Shown here: piece after piece, positions 1 through 64,000 of the stretch
Position numbering within the stretch: the first letter of the stretch is position 1
Layout: every line of letters begins with the position of its first letter
Assembly: GCF_019649055.1 (NCBI RefSeq)
Contig: NW_026570388.1
Span: 155,589 to 219,588, forward strand
Length of the DNA: 64,000 nucleotides
Source: Paramacrobiotus metropolitanus
Lineage: Eukaryota > Tardigrada > Eutardigrada > Parachela > Macrobiotidae
Direction of reading: 5' to 3'
Notes under the pieces: generated by a model
Told to the model about the DNA's origin: nothing
What the model saw: the letters and a program-made list of their open reading frames with translations, nothing else
Databases searched by the model: none
Translations under genes and position numbers: made by a program

Positions 1-812
1 AAAAAGTTAGAGCTGCCGGCGACCGGCACATTGACGATGGTCACACCGGCATTCTGCTTGGCAATGCCGTTAATTTCCACTTCAGAGAGGGCCAAATCCG
101 CCAGCAACTGCTTGTACAGATCTACAAAACTGGGCGGTGTTTAATACTGTTAAACATACAAATTAACTTAGCACGTAAACACCACGTTGCATACTCGTAC
201 AAGCTTATCCCGTAATTTTTATCGCATCGACACAGCGACACCTACAGATTCAAGTTAAATACGTACTGTGTCCTGCGAAAGAAATTACCGGACGGGGTAG
301 TAGCCATGCAGGGCTATTTCAGCACGAGCAAAGACTTTACACTTACAGAGCCCAAGAAAATAAAAAAGGCAGCGCGCAAACGTACCTTCACCAGTCAGGC
401 TATAGACCTTCGGTGCCGCATTACACGTTGCACTTGAAGAAGTCGAAGAAGGAGTTGCTGCAGGAGTAGCTGCAGGAGTTGCTGCAGGAGTAGCAGCAGG
501 AGTTGCTGCAGGAGTTGCAGCTGGCGTTGCAGCTGGCGTTGCAGCTGGCGTTGCAGCTGGCGTTGCAGCTGGCGTTGCAGCGGGCGTTGCAGCGGGCGTT
601 GCAGCGGGCGTTGCAGCGGGCGTAGCAGCGGGCGTTGCAGCGGGCGTAGCAGCAGGAGTTGCAGCAGGAGTTGCAGCAGGAGTTGCAGCAGGAGTTGCAG
701 CAGGAGTTGGCATAGGAGTTGCAGAAGGTGTACCGTAGGAACCGTAGGCTTGGGCTTGAACGTAGCCGCTGCTCAAAACTGTTAACGCTGCTACAAAAAG
801 AATCACCGCCAT
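1..812 (-). CDS. Secreted Thr-Pro-Ala repeat protein, 3' end outside window
   Basis: Exon 1 is 386-812. It opens with a start in a perfect GCCACCATGG context and a hydrophobic signal peptide of about 20 residues ending near VQA. A Gly/Ser/Tyr/Pro stretch follows, then about 21 copies of the tetrapeptide TPAA, then a Ser/Thr linker with one Cys. A donor GAAG/GTACG lies at 386/385 and a matching acceptor TTTTGTAG/AT at 122/121, giving a phase-1 intron of about 264 bp. Exon 2 (121 to the window edge) continues open as a non-repetitive segment (DLYKQLLADLAL...). Without splicing the frame runs on through intron sequence to a stop at 285. No known domain is recognised. A secreted, possibly O-glycosylated mucin-like or cuticle/matrix protein is my inference. 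The acceptor was chosen because it keeps the phase and the longest open frame. Confidence 0.62.
451..710 (-). repeat. 12-bp coding minisatellite (TPAA units)
   Basis: About 21 head-to-tail 12-bp units, minus-strand sense roughly ACTCCTGCAGCA, each encoding Thr-Pro-Ala-Ala. Blocks of units share third-position variants (GGAGTT, GGCGTT, GGCGTA on the plus strand), as expected from local unit duplication. Length is always a multiple of three, so copy-number change keeps the frame. Confidence 0.9.
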
Positions 813-903
813 GGTGGCTGTTATGTTAGTATTGCTGTACTTGCGTAAAAAAACTTACTATTCTACAGAAGTGCTTTGGTTTTTACCTGGGATGTATCGA
901 ATT

Positions 904-911
904 CTTATATA
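904..911 (-). promoter_or_regulatory. Candidate TATA box (TATATAAG)
   Basis: On the minus strand TATATAAG lies about 92 bp upstream of the ATG at 812. That fits a core promoter with a short 5' leader for the TPAA-repeat gene. No initiator was established. Confidence 0.45.
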
Positions 912-2167
912 GCGATGCGTTATGCTTATTTTCGTTAACATGTTTTCGGGCGGTCCGCGTTGAAGGGTCACGGTTTGTGGTCTGATAAATGACTACACGT
1001 ATGTAGAGCGTTGAACATGTTACATGTGCAATACCCGCCATCAACGAAATATTAAAATTAATTAATAAGGTCACGTTGGCGCATACGTATTGCTATTTCG
1101 AAAAACATTAAGGTCAAGCACCTCAAGGTACAACAATCTGTGATATCAAATGACTGCAGTGAGGTGCACATTGGTTGATTGATTGCAGCAAAAAGACATC
1201 CTTGTCTGTAAGTACCGCAGCGCTTGTATGTTAGAAGCGTAACAGCGGCGTCTAAATCTTCGTACTCTACCACAGGCATGCCGTATTTGCCGTGTCATTG
1301 TGCATGTTGCTATGCCGGCGACAGTAATATTTTTTAACCACGGAACCACTTGTCAAAAAAACCCAGACGAATACGCGGTAATTCTCATGCGCCCTGAAGC
1401 CTTTTTTGGGCCTTTTTGTTTGTGTAGTGTGTTCGATATACGGAACGTAAACAAAATTCCATCACTACCTAAGCTATCGAGGCCAAAGTTGTCATTTGTC
1501 GGCGCCACCGCGTTAACGACAATTACGCGCCGCTAATGAAGTAAGAAGCTGTTTGTGGTACATACGGGGTCAGTCGATGCTACATTATGGCAAGCTCGGT
1601 ATAAAATGATTGAAGACCTCATGCAGTAAATTTTCTTCCACGCGGTAGCATAATCGACCGGTTGGTGTACAGTAAAACCTGGTAACAAAATACACCGACG
1701 GTTCCGCAAATCCCATATTTATTATCCAGGTGTATTTAATTTACAGAACTGCCCCCAGGGGTAGTAAAAATTTTCGCCCCCTCCCCAGTTAATAAAGCAG
1801 AACTATTACATATGTGCAATATGTAAGCTTATTGGCTATTGCTTCAGTAAAGTAATATTAGAATATGCACTGTGCCCATCGCTAACAACTGAACAAAAAA
1901 CTTACAGTTTTACATAAAAGGAATCTAGCGTCTGTTGCTTTGCTTTCGCTGCATAAGCCAGCTTTTTCGTCGCAACCTCTCTAGCTAAAATGTCCTGCGC
2001 TTTATGCACAAAATCGGAACAAGCAGAATTATTTCTTATCGTAAACAACCGCATCTATAATTTCAAGTTTTTTCTACAAAGTCAAATCATTACGCTTTCG
2101 TTTATCCATGATAGTTAATTTTTTACAGTACTAAACTCAAACACTGGCAGTGGCAACACACTGTGTT
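912..2167. other. Intergenic, no gene seen
   Basis: Only short ORFs with no recognisable domains. Around 1672-1740 it holds motifs (TGGTGTACAGTAA, CCAGGTGTATTTAATTTAC) that recur beyond the far side of the retrotransposon at about 6603-6780, possibly its terminal repeats. Confidence 0.5.
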
Positions 2168-2439
2168 TCATCTGCTTGACGTAGCCAAGTTCTGCATGCC
2201 ACTTACACGTACAACTGATTTTAACGCGGATGTTAAATTGTAAGCGAATTTCCTATCCTGGGATCCGGTATGCTGGGATATTGCAGACTTTTCGTGCGGT
2301 AAATGAGGTTTGAAGAGTGCCGGCATGGCCGGAAGTGCGCAATTACAGCTGAGTATCTTACTTTGCGGTACAGATTGCTCACTGCCGGCACCTTCCGCCT
2401 GTGCCCGGTCCCTTCGCCCCCCCAAACAAGCCCCTTTCC

Positions 2440-3420
2440 GGTAGAAGTTCGGGTTAGTGAGCGCGTCAGGCCGGATGTAACGATCAACGCAGTCGCTTTT
2501 CCATCGTCCGGCTCGCTTTATCTCCTCCTTCGGCAGCGCTTGAGCGGCCGCTTCAGTTACCGCTCCGATGCGGAAGCTGTGTGTACTGAAGCGCAGGCGG
2601 TCGGGGTGGGCATCCAGGAGAGACTTCAGGGATCGATCTACTCGCTCCGTGTGAGATAGCGACCATCGGCATAGCGGTAGAAAGGTTTTGTCATTCCCCC
2701 TTGCATCTCCCGCTGCCGGTGGTAAGCTTCGATAGCGCGGACAGGGCACACTGAGCGGTTAGTTGCGGTGAGCTCGATCTTTGTGCCTGCTGCGCACTGG
2801 TCCGATTTCGTCCGTTTCAGTGAGACTATCACACGCGCGCCCGTCAACTGTACGTCGTTGCATGTCAGGGTTGATGCCGCATCGAACAAGCTGGACGTCT
2901 TGCTTACCAGCTCACTGACTCGCATGAACCCAAAGAAAGCCATGCAGAACGCGCTCCATAGCATCACGGCCTCTTCAGTGTTATCGTGCTCTGCCAGTCG
3001 CGTTTTGAGCATGCGCATCACGTTCAGCGTAATCGGTAGACGTTGATCAGGCGTCGGCCCTTAAGCCGCTTGTATCCGTTAACCGCCCGCACGACCAGGT
3101 CGTCGGCTGTTGGGTTAGGCAACGCTGCTTCTCGATGATGATTGTGGATCGCCGCCAAATACACTTTGCATGTCCGATAAGCTGCCTTGTCCTCGAAAAG
3201 CTGCGCGACAAACGCAGCGACCGTCGCCGGAGCTGCTGGGAGCGGTGTTAGGCGATTGGCAAGGCAAAATGCTTGAAACGGCTCAACGAAGAATCGTATG
3301 TCGTTCGGGAGGATGAGGAAATGTTTGCGCCGAGGAGGCGCTGCAGAGTCGGGTTTGGTCGTAAGACTCCTGCAGGCTCGAAAATGTCCGGACATGGTGT
3401 AGGCGACTGCGACGCCTGAG
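2440..3420 (-). pseudogene. Tyrosine recombinase domain of DIRS/Ngaro-like element
   Basis: This recombinase would integrate the circular DNA copy of the element. The N-terminal SAM-like part reads as ...SSSSRTTYDSSL... directly after the RNase H region, so it seems to have been fused to or to overlap the RT frame. The catalytic part shows GFMRVSEL with the first Arg, HSFRIGA (2561-2581) with the His-x-x-Arg pair, then GRWKS and the nucleophile Tyr in DRYIRP (codon 2477-2479). All catalytic residues are present. The coding path nevertheless uses three frames, with shifts near 3280, 3022 and 2700, so no intact protein can be made as the sequence stands. Confidence 0.85.
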
Positions 3421-4960
3421 GGGCCAGCTTTCGGAACCGCTCCGTCTGAAAACGAGATAAGGCATCAGCTATTCCGTTATCAACGCCGCGAACGTGTTTC
3501 AAGGTTAGGTGAAATTATTATCTGCCGCCGCCCGCGTCAAGCGCCGCATAAGATCAAGGACGCCCGGGCTGCTGGAGCAGGCGTGCCCATGCCTCCACAG
3601 CGCCGGCGTTGTCAGTATGGAAAATGATTTTTCGTCGCCACAAATTCCGCCCCCAAACAATAGCCGCGAGGAGGATGGGAACCATCTCCAGGTACTCAAT
3701 TGATGGCGGGCGTTGCAGGATCCACTTTGGCCACCTAAGCTGGAACCATTCGTTTTGATAAAGGCTCCCAGACCAAGCGTGGCGGATGCGTCTGTATAAA
3801 GGTGCAGTACGTCAGAGGTGGTCCAGTCCGGGTCCAGGAAGAGGGCCGTGCCGTTCCATTGTGGCAGAAATGTTCTCCACCAATCCAGGTCACTGTGAAA
3901 GTCGTCGGTGAGAGTGATAGTGGAACGTCCATGGAAGGCGGAAAGCAGCATTATCATTCGCCTCGTGAACAGCCGACTGGATGGTACGCATTTTGAGGCA
4001 AAAGACAATGTACCGATCAGACTTTGCAGCTCGTTAGTGGTACAGGATTCCCTTCCGACCCAATTCTTGAGGGTTTCCATTATGTCTAGCTGCTTATTGT
4101 TGGGCAGGCTGAGAGTCTGCGCCACCGAGTCAAGCACTATGCCGAGGAATGTCAGCCGAGTGGCGGGGCCCTCTGTTTTGTCCAGAGCTAATGGCACCCC
4201 AAGCTCGCTGCACACTGCCTCCATAGACTGCATGAGCAGACTGCACTCGATCGTCCGAGGTTTGCCAACGAAAAAGAAATCATCTACGTAGTGTAGCAAG
4301 GTAACTAGCCGTGCTCTCTTTCCCACACACCAGTGAACAGCAAGGGAGAAGAATTCGAAGATATAAGGTGAAGAGCGGCAACCGAACGGTAGCACTATGT
4401 CGAAAAAGTACTCACCGCTAATCTTGAACCCCAGCAGGTTCCAGTCGGCGCGTCTGACGGGAATGAGGCGAAACGCGGACTTGATGTCCATCTTGGCCAT
4501 CACTGCGCCTTTGCCGGCGGTCACGACTAGGCGTACAGCATCGTCGACTGAACAGTACTGCAAGGGCATTTCATCGCCCCTTATGTAGTCGTTGATGCTG
4601 TTTCCGTACGGTTGGGAAAGGTCCATTATAGTCCGATGGCCCCGTCTTTTTTTTGGACGGCAGCCCAGCGCGTTAACGACGAAGTGAGGCAGCGGAGGAG
4701 CAGAGAATGGTCCGACGGTATGACCCAGCGAAACCTCCTTTCTTATGCTTTGCAGGAGCGCGTCGTGGTGAATTCGTGCGGACTGTGAATTACTTGTGGA
4801 CCGGCTTTGTTGCGGTCCTGTATACCGAATATCAGCTCCGGTACGCAAGGTGTTGAGGATGAACTGACGGAGATCTTTATCGGGGTGATCCGTGAGCAGC
4901 CTGGCAAAAGCGTCGGCACGCAGGGGCGTCCAAGCGCTTGCCGGAACTCTCGACGGCTCA
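3421..4960 (-). pseudogene. Reverse transcriptase-RNase H of DIRS/Ngaro-like element
   Basis: The RT runs mostly in one frame. It shows motif A (MAKMDIKSAFRLIP), motif B (LPFGCRSSPY) and the catalytic YVDD (codons 4279-4290), followed by the thumb. RNase H begins with LYTDAS and continues with HTDN in another frame. A one-base loss in a T run near 3760 separates them. The RNase H tail VDNGIADALSR (about 3450) is typical of DIRS-like elements and runs into the recombinase after another frame change near 3505. Catalytic Asp residues of RT and RNase H are visible. The function of the intact ancestor is clear. This copy is broken. Confidence 0.85.
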
Positions 4961-6242
4961 GCGACTTCCGGCTTTGCACTGGGGTGCTTTGTGGTCCTTT
5001 TCCCGGCAGTGCTCGCAGACGTGAAGGCGCCGATGTTTGCATGGTTCGGTGCAGTGGCCGTAGTTATGATTGCGGCAGATTTCGCCCCCCGCTGCTGGGG
5101 CGGGACGAAAGGGCGGTACGTAACCGGCCTGGCCGCGGCGTGGCTGCTTGCACTGGGCGATAAAGTGCCCAGCTCTCCGCAGTTCCGGCATTTGTCCGTG
5201 GAGGCTGCTATCTTCTTCAATCTACTCTCTGGGTCACTGTCGCTGGCAGCCTCCTCTGGCACGGCGTTTTGGATATAATCGGCGTAAGTGTCGTCATGCT
5301 GGCGGGCCCACATGTCAATTTCATGAGGGTGGCTGGTCATGAGCGATCTGAATTGCCGGTCATACTCGAGCCAATGGGCGGTCGGAACCCCCCGGTCGAC
5401 GTATGCCGCAATCAGATCTTGATACTTAGCCAGGGCCGTAGCTAGCTCCGGCACGATTGTGACGCGGTATGCCAGGAACACGGAAAAGGCGCGGATCCAG
5501 GAGGTGAAGGAGTCAACGACTACGCGCACTTCGTTTGGCTTTAACACGACGTGTCCTCTTGACATTACCAGCTTGGAGCCTCCATGCTTCGGTTTTTCCA
5601 CCCGGTTTTTTGGTAGCAAGCAATCAAAATCGACGTACCGCGTTGGGTCCGCAAGTCGCCGGCGAACCCTGCTGGGGACCGCTGGCAGGTGCTTCGCCCG
5701 ATCGAGCAGAGCGTTTCGAGCGGACGATGATGCGCGGTATCCGCTTCGTTGATTTCCGCAGGGATGCGGACCCAGACGGTCGAAAATCGGCGGGCGGGCG
5801 GGTGAGCGGCTGTGAGACGAGGAGCGGCTCCTAGAACTGCTGCTCTTACCTCTTCGTCGGCGATGCGCGCGTCCGCTGCTTCCTCTGCTGTGATGCACAT
5901 CCCTTTTCCGTCCGGGTGCGACTCAATCTGGATGACAGATGCAGTTGCTGGAGAGATAGGCCGGGAACCCCAAGCTCCTGGTTGCCAGCGGTGTGACAAT
6001 ATCCAGGAGCTGTTGGATTTGTCGCTGCTGTTGGTCCTGTCGCACCATCACGGTTTGCAAATCGGGTGCCGGTGGATCCACAACTACGACTTTCGACCTG
6101 ATTGTAGGAGCAGGTGACTGGGATCGGTCGCGCTCGGCTGGGACGCATCCTGGATTGGGGAGCCCGGCCTCCTCTGGTGCCGCCGCCAGAGCGCGTTTTT
6201 CTCGGGCTCAGGTTTCGGTTAGGCTTTTCTTTGGTGGCATTA
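4958..6242 (-). pseudogene. Gag-like protein of DIRS/Ngaro-like element
   Basis: An Arg/Ser-rich N-terminus is followed by a conserved block (RYVDFDCLL...W..AFSVFLAYR) that is also present in the second YR element at 50.5-51.3 kb. A CX2CX4HX4C zinc knuckle starts at 5190, followed by a Cys/His-rich region and a second knuckle (CEHCREKDHKAPQC). The first knuckle is split by loss of one G in a G run near 5168, and the frame returns to that of the RT near 4965. The N-terminal part also changes frame between about 5900 and 6000. The start at 6242 (ATTATGCCACC) is plausible but not proven. Confidence 0.75.
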
Positions 6243-6262
6243 TGCAGAATGCTTCTGATCAC

Positions 6263-7809
6263 CGTAAATTAAAGACACGAAGGGTATTGCTGGAAGATTT
6301 TAGCGAGATTCCAGAAATTCGAACGTAACAGCATGAATGTAGCCGAAAACACGAATGCGAGTAAGCTGTAACGCGCGAAAGGCAAAATGCACACGGCACC
6401 ATGCTGCCGGTGCCGGGATTAACAGGGAAACAACTGTACAGGAATTCGTAAATTGCGCCAATTTAACATTAGCTAAGTTACACTTAACTTTCATTTTCGT
6501 TGTATTTTGTTTGTCTTGGCCAGACTGTATGTAGCCAGCAGGTTCTTACATATGGGTATTTCGCATCCGGTTAAGAACAAAAGTGTATGTAAGCCTATTA
6601 TACAGGTGTATGCACTGTACAGGATCCCCCCTATGTTATAGTCTACGGGATGCGCCGGTTCCAGTTTCAGCGTATTTACTTCCAGGTGTATTTGTTTACC
6701 AGGTGTATGTAGAGACAGGTTTTACTGTACCACGAAAGCGGCACTCTTGTCGTGTTTTGGTGTATAGTAATCCTGTAACCGCAGTTATTGTAGAAACGGC
6801 TGCCAACTTTCCAATCAAAAGTAAATCAGATTATTAGTTCGATGGAAATAATTTGGAGACATTCTTAAATCAGGTGCCCTGTTGGCATTTTGTTCTTGGA
6901 AAACTTTATATACCCGGTGCATTTCTCACATTCAAATAAGCTGCTACTGTTAGCAAGCATTTTGTTATATCGAGCATGTCTCATCGAGAAATTATTTGCA
7001 CAACGTGGCACTATTACTATATGTTGAAACTGGCATACATTAGTTATGAAGTGCATTGGTAATTAGTTTCCTCCAGGCAAAAAAAATGCAACTGGTTGGG
7101 TGCAGTAGCAACCGTGTCTTTACACGACTTGCAATTTTTCGTAAATAAACTCTTCGGCACAACTTGTGCGGACTGCAACAGTAAAGAAAATTTCACTGCA
7201 GCCTCGCTCCAGGCCTGTTAAAGCCCGCCAACGCGCCTTTTGCTAGTAAACCTATGTTCAGTTTCAATTAGCATTCTGCGAGTTATAAAAAAGTACCACA
7301 ATATACACAGGCAAATCCACATCCTGGATTTGCCATAAGTTCTTTACGCTACATTTTTAACTTTGCTTTTGATATTCTACTATCTTTTGATATTCTTTGC
7401 TTGCTTTGCCTTCATCTTAGGGAGCCTTTATTTACGTACCTTACATTTGTGAAAAGAAATCTGTTGACTGTGGAGGCACAATATGGATGACAGCCTCTTG
7501 TCATAGATAGTTGTATGTGTTATGACGCATGGTTGCACGGTAGTACTCGTAAGTCGTAATAAACAATAACAATGCAATTGACCTCTAATAATCAATCATG
7601 GAAACACACACGACATTAGTCATGCTGCTAGATGCTTCACCAAGTATCTGGTTTTGTTATAACTGAGAAGTCAACACTTAAAAGAGGTTTTCAGTAATTA
7701 GAATAGAAAAATTAGCGGTATTTTGAGAAAAGTTGTTGGGAAATAGCGTTAACTTTGCAACCTCCGGCGAGTAACTAATAGGCAGTTATAGACTATTACA
7801 GATATTTTA
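6263..7809. other. Intergenic, no gene seen
   Basis: AT-rich, with only short ORFs. The first 500 bp hold several CAGGTGTAT motifs (6603, 6683, 6699) and TGGTGTATAGTAA (6758) that may be the 5' terminal repeat of the adjacent retrotransposon. A short local repeat TTTTGATATTCT occurs near 7370-7395. Confidence 0.45.
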
Positions 7810-7810
7810 T

Positions 7811-8055
7811 TTACAAACCGAGGTACACATGTATCAATAAACGAAAACCATTACAAGCAAGCGAAAGAGCTACACTTTGTAACATATGGAGTTCATTTAG
7901 CTTTTCCGCTTTGCCAATTGTACCCAGTACTGATGCCGCATTGCCTCGCTGTATCTCGAATGAGAGTCGCTGTCGGAGAAATTCGTGCGAGCGCTTTTTT
8001 CCGGAATGGTCCCGCAGACGCTTTCCTAGCACCTTGATAAGGGCGATATAGACTT
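7811..8055 (-). mobile_element. 5'-truncated copy of RLE-type non-LTR retrotransposon
   Basis: The minus strand encodes the last about 50 residues of the ORF found at 37501-40368. It shares LGKRL, RSHEFLRQRLS, IQRGNAASVLGT and AEKLNE, followed by a short 3' UTR ending in GTAAATAAAAT. Similarity stops abruptly near 8055, as expected for 5' truncation during target-primed reverse transcription. The two copies differ at many residues, so they are not recent sisters. No target duplication could be identified. Confidence 0.8.
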
Positions 8056-8940
8056 GAAATATTACGGTAGTTTATCATTAGCGGCTATCACCACAAAATC
8101 AGTTTACAGTTAGGTTTAAAATTACCTTTGATGTGCACGCATGACGGCAACTGTCTGTCCGGGAGGAAGCTCAAAATACAGACAGTTTACACGCTCACTT
8201 CTACAAATAAAACAGAAAGCATTAAATTTACAACAAAAACACTTCTTCAATGCTTTCTTGATACGGAATTGTGCCCAAACTGTAGTAGTAGTTAAAGTAG
8301 TCGTTAAAGGACGTTACCATCACGAATCACGATCGATGCGCTGCAATAAGCACCGCCTTGTGAGCGCTGCTGTTCCTTTTTAGTACTCTTAAAAAATACG
8401 CACAGAGGAGTCAGTTTAACAAATTAATACGTGCACATGCAGTTGACGACCTGTTCAAGTAGGCAAGAGGATCGAAGTCATAAAACCATACAAGCATTGC
8501 TTTTTGGAATCACTGGGATGCCCAGTATTCAATTTTGTTTTGGAATATCACACTGGAATTGTATGCGGTCGCTCGTATGGTGTGTTGTATAACTTCAGTC
8601 CATACGAGGACCGTTGGGTGCCATGAACATACCCTGCAGGATTAGATCCAACTTGATGCAGTTATGCCGATTCTAAAAAAAGGTCAGCATGCGCTGTTGC
8701 TCATTTCAATTACTCGTACATTTTGGAAGCGTTAGGTCTCTTTCGGTGTTCGAGTTTTTAAAATTCTGCGGAAGCAACGATTAAATAGCATGCAGGAATG
8801 TTATAGGCAGGCTTTAATTCTGTCGAAGGTATAACTATTCGAAATGCCGCACAATGTCCACACCCGAAAGAAACGGAATCTCGTTTAACAGTGGCGCACC
8901 TCCACCTCATTGTCTCATACATGCGGATTATTTCGAGAAA
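8056..8940. other. Intergenic, no gene seen
   Basis: No coding region or repeat recognised. It lies 3' of the receptor gene on the minus strand. Confidence 0.5.
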
Positions 8941-9921
8941 TTATTTTAGTCTCAAGCTTATCAGCCACATTAACGGATCAAAAATCATTTGCAGATTGTA
9001 CAATATGGTGATTGCGCTGAATCCCCACACAGGCATCCGAAATCCCAAGAACAACGCACTCCAGTAAACGTCCGCCGGCATCCAGCAGAAAAACACCGAA
9101 ATCGCGGTAGATGTCAGAACGACAAAGGGCTTTACTTGGCGCTTTCTTATGCTAGACGCTATCGCTTTCAGGTTTCTTGCACCTGGTGCGCTCTCCCCCA
9201 AGTGATCGGAAGCGACATCATTTGTCTGGGGATAAATTAACCGTTTTCTCTTCCACCGTAGAATAACGATATAGAAGTAGATCCCGATAACCAGAATGAG
9301 CGGTACAAAGCGGTGTACGACGATATCCACAGCTCTCCACTGCATCAGCACACCGGCCGCTAGTTGACACACTGTGCGGCGTTCCGGTGGATTGTAGTAG
9401 AAAAACTCCAGCAAGAACATGGGAAACTGAACGACATGAACGTAGACCAGAACAGACAAACAAAACAAGCATGTCTTTTTGCGACGGTTAAGGTAGTTGT
9501 CGCGGTACGACGGGGAACAGTTGACCATCCGCAGACGATCAACAGCAATGAGGACGTGGAGCAAGACCGGCACTTGGCTGACGACGAACTGCACGTAATT
9601 GTACAGGACACACACCAAATAACCGCCCGGAAAGATCCCGTTGACGGCAGCCATGAGGCCCAGCGGACGAATGGTAATGACGTATACAATGTGCCCAAGA
9701 GATATGGCTATCAGGTACAGGGTGAAGGAGGTGATGCGCGTGCGCGGTAGGAGTTGTATTATCAGCATACCCAGGTTCAAAACGAAGGAGATACAAGAGA
9801 TGGTGGCTATCGTAATCAGCAACGGGGTCCAGGCTGGATAGTCCGTTGACGAGTGGGTTATGTTGAAGTTACTGGTGTTCGCATGATTCAGTGAAATCGT
9901 AGAGTTGGCTGTTTTGTTCAT
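8941..9921 (-). CDS. Rhodopsin-like GPCR, DRL subtype (receptor A)
   Basis: An intact, intronless 326-residue seven-transmembrane receptor in the plasma membrane. The N-terminus has N-glycosylation sites (NST, NTS, NIT within residues 6-22). TM1 is about 31-55 with N49 as Asn1.50. C104 at TM3 and C185 in ECL2 can form the class A disulfide. TM3 ends in VDRLR (128-131), a DRY variant. TM5 is about 200-222, the basic third loop 223-264, and TM6 carries CWMP (279-282). TM7 has FDPLMW (314-319) instead of NPxxY, and the protein ends seven residues later, so there is no helix 8 or tail. TM2 lacks the usual Asp2.50. The closest relative in the window is 13552-14541. The ligand is unknown. The start is the first ATG of the frame before the glycosylation sites. 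Confidence 0.92.
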   Translation of the reverse strand: MNKTANSTISLNHANTSNFNITHSSTDYPAWTPLLITIATISCISFVLNLGMLIIQLLPRTRITSFTLYLIAISLGHIVYVITIRPLGLMAAVNGIFPGGYLVCVLYNYVQFVVSQVPVLLHVLIAVDRLRMVNCSPSYRDNYLNRRKKTCLFCLSVLVYVHVVQFPMFLLEFFYYNPPERRTVCQLAAGVLMQWRAVDIVVHRFVPLILVIGIYFYIVILRWKRKRLIYPQTNDVASDHLGESAPGARNLKAIASSIRKRQVKPFVVLTSTAISVFFCWMPADVYWSALFLGFRMPVWGFSAITILYNLQMIFDPLMWLISLRLK

Positions 9922-10038
9922 CCTGGTTAAAGGAATTCAAGTGGGCCAGAAACGCGTCTACAGCTAAATTTTTCTTGCCGTGCACGAGTTCCCAGTTTAC
10001 GGTATCAAGACCAAACCGGACCGGTCCAGAAAGAGGAT

Positions 10039-10045
10039 CTTTATA
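10039..10045 (-). promoter_or_regulatory. Candidate TATA box upstream of receptor A
   Basis: Minus-strand TATAAAG lies about 118 bp upstream of the ATG at 9921. This rests on position and motif only. AT-rich DNA gives such matches by chance. Confidence 0.3.
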
Positions 10046-10672
10046 ATATTATGTAAGTACTTCTATTGGCAGTTGTCCGCGGCTTTCATTGTGCTAATGT
10101 CTAATCTCTGTACACTCTGGAGTCTGTACTAATGGTGTCTACACTCTAAACTCTGGAATAAACGAGTATGACTGTAAATCAAACTGACAGAAAATGGTTA
10201 ATTAATCTTTTGAGATGTGGTTGATGCGCTTATACACGTGACGTTTTTATAGCATTCAGAATCTTAAGAAGAAGGAGGAGTACATATTCAGCACGCGAGA
10301 CATATTTAATACCGTGAAATCCAAATTAAACACTCCCTCTGATTGAGTAGGTACCTGTGCACGTGCACTAAATGTTTCCTCTCAAGACATTTGTGGATTC
10401 AAGCAGTACGTGTATGTTTTCATTTTCTTGTTAAACTTCTATTATATTTCGCTGATGTACACTTCTGAATATTTGCAACTGTAAATGTTTTGTGAGAGTG
10501 TTAACCTGGCTCGTTATACCGGTAGACAATTCGACCTACCTCAAATAGCTTCAGATGCAAACCAGCAGGGTGTGATATGGCTACACTTCTACCGGTTTCT
10601 CTTGCTCGAGCCTTTTCTGTACCATTCAGCTAAAAGTAAATAAGTACTACTGACTGGTGAGTAGTTATGTAC
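10046..10672. other. Intergenic upstream of receptor A
   Basis: Short phrases based on ACTCTGGA and ACTCTAAACTCTGGA recur near 10106-10160. No gene seen. Confidence 0.4.
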
Positions 10673-11457
10673 TAGAGCCCTGCACGAGCAGCAAAGTGCT
10701 GCTCAAATCGCTCGTTTTGCTTTTTTTAAACTTCCTGCTCGCTCAGCTCGCTCGCGCCCAAACCGCCGCTCGCTCGTCGCTCGTTTTCCAATTTTTATTC
10801 GCTTCCGCTCGCTCAACTCGCTCGTAATTTTATTTTGGCAAATCGGCTCGCTCTTGAGATCGGCAAAAATTTACGTATCAATTTTTTTGCACGAATTAAT
10901 TATACCAAACTTTTCACCAACACAAAAAATCAGTACATAAGTGTAATTGGATGTTCAGAGACAATCACTTATATCTGCATACTGGTAGTCCGTTTCATTA
11001 GTTTTCATTTTTTTGCTAATACATTTCTATAATTTTCAACTGGATGTAGTTTTCTTAATTTAGCCTGAAATAAATACATATAATAGAATGCTCAAAAATT
11101 AAAATGCACCTGTCTTAGGAATCATTCAACTGATTCATAAACCCGTCAATTAATGTTTTTGTTGGCTACGAGTACAAAATATCAAAATTTAGTCCAGAGT
11201 CCCAACCGGTCTGAGAAAGTTAGTAAATAAATCTCTTCGCGCGAAGCGCGAAGGTGACGGTGGTTTAAGATCGTTTTCAGGTCGGTCAATGTAATTTTGT
11301 ACTAGAAACTTCTGCAGTTCGCACAATGTCAGCCTGTAGGCTCGCGATCGCTCGCACCCGACCATCCCGCTCGCTCGGCTCGCTCGCAGTTTTTTTCTAT
11401 TGCTCAGCTCGTTCGCAAATTCGCAAAACGACGCCTGCTCGCTCGTGCAGGGCTCTA
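10673..11457. mobile_element. Non-autonomous hAT-like DNA transposon, about 785 bp
   Basis: It is bounded by perfect 17-bp terminal inverted repeats, TAGAGCCCTGCACGAGC at the left and its complement at the right. The end sequence TAGAG fits the hAT consensus YARNG. Just inside both ends are dense arrays of the short word GCTCGCTC, on opposite strands at the two ends, a pattern like hAT subterminal transposase-binding repeats. The middle is AT-rich with no transposase. The 8-bp flanks (TTATGTAC and GTAGTTAC) are not identical, so the target duplication is unproven. It lies in the divergent gap between receptors A and B. Confidence 0.7.
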
Positions 11458-13551
11458 GTAGTTACTATATTTTATCGCTGCAGGAGACACCCTGCTGCTT
11501 GCAGTATTGGAAACCAGCATCTGTATCATCACAGGACGAGAAATTACTAGTATTTAAATAATTATTTATGTGACAGTCGTATCAGGGCGGTGCCCGGGCG
11601 CTCGGCTCTGAGCTCACGTCGGTCTCGGATTGGACCGCCGATTCGGAGCTGTCGAGCCGCTCTCGTGGAGCCGATCTCCATTCATCGGATTCCACCGATT
11701 CATTACGACGGATTGGCCTCAGTGAAAGATTTCTAGATTTCACTTCGGTGTTTTCTGCTTTGTTTTTCACTGATGTTTTGCTCACGATGATTGATGTTTT
11801 TGTTTCGATCTAATAAAATACGATTTTATTCGATCTTGTGATTTCATCGTCGATCCTCGCTCACAGAGACGTATCGCTCAGAATCGCACTCCTTTCAGCG
11901 GGCTTATGACTCAGCCCTTCTGACATTGGTTGGTTTTGGGTTTTTTCCTGTCTGGGCATTTGCACGCTTTTGCACGGCCTGCAGCACAGCTGTGCTGGCT
12001 GCAGGATCCGTTTTTTGGCAGTTGGTTTTTGGCTGGCGCGGAAGGCGCGATGTGTGTTCAGATTTCGGCATTAAAAGCCTACATCCGGGTTTGCTTTGTT
12101 CCGCCGTCGATGGTCGGTGCGCGCTTAGCCAGCGCCACCTGACAGTCGGCTCTCGAACACCCGATAGTCTCCGGATTGAGATGATTAAAGCGGTAGTAGT
12201 ACACGAGCGAGCAAGCAAGCATGATAGCTGTACTTCAATCAAGCCGTTACGGCTACTGACATTAGCGAAATGTGTAACAAGAGTTAAGATATTGATATAC
12301 CGACACAAACGTCTCGAAAGGAAGCGTTTAGTACCGACTCAGTATCAGCGAAGGATACAAAGTTCATTTTAAAAAGGGTGCCTAATACGGATTACACGGT
12401 ATTAAGTCTGTGATTAATTATTGAAAGCGAGCATAAACTTTGCTCTTGGGATGCTGAATGTTAAGCCAAAGGCCATTTCAGGTCAAACGCTTTCTTCTGC
12501 CGAAATATTCACAATTTACACAGACATGTCCGTTCTGGTTCCAAGTTTAGTTTAGTTTCCTTCTTAATGGTTGTTCCAACTAATTTCCTGGAAAAGGACC
12601 AATCGATATTCGTTTTCCAACCGTTTTCTCCAACTTGATCCCTTTACAGAATTTCTGGGGACACAACTGCCAATTACTGTAAGGTGTCTATTCAATACTA
12701 GTTCGGTGATCAGTTTGGTCTTTGGAAAATTACTTTTGTCTAATTAATTCACTGGTGAACACCTCTGTAATTTAGCTTAATCTCGAAGTGCCTCTGGCTA
12801 CACCTATTGGCAAATTAATTATATCAAGCAAAGTCAGATGATTCACGCTGGTGAGCACCGCTGCCTCCCTCTTTTTGCGTTGGATTTGGTCGAGGACCTG
12901 GTAACGCTGGACAGAATAGAAAATGAGGAAACTGTATTTGCAATAATGCTGATGTCATGCCCTCTTGCTAATGCCCTATTGCTAAACTAGCGTCAGCCTT
13001 TTCAATAACCACAGATTTTAAAAATGTTGATTGCGATGCTACACAGGATGATCACAATTACCGATTTTGACTTTTTTAGAATGCTGCTTAATCGAGGCAA
13101 AACCAAATGCTCTCTCTTCCAGTGAAGCTCAAATTAAACATAAATTATCTGTGGTATATTTGCATATCACGAGATTATTGGCATATCGTGAAAGTCACGA
13201 TACAAACGACGACTTAGCAACTGTGCGTTATTTCCTGTTGCTGTGTCTTTAGATGTTGTACTTCTCATTTAGTTGTCGTCTTGTACTAGTCGTAAAACGG
13301 TAATACTTATTAAAGTATTAGCCCGTACTTGGAGACATCACATTATCACAACAGGAATGGACTCAAAGAAGTTGTATATGTACAGCGGAAACTGTATGCT
13401 ACAAACGTAGATGAAGTTCTGCCGATAGATCTAGTTATTTCTTGTGAACCTTGGTTAAAGGACATTCTTTGGACCTGCATGTTTCAAAATTTGGATCTCC
13501 AGCACGGACAGCAAATTTTCGGCTGGCCCGGCTGAGTGGCTTTCAATCAGA
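11458..13551. other. Intergenic with two small minus-strand ORFs of unknown status
   Basis: Minus ORFs 11582-11785 (67 aa, Ser/Glu/Arg-rich, hydrophilic) and 11904-12308 (134 aa) have no recognised domain. They could be fragments of a spliced gene or chance frames. From 12400 to 13550 the DNA is AT-rich and I see nothing. Confidence 0.35.
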
Positions 13552-14541
13552 ATGACCCTGGCCTGTAATTCAACGATTCTAGTAGACCATACAAACAAAC
13601 ATCAGTACATGGAATATAACCCGTCCCCCAACGGCACAACCGGGCTGGATACCGCTGCTGATTACGATAGCCGGTATCTCCTGTATCTCCATCATCCTGA
13701 ACCTGGGTATGCCTTTAATCCAAGCCCTACCGCGCACTCGCATCACCTCATTCACGGTGTACCTGATAGCTATATCTTTTGAGCACATTGTCTACGTCAT
13801 TACCACTCGCCCGTTGGGCCTCATGGCAGCCGTTAGCGGGTCTTCCCGGGTGGCTATTTTGTGTGTGTCCTGTACAACTACGTGCAGTTTGTCGTCAGTC
13901 AAGTGCCGGTGTTACTGCACGTCCTCATTGCTGTTGATCGTCTGCGGGCGGTAAATTGTTTGCCATCGTACCGCGGCAGTCATGTTAACCGTCGCAAAAT
14001 ACCATGCTTGTTATGTTTATCTGTTCTGGTCTACGTTCATGTCGTGCAGTTTCCCATGTTCTTGCTGGAGTTTTTCTATTACAGTCCACTGAAACGTCGG
14101 AAAGTATGTCTGCTGGCGGCCGGTGTACTGATACAATGGAGAGCCGTGGATATCGTCATACATCGCTTTATACCACTGCTCCTGGTTATCGGCATCTATA
14201 TCGGTATCGCTATTCAGCGATGGAAGAAGAAACGCCTAATTGATAACCGGAGTAATCCTGCTGCCTCCAATAACTCACGTTTTATGGTAAGCGCACCAAC
14301 GCTACGAAGACGGAAGAGAACAGAGTCGGCTGTAAAAAAGCGACAAGTGAAGCCCTTCATTGTGCTGACGTCCACCGCCATTTCGGTATTTTTTTGTTGG
14401 TCACCAGCGGATGTTTACTGGAGTCTGTTGTTCTTGGGACTGAGGCTGCCTTCGTGGTGGTACAGCGCAGTGACCGTGTTATACAATCTGCAAATAATTT
14501 TTAATCCTTTAATGTGGCTGATCAGCTTAAGATTAAAGTAA
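13552..14541 (+). pseudogene. Rhodopsin-like GPCR, DRL subtype, two frameshifts (receptor B)
   Basis: Paralog of receptor A in the opposite orientation. The N-terminus with NST and NGT sites reads in one frame from 13552. TM1-TM2 (GWIPLL, LNLGM, RTRITSFTVYLIAIS) reads in a second frame from about 13640. From about 13838 the first frame returns for TM3 through TM7 (226 open residues including DRLRAV, WRAVDIVIHR, CWSPADVYW and NPLMWLISLRLK). The second shift is a one-base loss relative to receptor A just before PGG. The net shift is zero. TM7 here reads NPLMW, closer to the class A NPxxY than its paralogs. Either a young pseudogene or two assembly indels in a real gene. Confidence 0.8.
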
Positions 14542-15647
14542 TGTCGTGACATAATTTTTTCCGGAAGAGTTTATAATTTTTGTATCATGCGCTGACATCC
14601 GCGGCTATCGTTGTGTTATTTCACGCATAGGTATTTTTGTGTCTTGATAAAACGACTGCGATGCATAACTGCCGGTGTTCGTAAATTCTTTGTTTGCAGT
14701 TCATAACCCTGCTTGTTAGGAAGCAGCCGCAGCTGCAAAATTGCAGATCGTGACGTTGTTACCGTTCCTTGAGGTGGATTAGAAATCCTAGCTCCAACCT
14801 TTAAAGCTAATTGTGCCTCCAATAATGGCATATTCAAAATGCCAGACCTGGAGGAACCCCGATACTGGTAAATACAGATTCTGTACTTGCAAAAGTTTTA
14901 CCAACATACGCACAAAACTAATTAACACCTTCAACAGGTGCAAGTGTTTTCAGCAAATTTCTCCAGCACAAATCACCTGACTCCGCTATACGATACATCC
15001 AGCGAATTAAAATTGTTTAAAATTGCTGTCACATGGATACATACAACGAATTGCAACTGTTTAAAATTTCTGTTATATGTTCTAAGAAAAATCGAGATCG
15101 TTATTTAATGCGATTGTTCGGCGCGTCAGCTGAGGATATCACGAGAAAGCGGATAGTGCAACATTTTCCAATAAACGGAAGTAATTACACTGGTGGACCC
15201 CGCAGGAAATTCTTAGATACGCAATTTTACCAAGAAACTGCGCCATTGCAAAATTGGATAATTTAATTTTGTAATTGCTGTTCAAGAATACCACAAGGTA
15301 TAATTAAAAATATTGATCAGACAGACAGTGAGCTGAGTTTTTATAGCATCGACAAAGATAAAACGTTTGTAGCCTACAAAAGTACGAACAGGATTGAATC
15401 AATTTTCCTGCTGGAGCTCGTTGGACAGTCATTTAATTTTTTGCCACGACTACGTAAAACTTTGTACCGTTTCCGGGAACCTGCTTATTTTGTAATAATT
15501 CTTCTGTGAGCGATTTTTTATTGCGTAGTTCAACTACTTATTAGTAGAACATCAATTTCCTTAGTAAGTGTCCATCGCACTGTGTACAATCATAATTCCG
15601 CCAACAGCACTACCAGAATTTGATCGTGCAACGGATAATTAAAGAGA
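14542..15647. other. Intergenic between receptors B and C
   Basis: Contains an imperfect tandem duplication of about 40 bp at 15002-15080, built on GAATT..AA.TGTTTAAAATT..TGT. The 77-aa plus ORF at 15033 starts inside it and shows no domain. No other feature seen. Confidence 0.4.
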
Positions 15648-16613
15648 ATGGAAGCCGGCTTTAATACCACTGTCCTCCGTAATACGACATCATCTGCCCA
15701 CGCTCAACAGACATATCGCGGTTGGACGCCTATACTGATTATACAACTGCTGCTGGCCTGCGCTTCCGTGGTACTCAATTTAGCGATGCTGATCGTGCAG
15801 TTCCTACCCCAGACGCAAGTGACAGCCTTTACCATATATTTAGTCGCCATCGCCATTGGTCACATCGTGGTACAACTTGTCACCAAACCGTTTAGTTTAA
15901 TCAACTACGTCACCGGGAGAGTTCCCGGTGGTCAATCACTGTGCGCTTTCTACGTCTATTTCCAGTTCGTCTTCAGTATGATTCCGGTACTGCTACACGT
16001 CTTGATCGCCATCAACCGTCTGTGGGCCGTCACGTATCCGGTGTCGTACAATCAGCGACATAATAAAAAGACGGCCAGTCTGTTATGCTTGGGCGTTGTG
16101 GCCTACGTCCATGTGGTGCCGCTGGCCGTCTTCATGCTGGAATTTTTCTACTTTGGCCCAACCGATAAGTTTACCAGCTGCCAACCGGGGGCGGGCGGTA
16201 TAATCGAATGGCGACGCGCTGATTTTGTTCTGCATCGGGTAATTCCGCTAGCACTGGTCATCGGCGTCTATATCTACGTGATGGCGAAACGCTGGACAAA
16301 ACGACGAATTGGTGGACAAATCGAAGGCAACCGGTCAACGGATCACAATTCTTCCAACAAGCCGGTTGCCGGTGGACATCCAGCGTCAACGGAGCTGCAG
16401 AGTTCAGTGGTTCGACGACGCAAAGTGAAACCATATATAGTGTTAACGGTGACCTCGATTAGCGTGCTGATGTGCTGGGTGCCGTCAGATGTGTACTGGG
16501 CGCTGGTGTACCTCTACATGACCCCGCCCACCTGGGTGCATACTGTAACATCGACCATGTATTCCGTTCAAACGGTATTCGACCCTTTAATGTGGCTGTT
16601 CAGCATGCGATAA
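15648..16613 (+). CDS. Rhodopsin-like GPCR, NRLW subtype (receptor C)
   Basis: An intact, single-exon receptor of 321 residues. N-glycosylation sites are NTT at 6 and 12. N44 in TM1 is Asn1.50. C99 (TM3) and C178 (ECL2) form the expected disulfide. The end of TM3 reads INRLWAV (122-128), so Asp of DRY is Asn and Tyr is Leu. The ECL2-TM5 block is WRRADFVLHRVIPL. The third loop (about 215-260) is basic, with NRS and NSS sites predicted to face the cytoplasm. TM6 has CWVP (276-279). TM7 has FDPLMW (311-316) and the chain ends in FSMR. It belongs with receptor D and the copies at 52660 and 59700, all ending in FS(M/I)R. Same strand as D, 897 bp upstream of it. Confidence 0.92.
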   Translation: MEAGFNTTVLRNTTSSAHAQQTYRGWTPILIIQLLLACASVVLNLAMLIVQFLPQTQVTAFTIYLVAIAIGHIVVQLVTKPFSLINYVTGRVPGGQSLCAFYVYFQFVFSMIPVLLHVLIAINRLWAVTYPVSYNQRHNKKTASLLCLGVVAYVHVVPLAVFMLEFFYFGPTDKFTSCQPGAGGIIEWRRADFVLHRVIPLALVIGVYIYVMAKRWTKRRIGGQIEGNRSTDHNSSNKPVAGGHPASTELQSSVVRRRKVKPYIVLTVTSISVLMCWVPSDVYWALVYLYMTPPTWVHTVTSTMYSVQTVFDPLMWLFSMR

Positions 16614-17510
16614 AATTAATTATGTCTACTTTATTATAAATTGAAGCACTCTACTTTGTTTTAACTAAAAAGCGGATATTTAATTAGTACCTAATTATTT
16701 AGTTCCTGGCTCGGGTAGTTTTGGTACCGTATTAAAGAATGGTTTGCCGGGTAACTTGTAATGCTGCTTATTGCGCATATCACAATGAAGGATGCAGCGA
16801 AAGTTAAACGATTATTTTCGGCAGTTATAAAGAGCTGCTACGCATAAATGGAAACTCGAGTAGATTTCCGATGCGCCATTCAATTACTTATTTGATTAGG
16901 AATTTATTGACTTTAGCAGCGCATTATCTTCCCGGGGGTGCAGTTATCATATATTCTCTAAGAACATGTTATTGCTGTTCATGGAAACAGGAAAGTAGAA
17001 AAAAATTCATTTAATCACAGTTCACATGGATCTCAATAAGGTACCGTCCGTCTGTTAATTCCAACAGACAGCAATGCTGCGAACTGTTAAGTCGTGTGAT
17101 TGCTTTTTCCATGAAAAATCGGTAAAAACCATACAGTATTGAAATCGGAAAAGCTATTAAGTTTGAAATAATTGGAAATGACATTTTCATTACGTATCTG
17201 TTGTATGTCGCTGTTAGGCGCCGAAAAACAGTAAACCAGGCCTGCCGTACTTAAACGCGCTTTCTAGCAAGCAGAGATCATATTTATTATTGTTGTAAGC
17301 GTGCAGGTATGCGCTTGTAGCCTTTCCCTTTAAATACTAAATCAACAAACAGTGTGAGGCATCGATAAGTAGCCTGTATACAGGTTTTAGATTTTTAGCA
17401 GCGGTAACTCCCATAATCAAATTATTCTTTTAACGTTGCCAGTTACACAGCTGGGTATGTATTGCCGGCATTTATAGCTTTGTCTCCATACGGTCATAAG
17501 ACTCATAACA
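16614..17510. other. Intergenic between receptors C and D
   Basis: No ORF with a recognisable domain and no clear repeat. It must hold the promoter of receptor D, but I could not place it. Confidence 0.45.
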
Positions 17511-18500
17511 ATGGCAGCGATGAACAACACCAGTATAATTGTGCATAACGCAACGTTATTTTTAACGCAAGCCGCTCCGCAAGGCTGGTCTCCGCTGGTC
17601 ATCACACAGCTGTTATTAGCCTGTGCCGGTGTCGCACTGAATGGCATGATGTTGGTCCTGCAGTGCCTTCCACAGACGCAGGTGACATCGTTCACAATAT
17701 ACCTGATCTTCATCTCCATCGGCCATATCGTCGTTCTACTGACCATGCGACCCATCGGTATGACGAATTCTGTGACGGGAATGTGGCCTGGTGGTTCAAC
17801 GGTCTGTGTCATTTACGGGTACGGTGGATTTGTGGCCCAAACGGTTCCGGCTTTGATACACGTCCTGATCTCAGTCAACCGCTTTTGGGCGGTTACGTAT
17901 CCGGTCTCGTATAGTCACCAGCACACGAAGAAGACGGCTCTCTTGCTGTGCCTCGGCGTCGTGGCGTACGTTCACGTAATTCACTTTCCTCTTTTTCTGG
18001 TGGAATTTTTTTATTACATTCCACCAGGAAAATCCAAGGCCTGTCAGCAAGTTTCGGCGGGTGGTATCATTGCATGGCGACGCGCTGATTTTGTCCTTCA
18101 CCGAGTGCTTCCTCTTCTAATCATTCTCGGAACGTACGTTTATGTGATCATAAAGCGATGGAAAAAGCAGAGGGTTGGGAATCAGCAGATTGAAAAGAAT
18201 CCATCCGCGGAGCAGAATACCACCTCCACTACACGAGCGACCACAGGAGACAGTGCTCGGCAAAGAGCACGAGCACCGCCACCACAGCGGTTAGGAAACC
18301 GGCGCCGGCGAGTGAAACCATATTTAGTGCTGACCTTAACATCCATTACCGTTTTCGTCTGCTGGATTCCGCCGGATGTCTACTGGGCAATGACGTACAT
18401 GAGCGCTCGACCACCGTGGTGGGTGGCCACATTAATAGGGACATTGTTTTCCGTCCAAATGGTATTTGATCCTTTGATGTGGCTCTTTAGTATGCGATAG
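17511..18500 (+). CDS. Rhodopsin-like GPCR, NRFW subtype (receptor D)
   Basis: An intact, intronless receptor of 329 residues. N-glycosylation sites are NTS (5) and NAT (13). Asn44 is Asn1.50. C99 and C178 form the TM3-ECL2 pair. TM3 ends in VNRFWAV (122-128). The third loop is long and contains NTT, a Thr/Ser stretch, APPPQ and RRRRVKP before TM6. TM6 has CWIP (284-287), TM7 has FDPLMW (319-324) and the chain ends FSMR. A second ATG three codons in (MNNTS) aligns with the likely start of the copy at 60679, so the true start may be either. Its near twin lies 42 kb away on the other strand (59700-60679). Confidence 0.92.
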   Translation: MAAMNNTSIIVHNATLFLTQAAPQGWSPLVITQLLLACAGVALNGMMLVLQCLPQTQVTSFTIYLIFISIGHIVVLLTMRPIGMTNSVTGMWPGGSTVCVIYGYGGFVAQTVPALIHVLISVNRFWAVTYPVSYSHQHTKKTALLLCLGVVAYVHVIHFPLFLVEFFYYIPPGKSKACQQVSAGGIIAWRRADFVLHRVLPLLIILGTYVYVIIKRWKKQRVGNQQIEKNPSAEQNTTSTTRATTGDSARQRARAPPPQRLGNRRRRVKPYLVLTLTSITVFVCWIPPDVYWAMTYMSARPPWWVATLIGTLFSVQMVFDPLMWLFSMR

Positions 18501-20079
18501 AATGTCACGTTACAATTCTACTGTATTTTTGGTTGTGCTCCTTTAATTCTGATGCAAAGTGGTCTGTATACGGTTGACCATCAAATTTAAGCTGCGGCTG
18601 TAATAAGAGCTTGCAAATATGTCTTTATTGAATATGAAATGAAATGCAAAGGTTTCGGTTACGCTGTAAAGTCACTGCCATCGGTAGTTTGATTTAATCT
18701 TTGTTCGTTTGTTTTCTTAACTTTTAAAGTTTGTACTTACGTTAGAAAGCGCACAGTGTCTGATCGCTGTTCTGGTGACGTAGTTCTTAAGCCGAAGTTC
18801 CGAACGGTTTGGTGACAATCTGCATCACGATGCGCTGTGTCGCGATTTCGACCAGGTATATGATGCGCTTTTGGTAGGAACTACACGATCAGCATCGCTG
18901 GACTTAGCACCACAAGCGCACAAGGCAAGAGCAGTTGTATGATCCCAACTAGCTGGTGGTTGGGAAACATATCAGCACCGACCGAGCCCCGTTATCGCTC
19001 CCCGTTGGTTTTGGGTTTGTAGAATTGAAGAAGTGTAACGGAACGCTTTTCTTGTCTACAAGACAAATTTTTGGTCCTGACGAAGGTTTAATTGCAGCAT
19101 CTCACGGCGCCCGATGCAAATTATGTAGAACATGCAGGCGCCTTACCATGCACGTATTGAACTTCGCTACTTACCGTCGTTTCACGAAGAATGTTGCTTG
19201 AATATCGGCATCGATAACACAGAATTATATTCTTTGCACGAGCAAAGTATTTATAGTTTGAAAGCACAAATGATACTTTTGGCTGACAATGAAATAGAAG
19301 CTCTATGTTCTAATGGTACTCGTAAAACTAACACTAACTACATAATTACGTAACTAGCATAAAAATCGGGAAACTGCAGAGTGCGTACAGATACAGTGAA
19401 CTGCAATTTGGAGTTAGCGCATCTGTCCGTGTATATGGCGAATGGCGTTATCGGTTGTGACGTTTACTGAAAACTGCATTGCCTATGAGGTCACACATTT
19501 TGCTTTTACAACCCTCTCTTGAACAAGCAGAAGTAGAACAGACGAAAACAGCCAATACAAAAGTAGTACTCGTGAATTTCTAGATGCTCTCGACGGTCTG
19601 CCTTTGTCGACTGTTTATAATACAGCTAAAAGTCTTTCCCGTCAATAACTGTCCTTAATTACCTTCGGTTACACTAAGCTTCTACGACGCAATTGCTGTT
19701 TCGGAAAAAAATGCGGATCATTTTAGCAATCACCAGTAATTACTTTTTTCCATCAGAAAAGGTTCCTCTCTTTGCTTTCCAGTAACGGTAGCAGCTGATG
19801 CACCAGTCGTACAAAATGACGCTCTCAGCTTTAACATGTGATGTGAAGTTTAAGCGAACTAAATTAATTAGTCACCTGAAGAAATTTTATATGGTCTAAT
19901 CTAATTATTGAGTCAGGAAGAGTAACGCTAAAATCGAGTTCAACCTCAGAACGCCGGAGACGGTGAATCATGCCGTTAACATGCCATGACGTCTGCGACT
20001 GTCATTGGTATTTAAAGTGTTTACTGGTTTTAGATACTGTATCTACTGTATTTACCGCTACGTAAATACGCACATCCTT
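18501..20079. other. Intergenic, no gene seen
   Basis: Short ORFs only (for example 18956-19201 and 19132-19353), none with a recognisable domain. Confidence 0.4.
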
Positions 20080-20343
20080 TTATTTGCATTTATGTCTACC
20101 TTGAACGCGGACAATGTAAGATCCATTCATAGCCCGCTGTAGTAGTGGGTCATACATCACCGGCTTATAATCAGAGTTTGTTGGCACTGGAAAATAACTG
20201 GCACCGCCATCGCTGTTCCAGTTAAGATATCCGGCGTTATAATAACTTAACTGATGATTCTGTGACAGGATAACACGTTGAACACAAGAAATAGCAATAA
20301 AACAATGCCAGTATAATTTCACAAACGTATAACGATTTCCCAT
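20080..20343 (-). CDS. Hypothetical small secreted protein
   Basis: From the internal ATG at 20343 the frame gives 87 residues. It begins with a hydrophobic segment (about residues 6-22) that could be a signal peptide, followed by a Tyr/Asn/Ser-rich region with one NGS site and a basic end. An upstream in-frame ATG at 20367 adds eight residues. No domain is recognised and no neighbour supports it, so it may be a chance ORF. Confidence 0.22.
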   Translation of the reverse strand: MGNRYTFVKLYWHCFIAISCVQRVILSQNHQLSYYNAGYLNWNSDGGASYFPVPTNSDYKPVMYDPLLQRAMNGSYIVRVQGRHKCK

Positions 20344-20367
20344 CCTGATATTGATGTACTGGTACAT

Positions 20368-21526
20368 TTACTGCGTATGGCTTGTAGCTGGATGATCAAA
20401 CCCCGCAAAAATTAGCAAAATTCTTACTGGACGCAATTGAACGCCACATTAGTGCGATGGCGTTGCGGTTCAAAGAACCAGGTTCAAAACACAAGCGATC
20501 ATTTACATTTCTGTACAAAAAAGAGGTACGAGCATGACCTTTGACACATTGCGGAGACCGATCGACTGTGAATCGTCAGTGCCACCATGGAATACGACTG
20601 ATCTTTAATGCGATTACGCCTCCGGAATGATGCATTTACATACTGACACATGTTCGTAATGCTGAATTAAACATTAGCATTAAGCCCAAATATTACTTAC
20701 TCTGTATATTATATGTACAGTACTAGTACATCAGCTGCAGCTATAATTACATTATATTACACAAAAGATACTACACAAAAACTCATGAATTATTATGTTT
20801 ATTAGTTAATATATGATAATCATATTTGATTTGTTGATATTGTTTTCGTGACGCTGTCCACTACTCTGTATACTCAAGCTTAATAAAGATTTATACTCGT
20901 ATAATCATTTGTCTGTATCCAGTTATGAAGTAAAATTGTTGGACTGACGCTTGATACTTGATAGTTGCTGGGCACGGTTTTGCTCGACTTAATCGTTTCT
21001 TATATTCAGTGTTATTCGCTGCATAGTTACTGGAATGCTTATTACTCGTACTTACGTATAACTGTATAAGTAAACCCGCGCAGGCGTATTGTTTATAACT
21101 TTACTTTTATTAGTGTAAACCCGCGCAGGCGTATTGTTATGTGTAATGGCAGATGCATAATGGCAGATGGAGAGACTGTATAAGTTAACCACTAGCATAA
21201 TCTGTAGTTTGTGTGAAAACATTTTTACGACTCAGATACATGACCTGCATCCGTAATTTTGTATGAGTACGTGCATGACACATTACAAGTTTCAGTTGAC
21301 AAAAAAACAGGGTTGCGCTTATGTTGTGTGCATTTCTGAAATTATTATGAGTCTTTGTTGAAGTTGCTTCTGTGAAGCAATCTGTTTAATTCTACTGTTC
21401 GTTGCTGTGTTGCTAAATGCAGTCATTGCCGCGCTTATCTCAAGAATCAATGTATTACTTGAACACGCCTGTGCACGAAATTTTAAAAATTTATAAATAA
21501 TTTTGGAAAGGAAAACATTTATTGTA
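20368..21526. other. Intergenic 3' of the lactonase gene
   Basis: Very AT-rich from 20700 to 20950. Holds the direct repeat listed at 21070-21138. A GTGACGCTGTCCAC phrase at about 20850 recurs near 63438 by the other lactonase copy. Confidence 0.4.
21070..21138. repeat. Two direct copies of a 24-bp sequence, period 45
   Basis: Identical copies at 21070-21093 and 21115-21138, each containing AAACCCGCGCAGGCGT in otherwise AT-rich DNA. The 21 bp between them are unrelated. Function unknown. Confidence 0.8.
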
Positions 21527-22770
21527 TCACCAGTTTGTGTTATTAATATCATGCAACGGTGCCGCTCCGTTTTTTGCTTGCACCGAATACAAAAACGTTT
21601 CCGCTAAGATGTACAATGTCTTCCCCGCCCAGGCAATATTGGCCACTGGTCCGGCGGACGGAATGACGATGGTGTCGATATACACTCCTCCCGGGGTGTA
21701 CACGCGGACTCCATTGCTGACGGTCACGTAAATGTTGCCCTTCTCGTCCACTTTGACCGTATCCGGCACACCGACGCCGGTGCCCGTGGAAATGGGATCC
21801 ATCTCGGTCAACACGGGAACACCCTTGCTGCCTTTGGACATGGCGAAGACGTGCATGACAATGGGAACGGTCGGGTCCGTTGAACCGTTGCCGATTTGGA
21901 ATCCTAGTCGTTGATAAAAATTGTCAATCCTACGTGCATGTGTGGCCCATTGTATCGGGGGCGCTTAAGAGAAATATTGACATGTATTGAAAAAGTCTTG
22001 TACCTGAGTTGGCGACATACAACCGAGATCCGTCGGCGGACGGCGAAAGCCCATTTGGCCGGTAGTTCGAGGGAAAAAACCAAATGCGTGTGACATTCAA
22101 ACTTCGTCTGTCGGCGAAATAAACAGCAGGCGGCATGGTGTTCTCGGGACGGAAGTTTTGATAGTATCCATATGGTGGATCGGTGAAAAAGTAGCCATCG
22201 TACTGGTCGCTTAAAACAACATCGTTTGGACTGCTAAAATCTGGGTTTGGATCTGCGGTCCCGAAAGGCCGCACAATTTGCAAAGGCTGCAAAGGGGGCA
22301 AAAAGGTAAGTTATATCCTACCTACCCATGAACAGCATGTCACTTACGATTTTTGTAGCCACGAGTGTTTCGATATTCAGCCTCATCAATGATCCCGGCG
22401 TCGAGTTATACCCTTGCGAACAATAGACAATTTCCTTCAGATTAATGCGTGCACCTCCATTAGCCATCAGAATCGGGGGATTGGTTGTCACTGTGACCGG
22501 CGTGGCATTGGGCGTGGTCACATTCAGTTTGGAAATGCGGATGTTCTGTCCACCGCTGCTGTCGGTAAAACGGTTGGACGAGAAGTAGAGCTCATTGGTC
22601 GTCTCCACAAACACCGGTCCTTCGTGGAATATCGCCTCGGTTGACTGTGATACTTGCTTAAATGTACTCATATCTACAATGTCCGATAAGGACATTGCCG
22701 TGTTTCCGGCATAGTTTTGCGCGACAGACAGGCTGACGTGCACCAGAAAGGTAAATATTTTCCAGAACAT
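21527..22770 (-). CDS. Secreted SMP-30/gluconolactonase-like beta-propeller
   Basis: Three exons: 22348-22770, 22004-22286 and 21527-21903. Both introns (61 and 100 bp) have GT/AG ends with matching phases 0 and 1. The product is 360 residues. It starts with a signal peptide (MFWKIFTFLVHVSLSVA). Family landmarks follow in order: FHEGPVF with the metal-ligand Glu, SPNDVV, DGYFFTDPPYG, YRPNGLS with the ligand Asn, DGSRLYVANSG, and VPDTVKVDEKGNIYV with the ligand Asp. Members are calcium- or zinc-dependent lactonases or esterases, so hydrolysis of a lactone or ester outside the cell is the likely role. The substrate is unknown. The start at 22770 puts the signal peptide at the N-terminus; an in-frame ATG at 22830 would precede it with hydrophilic residues. 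It heads duplication unit 1. Decayed copies lie at 31344 and 61870. Confidence 0.88.
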
Positions 22771-22896
22771 TGTCGCTGTTGGAAGGAGCAGAAAAGATGT
22801 ATCGTCGAGGCTTTGCTTGAATATGTACAACGTCTAGTTTTTGTGCATGACGGTATCAATATCAACGTCTAGTTAATGATATACTGGGTATATAAA

Positions 22897-25332
22897 CAGG
22901 TTTTTCAAGCTAACTTTGCAGAAGCTGATATTGCTGAAATATAATGCCGATCCTTGTTCAAAGCGTATTATTGAACGAACAAGGTGCGGTGTCGGTGTAC
23001 GCGAAAGGTTTTTGTCTGTAGAGTGCCATTTAAGCGATGGTCTGTTTCCACAAGCGGTGATTTATTTTCTTATTGTGGCATAAACGTCGATTTGATAACT
23101 CTATTTGTACTTGCACAACAGATTGCTACAACCGCATTATGCCATCATTGGGTTTGTAATAATTTGTTTGGTGTCGTAAAAGCACTTTAAGGTACGAGTA
23201 CATTATGCAGCCACCCAGTTTTTAAAACCCCCCGGTCAGACGCTGCTTCGGAAAACCGTTACAACAGTACGATTTGCCGAGAATCCAGTTGCTATCATGC
23301 TCTATTATCCGCTCTAACTGAAATACCCAGACCAAGTACGGTATTTACGTACCCAGACCAAGTAAGTACGAATGAAGATGTACGAGTATTTTGTCCCCTT
23401 TCAATCGATTTTCACAAAACATGATAAAACGAGAAAATCATTATTCACGAATTGCCATTTTAACCACCAAAAACACGTGTTTACTCTCTTCTATGCCTTC
23501 GATACTGCCAAGAACAGACACTACAATCATTCCTCTTTGAATTTCAGCACTTGATATAAAACCATCTAAATACCGATCTACAGTACAAGGAATACGTACA
23601 CAATAATAACATACGGGTAGACTTAAATTTTATTAAATTCACAGAATAAAAAGCAGCTTAATAAATCTATCACCTGAAACGTTCAGGTAAATGGACTACA
23701 TGTCTCTAATATGAAACATACGCAAAAGAAACCGGGAGTGGAATAATAAACAGGCCCATAACATAAATCACCTGATCTGTGTCCGACCTAACCTATCTTC
23801 AACTACCAAACGACATGCGGGCAATTGATCATCAGCTTTTAAATAGAATTAGCTAAGCTAATTCCGGTTAACGCAGCGGAGGCGATCGCAAGGCTGGACG
23901 ACTTGGTTGACCAGTGTTCAGCCAAGAAAACCCATTAGGGTGTGTCTTGGGATGCATATCCCGATGCTGTATAAGCAATGCAGTTTCGGTTGTGGATGTT
24001 TCATGTGTAGTGATTGTGCATTTCTGTTAGTGCATTTTCAGTTCCTGTTGTGTTGGAGTAAAGGTTGTTCTCGTGTAACAAGTTGTTCTTCCCTCCCGCC
24101 CACCCTCTTTGGAGAGGAGAGGGGGGGTTGTTTTAGCAAGGACGGCGGGGCCGGTTGCGCCGGTGTCCCGTGTTCCGGTGCTAGTGTCTTCACCCAATGC
24201 CCAAATAAAATTGAATCGTTACGCGCTGCTGTTGTTCCTACCGTACTAGACTGCGTTAAGAGCCCATTATTCACTATTGCAGTACTCCTATATATTGCTC
24301 TTACACGCCACGCGAGAACACCAAGGTCGGCTCGGAATTTACTTCCTTTGGGCAGTTATGCCGAACATGGCCGGAACCGGCCCCAAGCCATCACAAACAC
24401 AAAAAAACGAAGAAAAAAATTTTACGCAGCAAGTGACACATATTAGCGTTTAACATTTCCAAATTTATACCAATTCAAACACTCATACATAACTGTAACA
24501 GAGAGACCACTAGAAAGGGGGTGTGCCGTGTGTCGCAAGCAATACCCGGATTCCTGCGTCCCTCTGCATCCAATCCGTACAAGACTGCCGATTTTGCTGC
24601 TTGCCAGAAGACGTTTCTGTTTTTATGGTTTTTGCGTGACAAACAATCAAACACTAGATAAATCATAAATATCGAGAAACTTGACAGTAACGGTTTGTGT
24701 ACTTCGAAATCACGAGAGCAGTGTCACGTTTTTAATGCGAAAAACGAATAGAGATCGAGTATTCTCTTGAAAATCAACATTGTTTGCCATCCAGCAGGTG
24801 GTTTGTACTCTGAAAAACAATACTCCGATTACATTTTTAATCTCCGCTTTGACACTGACCTTACTGACTTGTCGAGCAAGTTCGTAAGGGGCACATGCCA
24901 GTATGACGAAGTCAGACGGATGTTTACAAACTGATTGAATTATTAGACAAATTTCAAAGGGAGACTGCACCCACAGTATGACATAGTTTAGCAGTGGTCG
25001 AGAAATTTAGTTACAGACGTAGTCTTGTGACGGAGCACGTCTACAGTAAAATGACCTTTGTAAAAGACAGAAGAGAGAACGGACCCTCGAATCGAATCTT
25101 TCACTTTGCAATATGACACCCAAAATAATATTTTGACAGCACATGTTACAGCTACTAACTGCAATCATAGAATGACTGCATAGGTTCCGTAACATTAGGT
25201 CGAAGAACGTTCGTATTTCCAAATTCCACGGTTTTCCGGCACAAAAGTTTTAAAGCTCCTCAAGCCGGAGCTTTTGTTTAGATTCATTTTATTAGCACGC
25301 GTACAACTCGGCAGTTTTCTATTACGTCATAT
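22897..25332. other. Intergenic upstream of lactonase and receptor E, partly duplicated elsewhere
   Basis: Segments near 22940-23220, 23640-23760 and 24780-25330 are recognisably repeated at 32940-33200, 33540-33660 and 33890-36390. A 179-aa Cys-containing plus ORF (23907-24446) has no recognised domain and overlaps a minus ORF at 24038-24274. It could be chance or an unrecognised repeat. I could not confirm a gene. Confidence 0.5.
24906..24945 (+). promoter_or_regulatory. Repeated upstream motif of the receptor E group
   Basis: The phrase CGAAGTC, then TGTTTACAAACTGATT and an AATTATTA tail, lies about 400 bp before receptor E. Related copies lie upstream of the E paralogs: 34077-34104, 34127-34172 and 35911-35952 before receptor H, and inverted at 42358-42411 and 42452-42478 before receptor I. 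TGTTTAC matches a forkhead-type core. A regulatory role is inference, since shared ancestry alone would also explain it. Confidence 0.4.
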
Positions 25333-26306
25333 ATGGCTTTTTTTAACAACACCACGGCTCAGAACGCCAGCCAGCCGGCCGCTGCACAACTGGGCTGGAC
25401 ACCGTTACTGCTGGCATCCACAACCATCTCCTGTGCGTCCTTCACCTGCAACGCCATCATGCTGCTTCTCCAGTTCCTACCGCAGACACTGGTCACATCT
25501 TTCACCATCTACCTCATCGCCATCTCCATCGGGAATATTTTATGGCTGGTCGGCGTGCGGCCGCTCGCTGTTTACAGCTCGATTACGGGCGTATGGCCTG
25601 GAGGTCACGGCGTGTGTGCAACGTACACGTATTTCCAGTTCGTTATCAGTCAAATACCCGTACTCATCCATGTCCTCATCTCTCTCAACCGTCTCTGGGC
25701 AGTCAGCTATCCCGCATCGTACCGGCAGTTCCATCATAAAAGATGGCAGTTCTACTTTGTCTAGCAACTGTGGCATACGTCCACGTCGTGCATTTTACCA
25801 TGTTTTTACTTGAGTTCTTTCACTACAGTCCAGCTGTTAAACCGAGTGGTTGCCAGCCGGGTGCCGGAGGGATACTCAACTGGCGACGGGTCGACATCAT
25901 CATCCATCGCATCATTCCTCTTTTTCTGGTTTTGGGTATCTATATCCATATAATCTTTAAACGCTGGATGAAGAAACACGAGCAACAGGCTGTAAATCCA
26001 GCGTCCAGCCAAAATGCTACAGCTAGTACCAAAGCTGCGGGAGAAGCCGGTGGTCTAGAAAGGTTAGCAGGGATCATGCAAGCAGGACGACGTCGTTCGC
26101 TAATCAAGCGGCGTCAAGTGAAGCCCTTCATTATCCTGACTGCTACGTCAATAACGGTTTTCATTTGCTGGGTCCCGTCGGATGTTTACTGGGCACTGAT
26201 TTATCTGAACTTTCGACTGCCCTATTGGGTATTTAATATAACATCGACGTTGTACTCTCTGCAAATGTTTTTTGACCCCATAATGTGGCTGATCAGTCTA
26301 CGATAA
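25333..26306 (+). pseudogene. Rhodopsin-like GPCR, NRLW subtype, one frameshift (receptor E)
   Basis: Two open halves together cover a full receptor of about 324 residues. The first (25333 to about 25740) carries NTT and NAS glycosylation sites, TM1-TM3 and LNRLWAV. The second opens at 25743 with ATGGCAG and runs from TM4 to the stop with CQPGAGGI, CWVPSDVYW and FDPIMWLISLR. The only lesion is in the second intracellular loop at 25738-25741, where four A's stand in place of the five in receptor G (CATCATAAAAAGATGG). Because everything else is intact, this may be a functional gene with an assembly error or a very recent pseudogene. Receptors H and I are its duplicates. Confidence 0.85.
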
Positions 26307-27593
26307 CAGTACCCCGTGCATTTTACTCGAAAAGATGTTTTATTGGGTTATTCAAATCAACGTTGGTTAAACACAAGATCACTTAAGCACTGGTTAAACG
26401 CCAGATCACGCAGTACAAGTATTTCTTTTCCGCATATAATACACTTCGTCCAAGACTCCAAACTCTTACCGCTACAGAACGTTTCGTGAACGCAAGCAGC
26501 ATTGCCTTGCATTAAAGCGACATTAAACATATTTATAGATTAGGTGCATTTTTTAAAGTTGAATAATGTATTGTCTTAATGATTTGTCAATTTCGAATAG
26601 CAAGAGTTTTTCTTGTGAAATAAATACAATAGATCACACGTTAATGGAGATTTTGTCCATGAAAACATGTTCTTGAAATGGGTCGATTTAAATGATCAAA
26701 GAGGTAGAACGCGCTATACGTTATGGACACCCTACCGGACTCTGACGGCATATCCGAAGTGATTTTGGTGTAACTTTGAATGTCATTTGCTGTTACCGCA
26801 TACGATAATTGGCATGCCGCAGTTTATGGTAATGCAAAATTTTCTAACATTGTCTGTGGGGTGCCAAGTACAGATATAACGCAACCATTTCAGGAATCAG
26901 CACCCCCAGACTTTCTATCTGGAACAATAATAGCGACACCGAATGTGTTTTGAGCATGCCGCTCTTAATTTGTGAAAGACTAATCATGTACGTAATTTAA
27001 TCGACTGCTCCTTCTGCCTTTGGTTCAGATCAATCGGGGATGAAATTCGTTAATCGTTAATAAGAACTAAAGATGCTGCTAACGTTCAAAGACATCGTGC
27101 AATCAAAAATGATCAAAAATCAGTGCTTAGAACCTAAGTAGGGTAAGTAATTAAACCGTAAGCGAAGTGGAAACAAGTTCTCGATCTCATATTGTAGTGG
27201 GCTACTGGGCTTAGTGGGCTAAATGGGCTACCTGCTCTGATTCGAATTAAATTAAAATTAAATTAAATTAAATTAGTAATGTCTAAACACGATGCTTCAA
27301 AATTTACGCGTATACGGCGTATTTAATTAATAAATTGCACACATTTCGAATTGCAATACAATGAATTATGCAAGCAAAAGCAGTTAAAAAGCCAATATCA
27401 CAATATCATGGGCGACACGCTTTTAAGGTGTGGCTAACAAAGCCTGGACCAACGTAATGCATCTTAATGTAAATTTACTGGCGCTTCGACCTAACCTTTA
27501 AACGCTTAATTTTTCGTTTTCGGCATTACCATAGGATAGTTTTGGGATAATCAGGGGCGCTGAAGAGAACTAAGTGGTATTACCCAAGCTCTT
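26307..27593. other. Intergenic between convergent receptors E and F
   Basis: Holds an (AAATT)n-like tract at about 27243-27280 and a run of GTGGGCTA/ATGGGCTA phrases at 27197-27233. No gene seen. Confidence 0.5.
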
Positions 27594-28559
27594 TTACTTC
27601 AGGCTTAAAAGCCACATAAGCGGGTCAAAAATTGTTTGCAGAGCCGTCAGAATAATGCTGAGGTTGAAGGCCCAGAAAGGCATTTGGATGCCGGCGTAGA
27701 GCATTGCCCAGTAGATATCGGCGGGAAGCCAGCAAACCAGCACGCTAAGCGTCGTCATCGTCAGGACCAGAAACGGTTTGACCTTTCTTTGCCGAGCATG
27801 CTTCCTTCTCAGTCGGCGCGACCTCACTCCCTCCATGGCACTTGCCTTCGTCTCGCTGCCACTAACTCCTTGGCTCGTTCCAGCGTTGCTATCATTATTA
27901 ACCGCCCGCCTGTTCTTCCAGCGCGTCACTGTCATGTAAATATAAATCCCGATCACCAGCAGCAGCGGAATAAACCGGTGCAGAACGATATCCGCGCGCC
28001 GCCACTCCAGAATGCCTCCCGCGCCGGGTTGGCAGTTGTTGTGTCGGCCGGGCGGACTGTAGTAGAAGAATTCCAGCAAGAAGAGGGGGAAGTGCACAAA
28101 ATGGACATAGGCTACCGTTCCTAGACACAGTAACGCCGCCGTCTTTTGGCTGTGGTGTCGCCGGTACGAGTGAGGATACTGGAAGGCCCATAGACGGTTC
28201 ACCGAGATGAGGACGTGCAGGAATACCGGGATCTGCGTGATGACAAACTGCACGTACACGTACAGGATACATACGGGTTGGCCGCCGGGCCAGGCGCCCC
28301 GGAGAGTGTTAATTACGGCGATGACCCGCATCACGGCCAAACCGGGAAGATTACTGATGCAGATGAAAATCAGGTAAATGGTGAAGGAGGTTAAGCGCAT
28401 TCGCGGTGACAGTTGTAGCAGCAGTATACCTATGTTTAGAATGACGGCGATGGCAGCAATGGCGGTCAAGAAGCCAAGTATGGGATTCCATCCGGGTCGG
28501 GTGCCGCCAGACTGCGTGGCATTAAACTGGCGAAATGTTGTGTTATTAGCGGCATCCAT
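27594..28559 (-). CDS. Rhodopsin-like GPCR, NRLW subtype (receptor F)
   Basis: An intact, intronless 321-residue receptor from MDAANNTT. An upstream in-frame ATG at 28679 would add 40 residues that look like untranslated sequence and displace the glycosylated N-terminus, so 28559 is preferred. NTT (6) and NAT (13) are glycosylation sites. C97 and C176 form the disulfide. TM3 ends VNRLWAF (120-126). The block EWRRADIVLHRFIPLLLVIGIYIY precedes a very basic third loop (RSRRLRRKHARQRKVKP). TM6 has CWLP (276-279), TM7 has FDPLMW (311-316), and the end is LLSLK. It is convergent with E and divergent from G. The same arrangement, with the F copy decayed, recurs at 42.8-47.5 kb. Decayed copies: 41815 and 44125. 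Confidence 0.92.
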   Translation of the reverse strand: MDAANNTTFRQFNATQSGGTRPGWNPILGFLTAIAAIAVILNIGILLLQLSPRMRLTSFTIYLIFICISNLPGLAVMRVIAVINTLRGAWPGGQPVCILYVYVQFVITQIPVFLHVLISVNRLWAFQYPHSYRRHHSQKTAALLCLGTVAYVHFVHFPLFLLEFFYYSPPGRHNNCQPGAGGILEWRRADIVLHRFIPLLLVIGIYIYMTVTRWKNRRAVNNDSNAGTSQGVSGSETKASAMEGVRSRRLRRKHARQRKVKPFLVLTMTTLSVLVCWLPADIYWAMLYAGIQMPFWAFNLSIILTALQTIFDPLMWLLSLK

Positions 28560-30041
28560 CAGAAACAGGTTTTTTTTAAAAATATTGATAAACAAATGGG
28601 AATGCACTGATATTCGTAGATGGATGGTGACAATCTCGAGCTCCAAATATAAAGTAACTGCCGTCTTTAGTAGAGACAAAAGGATCGCGGAAACTGATTA
28701 GTAATTTTTAATTGTGCTCAAATGAATTTCGATGTTTACATCAGACCCTGGATTCCGGAATAAGAGGATGTAATCCAAATGAATCATGAGAAAGGAAGTT
28801 AATTTCCTGTATGAATTAACAGAAATGATAACAGCCTACACATGACGCGCGCGTGGGATGTTATTTATGCTGCCGCTTGTCTACACAGAATCAATGAGAT
28901 TTGCGGTAATATTCCAGGCCAAATAACAAGACATTCAACGACGACTGCCATGCTATAATTATGACCTTTTTGATGCTTACGCAATAGCATATCAAAACAA
29001 TAGATGCAATCCGAAAACAAGAAAAAAACCAGCTGGTGATCGCTTTGTGCGGGAATCAAAGAAAACCGACCTTATGACGCACTACGCCGCCGATAAGAAA
29101 AGAAAGTAATCCGCTCACTTCTGCTCGTTTGCATAAGTCTTACGTATACGTAGATGTAGAGTGTAGAGATATCGCAATTGCAAGGCTAACCGCTTGGCGT
29201 ACGCAATCGATTTCCTGCTTATGCACTGGGATACGGTCAAGACTACAACGGAGGTATCTGTCTCCGCATTTGTCAGTTCATTTTTAACCAGCTCCTCCCA
29301 GCAAGAATTCTATTATGTGGTTATATCATTAATTGGATCGTTTAGTGGCAGTTGCCGGTGCCGACGTAAACAAGCCTATCGGAAAGGAGGTAAATCATAT
29401 TTCTTTTAAAAGCTGTCCAATATTCCGGCATATTTGAAAAAGGCAGCATTCAACGATACGATACCAGTATCCGGGACAACCGAGATTCTGTAAAGTAGCC
29501 GTAATTACGGCAGTCATGGCAAGCAAAAGTATGTAGCGGTTAAAGGTCATCCTGACGCTGTTCTTATTTTAAGCACTCGAACAGTGGCTGGCCAAACTAC
29601 TTTCGCGGACCACCTATTCCAGACATCCGATCCATCGTCTCCAGCACTCTTATAACAACAATCGTGCACGGTTTTTCGCTTCCTGGAAAAAGTGATAGTG
29701 GCGTAAGCGCTTGTATAATCAAGCTAATTAACGCGTTAACACAAGTTAGCAGCGTGCAAATCCGTACAACGAGCCTAATTTGCTCAGCTCATCCCTGAAT
29801 CAGCGGAATATAAGACGACGGTCATGTGATAGATGTGCTGGAATGCTGGCATCAATTTCCTGATTTCTAACGGCTAAATGTCATCGGATTTTGGAATACG
29901 GTAAGTGTATTTAACTGCATACCGCAGTATATGACAAGGTCATGATTCTATTGCAGATACATTCCGTAATATCGTCTACGTGGACGTTGACCTTTCATTA
30001 GAGTTCTCCTAATTCTCCTACAGTGAACCGGTAGCTGAATA
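28560..30041. other. Shared divergent promoter region of receptors F and G
   Basis: A 1.5-kb gap between divergent genes, with no gene seen. Long stretches are homologous to 44991-46496 between the paralogs J and K, for example GAGGATGTAATCC near 28770 and GGTTAAAGGTCATCCTGACG near 29540. The conservation comes at least partly from duplication. Confidence 0.6.
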
Positions 30042-31016
30042 ATGAATTCCACTAGCAACACTACAATTACCTTCAACACCACTCAGCCGGCAGCTGCACC
30101 ATCAGGCTGGACGCCCGTCCTGGTCATGATGGCCCTCATTGCTGGTATCTCATTTTCATTAAACGCCGTCATGCTCCTGCTACAGTTCCTCCCGCAAACC
30201 CGCATCACATCCTTCACCGTGTACTTGATTGCCATATCCATTGGAAATCTCGGCTATTTAGCCATCGTCCGGCCGATCGGGATTATGACCACCGCAACGG
30301 GAGCATTCCCCGGCGGTTTGGTATTATGTATGTTTTACATGTACGTGCAGTTTGTCATCTGTCAATTGCCGGTACTGGTGCACGCCCTCATCTCCATCAA
30401 CCGGTTCTGGGCGATCAGGTACCCCGTATCCTACCGGCATCGTCATCATAAAAAGATGGCCATTTCGTTGTGCGCCGGCGTGCTGCTGTACGTCCACGTG
30501 GTACAGTTTCCAATGCTCATGGTGGAATACTTAAGTATCAGTCCTATCAAGGAAGGTTGCCAGGTGACCAGCGCCTCGTGGATGCCCTGGCGCATCGCCG
30601 ATATCGTTCTGCATCGCTTCATACCACTGATTCTGGTCATTGGAATTTACATTTACATTATTGTCACGAAATGGAAAAAGAAGCGCGCTGTTGATCACCA
30701 CGAAATGAGCGCGGTCTCTACGCAGAACGACACGGTTTTCACGAAGGCGGATATTGTCGAGGATGATGATGAGAGGGCCACCGAAAAGAAATCCAAAGGG
30801 AAGAAGTCCCCAGGGAAGAAGCGGCAGGTTAAGCCGTTTATCGTACTAACGATGACCTCAGTTTCCGAGCTGCTGTGCTGGATTCCGGCGGATGTGTATT
30901 GGACGATGCTGTACGTGGGATTCCGCTTACCCGGCTGGGCCTACACAATAATCAGTACTTTATACAGTCTGCAAATGATTTTCGACCCTCTGATGTGGAT
31001 GATTAGTCTGAAATAA
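30042..31016 (+). CDS. Rhodopsin-like GPCR, NRFW subtype (receptor G)
   Basis: An intact, intronless receptor of 324 residues. Glycosylation sites are NST (2), NTT (6) and NTT (12). C96 and C173 form the disulfide. TM3 ends INRFWAI (119-125). The third loop carries an acidic patch (VEDDDE, 239-244) followed by a Lys-rich stretch (KKSKGKKSPGKKRQVKP). TM6 has CWIP (279-282) and TM7 FDPLMW (314-319), ending ISLK. One oddity is Glu276 inside TM6 (SVSELLCW) where the decayed copy K and other paralogs have a hydrophobic residue, explained by a GTG to GAG change. That buried charge could impair folding or alter activity. Confidence 0.92.
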   Translation: MNSTSNTTITFNTTQPAAAPSGWTPVLVMMALIAGISFSLNAVMLLLQFLPQTRITSFTVYLIAISIGNLGYLAIVRPIGIMTTATGAFPGGLVLCMFYMYVQFVICQLPVLVHALISINRFWAIRYPVSYRHRHHKKMAISLCAGVLLYVHVVQFPMLMVEYLSISPIKEGCQVTSASWMPWRIADIVLHRFIPLILVIGIYIYIIVTKWKKKRAVDHHEMSAVSTQNDTVFTKADIVEDDDERATEKKSKGKKSPGKKRQVKPFIVLTMTSVSELLCWIPADVYWTMLYVGFRLPGWAYTIISTLYSLQMIFDPLMWMISLK

Positions 31017-31343
31017 CCGAGTAGTGCTACATACTGTATTATAATTTATAAGTACCTAGTTCGTAAATTTGCTGATCGAGTATTGCTGTCTACTTTTGGC
31101 TGGCGAACCATCAGAATCTTAGTGGCTAATGGTGGCTCTTTCAGCTGCGCACACAATAATATATAATTACGGGTCGTTAATAATGCGTTCCTTTAGGTTT
31201 CTCGCGGATCTTTCCGTAACACCTGTGTCGTTTGAGGCACCTCACATACAGTACATGGAAAATTTTTTGTACTTGATAGCGTGAATAAAAATGTTCGTTT
31301 GTATCATATTCTCATTCGATTTGAAACAATAATAGTCGTTTAC
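31017..31343. other. Intergenic at the boundary of duplication units 1 and 2
   Basis: No gene seen. The lactonase pseudogene that starts unit 2 lacks its third exon, so the unit junction probably lies here or just beyond. Confidence 0.4.
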
Positions 31344-31980
31344 CTGAATTAGCGATCGTACAACTGAGATTCATCCGCGGAAGGCGAAAGTCCCTTCGGT
31401 CGGTAGTTAGGAAGAAACTCCTAAATGAGTGTGACATTCAGACTTCTTCTGTCAGCGAAATAGACAAAAGGTGGCAATGTGTTTTAGGTCGAAAGCTTTG
31501 GTAGTAACCATAAGGCGGATCAGTGAAAAAGTAGCTGTCTGTTGGCCGCTTAACAGAATATCGTCTGGACTGCTAAAATCGAGGTTTGGCTGCAACTGCT
31601 GCAAGAACGATAAATAAAATTGTCAGGCTGACGTTGTTACGTACGAGTTACGACAACGCTTAACGGTTTCGGGCACCATTTTTGCAGCCACGGGTGTTTC
31701 CATATCCAGTCTCATCAGTGACCCCGGTGCGTGTCGCGTTAAGCCCTTGCGAACAGTAGACAATCCCTTTAAGGTTAGTGCGGGCGCTTCCATTAAAAAT
31801 TGAAATCGAGGGACTGGTTGATACCATCACAGGCGCTGTACTGGGCGTGGCCACATTTAATTTGGAAATTCGGCATTCAATTTGTCCACCATTGCTGTTG
31901 GTAAACCGGTTGGACGAAACGCACAGCTCATAGAGAGTCTCAACAAACATCGGTCCTTCACAAATATCGCCTCAGTTGAC
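31344..31980 (-). pseudogene. Decayed SMP-30-like lactonase, exons 1-2 only
   Basis: Minus-strand copy of the gene at 21527-22770. The exon 1 part (31690-31975) still reads VETLYEL, SSNRF, GGQ, RISKLNVATP and VYCSQG. The exon 2 part (31344-31600) aligns at DNA level from the lactonase exon up to the donor region but its frame is broken. Exon 3 is absent and the signal peptide is not visible. EGP, the metal-ligand segment, is lost to an indel. It occupies the place in unit 2 that the intact lactonase holds in unit 1. Confidence 0.85.
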
Positions 31981-32091
31981 TGGGGATACTCAATATTTTC
32001 CAAGCCTTGTCGTAGTTGGACCAAAGCACCATCAGACTAGTGATGCGTTAATCTGCAAGTGTGAAGGTTCGTATGTGACACTACCTGTGTT

Positions 32092-32778
32092 AAGGGAAGT
32101 GGCCCGGTACATGGTACCAAATTCGTGTACATGTACCAAAATTTTCACTTTCGCGCACTCCCATATACGTTTTCGTTTCGTTTTATGCTATTCTACAGTC
32201 AGATGAATCATATACACTGTCGTGAAAACCGTTTGTGCGCGCAACATCCGGTTCGGGAGTTATGGCTGTTATAAAATTCCAAAAAGTTCGAATGCATTCC
32301 GGTGTACCAAAAGTCTCATTATGGACCGATCTCTTTCAAATTTCGCACATAGATGCCATGGCCATGAAGATTGTTTTTACACCGATCCAAACTTCCATGA
32401 TTTTTTTCAAATTTTAAAATGAATTTTACAATTTTTGAAATTCATTTTAAAATTTGAAAAACATGCTAGAAAAGTGGAGCGGTCACCTCAGCAATGTAAA
32501 AACAATCTTCAAGGTTATGTGCATTTATGTGCAAAATTTGAAGAAGATCGGTCCAGAATGAGACTTTTGGTACACCTGAATGCATTTAAACTTTTTGGAA
32601 TTTTCTAACAATATAACTCCCGAAATCGGATGTTGCGCACAAACGGTTTTCCGACAGTGTATACAAATCATCTGACTACGCAGAATGGCATAAACGAAAC
32701 AAAACGTATGGAGTGAGCGAAAGTGAAAGTTTTCGTACATGTATGTAGAATTCGGTACCATGTACTGGCCACTTCCTT
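32092..32778. mobile_element. Foldback element with arms of about 330 bp
   Basis: Nearly the whole 687 bp is an imperfect inverted repeat. The left arm begins AAGGGAAGTGGCC and the right arm ends with the matching GGCCACTTCCTT. The arms share phrases such as GTACATGG, CACTTTCGC, CGTTTTG, GTGTACCAAAAGTCTCATT and ATGCATT. They meet at a tight palindrome (32404-32426 with 32438-32460). No protein is encoded. It sits in DNA upstream of the lactonase pseudogene that is otherwise homologous to 22.8-23.2 kb. Target duplication not identified. Confidence 0.8.
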
Positions 32779-34188
32779 GCCGAAAGCGCTAGACTTTATA
32801 CACGGTTTATAAATATTTGTCGAAGCTTCTGAGTATCATGTAAACCGGTTTAGCACGTAATTTGCGTTTTGCCAGCACTAATTGTGAAAACCCACAAAGT
32901 CGCTGGTTTTAAAGTCAATGTTCCAGAATGCCGAATTATGTATAATGCCGACATGTCCTGCCCGTAATTCTTAGCTGAACAAGGTGCAGTGTGAGTAAGC
33001 GATGGTTTTTGTCTGGAAAGTGCCATTCAGCGATAGTCAACTGTTTTCGTAAACGGTGATTGATTTCATGTTCAAATTTCATAATTATGTCTATTGTAAC
33101 TTATTTCACACAGACTGTTGCAACAACACTATGAGTTTTGGTTTTAATCGTTAGATGGCATAAACGCACTTTAAGGCACGTTATGCAGTTGATCAGTTTT
33201 CAAATCCAAAGGTCAATACTTTATCAAAAACGGGTGCAGTCACTGCATCGCTTATCGACAAACATATATTACGTACCATATGTGCTCCGCGCTAATAATT
33301 TCAAATATATAGATTGATTGTAGCCTCGTATTTTGGTATACGAACGTTAACAGTTTTCCACTCGTAAGTTTAATGTTGCTGTCGTCTTTAATTAATCAAT
33401 TAACATGCCACAAGCGATACATTCATTGTATTTGCTTTGTTTCATGCTGTCACAAAGCGTTCCCTTAACTGACCCGTTTTCCAATTTTTACGACCATTAA
33501 GGGTACAGCATCTTAGAATCGATACTGACATGCAATAATACTCATTCTCACCAATTAAAAAGCAGCATAATAAACTTACTGGCAGAAACATTTGCAGCTA
33601 TGTCTGATGCGCATTTAATACTGTAGTAAAATATTAGACTACAAAAGAAACTTCGAGTATCAATTCGAAGTTTCGATTTCGAGAACTTTCGATTTAAAGT
33701 GTTAAAAATCCGTTGGCAAACACTCGTAGGATATTTAAGTACGTACCTGTAAATCAAAACATCTAGAGAATGTGGATTCAAATTCTGTCACCTGAGTATC
33801 TTATTTTGCGTACAGTAAGCGATATCGTTTTTCGCGGTAAGGTAAAGAGTGCATTCCATCGAATATCGGTACTGTTTGCTGTGCAGCTATTAACGCCTTC
33901 TGAAAAATATAACTCCGGTTTCTTTTTTAATTTCCGTTTTGCCTCTGACGTTAGCGTCTTAGCGATCCGTGGAATAGCTGAGAATGAGCGCCCCGGAATG
34001 CCTGCGACCCCATGTCGTGCGAGTAGTTTTCCTTGGCGAAATATGAGTCATCAATGACGCTTAAGTAAGAATAACGATGTTTGTAAACCGATTAAATTAT
34101 TAAGCTACGTAAATTATTCGGCATGGCGAAGTCGGAATAATGTTTACAACCTGATTAAACTTCTAAGGTGATTAAATTAAGGTCATGT
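32779..34188. other. Duplicated intergenic DNA upstream of receptor H
   Basis: Parts are homologous to the region upstream of receptor E (for example 32940-33200 to 22940-23220 and 33545-33660 to 23640-23760). The 95-aa ORF at 33770 lies in this duplicated DNA and is not conserved as an ORF near receptor E. Ends with two copies of the upstream motif. Confidence 0.55.
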
Positions 34189-35885
34189 CTACGCGCGAGA
34201 GTACTCACGCGCGTAGCACTTTGTCTACGCGCGAGAGCTCCTGCGCGTAGTAGTTTGACTATGCGCGAGAGCTCTCGCCCGTCGTAAAACTTGAGTAGAA
34301 TCAGCTACGCGCGAGAGTTTTGTTGTTTTTTATTTTCATAAACGAGCAATAATAAACTAAAATTTGGCACAAATGCCGCATCATTACAGATAATAATTCT
34401 AAAATCATCATTTGAGTTCAGAGAGCACTATCTCTTCGTTCAGGCGGCAGCTTCACTGCTTTTCTCCATCGCTTTGGCTTCTTTTGCGGAAACGCGTATG
34501 CTTTGAAAGGTGATCACTGTCTTACTACGGGTATTTCGCCCCTTTGTTTTTGGCGGTTGCTTCAACACGCCGTTATAACGATTTCGCGAAACCATTCCCG
34601 AAATTTCGGTCCGGGTAGTAATTTGCTGTCTGGATAGCTTTTGCAGCAGCAGGTCATAAGCAAATGCAGACGGATAAATGCTCATCACCGACGGCTGTCC
34701 GTAGACTGCGACGTACTCAATTTCGACTTGACCGTTTGAATCCGAGAAAACAGAACAAACGAAATAGTTGCAACTTCAGAAGATCTGTTGGCAGTTGTCC
34801 CGTCGAGCAAAAGATCCTTACAGCGTCAGGCTTCAGACAGTCGTACAGTGCGCACACGTGGGAGAAACAGCAGACACTGACCTTAGACGACTCTCGCGGC
34901 AGACTCAGTAACTGCAGTGCCCAGTGCTTGGCCGACTTCGGAATCGGAAGGCTATGCATTACCACTGCCTTTGCAATGTTGACGTAGTCTTGGTGTTTTA
35001 CTATTTAGCGAGGCTTGCCTGCGTTAAAATCTCGTCCTCCCGACAGCCCAGTCGTTTTTCCTTGCAAATTCTCGTCTCTTGATTAAAACTGTCTTTCGTG
35101 ATGACTGTCGCGAACATTCTCGTCGGCCGACGCGTCGCGTTGATGGTACCTACTACCCGCGATGATACGAGGCGGTACGCGGGTGATGAAGAGCCCGGTG
35201 TCAACTTCCGTTGCGGACAGTTCTGTTCTCCGGGATATGTTGGACTATGGTGCTTGCAAGGGCATGGTCATGGTCGTCCACGCCGGCAGATGTACGATTT
35301 CCATCATACCGTTAAGAAGCTTCACATGAACGTATGGTTTGCAACCACTCCTGAGCGTCGTTGTGATGGACTTGTGGGTAACCAGCTCGTCTTTCCCGTG
35401 TGGGCGATATTCGCCTCCCTTTTATTAGACTGAGCGGGCGGAACTGTATGGGAAAGTTGCATGGTGCGGAAGTGTTTTCGATGTCCTCGCGTTTCCTCCA
35501 GGGTTTGCAAAAACTTGGTTGATCAGTTGTCCTTGATCTTGGACAACTTTTACAGCTGCTTCGTATGACATAAAACGACCTCCAGTTTTAAGCAAAGGCG
35601 AGTCCAATTTAGAGGAGTAAATTACAACCGTCACAAGTACCGGTAGGTAGCATAAACTGCTTAATTGTGCCGTCTTGCACACAGTCCTGGTACATATGCA
35701 AGAAATTATTCGGACACTAGTATAACATTAATCTTGACCTTGGTTGTTAATTCAAGTATAATAATAGTCAGTTCAAAATCGATAACCTTCTAATTTCGGT
35801 AACTTGCGCCCGTGGTTATTTGACATTGCGCGAGAAACTCTCGCGCGTAGTCAAAGTACTACGCGCGCGGTACTCTCGCGCGTAG
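34189..35885. mobile_element. 1.7-kb element with CG-rich inverted ends (CTACGCGCGAGAG)
   Basis: Both ends carry the same imperfect inverted repeat of about 56 bp, built from CTACGCGCGAGAGTA, CGCGCGTAG, ACTTTG and CTACGCGCGAGAG. The left end continues with a further copy of the word. The sequences just outside (34127-34180 and 35911-35970) resemble each other and are both versions of the receptor E upstream motif. The interior contains overlapping ORFs of 60-110 codons on both strands (34440-34688 and 34717-34965 minus, 35098-35433 plus, 35425-35682 minus), none recognised as a transposase. It could be a decayed DNA transposon or a non-autonomous one. No clean target duplication. Confidence 0.6.
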
Positions 35886-36389
35886 CCATTTCGTTAAATT
35901 AATAAGCATGAGGAAGTCGGCATGGAGCTTTGAAACTGATAAATTATTAAGGTGAATATTAAGGTAGACATGCAGCATCGACAAAGTGGCATACTGCGGA
36001 AATCGTTAGAGGTATCCCTTTACAGACCCAGTCTGGCGACAGGGTCTTCATCTCACGATGGCATTCCTAAAGAAAAGCTGTAACTGGTTTCTCGAATCCA
36101 ACATTTGTCTTTGTAATACGATACTCAAAACATTGTGATAGCAAATTTTACCGGTCAAATTAGATTCCTACCCTAGAGCGAATGGATTATATAAACTCGT
36201 GGGTTGTAACAATGAGCAGAACTGCAAGTGTAGAACATTGGGCTTTTCCGATTTCGAGATATACTCAATAAATAATATTCTTTTAGCTTTTAAGTTATTG
36301 TGAAATTTATACTAGTTACATGCAACCGCTGTATCGGACTACGATAATACTCCCAATTGTGCAATATACTAAAGCAGCAGCCTAATATT
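35886..36389. other. Upstream region of receptor H
   Basis: Homologous to the region before receptor E, and to 42010-42480 in reverse orientation. Contains the upstream motif at 35911-35952. No gene. Confidence 0.55.
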
Positions 36390-37187
36390 ATGACTTTCTT
36401 CAACAACACTACAGCGCAGAACGCCAGTCATGCAGCCTCCACACCACCCGGCTGGACTCCACTACTATTAACGTCAACAGTCATTGCCTGTGCATGCTTC
36501 CTCTTCAATGTCATCGTATTAGTTGTGCAGCTCCTCCCGCAAACCCGGGTCACATCCTTTACCATCTACCTCATCGCTATCTCCGTCGGGAATGTTTTAT
36601 AGTTAATCGGCGTGCGCCCGCTGTCCATTTACAGCGCGGTCACGGGCGTCTGGCCCGGCGGCTATGCCGTGTGTGCAACGTTCTCGTATTTCCAGTTTGT
36701 GGAAAGCCAAATCCCCGTGTTCGTCCATGTTCTCATATGCATCAACCGCGTGTGGGCGATCACTTATCCCGTCTCATACCGCCGACGTCACAACTTCAAG
36801 ATGGCAGTTTTATCATGTCTGGCAGTGTTGGCATACGTCCACGTTCCGCAGTTTGCCAGGTTCGTATTGGAATACTTTTATTACAGTCCACCGGTTAAGC
36901 CCACTGACTGCCAGCCCGGTGCCGGAGGGATACTGATTTGGCGACGCATCGATACCGTACTCCATCGCGCCGTTCCCTGTGTTCTGGTTTTAGCTATTCA
37001 TGTTTATATCATTTTCAAACGGTGGCAAAGGAAGCGCGAACGGCAGGTTATAAATCCAGCCGGCGGGTCAGAAAGGTCACCAGGGATGGTGCCCCGTTCG
37101 ACAGTTAAGCGACGGCAACGGTAAGTGGAGCCCTTCGTTATTCTGACTGCTACGACAATAACGGTTCTCCTCACCTGGGTTCCTTCG

Positions 37188-37196
37188 AATGTTTAC
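37188..37196 (+). repeat. Target-site duplication, left copy (AATGTTTAC)
   Basis: An exact 9-bp match to 40424-40432. It falls in the receptor's conserved NVYW codons, so the pre-insertion sequence is clear from paralogs, and removing one copy plus the element restores the alignment. Confidence 0.88.
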
Positions 37197-40100
37197 AACT
37201 TCTAATTGTCACAAGTAAAATACAGCAGTAGAACGCCAAGCTGCTTATTTTATATCTTCCTCGTTGGAAATATTTCCCCTTCTGTGGATTAACTTGCAAG
37301 TGACTAAATTTCCCAGTTCACCAAATCGGGGATCGATCCCTCTTGGTTGAAAGGGTGGCCAGGAGGATCTAAACGTGGTGCGGATTCTCACTGGCGAGAC
37401 CGTGCCTCATTACGGGTCCGGCGGGCCTGATCCTCCTAGGTATCCAGCGTCCATACAATCACTCCAGGTCAGTCGCTTTCCTTTAGATCCTTGATTCCTC
37501 ATGGCCGCCGACAAGGAACCTTGCCCCTTTTGTCAGAAATTGTATTGTAGGGGAGCTGGCCTTGCAAGCCACATGCGTGCCTGCAAATCACGACCAACTG
37601 GATCTGCTCCTCCGCCATGGGTAACAACTCTAACGGAGCTGCGCTACGCCGCCTGCACCGCCCAAAGCAGCTCCAGATTTTCGTCCCACCAAAGAGAGAA
37701 TCATGCGGCGTATCCCACACGGCGCAAGACCGACCGCCAGAGCTTCACTGCAGAGGACCCTTTTACGAGTGGCGAGCCAGAACGACAGCAGTTCCTGGCT
37801 AAAGTTGCTAGCGTTTGCCCCTAACGCTCTTCGGCTTCCTGCTAAAACGAAATCCGAGCGCGCTGTTTCCTTGGCAACAGCAGTGAAGAAAAATCTGGAT
37901 CTTTTCGACCGCGACATTGAGATCCCTGCTTCACCACCCCCGCCACCCCTGAACCCCAAGAAGAAGCGGAACAGTCAGGATGATCTCGTTCGTCAAGTCG
38001 GTCTCAAAATTGACGACGGATCTGTCTCTGGCGCAATGCGTGTTATTTCGTCTACGGATTCGGTCGCAGCTGTTAATGCGGATGTTCTCGATGAGCTCAG
38101 GACGAAACACCCTAAATGTACGCCCCCCATTATGGCTCCGCTCGACCCTGGATCTGCAGCGCCACCTATATCTGCCGCAGACGTTTTTGCAGCAATTCAC
38201 AGCTTCCCACGAGGTTCTGCCGCTGGGCCAGACGGTCTGCGGCCGCAACATCTTCTGGACATTGTAGGCCCAAATATGGATGTCCACAGCAGTCAATTCT
38301 GTGAAGCTCTGGCATCTGTGCTAAATATAGTTGTTAACGGGAAGATACCGTCCGATATCCGTCCGACCTTTTTTGGGGGAAAACTGATTGCCCTGCGCAA
38401 GAAAGACGGTGGCCTACGTCCCATTGCGGTTGGATTGACGCTGCGCCGTATAGTTGCAAAAATTGTGTGCACTAAAGTGGCCGACCGTGTAACCGCCACC
38501 CTCTGTCCACTGCAGCTAGGATTCAACATTCGTGGTGGATCAGAGGCCATTGTCCACGGAACCCGAAAATTCGCCGAGTCTGATCCTGAGACTGTAAAAG
38601 CTATTTTGAAGATAGATTTTAGGAATGCGTTTAACACAGTTTCAGAGAAGCCGTGCTGAACGCCGCTCATGCACATTTCCCGAATACAGTGCATTCCTAC
38701 AGTCAGCATACGGATATCATTCGTCTCTGTTCCTGGACCAGTATAATTTGTCATCTGAATCCGGTGTACAGCAGGGATATCCATTGGGACCATTACTATT
38801 TTGCCTAGTTCTGCACCTTTAGTGATCACTCTTACCACGGAGCTCAACGCATGGTTTTGGATGACGGGACGTTAGGCGGTTCTCCTGCTAGTGTGCTGGC
38901 CAACTTTGATCGGATTATTGCAGAGGCACACTCCATCGGGCTGGATGTCAACATTGCCAAGTGTGAATTATTTGTCTGCGGAGGGACAGAAAGCAACCAA
39001 CAGCATGTGACTGCTGAGTTTATTGTACGACACCCCAGCTGCGTGTTGTATCAAGCTCCACTTTGACGCTGCTCGGAGCCCCGTGTTGGATGACGCGATT
39101 GGGCCATCGCTCATTGAAAAAGCTGCAACACTGACAAGAATGTGCGAGCGACTTCAACTGTTTCCACGTCACCATGCGTTGTACCTTCTCAGGTTTTGTC
39201 TTGGCGCGCCAAAAGTCATATACATGTTACGATGTTGTAATGCGTGGAAGTATCCAGAGAAACTGTACGAGATAGATGAAAAGTTACGCTCCTGTTTCCA
39301 GACGCTGTGCAACGTAAGAACCGCTCATGATGACTACCCGTGTTGGCGACAGGCTAGCCTTCCCGTTTGCAGAGGCGGTATTGGGATACGTCGGTCGGAG
39401 GAATTAGCACTTCCAGCCTTTCTGGCTTCGATTTTCTCCGTATCCGATATGGTATCCTTATTACTACCTGGACATGCGGCCGTCGACCTCACAGGCGCTC
39501 TCGAGTTGTGGAAGAAAAACGCCCGACAACCTGAACTGCCTGAACCTAATTTCCGTAAGCAACAGAGGACCTGGGACATCCCAATGTGTAACATATCTTT
39601 GTCCACGCTGCTGAGATTTACCGCGACGACGAAATTAATAAAGCCCGCCTTCTTGCCCAGTCAACACCAGAAGCCGGCATCTGGTTAAATGCATTGCCTT
39701 CTGCCCATATTGGCAACCTCCTTGATGACGATACTCTGAAAATCTCCGTCGGTCTGAGACTTGGAGTTGCAATATGTGAACCCCACGAATGCATGAAGTG
39801 CCAAAAGCATGTAGACAAATACGGACACCATGGTCTGTCTTGCGCGTTCTCTGCTGGTAGACTCCCACGACATGGTAGATTAAACGACATCGTTTGTCGC
39901 GCGTGTGTTTCAGCTGGGATTCCGGCAAAACTGGAGCCACGTGGCACGTCGCATTCGTCTAAACGACGCCCTGACGGATGCACAACTTTTGCCTGGCAGA
40001 GAGGGTTGTGTTTAGCGTGGGATGTCACTTGCGTAGACACTGTTGCCCCTTCTCACATCAAGAAAACAGCAACTCACGCAAGTGCGGCTGCGGTGGAAGC

Positions 40101-40423
40101 AGAACAGAAGAAGTCTCAGTTGTACTCGTACTTAAACGGCAGATACATTTTTTCTCCAATTGCTTTCGAAACAATGGGCCCATGGGGACCGTCAGCCATT
40201 GCCATCATTAAAGAATTGGGCAAACGACTGGAGCAACACACAGGCGAAAGACGTTCCCATGAATTTCTACGTCAAAGACTGTCACTAGTGATACAACGAG
40301 GAAACGCTGCATCAGTTTTGGGAACGATGGAAGGAGCAGAAAAGTTAAATGAAATTTTCATGTTGTAAAATTGTGTTGTTTTAAGCTGTTGCATAACCGT
40401 TGTACCACAGGTAATAAATGACA
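37197..40423 (+). mobile_element. RLE-type non-LTR retrotransposon (R2/CRE-like grade)
   Basis: A 3.2-kb insertion with a 9-bp target duplication (AATGTTTAC at 37188-37196 and 40424-40432) inside the TM7-coding region of receptor H. The first 300 bp are untranslated. One ORF region follows (37501-40368), then about 55 bp of 3' UTR ending GGTAATAAATGAC without a long poly(A). A single ORF, N-terminal zinc finger, central RT and C-terminal restriction-like endonuclease mark the early-branching non-LTR group that includes R2, NeSL and CRE. The precise clade is not determinable here. It seems nearly full length, since sequence precedes the ORF. Confidence 0.9.
37501..40368 (+). pseudogene. Reverse transcriptase/endonuclease ORF of the non-LTR element
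   Basis: Domains in order: a C2HC zinc finger (CPFC...HMRAC, from about 37522); a linker; RT with AAGPDGLRPQHL, DGGLRPIAVG, motif A KIDFRNAFN, motif B GVQQGYPLGPLLF and motif C LDDG (codons 38857-38868); a CX2CX8HX4C zinc motif (about 39790-39842); and a restriction-like endonuclease with RPD...WD (about 39968-40030). The frame changes about five times (near 37700, 38640, 38825, 39025 and 39690), so it cannot encode the full protein as written. The catalytic residues remain. The C-terminal 50 residues match the truncated copy at 7811-8055. Confidence 0.88.
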
Positions 40424-40432
40424 AATGTTTAC
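40424..40432 (+). repeat. Target-site duplication, right copy (AATGTTTAC)
   Basis: Right-hand partner of 37188-37196. The receptor coding alignment resumes immediately after it. Confidence 0.88.
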
Positions 40433-40997
40433 TTTGGGTTGATTTATCTGGGCTTTCGCATACCATATTGGGTAACTAATTTTCAGGCAATAATGTACCA
40501 TCTGCAGATGCTTTTCGACCCTATGATATGGCTGGTCAGTCTACGATAAACGCCTCGTACTGTTTTTTGTATGCGAAATTGTAATTACACTGTATATTGT
40601 GCGACACGTGTATCGATCGGAAATGCTGATATAAAAAATTTCCTTTTTAGTGGAATAATTACAAATAACTATAAATTACGGGAGATGACAGGTTCTGTAC
40701 TCCTTGTCTTATTTAATTTACGGAAAAGCATGTTCAAATCTGCTTTCGGCTAAATGTTGTTCATACGTTTTGCGCACATTCTTCGATTCGAGTCACTGAG
40801 CAATCAGGTATTGTAAAAATGTGAAAAGCAGCGGTACGTGTTATGTTTCGCTTGTACATCGAGAACTGTTTAATATTATTATTTACATGTAGTATGAGAG
40901 CTTGCACAAGTACACAGATGCTCTTATTATTCTCATAAATACATATTATTACAATGGCACATGTACAGTTGTACTACATACCAAACAGTTCTCGACC

Positions 40998-41563
40998 TAG
41001 AGATGGCAACGGCTGGCTTAACGGCTTATCGGGTGGCTGTGGCTGGCTAAAATAGCGAGCCGGCTCGAAAGTGTCGGCTCACCTATCTGAGCCGGCTCAA
41101 ACGGCTCGGCTTTGAACGCGAGCCGGCTAAGCCGGCTCCGAGCCGGCTTAGCCGATAGTTTTTTAGCGCAGAAAAACGCAAGTATTTTTTCACTAAAAAG
41201 CAAGGTTTTCAGCTGTTTTTGGTTAAAAAAAATAACTGTTTTTCGTCAGTTTTTAATGGAAAAAGAGATCTCTGAAACGAAAATTCAGAGCTTTTTTATA
41301 AGACCATTGAGTCTTCAAGTCTCAAAATCGGCTTTGAACGGGCCAAAAAAGAGAAAATTTTATTTTCTTACACATTTTCCCCCTAATGTGCAAGCCGTTA
41401 GCCGACATCGGCTTACGGCTGGCTCGCGGCTGGCTGAGGCCCTGAGCCGGCTCAATCGGCTCGGCTTGCATCGGCTGCGGCTACAATTTTTGGTCGAGCC
41501 GGCCCAGCCGAAGCCGGCTTAGCCGCGGCTCAAACGGCTTCGGCTGAGCCGTTGCCATCTCTA
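40998..41563. mobile_element. Non-autonomous hAT-like DNA transposon, 566 bp
   Basis: Perfect 8-bp target duplication TCTCGACC at 40990-40997 and 41564-41571. Terminal inverted repeats of 17 bp read TAGAGATGGCAACGGCT and match the hAT consensus YARNG at the tip. Inside both ends are many copies of GAGCCGGCT and GGCTCGGCT. The core is AT-rich. The ORF at 41112-41522 is a by-product of the subterminal repeats, with no transposase similarity. It interrupts DNA downstream of receptor H that is otherwise homologous to that after receptor I. Confidence 0.88.
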
Positions 41564-41814
41564 TCTCGACCTATTGCATTGGCATTCAGCAACGGTGTAT
41601 TCGATATTTTGCAAAACAAACATGCAACGCGCAAGAAATCTAGCAGACAAATTTTTACACAGCATGCAACTTTAATTCGTTGACTGTTCCTTTAAGCCTT
41701 TTCCTTTTTTCGGTTTCAGTAGAATAATTCCGGAACAACTATTACCTAAGTCTGTCCAGCGTCCAGGAGCTAGATTTCTTAAGCCAAATTCAAGCTTAAA
41801 AATTATTTTAAGTC

Positions 41815-41993
41815 CTGTATTTCCAGCTTAAAATCACATAAACCGGTCAAAAACTGTTTGCATGGCTGTAAGAGGGATGCAAGTCCCAGAACGGCATTTG
41901 GATGCTAACGTGGAGTTTCACCCGGTAGACATCCGACCACCCTCTCACCTTACATGGTGGAGCTTCCTGAATATTTAGCCAGTAGATCTCGAT
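41815..41993 (-). pseudogene. Relic of a receptor F-like 3' end
   Basis: On the minus strand it aligns with the last about 60 codons of receptor F (QT(I/V)FD, then RFM in place of PLM, a stop at the Trp codon, and upstream traces of YWAML and MPFW). The upstream part is partially repeated (CGTGGAGTTTCACCCGGTAGACATCC at 41912, and a weaker copy at about 41955). This is the F member of duplication unit 2, now only a fragment, placed downstream of receptor H as F is downstream of E. Confidence 0.75.
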
Positions 41994-42763
41994 ATATCAG
42001 AATACGAAACCGAATGTTCCAGGTTTCCAGTTCTGCATAGTCGTTGTTATAACAATGATTTTATTGATTTTATATGACGCATTCGTTCTTGGAATCTACC
42101 GGTAATTAGATCTGTATCATTTCCTATCACAATATTTTGGGTGTCGTATTATACAGTGCAAGCTTCGATTCGAGAAACCAACTACTGTCTGTCTTCAGGA
42201 GATGCAGTCTTCCGATGGAATTGCCCTGTGACCAGACTGGATCTGTAAAGCAATACCTTTAACCATTTCCGAAGCATGCCATTTTGTGGGTGCAGTCTCC
42301 CTTAATAATTGGCTAACTAATTTAATTAGTTTGAAAGCATTATGCTGACTTCATCAAGCTTAATAATTTAAGCAGCCTAACAGTTTAATCATTTTGTAAA
42401 CATTATTGTGACTTCGCTTTTTTGCGGTGCTCATAATTTAATTAGCTTGATGATTTAATCGGTTTATAAACATCATTAAATTCTAGTGGAAATTCCGTAC
42501 GAAAAACTGGAAATTAGGGCTTTGCGCGTACAACAGGCAGGCGGCGCGTGATCGGCGCCATATGCGAAATCGAAGGTGTATGCCTCACCGGTTCGAGCTT
42601 CCGATAGCCCCGCTTCCACCCGACTGCCCCCGTTATTGCGTTGAGTAACAGAACAGCTGTGACAAAGTTTTTACGAAATTTATATTAGAGCTGCATGCAG
42701 GCGTGTAACGAACTACGACATAACCTTCCCAACTGAGCAATTCTATCGCAGCAGCTTAATATT
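41994..42763. other. Upstream region of receptor I with an inverted segment
   Basis: About 42010-42480 is the reverse complement of the region that precedes receptors E and H, including the upstream motifs and the phrase GGAGACTGCACCCACA (compare 24960 on the plus strand). The last 280 bp are in normal orientation. A GGTTCGAGC phrase at about 42590 resembles a pol III B box but no tRNA folds around it. Confidence 0.6.
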
Positions 42764-43681
42764 ATGACTTTCCTCAACAACACTACGGCGCAGAACGCCA
42801 ATCAGCCAGCCTCCGCACAACCCGGTTGGACTCCATTACTATTAGCATCAACCTTCATTTCCTGCGCATCCTTTATCTGCAATGCCATCATGTTATTTCT
42901 GCAGTTCCTCCCGAACACCCGGGTCACATCCTTTACCATTTACCTAATCGCCATCTCCCTGGGGAATGTTTTATGGTTAATCGTCGTGCGCCCGCTGGCT
43001 ATTTACAGCGCGGTCACGGGCGTGTGGCCCGGTGGTCATGCCGTGTGTGCCACGTATTCCTATTTCCAGTTTATTATCAGTCAGATACCCGTGTTCGTCC
43101 ATTTCCTCATATCCCCAACCGTCTGTGGGCGATAACCTATCCCGTATCATACCGGCAACGCCATCACACCGAGATGGCCGTTTTATTATGCCTGGCAGTG
43201 GTGGCATACGTCCACGGTCCGCAGTTTGCCAGGTTCATATTGGAATTCTTTTATTACAGTACTCCGGTTAAGCCAACTGGCTGCCAGCCCGGTGCCGGAG
43301 GGATACTGATTTGGCGACGCATCGTTGCCGTGCTCCACCGTGCCGTTCCTTGTATTCTGGTTTTAGCTGTTTATGTTCATATAATTTTCAAAAGGTGGCT
43401 GAAGAAACGCGAACGGCAGGCTTTCAATCCAGCCGGTGGATCAGAAAGGTCACCTGGGATGGTGCGGCATTCGGCAATTACGCGGCGACAAGTGAAGCCA
43501 TTCGTCATTCTTACTGCTACGACAATAACGGTTCTCATTACCTGGATTCCTGCGAATGTTTACTGGGGGTTGATTTATCTGAACTTTCGGTTGCCATATT
43601 GGGTGTTTTAATTTAACATCGACGATTTTCTCTCTGCAAATGCTTTTCGACCCTATAATATGGCTGGTCAGCCTACGATAA
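42764..43681 (+). pseudogene. Rhodopsin-like GPCR, frameshifted (receptor I)
   Basis: Paralog of receptors E and H, starting MTFLNNTT with glycosylation sites. TM1-TM3 are open to 43135, where the loop before NRLWAI has lost a base (LIS then PNRLWA in another frame). TM4-TM6 are open, with CQPGAGGI, KRRQVKP-like TRRQVKP, and LITWIPANVYW in which Cys of CWxP is Thr. At 43606-43609 a T has been added (GTGTTTTAA), creating a stop. After it, TM7 (SLQMLFDPIIWLVSLR) aligns to the stop at 43679-43681. Two frame lesions, both single-base. It heads duplication unit 3. Confidence 0.88.
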
Positions 43682-44124
43682 ACACCTCGTACTGTTTTTG
43701 TACTCGTAGCCGAAATTAAATTATAATATTGTCCTATACGAGTATCGATTGGAAATGGTGAAAATATTGATAAGAAATCTCCTTTCTGGTGAATCGACGG
43801 TGTCGATCTTTGATAAAGCTATCCCCAAAGCCTTTATCAGAATTCCGAAAACCTTGAAAATTCACCACAATCCGTTGTTTTCTAATTGAGCACTTCTATA
43901 GGTATACACTACATGAACAAACCAAACATGTTTCGATCTCTACCATTAGCATTCAACATCGATGTATTCCGTGGTTCACAATCAGCATTTTGCACAACAA
44001 AAACGCAATGCGCACATGAAATGTCGTATTGTTAAAGAAACAATAATTCCTGGAACAACTAGTCAAGGTGTCCATGAGTTAGATTTCGCAAGCCCAGATT
44101 TAAATTAAAGTTATTTCGGTTCTT
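43682..44124. other. Intergenic between receptors I and J
   Basis: Homologous in parts to the DNA after receptor H (for example CCTCGTACTGTTTTTGTA), but without the hAT-like insertion found there. No gene. Confidence 0.5.
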
Positions 44125-44990
44125 TTAAGCTTTTAAAAGCCACATGAGCGGGTCAAAAACTGTTTGCAAAGCTGTGAGAATGATGCCGACGTGAAAAAAC
44201 CAGACCGGCTTTTGGAAGACGGCGGACATCGGCGGGAAGCCAGCACATCAGCACGACATCGTCAGCACCAGAAACGGCCAGACCTTTCGTTGCCAGTCAC
44301 CTGCACGCTTCCTTTTGAATCGGCGTGGCCTCAGTCCTGCTACAAGGATTCCATTAGCCTCAGTACCACTACAGTCCGCTTTGTTTGTTCCAGCGTTGGT
44401 TTCGTCGCAGCCGCGCGCCTTTTCTTCCAGCGCGTTACTGTCATATACATATAAATTCCGATCACCAGCAACAGCGGAATAAACCGGTGCAGAACGATTG
44501 CCATGCGGGCTGTAGTAGAAGAAATCTTGGGAAAAAAAAGAAAACCGCACAAAATGGACGCAGGCCACAGTCCCCAGACACAGTAACGCCGCCGTCTTTT
44601 GTCCGTGATGTCGCCGGTACGATTGGAAGGCTCAAAGACGGCTCATCGAGATGAGGACGTGCAGGAACACTGGAATTTATTCAGCATGAACACAAATTGT
44701 CTGCAAATGTACCGGATGCAGACTGGTTGGCGGGCAGGCGCCATGCAGGGTGTTGACTCGCAACACGGCTAAACCGGGCAGGTTACTGTCTTACTGAAGC
44801 AGATAAAAATCCATTAAGTAGTGATGGATGTGGCAATAATTGCAGCAGCACCATACCGATATTTAAAAAAATACTTTTGTAACAGAAGCGATGGCGGTGG
44901 CGGTAACTTCCCAGTATGGGATTCCAGCCGCCGGGTCGGATAGTGCCGGGCTGGGTGGCATTGATGCATAATTACCAGCTTCTATCGTCA
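44125..44990 (-). pseudogene. Decayed receptor F paralog (receptor J)
   Basis: The minus strand aligns with receptor F over its length but needs many frame changes. Recognisable pieces include GWNP near the N-terminus, FFYYSP, IVLHRFIPLLLVIGIYMYMTVTRWKKRR, QRKVWPFLVLTM and DPLMWLLK. A deletion removes the ECL2 Cys and neighbours, fusing FFYY to HRFIP in one frame. The end has gained A's, changing LSLK to LKA. F member of duplication unit 3. Confidence 0.85.
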
Positions 44991-46496
44991 TTAAAGCGAT
45001 TCCAAAACCGAATGTCTAACAAATACATTAGGAAAATGTTGATAACCGAACTCGAAATCGTTGCGGTGCGCTGGTATTTGCAGATACATGGCGATATTCA
45101 CAAAATCTAATTTTCGCGCTTAGTCGATTAGCAGATGCAACCAATCACGTTAGAAACTGATCAGTCTTTTTTAATTGTGTCCTGAGAAATTTTGTTGTTT
45201 ACATCTGAGTGGAGCCGGAATTTCGGGATCTGAGGATGTAATCCGAATGGACGATAAGAAAGGTATAAATTTACTTCCTTTGTGAATTTCAATTAGCAGA
45301 AAAAAATATCAGCCTAAAGATGACGCACATGCCACAGCGTGTGATGTTAGGCTGCAGCTGTTGTCGAAATATTCCAGGCTTAACCACACTCCCTTTCGGC
45401 GCCAAATAATTAGACATTCAACGACAACTATCATGCTGTGTGACCTTCTCGACAACAGCAGGGGTTGCACCATGAACAGAAGAAAAAAACTAACTAGTGA
45501 TCACTTTGAGCGGAATTTGTGAAGAAAACTGGACTTATGACGCATGATGTTGCAGATATGAAGAGAGAATGATCCGGTCACTGCTGTTGAGTTGAAATAC
45601 ATAAATGTCTTACAAATAATTATACGTAGAGATTAAGCCTGTTCAGTTAGGCGTCAGCAAAATCAGTTTCCTGTTTATGCTCAAGACTATAAGTGAAATA
45701 CATGTCCCGCCTTCTCCCGTTCTTCGTTAAGCACGTCCTCCCCACAAGAGTTCAGTTTATGTGGTGTTTTGCCTACATTAATTTGCTCTTTCAGTTACAG
45801 ACTTGCAGTTACCGGTTATGACCTAAGCAGGCTAATCCGAAGAAGGTAAACCGTGCTTCTTTAAAAGCTGCCCTGTATACGTGCTCCGGCACATTCGAAA
45901 GCTCAGCATTCAGCGTTACGAAACCAGTATACGCGACATCTGAGATTTTGCAAGTTAATTACAACTATGACATGTAAAAGTGTAGTGGTTAAAGGTCATC
46001 CTGACGTTGTTGCTATTTCAGGCACTTTAAAAGTGGCTGGCATTACTGCTTTCGCGGACCACGTACCTATTCCATACATCCGATCCCTCGCCTTCACTAC
46101 TCTTGTAACAACTATCGTGCACCTTTTATCGCTTTCTGGAAAAAGTGACAGTGGCGTAAGCACTTGTGTAATCAAGCTTATTAACGTATAAATCCCGATT
46201 AACAGCGTTGAAATCCGTAAAACGAGGCTAATTTGATCAGCTCATCATTGCATCAGCGGAATATAAGACGACGACCATGTGATGGATGTGGTGGAATGCT
46301 GGCATCAATTTCCTGATTTCCTACGACTAAATGTCACCGGATTTTGGAACATGCCAAAAGTATTTAACGGCCTGCTGCAGGACATGTGAAGGTCAGGTAT
46401 TCCTTTTGCAAATACATTCTCGTAAAACCGTCTACATGGACGTTGACCTTTGATGCGAGTTCTCCAACTTTTCCATGGTGAACGGATCATTGAAAA
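44991..46496. other. Divergent intergenic region of receptors J and K
   Basis: Homologous to 28560-30041 between F and G over most of its length and of nearly equal size (about 1.5 kb each). No gene. Confidence 0.6.
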
Positions 46497-47465
46497 ATGA
46501 ATTCTTCATACAACACCACAATTATCTTCAACACCACCCAGCCCGCATCCTCACCACCGGGCTGGACTCCCGTCCTGATCATGATGGCCCTCATTGCTGG
46601 TATCTCCTTCTCACTAAACTCCGTAATGCTCCTGCTGCAGTTCCTCCCGCAAACCCGTATCACATCCTTCACCGTGTACCTGATTGCCATATGCATCGGG
46701 AATCTCGGTTATTTAGGCATCGTCCGACCGATCGGGATTATGACCTCGGCAGGAGTGTTCCCCGGTGGTTACGCATTATGTATGTTCTACATGTACGTGC
46801 AGTTTATCATCTGTCAAAGTCCCGGTACTGGTGCACGCTCATCTCCATCAACCGCTTTTGGGCGATCCGCTACCCGGTATCTTACCGGCATCGTCATCAT
46901 AAAAGATGTCCGTTCTGCTCTGCGCCAGCGTGTTCCTGTACGTCCACGGTGCAGTTTCCCATGTTCATGGTGGAATACTACATTATCAGTCCAATCAAGA
47001 AAGGTTGTCAGTTGACCGGGGCAGCGTGGATGCCCTGGCGCAACGCCGATATTGTTCTGCATCGCTTCATACCGCTGATTCTGGTCATCGGGATCTACAT
47101 CTACATTATTGTCAAGAAATGGAAAAAAGAAGCGCACTATTGATCACCACGAAATGAGTGTGGCTTCCACGCAGAATGGCACTGCGTTTACGAAGGCTGA
47201 TATTGTTGAAGACGATGATGAAAGAGCCGGCGCGAAGAAGCTTAAAGGGAAGAATTCCCGTGGGAATAAGCGGGCAGTTAAGCCTTTTGTCGTGTTAACG
47301 ATGACCTCGGTTTCCGTGCTGCTGTGCTGGATTCCGGCGGATGTATACTGGGCGATGCTGTACCTGGGATTCCGCTTGCCCGCCTGGGCATACACAATTG
47401 TCAGTACTTTATACAGTCTGCAAATGATTTTTGATCCTCTGATGTGGATGATTAGTCTGAAATAA
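46497..47465 (+). pseudogene. Rhodopsin-like GPCR, several frameshifts (receptor K)
   Basis: Very close paralog of receptor G. MNSSYNTT to ICQ is open with glycosylation sites. Then the frame shifts at the end of TM3 (one base gained near 46820, two lost near 46840), in the second loop (AAAA at 46901-46904 where G has five A's), near 46960 (one lost) and at 47123-47128 (six A's for five). From 47109 the last 118 codons are open with the acidic patch, RAVKPFVVLTMTSVSVLLCWIPADVYW and FDPLMWMISLK. Unlike receptor G, TM6 has Val instead of Glu before LLCW. G member of duplication unit 3. Confidence 0.9.
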
Positions 47466-47785
47466 CCCAGGAACGCCATCAGTTTTCATAACTTGTGCAT
47501 TTGTTGATTATTAAAATTATAAGAATGACTTGTGTCTACTACTGAACGGCAAACCTTTTCAGTAACTCATATGAGCACGTTTCAGTTACATGGATCACAG
47601 ATATTTAAGACAGGCTCCGCGAACTCCTCAGCAATGACTTTAATGGTAGTTTGGGGGTTAATACATAGTATCGATGTCCTATGTAACCGACGCAGCGGAT
47701 CCAATAGGTCATCTCCACAAAAGGTAACCGACACAGCGGATCCATTACACACTTCCAAAACAACCCCCCAAAACCCCCAAATGCG
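47466..47785. other. Junction between receptor K and the second YR retrotransposon
   Basis: Contains an imperfect direct repeat at 47678-47698 and 47723-47744, GTAACCGAC(G/A)CAGCGGATCC, period about 45. It may belong to the 3' terminal region of the retrotransposon. No gene. Confidence 0.45.
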
Positions 47786-48717
47786 TCAAACATAGGGCCG
47801 CAAACCGTCAAGAGGCTTGGTGGAGCGGATATAACCTTGATACGCATCGCTCTTCCACCGACCGGAACGCTTAATACAGATATCCGACTGGTGACAGTTG
47901 GCAGCAGTAGTCGCAGCTCCGATACGGAAGCTGTGCGGTGTAATACAGCCAAGTGTAGGAATACCGTGCACAAGCGCCTTCAACATGCCGGCGAAGCGAG
48001 AGCGAGAGAGAAATGTACCATCCCGAAAAGTAAATAAGGGATAACTATTAGGATAATCCAAATCGTTACGCAATATGTGATATTTATAGATAGACCGAAA
48101 GGGGCACACAGATCAGTTTGTAGCAGACAGAGAAACGACCGAACCTTGAGCAAACTGGTCAGTTTTAGATCGCTTAATAGAAAGTAAAACTGCAGATTTC
48201 TGAAAGGTTACATCAGACAGCAACAAGGTAGAATAAGCTTGGAAAGAGCGTTTGTGCGACGACGTAAACTCACACGGACGAAGGAAGCCAAAGTATGCAG
48301 CATTACAAGCTGCCCAAAATAACGACTTATCGTAAAGTGTCCACTGAGAATCATTAAGACCGCGCTTAATTAATCTCATGACATCCAATGATACCGGTAA
48401 TCTTTATCGCACCGAGGCGGACAGACCGCGCATAGCCTAACCGCGCGAGTAATAACAAGCGAGTTTGTGAAATCAAGACTTCCATGCTCACACAGCCAGT
48501 TAGAAATACCAGATACATATACACGAAGCGTGGCATAAGATTTATTAGACTCGAACAAATATGCAATGAAACGCAACAAAGATGTGCAGCTAAGCTGATA
48601 TTTGCGTTGCTGGCAAAAGTTGCGATAAGTGGTAAAGCCAATACTGTAAACGGACCGAGAAGAGGATGCAATATGATTTTTTAATAACAATTTAATAGTA
48701 GAATCCATGCTATTCAA
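47786..48717 (-). pseudogene. Tyrosine recombinase domain of second YR element
   Basis: The N-terminal SAM-like domain (48376-48717) includes ASSSRSVYSIGFTTYRNFC. The catalytic region has GFLRPCEF with the first Arg, SIKRSKTDQ, then PHSFRIGA (about 47914-47934), GRWKSD and the Tyr in YQGYIR. All catalytic residues survive, in at least two frames with breaks near 48380 and 48110. It would have integrated the element's circular DNA. Confidence 0.85.
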
Positions 48718-50272
48718 TCAATAACTCATTCAACACATCCGGTACGAACTCAGGGTTAGCATTAGCATTAGGACAAAGCTGACGAAATTTAACTAGCTGA
48801 CCGCGTGATAAAGCATCGGCAACATGATTCGACAAACCAGATATGTGAAGAAGACGTAAATTAAAGTTATGTTGAGCTGCACAGAAAAATATTTTCCGCA
48901 TAACACTGTTTACTTGCAAATTAGCAGAGCAAAACTAGACCATGCCTGCAACAGCGAGATTATCAGAATGTAACTGAACTTTCTTGCCGGCCAGTAACGT
49001 TCCCCATAGCAGACAGGCAATGTACACAGGAATTACTTCACAAAGTGCGATACCATACTCCGCCATAACCGCCAGCTGGCCATTTAACAGAAAACCAACG
49101 ACCGGCAAAATAACCACCGATACCAAACGATAACGATGCGTCAGTGTATAACTGCAACACATCCGCATTTGACCAATCCACATCTATGAACGAATTAGTG
49201 CCGTTCCATGTCGGCAAGAAATCGCGCCACCACTGTATATCCGCATGAAAGCGGCATCCAGCAGGACTGTATCCAGCTGATTATGCAACCAAATTAATCA
49301 TACGACGCAAAAACAACCGGCCAACCGGCACATTTGGCAGCAAACTGCAATTTGCCAATGATGCTTTGTAGCTCGGTTTTGGAACACGTAATACGATCCG
49401 CCCACTGGTTAAGTAATAAAATAAGCTCAGCCAACTTTTAGACGGCAAAGAGATCGTACCGGCAACTGAATCAGCACAATACCCGAAAGGTCAAGGCAGT
49501 TGCCGGACCTTCCGTCTTTCTACTGCCAAAGGAACACCAAGGGCGCCACATAAATCAATAAAACTGTCAAGTATAACCCGACACTGTGCCGATGCAGCCA
49601 TGCCAATCAAAAGAAAATCATCCACATAAGAGTAAAATCCACTCGTGATGGGTGATATTCGATAAGATCAGTGGATTGCATCGGAAAATAAACAGAACAA
49701 ATAAGGGGAAGAACGCGAGCCGAACGGTAATACAATATCAAAATAGTATCCATTTCACACGATAACCGAGGAGATGCCAATCTACGCCGAACTGGCACCA
49801 GTCTAAACGCATGTTTATATCTAATTTAACCATAATGGCGCCTTTACCAGCTGTCTTTAGGTAGCGGATAGCATCATCAACTACGTACAATAAGAAACAG
49901 TATACGTGGACGGTCAATGCAGTCATTAACAGATGTGAGACGGAGCTGACAGATTATTAATGATTCGATGTCCACCTGACGCTTTGGGAATAACGCCCGA
50001 GAATTGCAGACAAAATTAATTAGCGGCGGCTTATCAAACGGACCAACAGAGTGGCCTAATGACACTTCCTTCTGCACAGACTGTAAAATATCATGATGCA
50101 AAACTGCCGATTTCATATTAGGCACTGACCAAGATACGCGGGGACCGGTATAACCAATATCCGCTCCATTTAATAAGATATCAGATATCTGCGCAACAAA
50201 CAACCGATCTGGGTGGTCTGCAATAACTGGACAAACTTCTCGACGAAGCGGAGTTGCCGGTTTTGTTGGCAA
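48718..50272 (-). pseudogene. RT-RNase H region of second YR element
   Basis: The N-terminal segment (49877-50272) shows VSLGHSVGPFDKPPL, homologous to the first element. The RT core has KLDIN-like motif A remains and YVDD at 49617-49628. The RNase H end has the recognisable tail ISGLSNHVADALSRGQ (about 48800-48860). The frame is interrupted many times. Not functional. Confidence 0.8.
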
Positions 50273-51308
50273 AGAACTTCATAACAGGAATAGAAACCGT
50301 GTCCTCGGCCGCAATGAGAGCAGAAATGACGAAGTTTCTTTCGGCATGTGTTGAACAGATTCCATCGTTGAACTCCTGACAAATGACTTTTCCACACTAC
50401 CGGAACCGTTTTTCGATCCCCGCCGGCCGCTGCCGGCCGGTCACGAAAAGCTGTGTGTTGCTCGGCTAGTACTGGCAACACCCACAGCCGGCCGCATCCA
50501 ACACTCACGAGCAAAATGACCACGGCCGCAGTTATTACAAGCTGCGCTGCGGTTCCGTAGACGTTGCGTGCTGTATTTCCGTAAACGTTGCATCTGGAAA
50601 GACTGCCGAAAGATTTCTTGATGGATGTCTCCCATATAGCCACGTTAAACGGCTGCGTACGAGCAAACATGCGGAATCGATGGTCGTACCCCAACCACTG
50701 GTTAACAGAGTAACCACTGGCCGCAAAACTGCCATTACACTCAAGTACTTAATCAGCGGAAGCCGCATATCAGGATAATAATGCGTACGATGAGCCATAA
50801 ACACGGAGTATGCGCTCACCCACTGCGCAAATGATTCAATCGGTGGCGGCTTGAAGGACTTTTTATCCCGAACAGAATAATACTGGAAGTCTGTGGCGGC
50901 GAGCAGTTCAGCAAAATCAACGTATCGTTCATTACTGCGCAGATCAGCTTCAATGGACGGATCCACTGCCGGCAAATTCAAGAATGGACCAAGGCGCGCA
51001 CTTACTGGAAGCTTCGGTAAAACAACAGGCGACGAGCAATCACTGATTAAAATGCTGTCACGCTGACCAACATCCGGCGACACATCAGACTGAGGCGGGC
51101 GGTGATGCCGGGCAGATGTCAACATGTCGATCTGAGCTTGCAATTCGTTTTGTCTTTGAAGCAGAGACTCCACGGAAGGCGATATACGGGAGCGTGACTT
51201 TTCCTGGGAGTGAAACTGACTTTTCACTCTTACCGGCAATACGATAAAGTGTCCTGTAGATTCATCCGACTCATCAGACAGCGCTGAAGACGTACCTTTC
51301 GCGGACAC
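50273..51308 (-). pseudogene. Gag-like region of second YR element
   Basis: A 257-codon ORF from 51308 contains RYVDFAELL and FAQWVSAYSVFMAHR, matching the conserved Gag block of the first element. A CNNCGRGHFAREC zinc knuckle (one residue shorter than the canonical CX2CX4HX4C) follows in another frame at about 50520-50560. A frameshift near 50700 separates them. Confidence 0.75.
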
Positions 51309-51320
51309 TTCCGGCAGAAG

Positions 51321-52659
51321 ACACAGAAGCGATTTGCGATCTCAAACGACGCGACATTGCAACAAAATTAACCAAAAAACAAATCAGCGAAATTCATAAA
51401 TCGTCAATTACGATAACATAGATTGGAAACTCGAGAAACTGATCATGAAACACAAGCAGCACGATAAAGGTCATCACGAAGCCGGTAATATAATGCCTAA
51501 GCACAACCACGGCACAGCATACCATAGCATTCTTCCCAAGAAATTCCCAAACACAATTCAAGCAGCCACAGGTTAACTTTCAGACTGCGCTCAGCTACAT
51601 CAATCGCACAACAACGTACACAAACTTTCCGTGATACTATCCATGACATACAGTGCTACAGCTGACCACTGCCCAAGCGCCTTACCGGCGCCCAACCGCA
51701 TCTCCCCGATCCGCCTTTCGTCCTTCTCCGCTGTCTTAACCGGAATTAAATGGCTAATTCTATTTAATATGCGTTCCACTAAATTTCTCACCAGTGTTTT
51801 CGTAACCTCTTGTCGCGCGCCGATTGAAACACTTGACATCTCTGGAAAAGGGTGCAGTTTATGGTGCGGGTAAAATAGATAGGTTCATTGCGACCGTTAA
51901 ATAAACCTCATTAATCGTTGAAAAATTTAGGGTAGCGTATGCAGTGTGTGGTTCTGTAGAATCAGGGGCCCGAGATGACGTATTGTGATGACGGTGTGCT
52001 TTTGCTTTATTAATTTTCAAGCAAAAGCTTACAGTACAACTAGCGATGATATTTGTTCACTGAGCTGCTTTTATCGAACCCTTCCGTTCTTTGCGCTGTC
52101 GGGAAGAATGTTATTTCTATACTAACTAAAAGCGCAAATTAAGGCAGATATGTATGTACAATAATCAGTGCATTACTGGTAATTTCAAACGTAGTATTGA
52201 ATATCTTACTGGAATGGTTGGTTAAATGAAAGGTTTTTATATGACAAGGTATACACAAATCTGGGACATCTTTCATGGAACTAATTACGCGATGTAATTC
52301 AACCTGCAGTGTTATCACGGACGACGTCACGAGGCAATACGAACAGGCAGGCGCAATTCTCCTGTACCTCTAAAGTTCGAAGATAATTAAGTAAACGCTT
52401 AAAATAGCGGGTTCCCTTCTGTTCAGAACAGTAAAATTAGCTAAGAATGTTGAAGCACAATACAATTTCTAATCCATTATGTAAAAGTAGAGCCCTCAGG
52501 TCAACTAATAAAATAATGTTAATTTCGGTATGATTTATCCACCGTTTTACGAAACTACCAACCCAAAGCCTTGCAACCATTATGTGTACGTGCCATAGGC
52601 AAAGAAAAGCACGATCAAGCGATTTCAACATTGCAGCGATATTACTGCATTCTCTCGCA
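51321..52659. other. Intergenic, no gene seen
   Basis: Overlapping ORFs on both strands at 51600-51873 look like shadows without a domain. Otherwise AT-rich and unremarkable. Confidence 0.45.
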
Positions 52660-53621
52660 TTATCTCATGCTAAAAAGCCACATTAACGGATCGAATACGA
52701 TTTGCACGGAATATAAAAACGACGTCACATTGTGCACCCATCCGGGCGGTGGCATGTTCACATAAACTAACGCCCAGTGCATCAGCGGGTACCCAGCAGA
52801 TTAGAACATTAATCGAGGTCAAGGTTAACGACAAACGGTTTAACTTTGCGTCGCTTGATTCGGACCGGTATCCAGTGGTTGGCGCGTAGTCTCCGGCATT
52901 TTGTCAGCAACCATCGGCTTACTAGAGTTATCATTGGGATCCGTTGACTGGCGTGCGTCTCCTGTTCACCTACGACCTCCTCCATCGTTTCAGCATGACG
53001 TAGACGTAAATCACCAGAATAGTTAAAAGTGGGATCATCCGGTGCAGAATAAAATCCACCAGCCGCCATGCCACGATGGCTCCCTCCCGGCTGGCAAGTG
53101 GTGTAATCTTTAGCCGGGCATGGTAAAATTCCACCAGCATCACGGAAAGATCAGGATGTGCACGTAGGCCATCACGGCGATACAAACAAAACAGCGACGT
53201 TTTTTATTATGACGCTGCCGATACGACACGGGATGCGTGACCGCCCATAAACGGTTAACAGCGATCAGAACGTGTACTAGCACGGAATCATGCTGACCCA
53301 CCATCTGGGAATACGTACAGAACGCACATACGGCTTGACCGCCGGGAAAGCGGCCGGTGACGAATTGAAAAACCAATGGTGCGCGTAGGCAGCAGAACGA
53401 CAATGTTGCCGATGGAGATGCAGATTAAATAGATGGTGAAGGCAGTGACCTTGGTTTGTGGTAGCCACTGAAGCAGTAGTATCGTAACGTTCAGTACAAC
53501 GGATATACAGGATAAACATAGTTGGGCGATTAACAGGGCGTCCAGCCGTATGGCGTTACAATGGGCAGCGTAGTGTTAGTAAGATATTTTATTGTGGTGT
53601 TGTTGAACGCCAGGCGTTCAT
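52660..53621 (-). pseudogene. Decayed rhodopsin-like GPCR of the C/D group (receptor M)
   Basis: The minus strand aligns to receptors C and D from a start at about 53621 through NNTT, YGWTP, TKVTAFTIYLICISIGNIVV, VLVHVLIAVNRLWAVTHPVSYRQRHNKK, VLIHRM-like FILHRMIPLL, a basic third loop and RRKVKPF, to VQIVFDPLMWLFSMR and a stop at 52660. At least five frame changes are needed, and TM6 with CWxP is largely destroyed. Ends FSMR like C and D. Confidence 0.85.
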
Positions 53622-56600
53622 GTTTGTCGCGCTCCTGGTCCGAAATAATGCAACAAATGTTTCAATGAATATGACTATTTAATTTATCCCAGCTTACGAG
53701 AGCTTACATATAAACATCTGCTAGTTTAGCGACGACGATTTAAGAACAACAACAGATCAAATCCAAAGCAAGTTATTTTGCTGCAATCAACAATAAACCA
53801 AGTTGGTGCCATGTGACAGCAATATTTTTATGTGAATCGAGACTTTCGAGTTATAATATGTAGAGAGTACTATGCTGCAGATTTCCGTGATCAGCATTTG
53901 CCTCCTGATGAAAGATCTGCAATGCGGCTTACTGTAACAAATACTAATAAGTAATAAGCAATACGTTTTAGCGGATAATGCACAGATAAAACGCCAAGTG
54001 AACATTATGACCTTGTACTTTATGAATTACGTCTCGTCAGAACCAAATTACTGACGCAATTAGTGGCAATTTCAATTTCCTTGAAAGGGCATGTTGAATT
54101 CCAACTGCATGACAAGATTCAATTCTGCAAAACAGGATTATTGTTACTTAGGTCGCACGCAGTATCACATGCCCACCGGAAATTAAACGCAGTCTAAGCA
54201 AAATTTTACTGCGAACATATTTGTTTACGGGTAATACAAAATAATTATTCTCAAGAACAAAATTAATGTTGTGTCAAAGCATGTGATAAAGTTCCGAAAC
54301 TATTTAGCGGTGTTATCTGTACCTGCTGTTGTACTGTAGTGAAGTGATCTCGAGCAACCGTGTTTCGTTATCGTGCCAAGTTCAAACATGCGCTGTTGAA
54401 AATCGCTAATTAACGATGTTTAATTTTTTTATCGTGTTTAGCATTAAAATTACCGAAAATTAGGTGTTTTAGTGGTGATTACGCTATCATACCGAAGGAT
54501 ATATAAAGTAAATGAGCTACTGGAGTGAAATGACCTTGCATAAATGAAAATAATTGCGCATGTAAATTACTATCAAGATCAGTGAGAGAACTGCTCAAAG
54601 AGAACAATTAGAGAACTGCTCAAAAGCCGCAGCTTGATTGCATAGTTAACACACATTCAATATCAGATTTATTTCGTTACATAAAAGCGCGGCAGCAGTG
54701 ACAATAATCGAGCGGGCGAGCAGAAGCGAGCCCCGTTTTATCAATATAAGCACTTTGAGGTTTTAAGACACGGCGAGCTTGACCTTCAGGTTCCTTCAGG
54801 TTCACACCCGAAACTGCGGTTCTAAGACACGGCGACCCTGACCTTTGGGTCGCCGTGTGACCTTTGATAACCTTTGTGACCTTTTTAAGTTCCCGACACC
54901 CCGAAACTGCGGTTCTAAGACACGGCGACCTGACCTTTGGGTCTGAGTGACCTTTAGCGACTTTACAGTTCCTGAAACCACACCGCGATTCTGGAGCTTA
55001 AATTTCTCAATCTTATGTGCTGACACAGCAAACTATACCTCTTGATTTTTGGTGTGCGTTAGTGTTGCAGTAATCAGCGTCATTTCTGAATAAGATGGGC
55101 TACTTTTAGCATATTATGAGATAACGTTTAACATGACGTTTCTCTAATGCAGGCGACTACAGACCATAATATCACGTTAAGGCGTAACGCAATGTTGTCG
55201 TAACGAGCCGCGGGTACTGTGACACGATGGCGATGCTCAACTTTAGCTACAATTTATTTACCATGAGGGATATCACGTTACCTCAACAGATAACGTGAGC
55301 GTACAAAGCTGCAGTTATTGCATTTAATTGCATTTATCCGTGTTTCACTGCTTCGCCTTAACTGGCTTAAGTTTGCGTTGTGACTGTTAGCTATAACAAT
55401 GAAAGCAAAATCGTAACTGCTTTATTCGACTCACCCGAACTGCAAGAGGTTATCGCAAATGCAGCTGGCTGACGTTACTTTAATCGGTTGTAGTTAACAC
55501 AGCGGTTCGTTGTAATGGGCCACCACTAATAAGTTTAGCCTTGACTAAGGTTACGGATTTGCGTTACAGGGACGTTTGTTGTTTGATAATAATGAATTTA
55601 ATGCCTTCGGCAACGGTACAAAGTCGCCTCACGCACACAGTAAGATAACACGCATATAACTGGGGGCAAAACTGGACAAAATCAAACTCAAAATTTGCGT
55701 ACTTTAACGTAATAATTCGAAATTACCGTGGGAATAACAGCTATCGCACCGATCTGCAGTGCGGTAGATTGATTTTGTTATTTTCGAAACTGCTTTAGTT
55801 GCTGTAACGAGCGATGGTAACTGTTACGGGCTTCCTCAGCATAATGAACCACGGTCTCAGTCACCGCTACCATGGAAGTCTAAGGTTACCGTAAGGATTC
55901 TGCTAACGCCTACCCACATATCGTTTCTGCCAAAATCTGCAGACTTATCCCATAAAAACTGCAGTTCCGTACCAGATCACCGCTATAGTAGCAAATTACA
56001 GCACATTGAACCGGTTGCTGCTGGGACATTATTCTTTAACGTTTCCGAATGCTTAACAACAATGGGCTCAAGAAACCATAAAAGGATACGATACTGTTAT
56101 GTAATGTTTTACCGCTGTGCTAAGCAAATTACCGTAAGCGTAACGTTTTCTCGTCAAAAATTTACGGTTACAATGACAGGTCATAGAACGCACGGAAAGC
56201 ATATTTTTGCGCAACATTTTGCTTTCACTGGTTGGTGGATAGCGTGTAAAGTACCTGATACCCTTCAATAAACTTATAACTGTAAAATAGATGGTTAAAA
56301 CATTACAAGAAGAAAACCTTCCATATAAATACATTAATTATGGCATTTTTTGGCTCCGGAAATAAGAGCCCCACTGCATCAAGCGCACCTCACCTAGCCT
56401 GTTTGAATAATAACACCTCCTCTCGAAATTACGCCCTAGGGAGACCTATAAATATAAAACCTTGCAGGATGATAAGAATGCTGCAAATTGCCTCACAAAA
56501 GTTGTTGCAGTTGAGCAAACAATGAACATTCTTTTGCAGAATTTCTACGTAACTAAATATGTTGACAATATTGCTGGCACGATTAAGCGGTTGCAGGTTC

Positions 56601-57887
56601 CGGCAACTATTATGTTCGCGTTTGCTAGAACAGAATGCGCAGTCTTATAAACTACGGTGTCTTTCCCAAAACATATCGTTCAAGAAACAATGACACCTTC
56701 CGAGATTGCGCCCTTCCCAAAATAAGCTCCCGTGTCATAGCCTTAGGCTTATATTCCCGGCCGCAGATTCTCTAATTACAGTAAGAAATTTTATTGATAC
56801 GTTTCGGTGGAATATTTTTGCTCGAACGCAAACACAGTTTTCATACAACTTTAACTTTCACGCTAGCGTTCTACATATCGAGTTTAAGCTTGATTTAAAG
56901 CAGACTTTATGTAGAGCCACTGTTCAGTGGTTTAAAAGGTTAGTTAAATTATAAGCGGATTTTGTCTAACGCTCCGTTTCGTGAGTGAGTTTGCTTTCTA
57001 TCACAGCGGCAACAAACGAAGAAATAATTTGCGCAATTCAGTTGCCCGATGTTCAAATCTGCGTTATATTCTACTGCTTATGTAGTAATTAAATTCACTG
57101 TACTTTACATCCTTTATTTGAAGTGAAATTGCAGGTGTTTTAGAACTGAAATCAGTTAGGCCTTGTTGATTTGCATACCCACTTATCCCAGGAACTCTTT
57201 TCGATAAATATACCCCATAAACGAAAGCATCAGAAGGACAAGACAGATTCAGTCGACCAGTACAGAGTTAAGTAGTATGCATCTTTTCTTGATGGGTGTT
57301 ACAGAACATATTCAAAATGATTAAATTTAATTTTAAAAAACTAAGAAAACAATTTAACAATAGACACGTTTAATTGCACTTTGCTCGTTTGCGTATCAAA
57401 GTTGCACACTTCGTTTATAATAATAAATAAACAACATATTCAATTCAATCAATTGTGTTTCTTGAATGTCTGGCTTGGACGAAAAGGTTTGTTTCGAAAC
57501 GTTTCCTGCAAAGACTTGTTTTCATCGCTTTTGTTTATTCCACTGAATGTATACTACATACTTTATTGTATTCTGCTTACTTTATTTACTGCTTTACAAC
57601 TTGATCACCTCTGGCTGCTATTGTACTAAAATTATGAAACAGATTTTTTGGTTCAGAGGGTAAACTGCACGAGTGATTCAGGCAATAATCCTCACAGAAT
57701 AAACAACATGCCGGACGGCTAATAGAAATGTTGAACGTTTTTATCTGTTGTTTGATAAACTGGGTGGATTTTGAAAAAACAAGAACTTAAGATACCATTC
57801 TTCAGACCACAAATTGTAACTCAGCCATGTATAATAATTTGTCTCATGTTGCTGCTTTGGGTGAGCAGTCGGTTAACTTGATGTAGG
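53622..57887. other. Long gene-poor AT-rich interval
   Basis: 4.3 kb without a recognisable gene apart from the minisatellite at 54763-54956. ORFs at 56062-56334 and 56340-56954 are short and carry no domain. No inverted or direct repeats of note were found by eye elsewhere. Confidence 0.4.
54763..54956. repeat. Minisatellite of about 93 bp units rich in TGACCTTT
   Basis: The phrase (C/T)TAAGACACGGCGA begins units at 54763, 54822 and 54915. The last two are preceded by CCGAAACTGCGGTT and followed by CCTGACCTTTGGGTC. Within and after them TGACCTT occurs six times (about 54780, 54839, 54858, 54876, 54931 and 54948). TGACCT is the complement of the nuclear-receptor half-site AGGTCA. Repetition alone multiplies any word in the unit, so binding is inference. 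Confidence 0.7.
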
Positions 57888-58600
57888 AGATTGTGTTCGC
57901 GACACCAACGACAGATGGTCCGGTGTACGACACGAGCGAACGGCGCACCGTAATCATATCGCCGGTGATTTATTGTGTTCGCTCATCACAACCGACAAAC
58001 GATAAACGCTATATGGTCGAGGTTGCCTCGAAATGAAACGTGAAATGTTTCAGCCTTGGCGCTTTTGTTTGTGCGAAATTGGTTTAGCTGTGAAGCCGAT
58101 GAAAATTAAAATTATAAATTATTTTTTGACAACAAAGCTGCTAGATTTGAGCGCCAATGAGCGTTGTTATGAACATTTGAGTTAAAACAGGCGTCTACGG
58201 AGTTCGAGTAAAAGTTCGCACTGAGTACTTCAACGACGCCGTAAGCTTTGCATGTTAAATTCAAATAGTTGCAAAACCGTTTGTTTTAGGACAAACTCTA
58301 CTCACTTGGTATCAAAAACTTATTCTGATTTACTTCGCTTGCTAATCAACAACCATTCGAACTTATTCTGATACCTCAAAAGTTTCGTGATTTGGTAACT
58401 GCTGCCGTTCTAATCGATGCATTCGCCACGAGAGCGGTTGCTATTTCGCAGAGCTGTAGGGTAAGCTTGACGATCTCTATGCTTTCTATCGTCAGTCGTA
58501 TCGTCAGACGGTCCGATAAGGGTACGCCATGAAGACGTGCAAGAGCCTATCGTAAATCATACCGTAAATCGTAAGCATTTTGTGATTGCGAACACAATCT
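57888..58600. mobile_element. Candidate DNA element with 13-bp inverted ends
   Basis: AGATTGTGTTCGC at 57888-57900 is exactly complementary to GCGAACACAATCT at 58588-58600. Inside are scattered imperfect repeats of TCGTA/TACGA words, denser near the right end. No transposase and no matching flanks. A 13-bp inverted pair 700 bp apart is unlikely but not impossible by chance. Confidence 0.4.
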
Positions 58601-59699
58601 AATTGCTGAATTCTAACAAAGGTGTTTACCCAGTGGAATAAATGGGATTGCACACAAGTAAGCATATTTTGCAAAGGGCACAAGAATAGCTTTACAAATG
58701 CTTTTTTGGGTCGACGCCTGAAAAACCTTCCTGATTCAATAGTTTTGTTGCAAGTGCAACTTTGTGAGCTACATTTAAATTCATACCGGCCTTTTTTTTC
58801 TTTTCCGTCAATGTTACTTTGGCCTAAATGGTCAACTGATCAAGAGGAAGTGGCCGAAGAATTGCTATGATCAAAGGTGACAGTAGCTTAGGGTAGTGCC
58901 TAAGTTTTTAAAAAACAGACGACAGTGGCCGAAGGGGTGAAAGGGTGACAATACCCGTTTCCAGCAACTGCTTATTCAGAAGGCAAAATTTAAAGCTGAA
59001 AAATATATAACTTAACGTATTAAAATGCCAAACACATACGATTTAAGTTACGAATATGCAGCTTTGATATTGCAAGTTTCTACCTTTCTAACATGACGGA
59101 ATATGTTGTACGGTAGCAGCAATGTACGTACTTCTATAATATCTGTACTGAGGTGCTCGTACTTTACGGCTATATTAATTTGTACGTTCTGGCATTTTCT
59201 CTTTTTTGAGGTAATACTTTGCTTTGCTAACCGGATGCGTTTCGCGCCTATATAAGTCCGAGGGTTGCAGTATTTTTAGCATCAGTTCGTTCTAATTCTG
59301 AGTATGGCAGTTTCGGGTTTACTATTAAAATATATCTTCGGAATGCAATCGTATACTCGCTTCGCGTAGATCGTAGCGTATGCACATTCTATTTAGTTAT
59401 GCCACATTAAAATTATCAGCTCATTCTCTGTCGTTGAGTAAGATCGGTAGGGTTGATATTGCGTTATTATTTTATTTTATTACGTTTTATTATATTGCGT
59501 TATCGTATTCGTAACTCGTCTCTCGTCAAAATAAGACCTCTACTTTCTACATGAAAAGCTTACCGCCGCCCGCTCGACCTAAGGGCGGTCACGACCTCTC
59601 TATGCTAGTAAAATTCATAAACAGCAAGTGGCTCGAGAAAACCAAGCGCAACCTCATGCGATCGAAAATGTAGCAAATTTCACGCTCAAGCATGAAATC
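58601..59699. other. Intergenic, no gene seen
   Basis: The 82-aa plus ORF at 58622 has no recognised domain. ATTTTATT-type simple sequence at 59465-59505. Confidence 0.4.
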
Positions 59700-60679
59700 C
59701 TAACGGATACTAAACAACCACATTAACGGATCAAAACCATTTGGATAGAACAGGTCCCAATTAAAGTGGCGACCCACCAAGGCGGTCGCGCGTTCATATA
59801 AATCATCGCCCAGTAGACATCCGGTGGAATCCAGCAGACGAAAACAGTAATGGATGTTAAAGTCAGCACTAAATACGGTTTCACTCTCCGTCGCCGATTC
59901 ATCGCGGAATGCTGTGGTGCCGGCGCTCGTGCCCTTTGTGCAGTACTCTCTCCGGCTGTCGCTTTTGTCGTTGAAGTGGCATTATGCTCCGTTGATTGAT
60001 TCGATCTTTCAATCTGCTGGTCGCCCACTCTCTGTCTTTTCCATCGCTTAACGATCACATAAATATACGTTCCAAGAATTACCAGCAGCGGAATTATTCG
60101 GTGAAGCACGAAATCAGCGCGCCGCCATTCGAGAATACCACCCGACCCGCCTTGCAGACAAGCTGATTTTCCGGCTGGAGTGTATAAGAAGAATTCCACC
60201 ATAAACATGGAAAAATGAATCACGTGGACGTAGGCCACGGCACCGAGACACAGCAAGATAGCCGTCTTTTTCCTGTGCTTCTGACTATATGAGACAGGAT
60301 ACGTGACCGCCCATAAACGGTTGACAGAGATCAGGACGTGCATCAGTACCGGAACCATACTGGCCACAAATCCGCCGTAGACGTAAACAGCACACACTGC
60401 CTGACCACCGGGAAACATTCCCGTCACGGAATTCGTCATGCCGATGGGGCGCATGGTCACTAGAATGACGATATGGCCGATGGAGATGAAGATCAGGTAT
60501 ATTGTGAACGAAGTCACCTGCGTCTGCGGAAGGCACTGCAGAATCAGCATCATGCCATTTAGTCCGACGCCCGCGCATGCTAATACGAGCTGTGTGATGA
60601 CCAGTGGAGACCAGCCTTGTGGAACGGCTTGCGTTAAAAATACAGTTGCATTACGATGAATGATGCTGGTGTTATTCAT
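59700..60679 (-). CDS. Rhodopsin-like GPCR, NRLW subtype, TM7-end frameshift (receptor N)
   Basis: Nearly identical in plan to receptor D. From MNNTS (60679) the frame gives 318 residues with NTS and NAT sites, C96 and C174 for the disulfide, VNRLWAV (119-125), the RRRRVKP third-loop end, and CWIP (282-285). At 59733-59736 an A run on the plus strand (T run on the coding strand) is one base short, so the protein as written ends SIQMVLIR at 59723. In the neighbouring frame TM7 finishes FDPLMWLFSIR with a stop at 59700, and all paralogs have this ending. Either a real gene with one assembly indel or a receptor that has just lost its TM7 end. The upstream ATG at 60742 is not favoured, because paralogs start at MNNTS. 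Confidence 0.85.
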
Positions 60680-60839
60680 CGCTGCCGTTTTCTTGCCGGT
60701 GTAAAAACGAAGGAGGAAATGCCGACAATAAAATATTTTCAATTGTATAGCTTCAACCTATGCTAAATTATAACTGGATTTTAAAAGTTCCGACTGTTCG
60801 GAATCTAGAACTATAGGAACAGATTGGGAGCGCACATGA

Positions 60840-60916
60840 GCGCGCTTAGAAAGCAATCTGACCTTTGCGCGCTTAGAAAGCAATCTGAAATCTGACCTTC
60901 TGAATAATCTGACCTT
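60840..60916. promoter_or_regulatory. Tandem 27-bp repeat with TGACCTT sites upstream of receptor N
   Basis: Two copies of GCGCGCTTAGAAAGCAATCT followed by GA start at 60840 and 60867. TGACCTT occurs at 60859, 60893 and 60910, 160-240 bp upstream of the receptor N start. The same word is enriched in the minisatellite at 54.8 kb. Nuclear-receptor half-site character is a motif-level inference. Confidence 0.4.
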
Positions 60917-61499
60917 TGAAAAAAGCCGAGTTCCTACTGAAACCATAGTTTGTCTCCCGGTGTGCTGTCTTTTATCGCACCAAATTCCCTTCTAGCCGAT
61001 ACAAGATGTTTAATTATTTCCAGTTTAATTGCTATTTCCAATTGATGCTGGACAGTGTATGCCGGTTTTTCATAGAAAAGTAATCATTAACGCGAGATGT
61101 AATACTGATTTGCTGCATACAGACAGACATGTCGATGAGATACTCTGTCACTGAAGGTCATTTTTTCATTTTCCTGTTTTCAGGAGCAGCAATAACATGT
61201 TTACACGATCCAGGGAATAACACGTTCAGTCTACGACCTACTATACGCTGCTTTCATTAAATTTCTAATTAAGTATTATGGAAGTCAATGGCGTATCTGA
61301 AATCTATCGGTTTCAGTTGTTTAGAGGTATTTTCCAAAAATAAACATGCTTCTCACAGTGGTATTACTGTACAGGTTTTAAGTAGTGAAGAAGCAGAATG
61401 CAATAAACAGCGTCACATACGTCACATACGTCTGTACCACCCGACCACGAAAAACGTTTTATTACTGTATGTAGAAATTTGTATGAAAAATCGGCAGTA
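60917..61499. other. Intergenic, no gene seen
   Basis: The 72-aa plus ORF at 61288 has no recognised domain. It includes a short CACATACGT duplication at 61411-61429. Confidence 0.4.
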
Positions 61500-61578
61500 T
61501 ATTTAGACATTGCCGCTCTACAATAGTGCAGACAAGACAGCAGCAGTCTGCACTATTGTAGAGCGGCAATTATTTAGA
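61500..61578. repeat. Perfect 25-bp hairpin flanked by an 8-bp direct repeat
   Basis: 61509-61533 is exactly complementary to 61546-61570 with a 12-nt loop. TATTTAGA precedes (61500-61507) and follows (61571-61578) the hairpin. The direct repeat suggests a tiny inserted element with a target duplication. A stem this perfect could also be transcribed as a small-RNA precursor. The sequence does not decide. Confidence 0.75.
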
Positions 61579-61869
61579 TAAATGTTGTGCATTTGAGAGA
61601 GCCGCTTTTACATTGCAAAAAAACATGCATATCATAATATAACCGTTTTTTCTGAAGAATACTGTTAATTATTGAAAAGAACCAGGTGATAATTAAACAA
61701 CAATCCCATAAGAAGAGCGGTGGAGGTTTGTGTACTGTTGTCCAGCTGGAAGTAACAAAATTTATAATATACGAGTAGCATTATAACTTACGCATGAAAT
61801 GCATCGATGGATGTTAATTATGCAAGATTTGTTGTTGACTAGGTACCAGTCAGAATTATCCCGGCCCTC
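61579..61869. other. Short intergenic gap, no gene seen
   Basis: AT-rich. Nothing recognised. Confidence 0.4.
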
Positions 61870-63334
61870 ATGCACCGTTACCCAGACGGCGCTGGTACCC
61901 TTATAACGAAGCTCCGGTCAATAACAGTTACCATCCTTACAATAATGCCCCTCCCGACGTGCATTATGCTGTTCCGCAACTCCGTACCAAAAAATCGGCA
62001 CCTATCCACGATATCAAATTTCTCTGTTACCAGCTTATCAGATACCACAGGGCCCACCCATACCGTATCGTCACCTCCATCACCGGTCCCTCTGGTAGGT
62101 CCTATCCATCTGCCCGGCAATTATACCGACTTATGCATTACCGTCCGCATATGCGGCCCCACAAAGCTATGCCGGAAACCCGGCAGTGTCTTTATCGGAC
62201 ATTGTGACATGAACACATTTAGGCAAGTATCCCAGTCAAACGACGCGATATTTCACGAAGGACCGGTGTTTGTGGAGACCACCAACGAGTTGTATTTCTC
62301 GTCCAACCGCTTTATTAACAGCAATGGAGAAGAACATATTCGCATTTCTAAATTGAATGTGGCGACGCCGAACGCAATGCCGGTCACAGTGATAACCAAT
62401 CCCCGATTCTGATGGCCAATGGAGGCGCACGCATCAATCGGAACGAGATTGTCTACTGTTCGCAAGGATATAACGCGACATCGGGTTCGTTGATGAGGCT
62501 GAATATCGAAACACTAGTGGCTACAAAATCGTCAGTGAAATGCTTTCATAATATTGCTGCCAAAAAATATCATTAATTCACTTTGCATTTTGCTTTTGCA
62601 GCCACTACAGCCAAATCTGGATTTTAGTAGTCCCAACGATGTTGTATTAAGCGACCAGTACGATGGCTACTTTTTCACCGATCCGCCTATGGTTTCTATC
62701 AAAACTTCCGACCAAAGAACACGTTGCCGCCTTCTGTTTATTTTGCCGACAAAGAAGTCTGAATGTCACACGCATTTGGGAGTTCCTCTAATTACCGGCC
62801 GAATGGACTTTCGCCTTCCTTGACGGATCGCGACTGTACGTCGCTAATTCAGGTAAATAACGTAAACAATAGTTACATCTCGACTGTAGTATCGTTAATC
62901 ATATGTATGTACAATACGTTACGTTGCCGTATTAGCAGGTGCGATTGACAGTTTTATGAACAAATAGGATTCCAAATCGAAACGGCTCACAGATGCCACC
63001 GTGCCCATTGTCGTGCACGTATTCGCCATGTCCAAAGGCAACAAAGGTGTTCCCGTTCTGACCGAGCTGGATCCCATTTCCACGGGGACCGATGTGGGCG
63101 TGCCGGATACGGTCAAAGTGGATGAGAGGGCAACATTTACGTGACCGTCAGCAATGGAGTACGCGTATACACCCGGGAGGTGTTTATCGGCACTATTTCC
63201 ATTCCTCCCCGGACCAGTGGCTAATATTGCCTGGGCAGGAAGACGCTGTATATGTTGGCGGAAAAGGTTTTGTATTCGGTGCAAGTTAAAATCGAGCGGC
63301 ACCGTTGCATGATATTGATAACACGAACTGGTGA
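61870..63334 (+). pseudogene. SMP-30-like lactonase copy with several indels
   Basis: Plus-strand paralog of the gene at 21527-22770. Upstream it has a Pro/Tyr/Asn-rich segment (about 61880-62120, PYN and PP words) not seen in the intact copy, then YAGNPAVSLSDIV. The ORF from 62209 has FHEGPVF, ELYFSSNRF and KLNVATP. Four C's at 62401-62404 replace five and break the frame. The splice donor is GTCAGT instead of GTAAGT. Exon 2 begins after TTTTGCAG near 62600, with SPNDVVLSDQYDGYFFTDPP, then loses one base. Exon 3 (from about 62970) retains VHVFAMSKG and VPDTVKVDE, with further indels. The stop corresponding to TNW is 63332-63334. Probably a pseudogene, though homopolymer errors may exaggerate the damage. 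Confidence 0.82.
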
Positions 63335-63949
63335 ACAGCTATGTTTAATAAATTATTTATTTTCTTGCTTTCCTAAATGGTTTGAGTATATGTACAATTT
63401 TGATAACTCCTGTTTGATTTATTCGATGTAATTTTGTGACGCTGTCCACGATCTAATCAAGGTTAATACAAATCACTTTTCGTGTTTATGTGTTTAAGGA
63501 GTACATGCATTTTTGATGTGATCATTCTTGAGATCGTCGAAGCGCAGCGCTGGCTGTTATACGGAGTCCCCGATCGGCAAAAGAAAAATGTGAGTGAAAT
63601 TAATGCTCAATCTAGACTACCTAGAAGCTTTTGAAAAGATTGACGCATTACGCCAACTCTGTAAGCCCTTTGCTTGTTCTTCATCGGGTGCCATGTACTG
63701 TACTTATTTGACGTAAACATTTTACATTTGTAATAACTACAAGAGCGAGTAACCGTAGAAATAACTACGGGTAAAAGACGGAGCTGAAGCAATTAATCAG
63801 ATTATTGTAGGCCCGTACCAAAATTGAATTATTTAGTCTAAAGCAGATATGCCAGAGCAGAGCAGATGCAGCGGTAGAGATGTGATGCAGTTATTTTTCG
63901 GCACAACGAAACAAGAAATTAACGCTAGGGTAGCTATTGATGAGCAGGT
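63335..63949. other. Intergenic, no gene seen
   Basis: GTGACGCTGTCCAC at about 63438 repeats a phrase found near 20850. No coding region. Confidence 0.4.
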
Positions 63950-64000
63950 GTTATCGTACATGAACAGCCACATCAACAGGTCGAACACCATCTGCAACGA
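63950..64000 (-). pseudogene. 3' end of another receptor, cut by the window edge
   Basis: Minus-strand reading LQMVFDLLMWLFM matches the TM7 end of the receptor family (LQM(I/V)FDPLMWLFSM). Pro of FDP is Leu, and the expected FSMR and stop are altered, with the frame running on. Probably a decayed member of the C/D group, but most of the gene lies outside. Confidence 0.65.

Follow-up and report, generated by a model that had tools for sequence, protein, structure and literature searches.

Chemoreceptor genes are described as evolving by birth and death, in which tandem duplication makes genes that are in part kept and in part inactivated, with unequal crossover as a source of the tandem copies (in the part of PMC11526382 cited here). 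Tandem duplications also shuffle exons and create chimeric genes (in the lines of PMC5460883 cited here). In platyhelminths, the PROF1 family of intronless rhodopsin-like receptors has undergone a lineage-specific expansion, and its motif table gives a TM6 without W and F, G or I at the class A P of TM7 (in the sections of PMC3261222 used here).

We analyzed a 64-kb window (the whole stretch of DNA studied) of the tardigrade Paramacrobiotus metropolitanus. Its content by itself points to a eukaryote, probably an invertebrate animal: intronless class A receptors, a spliced enzyme gene and reverse-transcriptase frames resembling those of retroelements. The array is like the chemoreceptor clusters of PMC11526382, as far as the cited part describes them, in having tandem receptor copies of which part are kept and part inactivated; it differs from them in that the repeat includes the gene of an unrelated enzyme, duplicated along with the receptors, and in that a sensory function is putative here. 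The receptors are also intronless, rhodopsin-like and expanded, as in PROF1, but keep CWxP and DPLMW, which sets them apart from that family by the motif table of PMC3261222. The enzyme matches the profile of the SMP-30/gluconolactonase/LRE group (PF08450, with 3e5z as an example), but is a distant member. What we found is birth-and-death evolution of the ordinary kind, fairly well resolved, in a cluster of class A GPCR genes. The initial annotation had read the locus as a tandem cluster of receptors undergoing birth and death, together with an unrelated enzyme gene that came along with them, and this is supported by alignments, tree, divergences, and profile and branch tests.

Receptor genes of the array

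A DNA profile search placed 13 receptor loci, complete or nearly so, in the 64-kb window (Table 1), and with them relics such as the F relic, an inverted fragment at 18743-18944 and the C-terminal piece at the window end; three further matches, with E >0.1, were left out of use. In the corresponding protein profile the row of M is out of frame (28 stops, masked) and its matches were used cautiously, the DNA profile being unaffected. Five of the six receptors scanned, the single-exon F, G, C, D and M, match Pfam 7tm_1 with 65.9 to 78.4 bits (cut-off 30.5), and receptor A matched no Pfam family at E<=0.01. When the sequences of solved structures were searched with F, histamine H1 receptors came out on top (E=1e-11), followed by muscarinic, other aminergic and prostaglandin receptors.

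Motifs were compared with the class A forms in the table of PMC3261222 used here, that is, (D/E)R(Y/H) in TM3, W.P in TM6 and (N/D)P..Y in TM7. The R of TM3 and C-W-x-P are invariant in all six aligned receptors; the TM3 motif reads NRL or NRF, with DRL in A, and the TM7 motif is DPLMW in five of the six rows, the row of M ending before it. C96 and C175 (numbering of F) are likewise invariant in 6/6, and we take them to be the usual cysteine pair between TM3 and the second loop. Judged by the profile matches, this is an array of single-exon class A (rhodopsin-type) GPCR genes, and it is the form of the array that suggests a sensory role. Scans of viral and genome contigs, from genome collections without animal genomes, confirmed no relatives of the receptors, and tRNA (bacterial settings) and Rfam scans of the window gave no matches.

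Table 1. Positions of receptor loci, lactonase copies, spacers and repeats in the window
Feature	Position	Strand	Remarks
Receptor A	8941-9924	-	inverted sister pair with B, 79% identity
Receptor B	13592-14532	+	inverted sister pair with A
Receptor D	17511-18500	+	open
Inverted relic of receptor C 5' part, perhaps with upstream DNA	18739-18944, 19731-19832		between D and lact1
lact1, SMP-30/gluconolactonase type	21527-22770	-	exons 22770-22348, 22286-22004, 21903-21527
Receptor E, class A GPCR	25333-26306	+	single exon; 1-base frameshift in A run near 25740
Receptor F	27594-28559	-	open
F-G spacer	28564-30039		homologue of J-K spacer
Receptor G	30042-31016	+	open
lactpsi2, lactonase pseudogene	31315-31990	-	exon 3 not found, exon 1 partly gone; frameshifts, 2 stops
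Imperfect inverted repeat, fold-back-like insert	32093-32778		between lactpsi2 and H
Lactonase-H spacer	32905-36276		32905-33238, 33843-33967, 35905-36187 collinear with 22900-25181 of unit 1
Receptor H pseudogene	36390-40549	+	two pieces, 36390-37196 and 40424-40549
LINE-like retroelement inside H	about 37197-40423	+	target site duplication (TSD) AATGTTTAC at 37188-37196 and 40424-40432
Short element	40999-41564		terminal inverted repeats; 8-base TSD CTCGACCT (by eye)
F relic	41818-41936	-	C-terminal part only
Inverted H-upstream copy, upstream of I	41970-42478		corresponds to 34072-34182 plus 35894-36276
Receptor I pseudogene	42764-43681	+	sister of H
Receptor J pseudogene	44133-44965	-	sister of F
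J-K spacer	45018-46494		homologue of F-G spacer
Receptor K	46496-47465	+	sister of G; short indels only, matched codons stop-free
Decayed retroelement relative	47826-51341	-	directly after K; 2472-4547 matches 47826-49880, 54%
Receptor L, old pseudogene	52660-53610	-	10-12 frameshifting indels by alignment
Receptor M	59701-60689	-	sister of D; one frameshift near C-terminus
lact4, third lactonase	62141-63438	+	nearest lact1; exon 3 present, many short indels
Receptor C-terminal fragment	63961-63996		runs off window end; 36 bases matched, E=4e-4
Retroelement reverse-transcriptase frame	3505-5922	-	RVT_1 E=4e-14

The lactonase genes

The spliced model of lact1 has three exons and is open over 360 residues, with a hydrophobic N-terminus of secreted type (by eye). 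It matches PF08450 over residues 50 to 334 (39.8 bits, cut-off 26.3, E=4.9e-10) and, weakly, the structure chain 3e5z_A, a putative gluconolactonase (E=4.4e-4). The predicted lactonase retains motifs typical of its family, HEGPVF, SSPNDVV, RPNGLSP and VPDTVKVD, which presumably hold the metal ligands. A scan able to detect close relatives only, run on bacterial and archaeal genomes, confirmed no relative of the enzyme.

The lactonase had been tied to a repeat unit at 21.5-47.5 kb, a limit that does not hold, as a third copy lies at 62-63 kb: the lactonase DNA profile hits three places in the window at E <1e-100, 21440-22770 (-), 31315-31990 (-) and 62141-63438 (+), the next best match having E=1.6. 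Exon 3 occurs at two places only, in lact1 and lact4 (next best match in the window profile search, E=1.3). The lactonase homology of lactpsi2 ends just inside intron 2, beside the junction of G and unit 2, and the start region of lact4 was not found. Ignoring relics and counting the short window-end fragment as a receptor, lact1, lactpsi2 and lact4 each have one receptor neighbor in tail-to-tail arrangement (D, G and the window-end fragment, respectively) and a second one in head-to-head arrangement (E, H and M). The DNA past the 3' ends of lact1 and lact4 shows a weak match between 20783-20914 and 63371-63495 (67%, E=3e-6), in an orientation inconsistent with the gene copies.

A collinear repeat with unequal gene content

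The block lactonase-E-F-G (21.5-31.1 kb, unit 1) is repeated as lactpsi2-H-F relic-I-J-K (31.3-47.6 kb, units 2 and 3), with order, orientation and non-coding DNA in common. Self-alignment gave the diagonals in non-coding DNA that the initial annotation had predicted, the E-F spacer excepted. Between units 1 and 2, lact1 (21991-22654) aligns with lactpsi2 (31331-31990) at 73% identity, followed by the non-coding blocks 22900-23263 with 32905-33238 (E=4e-22) and 24749-24877 with 33843-33967 (E=3e-8), both of them matchless elsewhere in the window at E<=1e-3, by 24900-26189 with 35905-37196 and, beyond the insert, by the 3' end of H and then the F relic. E and I align over 25304-26352 and 42730-43730, and F, spacer and G (27590-31121) form a single unbroken diagonal with 44116-47569. 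The intergenic homology claimed for the F-G and J-K spacers was recovered over 1542 columns (E=3e-173). For the E-F spacer of unit 1, neither unit 2 nor unit 3 offers a detectable counterpart (116/200 and 182/200 shuffles score as well), so the collinearity is incomplete. In the receptor tree, the predicted groups E/(H,I), F/J and G/K were each recovered with support of 100/100.

The lactonase-H spacer seems to be interrupted at about 34183-35893, because its two flanks directly adjoin each other in the inverted copy upstream of I. Unit 1 likewise has an inverted counterpart there, 24900-25181 matching 42077-42360. We considered that the DNA block preceding E, H and I could be a mobile element and dropped the idea; it occupies matching places in units 1 and 2 and is therefore read as old upstream DNA, inverted at I. 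Another candidate, 42479-42664 as a missing part of the H-upstream block, was rejected for want of a match, as 96/200 mononucleotide shuffles scored as well in one orientation and 83/200 in the other.

The proposal of three successive copies of one unit thus stands as to the repeat and fails as to equal gene content: searches recovered neither a G in unit 2 nor a lactonase in unit 3, and the copies are of two ages. Between the F relic and I (40650-42762), profile searches found nothing better than E=0.33 for the F-G spacer and G and zero matches to the 5' part of F, and the whole-window profile search found no lactonase near unit 3.

Divergence of the copies and duplication history

Synonymous divergence separates the copies into two groups (bootstrap intervals in parentheses). 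H-I has a dS of 0.32 (0.24-0.43), against 0.71 (0.54-0.92) for E-I, 0.82 (0.63-1.10) for E-H, 0.64 (0.48-0.85) for F-J and 0.78 (0.57-1.08) for lact1-lactpsi2, and it is below each of these four in 1000/1000 bootstraps. Since H and I are sisters, so much closer to each other than to E, the repeats come from two duplications of different ages. Non-coding DNA agrees in part: K80 is 0.27, 0.32 and 0.37 in three H-I blocks and 0.46, 0.55 and 0.72 in three unit 1-unit 2 spacer blocks, with some overlap of intervals, and short 3' flanks scatter from 0.76 to 1.14 (four blocks of 30 to 102 bases). From dS and this part of the non-coding K80, units 2 and 3 split after their split from unit 1, G-K and its spacer excepted. 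Between the F relic and J, for which the H-I age is expected if units 2 and 3 split late, K80 is 0.43 (0.33-0.56).

G-K has a dS of 0.40 (0.30-0.51); every bootstrap places it under E-I and 99.5% place it under F-J, and H-I is below G-K in 84.8%. The K80 of the whole F-G/J-K spacer, 0.33, is as low as that of the H-I non-coding DNA, and the spacer half adjoining G has 0.25 versus 0.44 for the half adjoining F. G and K are too similar for their neighborhood, and perhaps a gene conversion tract covers about 29.3-31.0 kb; strong constraint on the promoter and codons of G is an alternative explanation of their closeness. Compared with G, a single A is missing from the AAAAAG codon pair at corresponding places in both E (about 25740) and K (about 46905), and a hot spot, gene conversion or read error are possible causes.

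We consider it probable that the locus records two nested tandem duplications whose genes were long under selection and then died singly. The block lactonase(-)-E(+)-F(-)-G(+) would have been copied in tandem, and later the E-type and F-type part of the second copy would have been copied again, giving H and the F relic, and I and J, with K at the end. Selection would then have held the genes for a good part of the time since duplication, until single genes died through frameshifts, through the LINE-like element that entered H, and through deletions that took lactonase exon 3 and the 5' end of the F relic. Gene conversion may have homogenized the G/K tract, and the lactonase would be a passenger in the duplicated DNA. 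One duplication of a four-gene block and a smaller E-F one inside the second copy is the least costly account; we infer unequal crossing-over or replication-based repair as the mechanism. Several points count against the nested history. By dS, G-K sits closer to H-I than to the first duplication, and the whole F-G spacer is as little diverged as the H-I non-coding DNA, both of which gene conversion would explain. The K80 of F relic-J is above the three H-I values, the E-F spacers of unit 1 and the other units do not align, the short 3' flanks scatter widely, late death has weak support for H, and the inverted upstream block of I calls for one extra event.

Decay and selection on the copies

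Unit 1 had been described as almost intact and units 2 and 3 as dying. The former holds, with lact1, F and G open and E carrying one frameshift, but decay follows single genes and not whole units: lactpsi2 and J are far decayed and K barely, its branch dN being 0.03-0.04. The branch of lactpsi2 has a dN of 0.136 (0.093-0.179), a dS of 0.44 (0.28-0.71) and an omega of 0.31; omega is 0.32 for J, 0.44 for H and 0.32 for I. Branch dN stays under half of dS in 96% (lactpsi2), 84% (I), 79% (J) and 66% (H) of bootstraps. Outgroup dS is saturated in these tests, and the branch dS intervals include zero for K, F, A and B and, within the set built for the F relic, for that relic and J; we therefore rely just on dN and the branches of the lactonase, H and I. 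Given its low branch dN relative to dS, lactpsi2 was probably constrained for most of its history. The tests suggest that the dead copies were long under selection, with good support for lactpsi2 and weak support for H.

Alternative explanations

The same gene content would be explained if tandem duplication had made three complete units, which then lost G of unit 2 and the lactonase of unit 3 in one deletion reaching from within F of unit 2 into the DNA upstream of I; a single deletion boundary could indeed sit between the end of the F relic (about 41941) and the start of the inverted block (about 41970). We think this unlikely, as it needs one more event, the interval searched between the F relic and I holds no trace of G, the F-G spacer, the 5' part of F or a lactonase, and the H-I age relative to E-H implies a later separation of units 2 and 3 under this version too. 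Truncation at duplication breakpoints in lactonase intron 2 and inside F, which would have left lactpsi2 and the F relic dead from birth, fits the end of the lactonase homology by the G/unit 2 junction and the abrupt end of the F relic. The branch test disfavors it for lactpsi2, whose dN of 0.136 compares with nearly 0.4 estimated for a gene neutral since the duplication; for the F relic, the comparison with both F and J covers 29 codons and favors neither reading. We regard death from birth as quite improbable.

A different kind of doubt, compatible with the nested history, is that part of the decay is an assembly artifact, run indels making intact genes look dead, chiefly E and K and perhaps lact4. 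Frame-changing indels of 1-2 bases in runs (two or more bases) make up 1/1 in E, 4/5 in K and 7/15 in lact4 (counted over exons and introns in the latter), so assembly error is possible in E and K, which are disabled only or mostly in this way. The missing A shared by E and K points in the same direction, as do the stop-free matched codons and low branch dN of K and lact4. Read errors are unlikely, however, to account for the stops, larger indels or insert in J, L, H and lactpsi2, and 8/15 of the indels in lact4 are long or outside runs. The intact set (A, C, D, F, G and lact1) was chosen for being open and says nothing on the error rate. Alleles or assembly duplicates do not come into question, since a dS of 0.3-0.8 between the copies is too high for either. 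We hold an artifactual share in the decay to be a tentative possibility, somewhat on the unlikely side. The nested history remains our preferred reading.

The wider array and mobile elements

The limits first given for the array, 21527-47465, are too narrow: lact4, D/M, A/B and the receptor fragment at the window end lie beyond them. D and M are sisters in the tree with 82% identity, and about 600 bases of their upstream DNA are also homologous. The divergences of D-M (dS 0.56) and lact1-lact4 (0.50) are similar, so a lactonase copy may also have traveled with this other receptor branch. A single inverted duplication of D-lact1 into M-lact4 was rejected: the divergences agree, but the gene order does not fit one simple inversion. 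The head-to-head spacers of lact4-M and lact1-E do not match (48/200 shuffles as good), nor does the DNA downstream of D and M (137/200). The upstream DNA of A and B shows some similarity (0/200 shuffles as good), and none was detected in their downstream DNA (33/200). L sits on a long branch near C, D and M.

The LINE-like insert in H is flanked by a TSD of 9 bases (by eye), and its RVT_1 match (19.9 bits, E=6.7e-4) is under the cut-off of 29.6. We take the short element downstream of H to be hAT-like and the retroelement with the reverse-transcriptase frame to be of DIRS type. The fold-back-like insert is 686 bases long and matches its own reverse complement at 81%. At 450-728 there is a 12-base tandem repeat of 23 copies, the minus strand of which codes for a TPAA repeat in a frame of 189 residues from stop to stop; the start of this frame looks signal-like (by eye), and its C-terminal tail is free of the repeat.

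Biological significance

It could be imagined that a secreted lactonase and the neighboring receptors are a working pair, the enzyme clearing or making a sensed lactone, kept together by selection through at least two duplications. We consider this highly improbable; if true, the link would make the repeat an enzyme-receptor sensing unit. As a worked example, one stretch of DNA lets us read in what order two probable nested tandem duplications took place, which parts were lost afterward and how one gene after another decayed. Tandem copying followed by decay is the usual evolutionary route of such receptor families, and it can be followed here in some detail.
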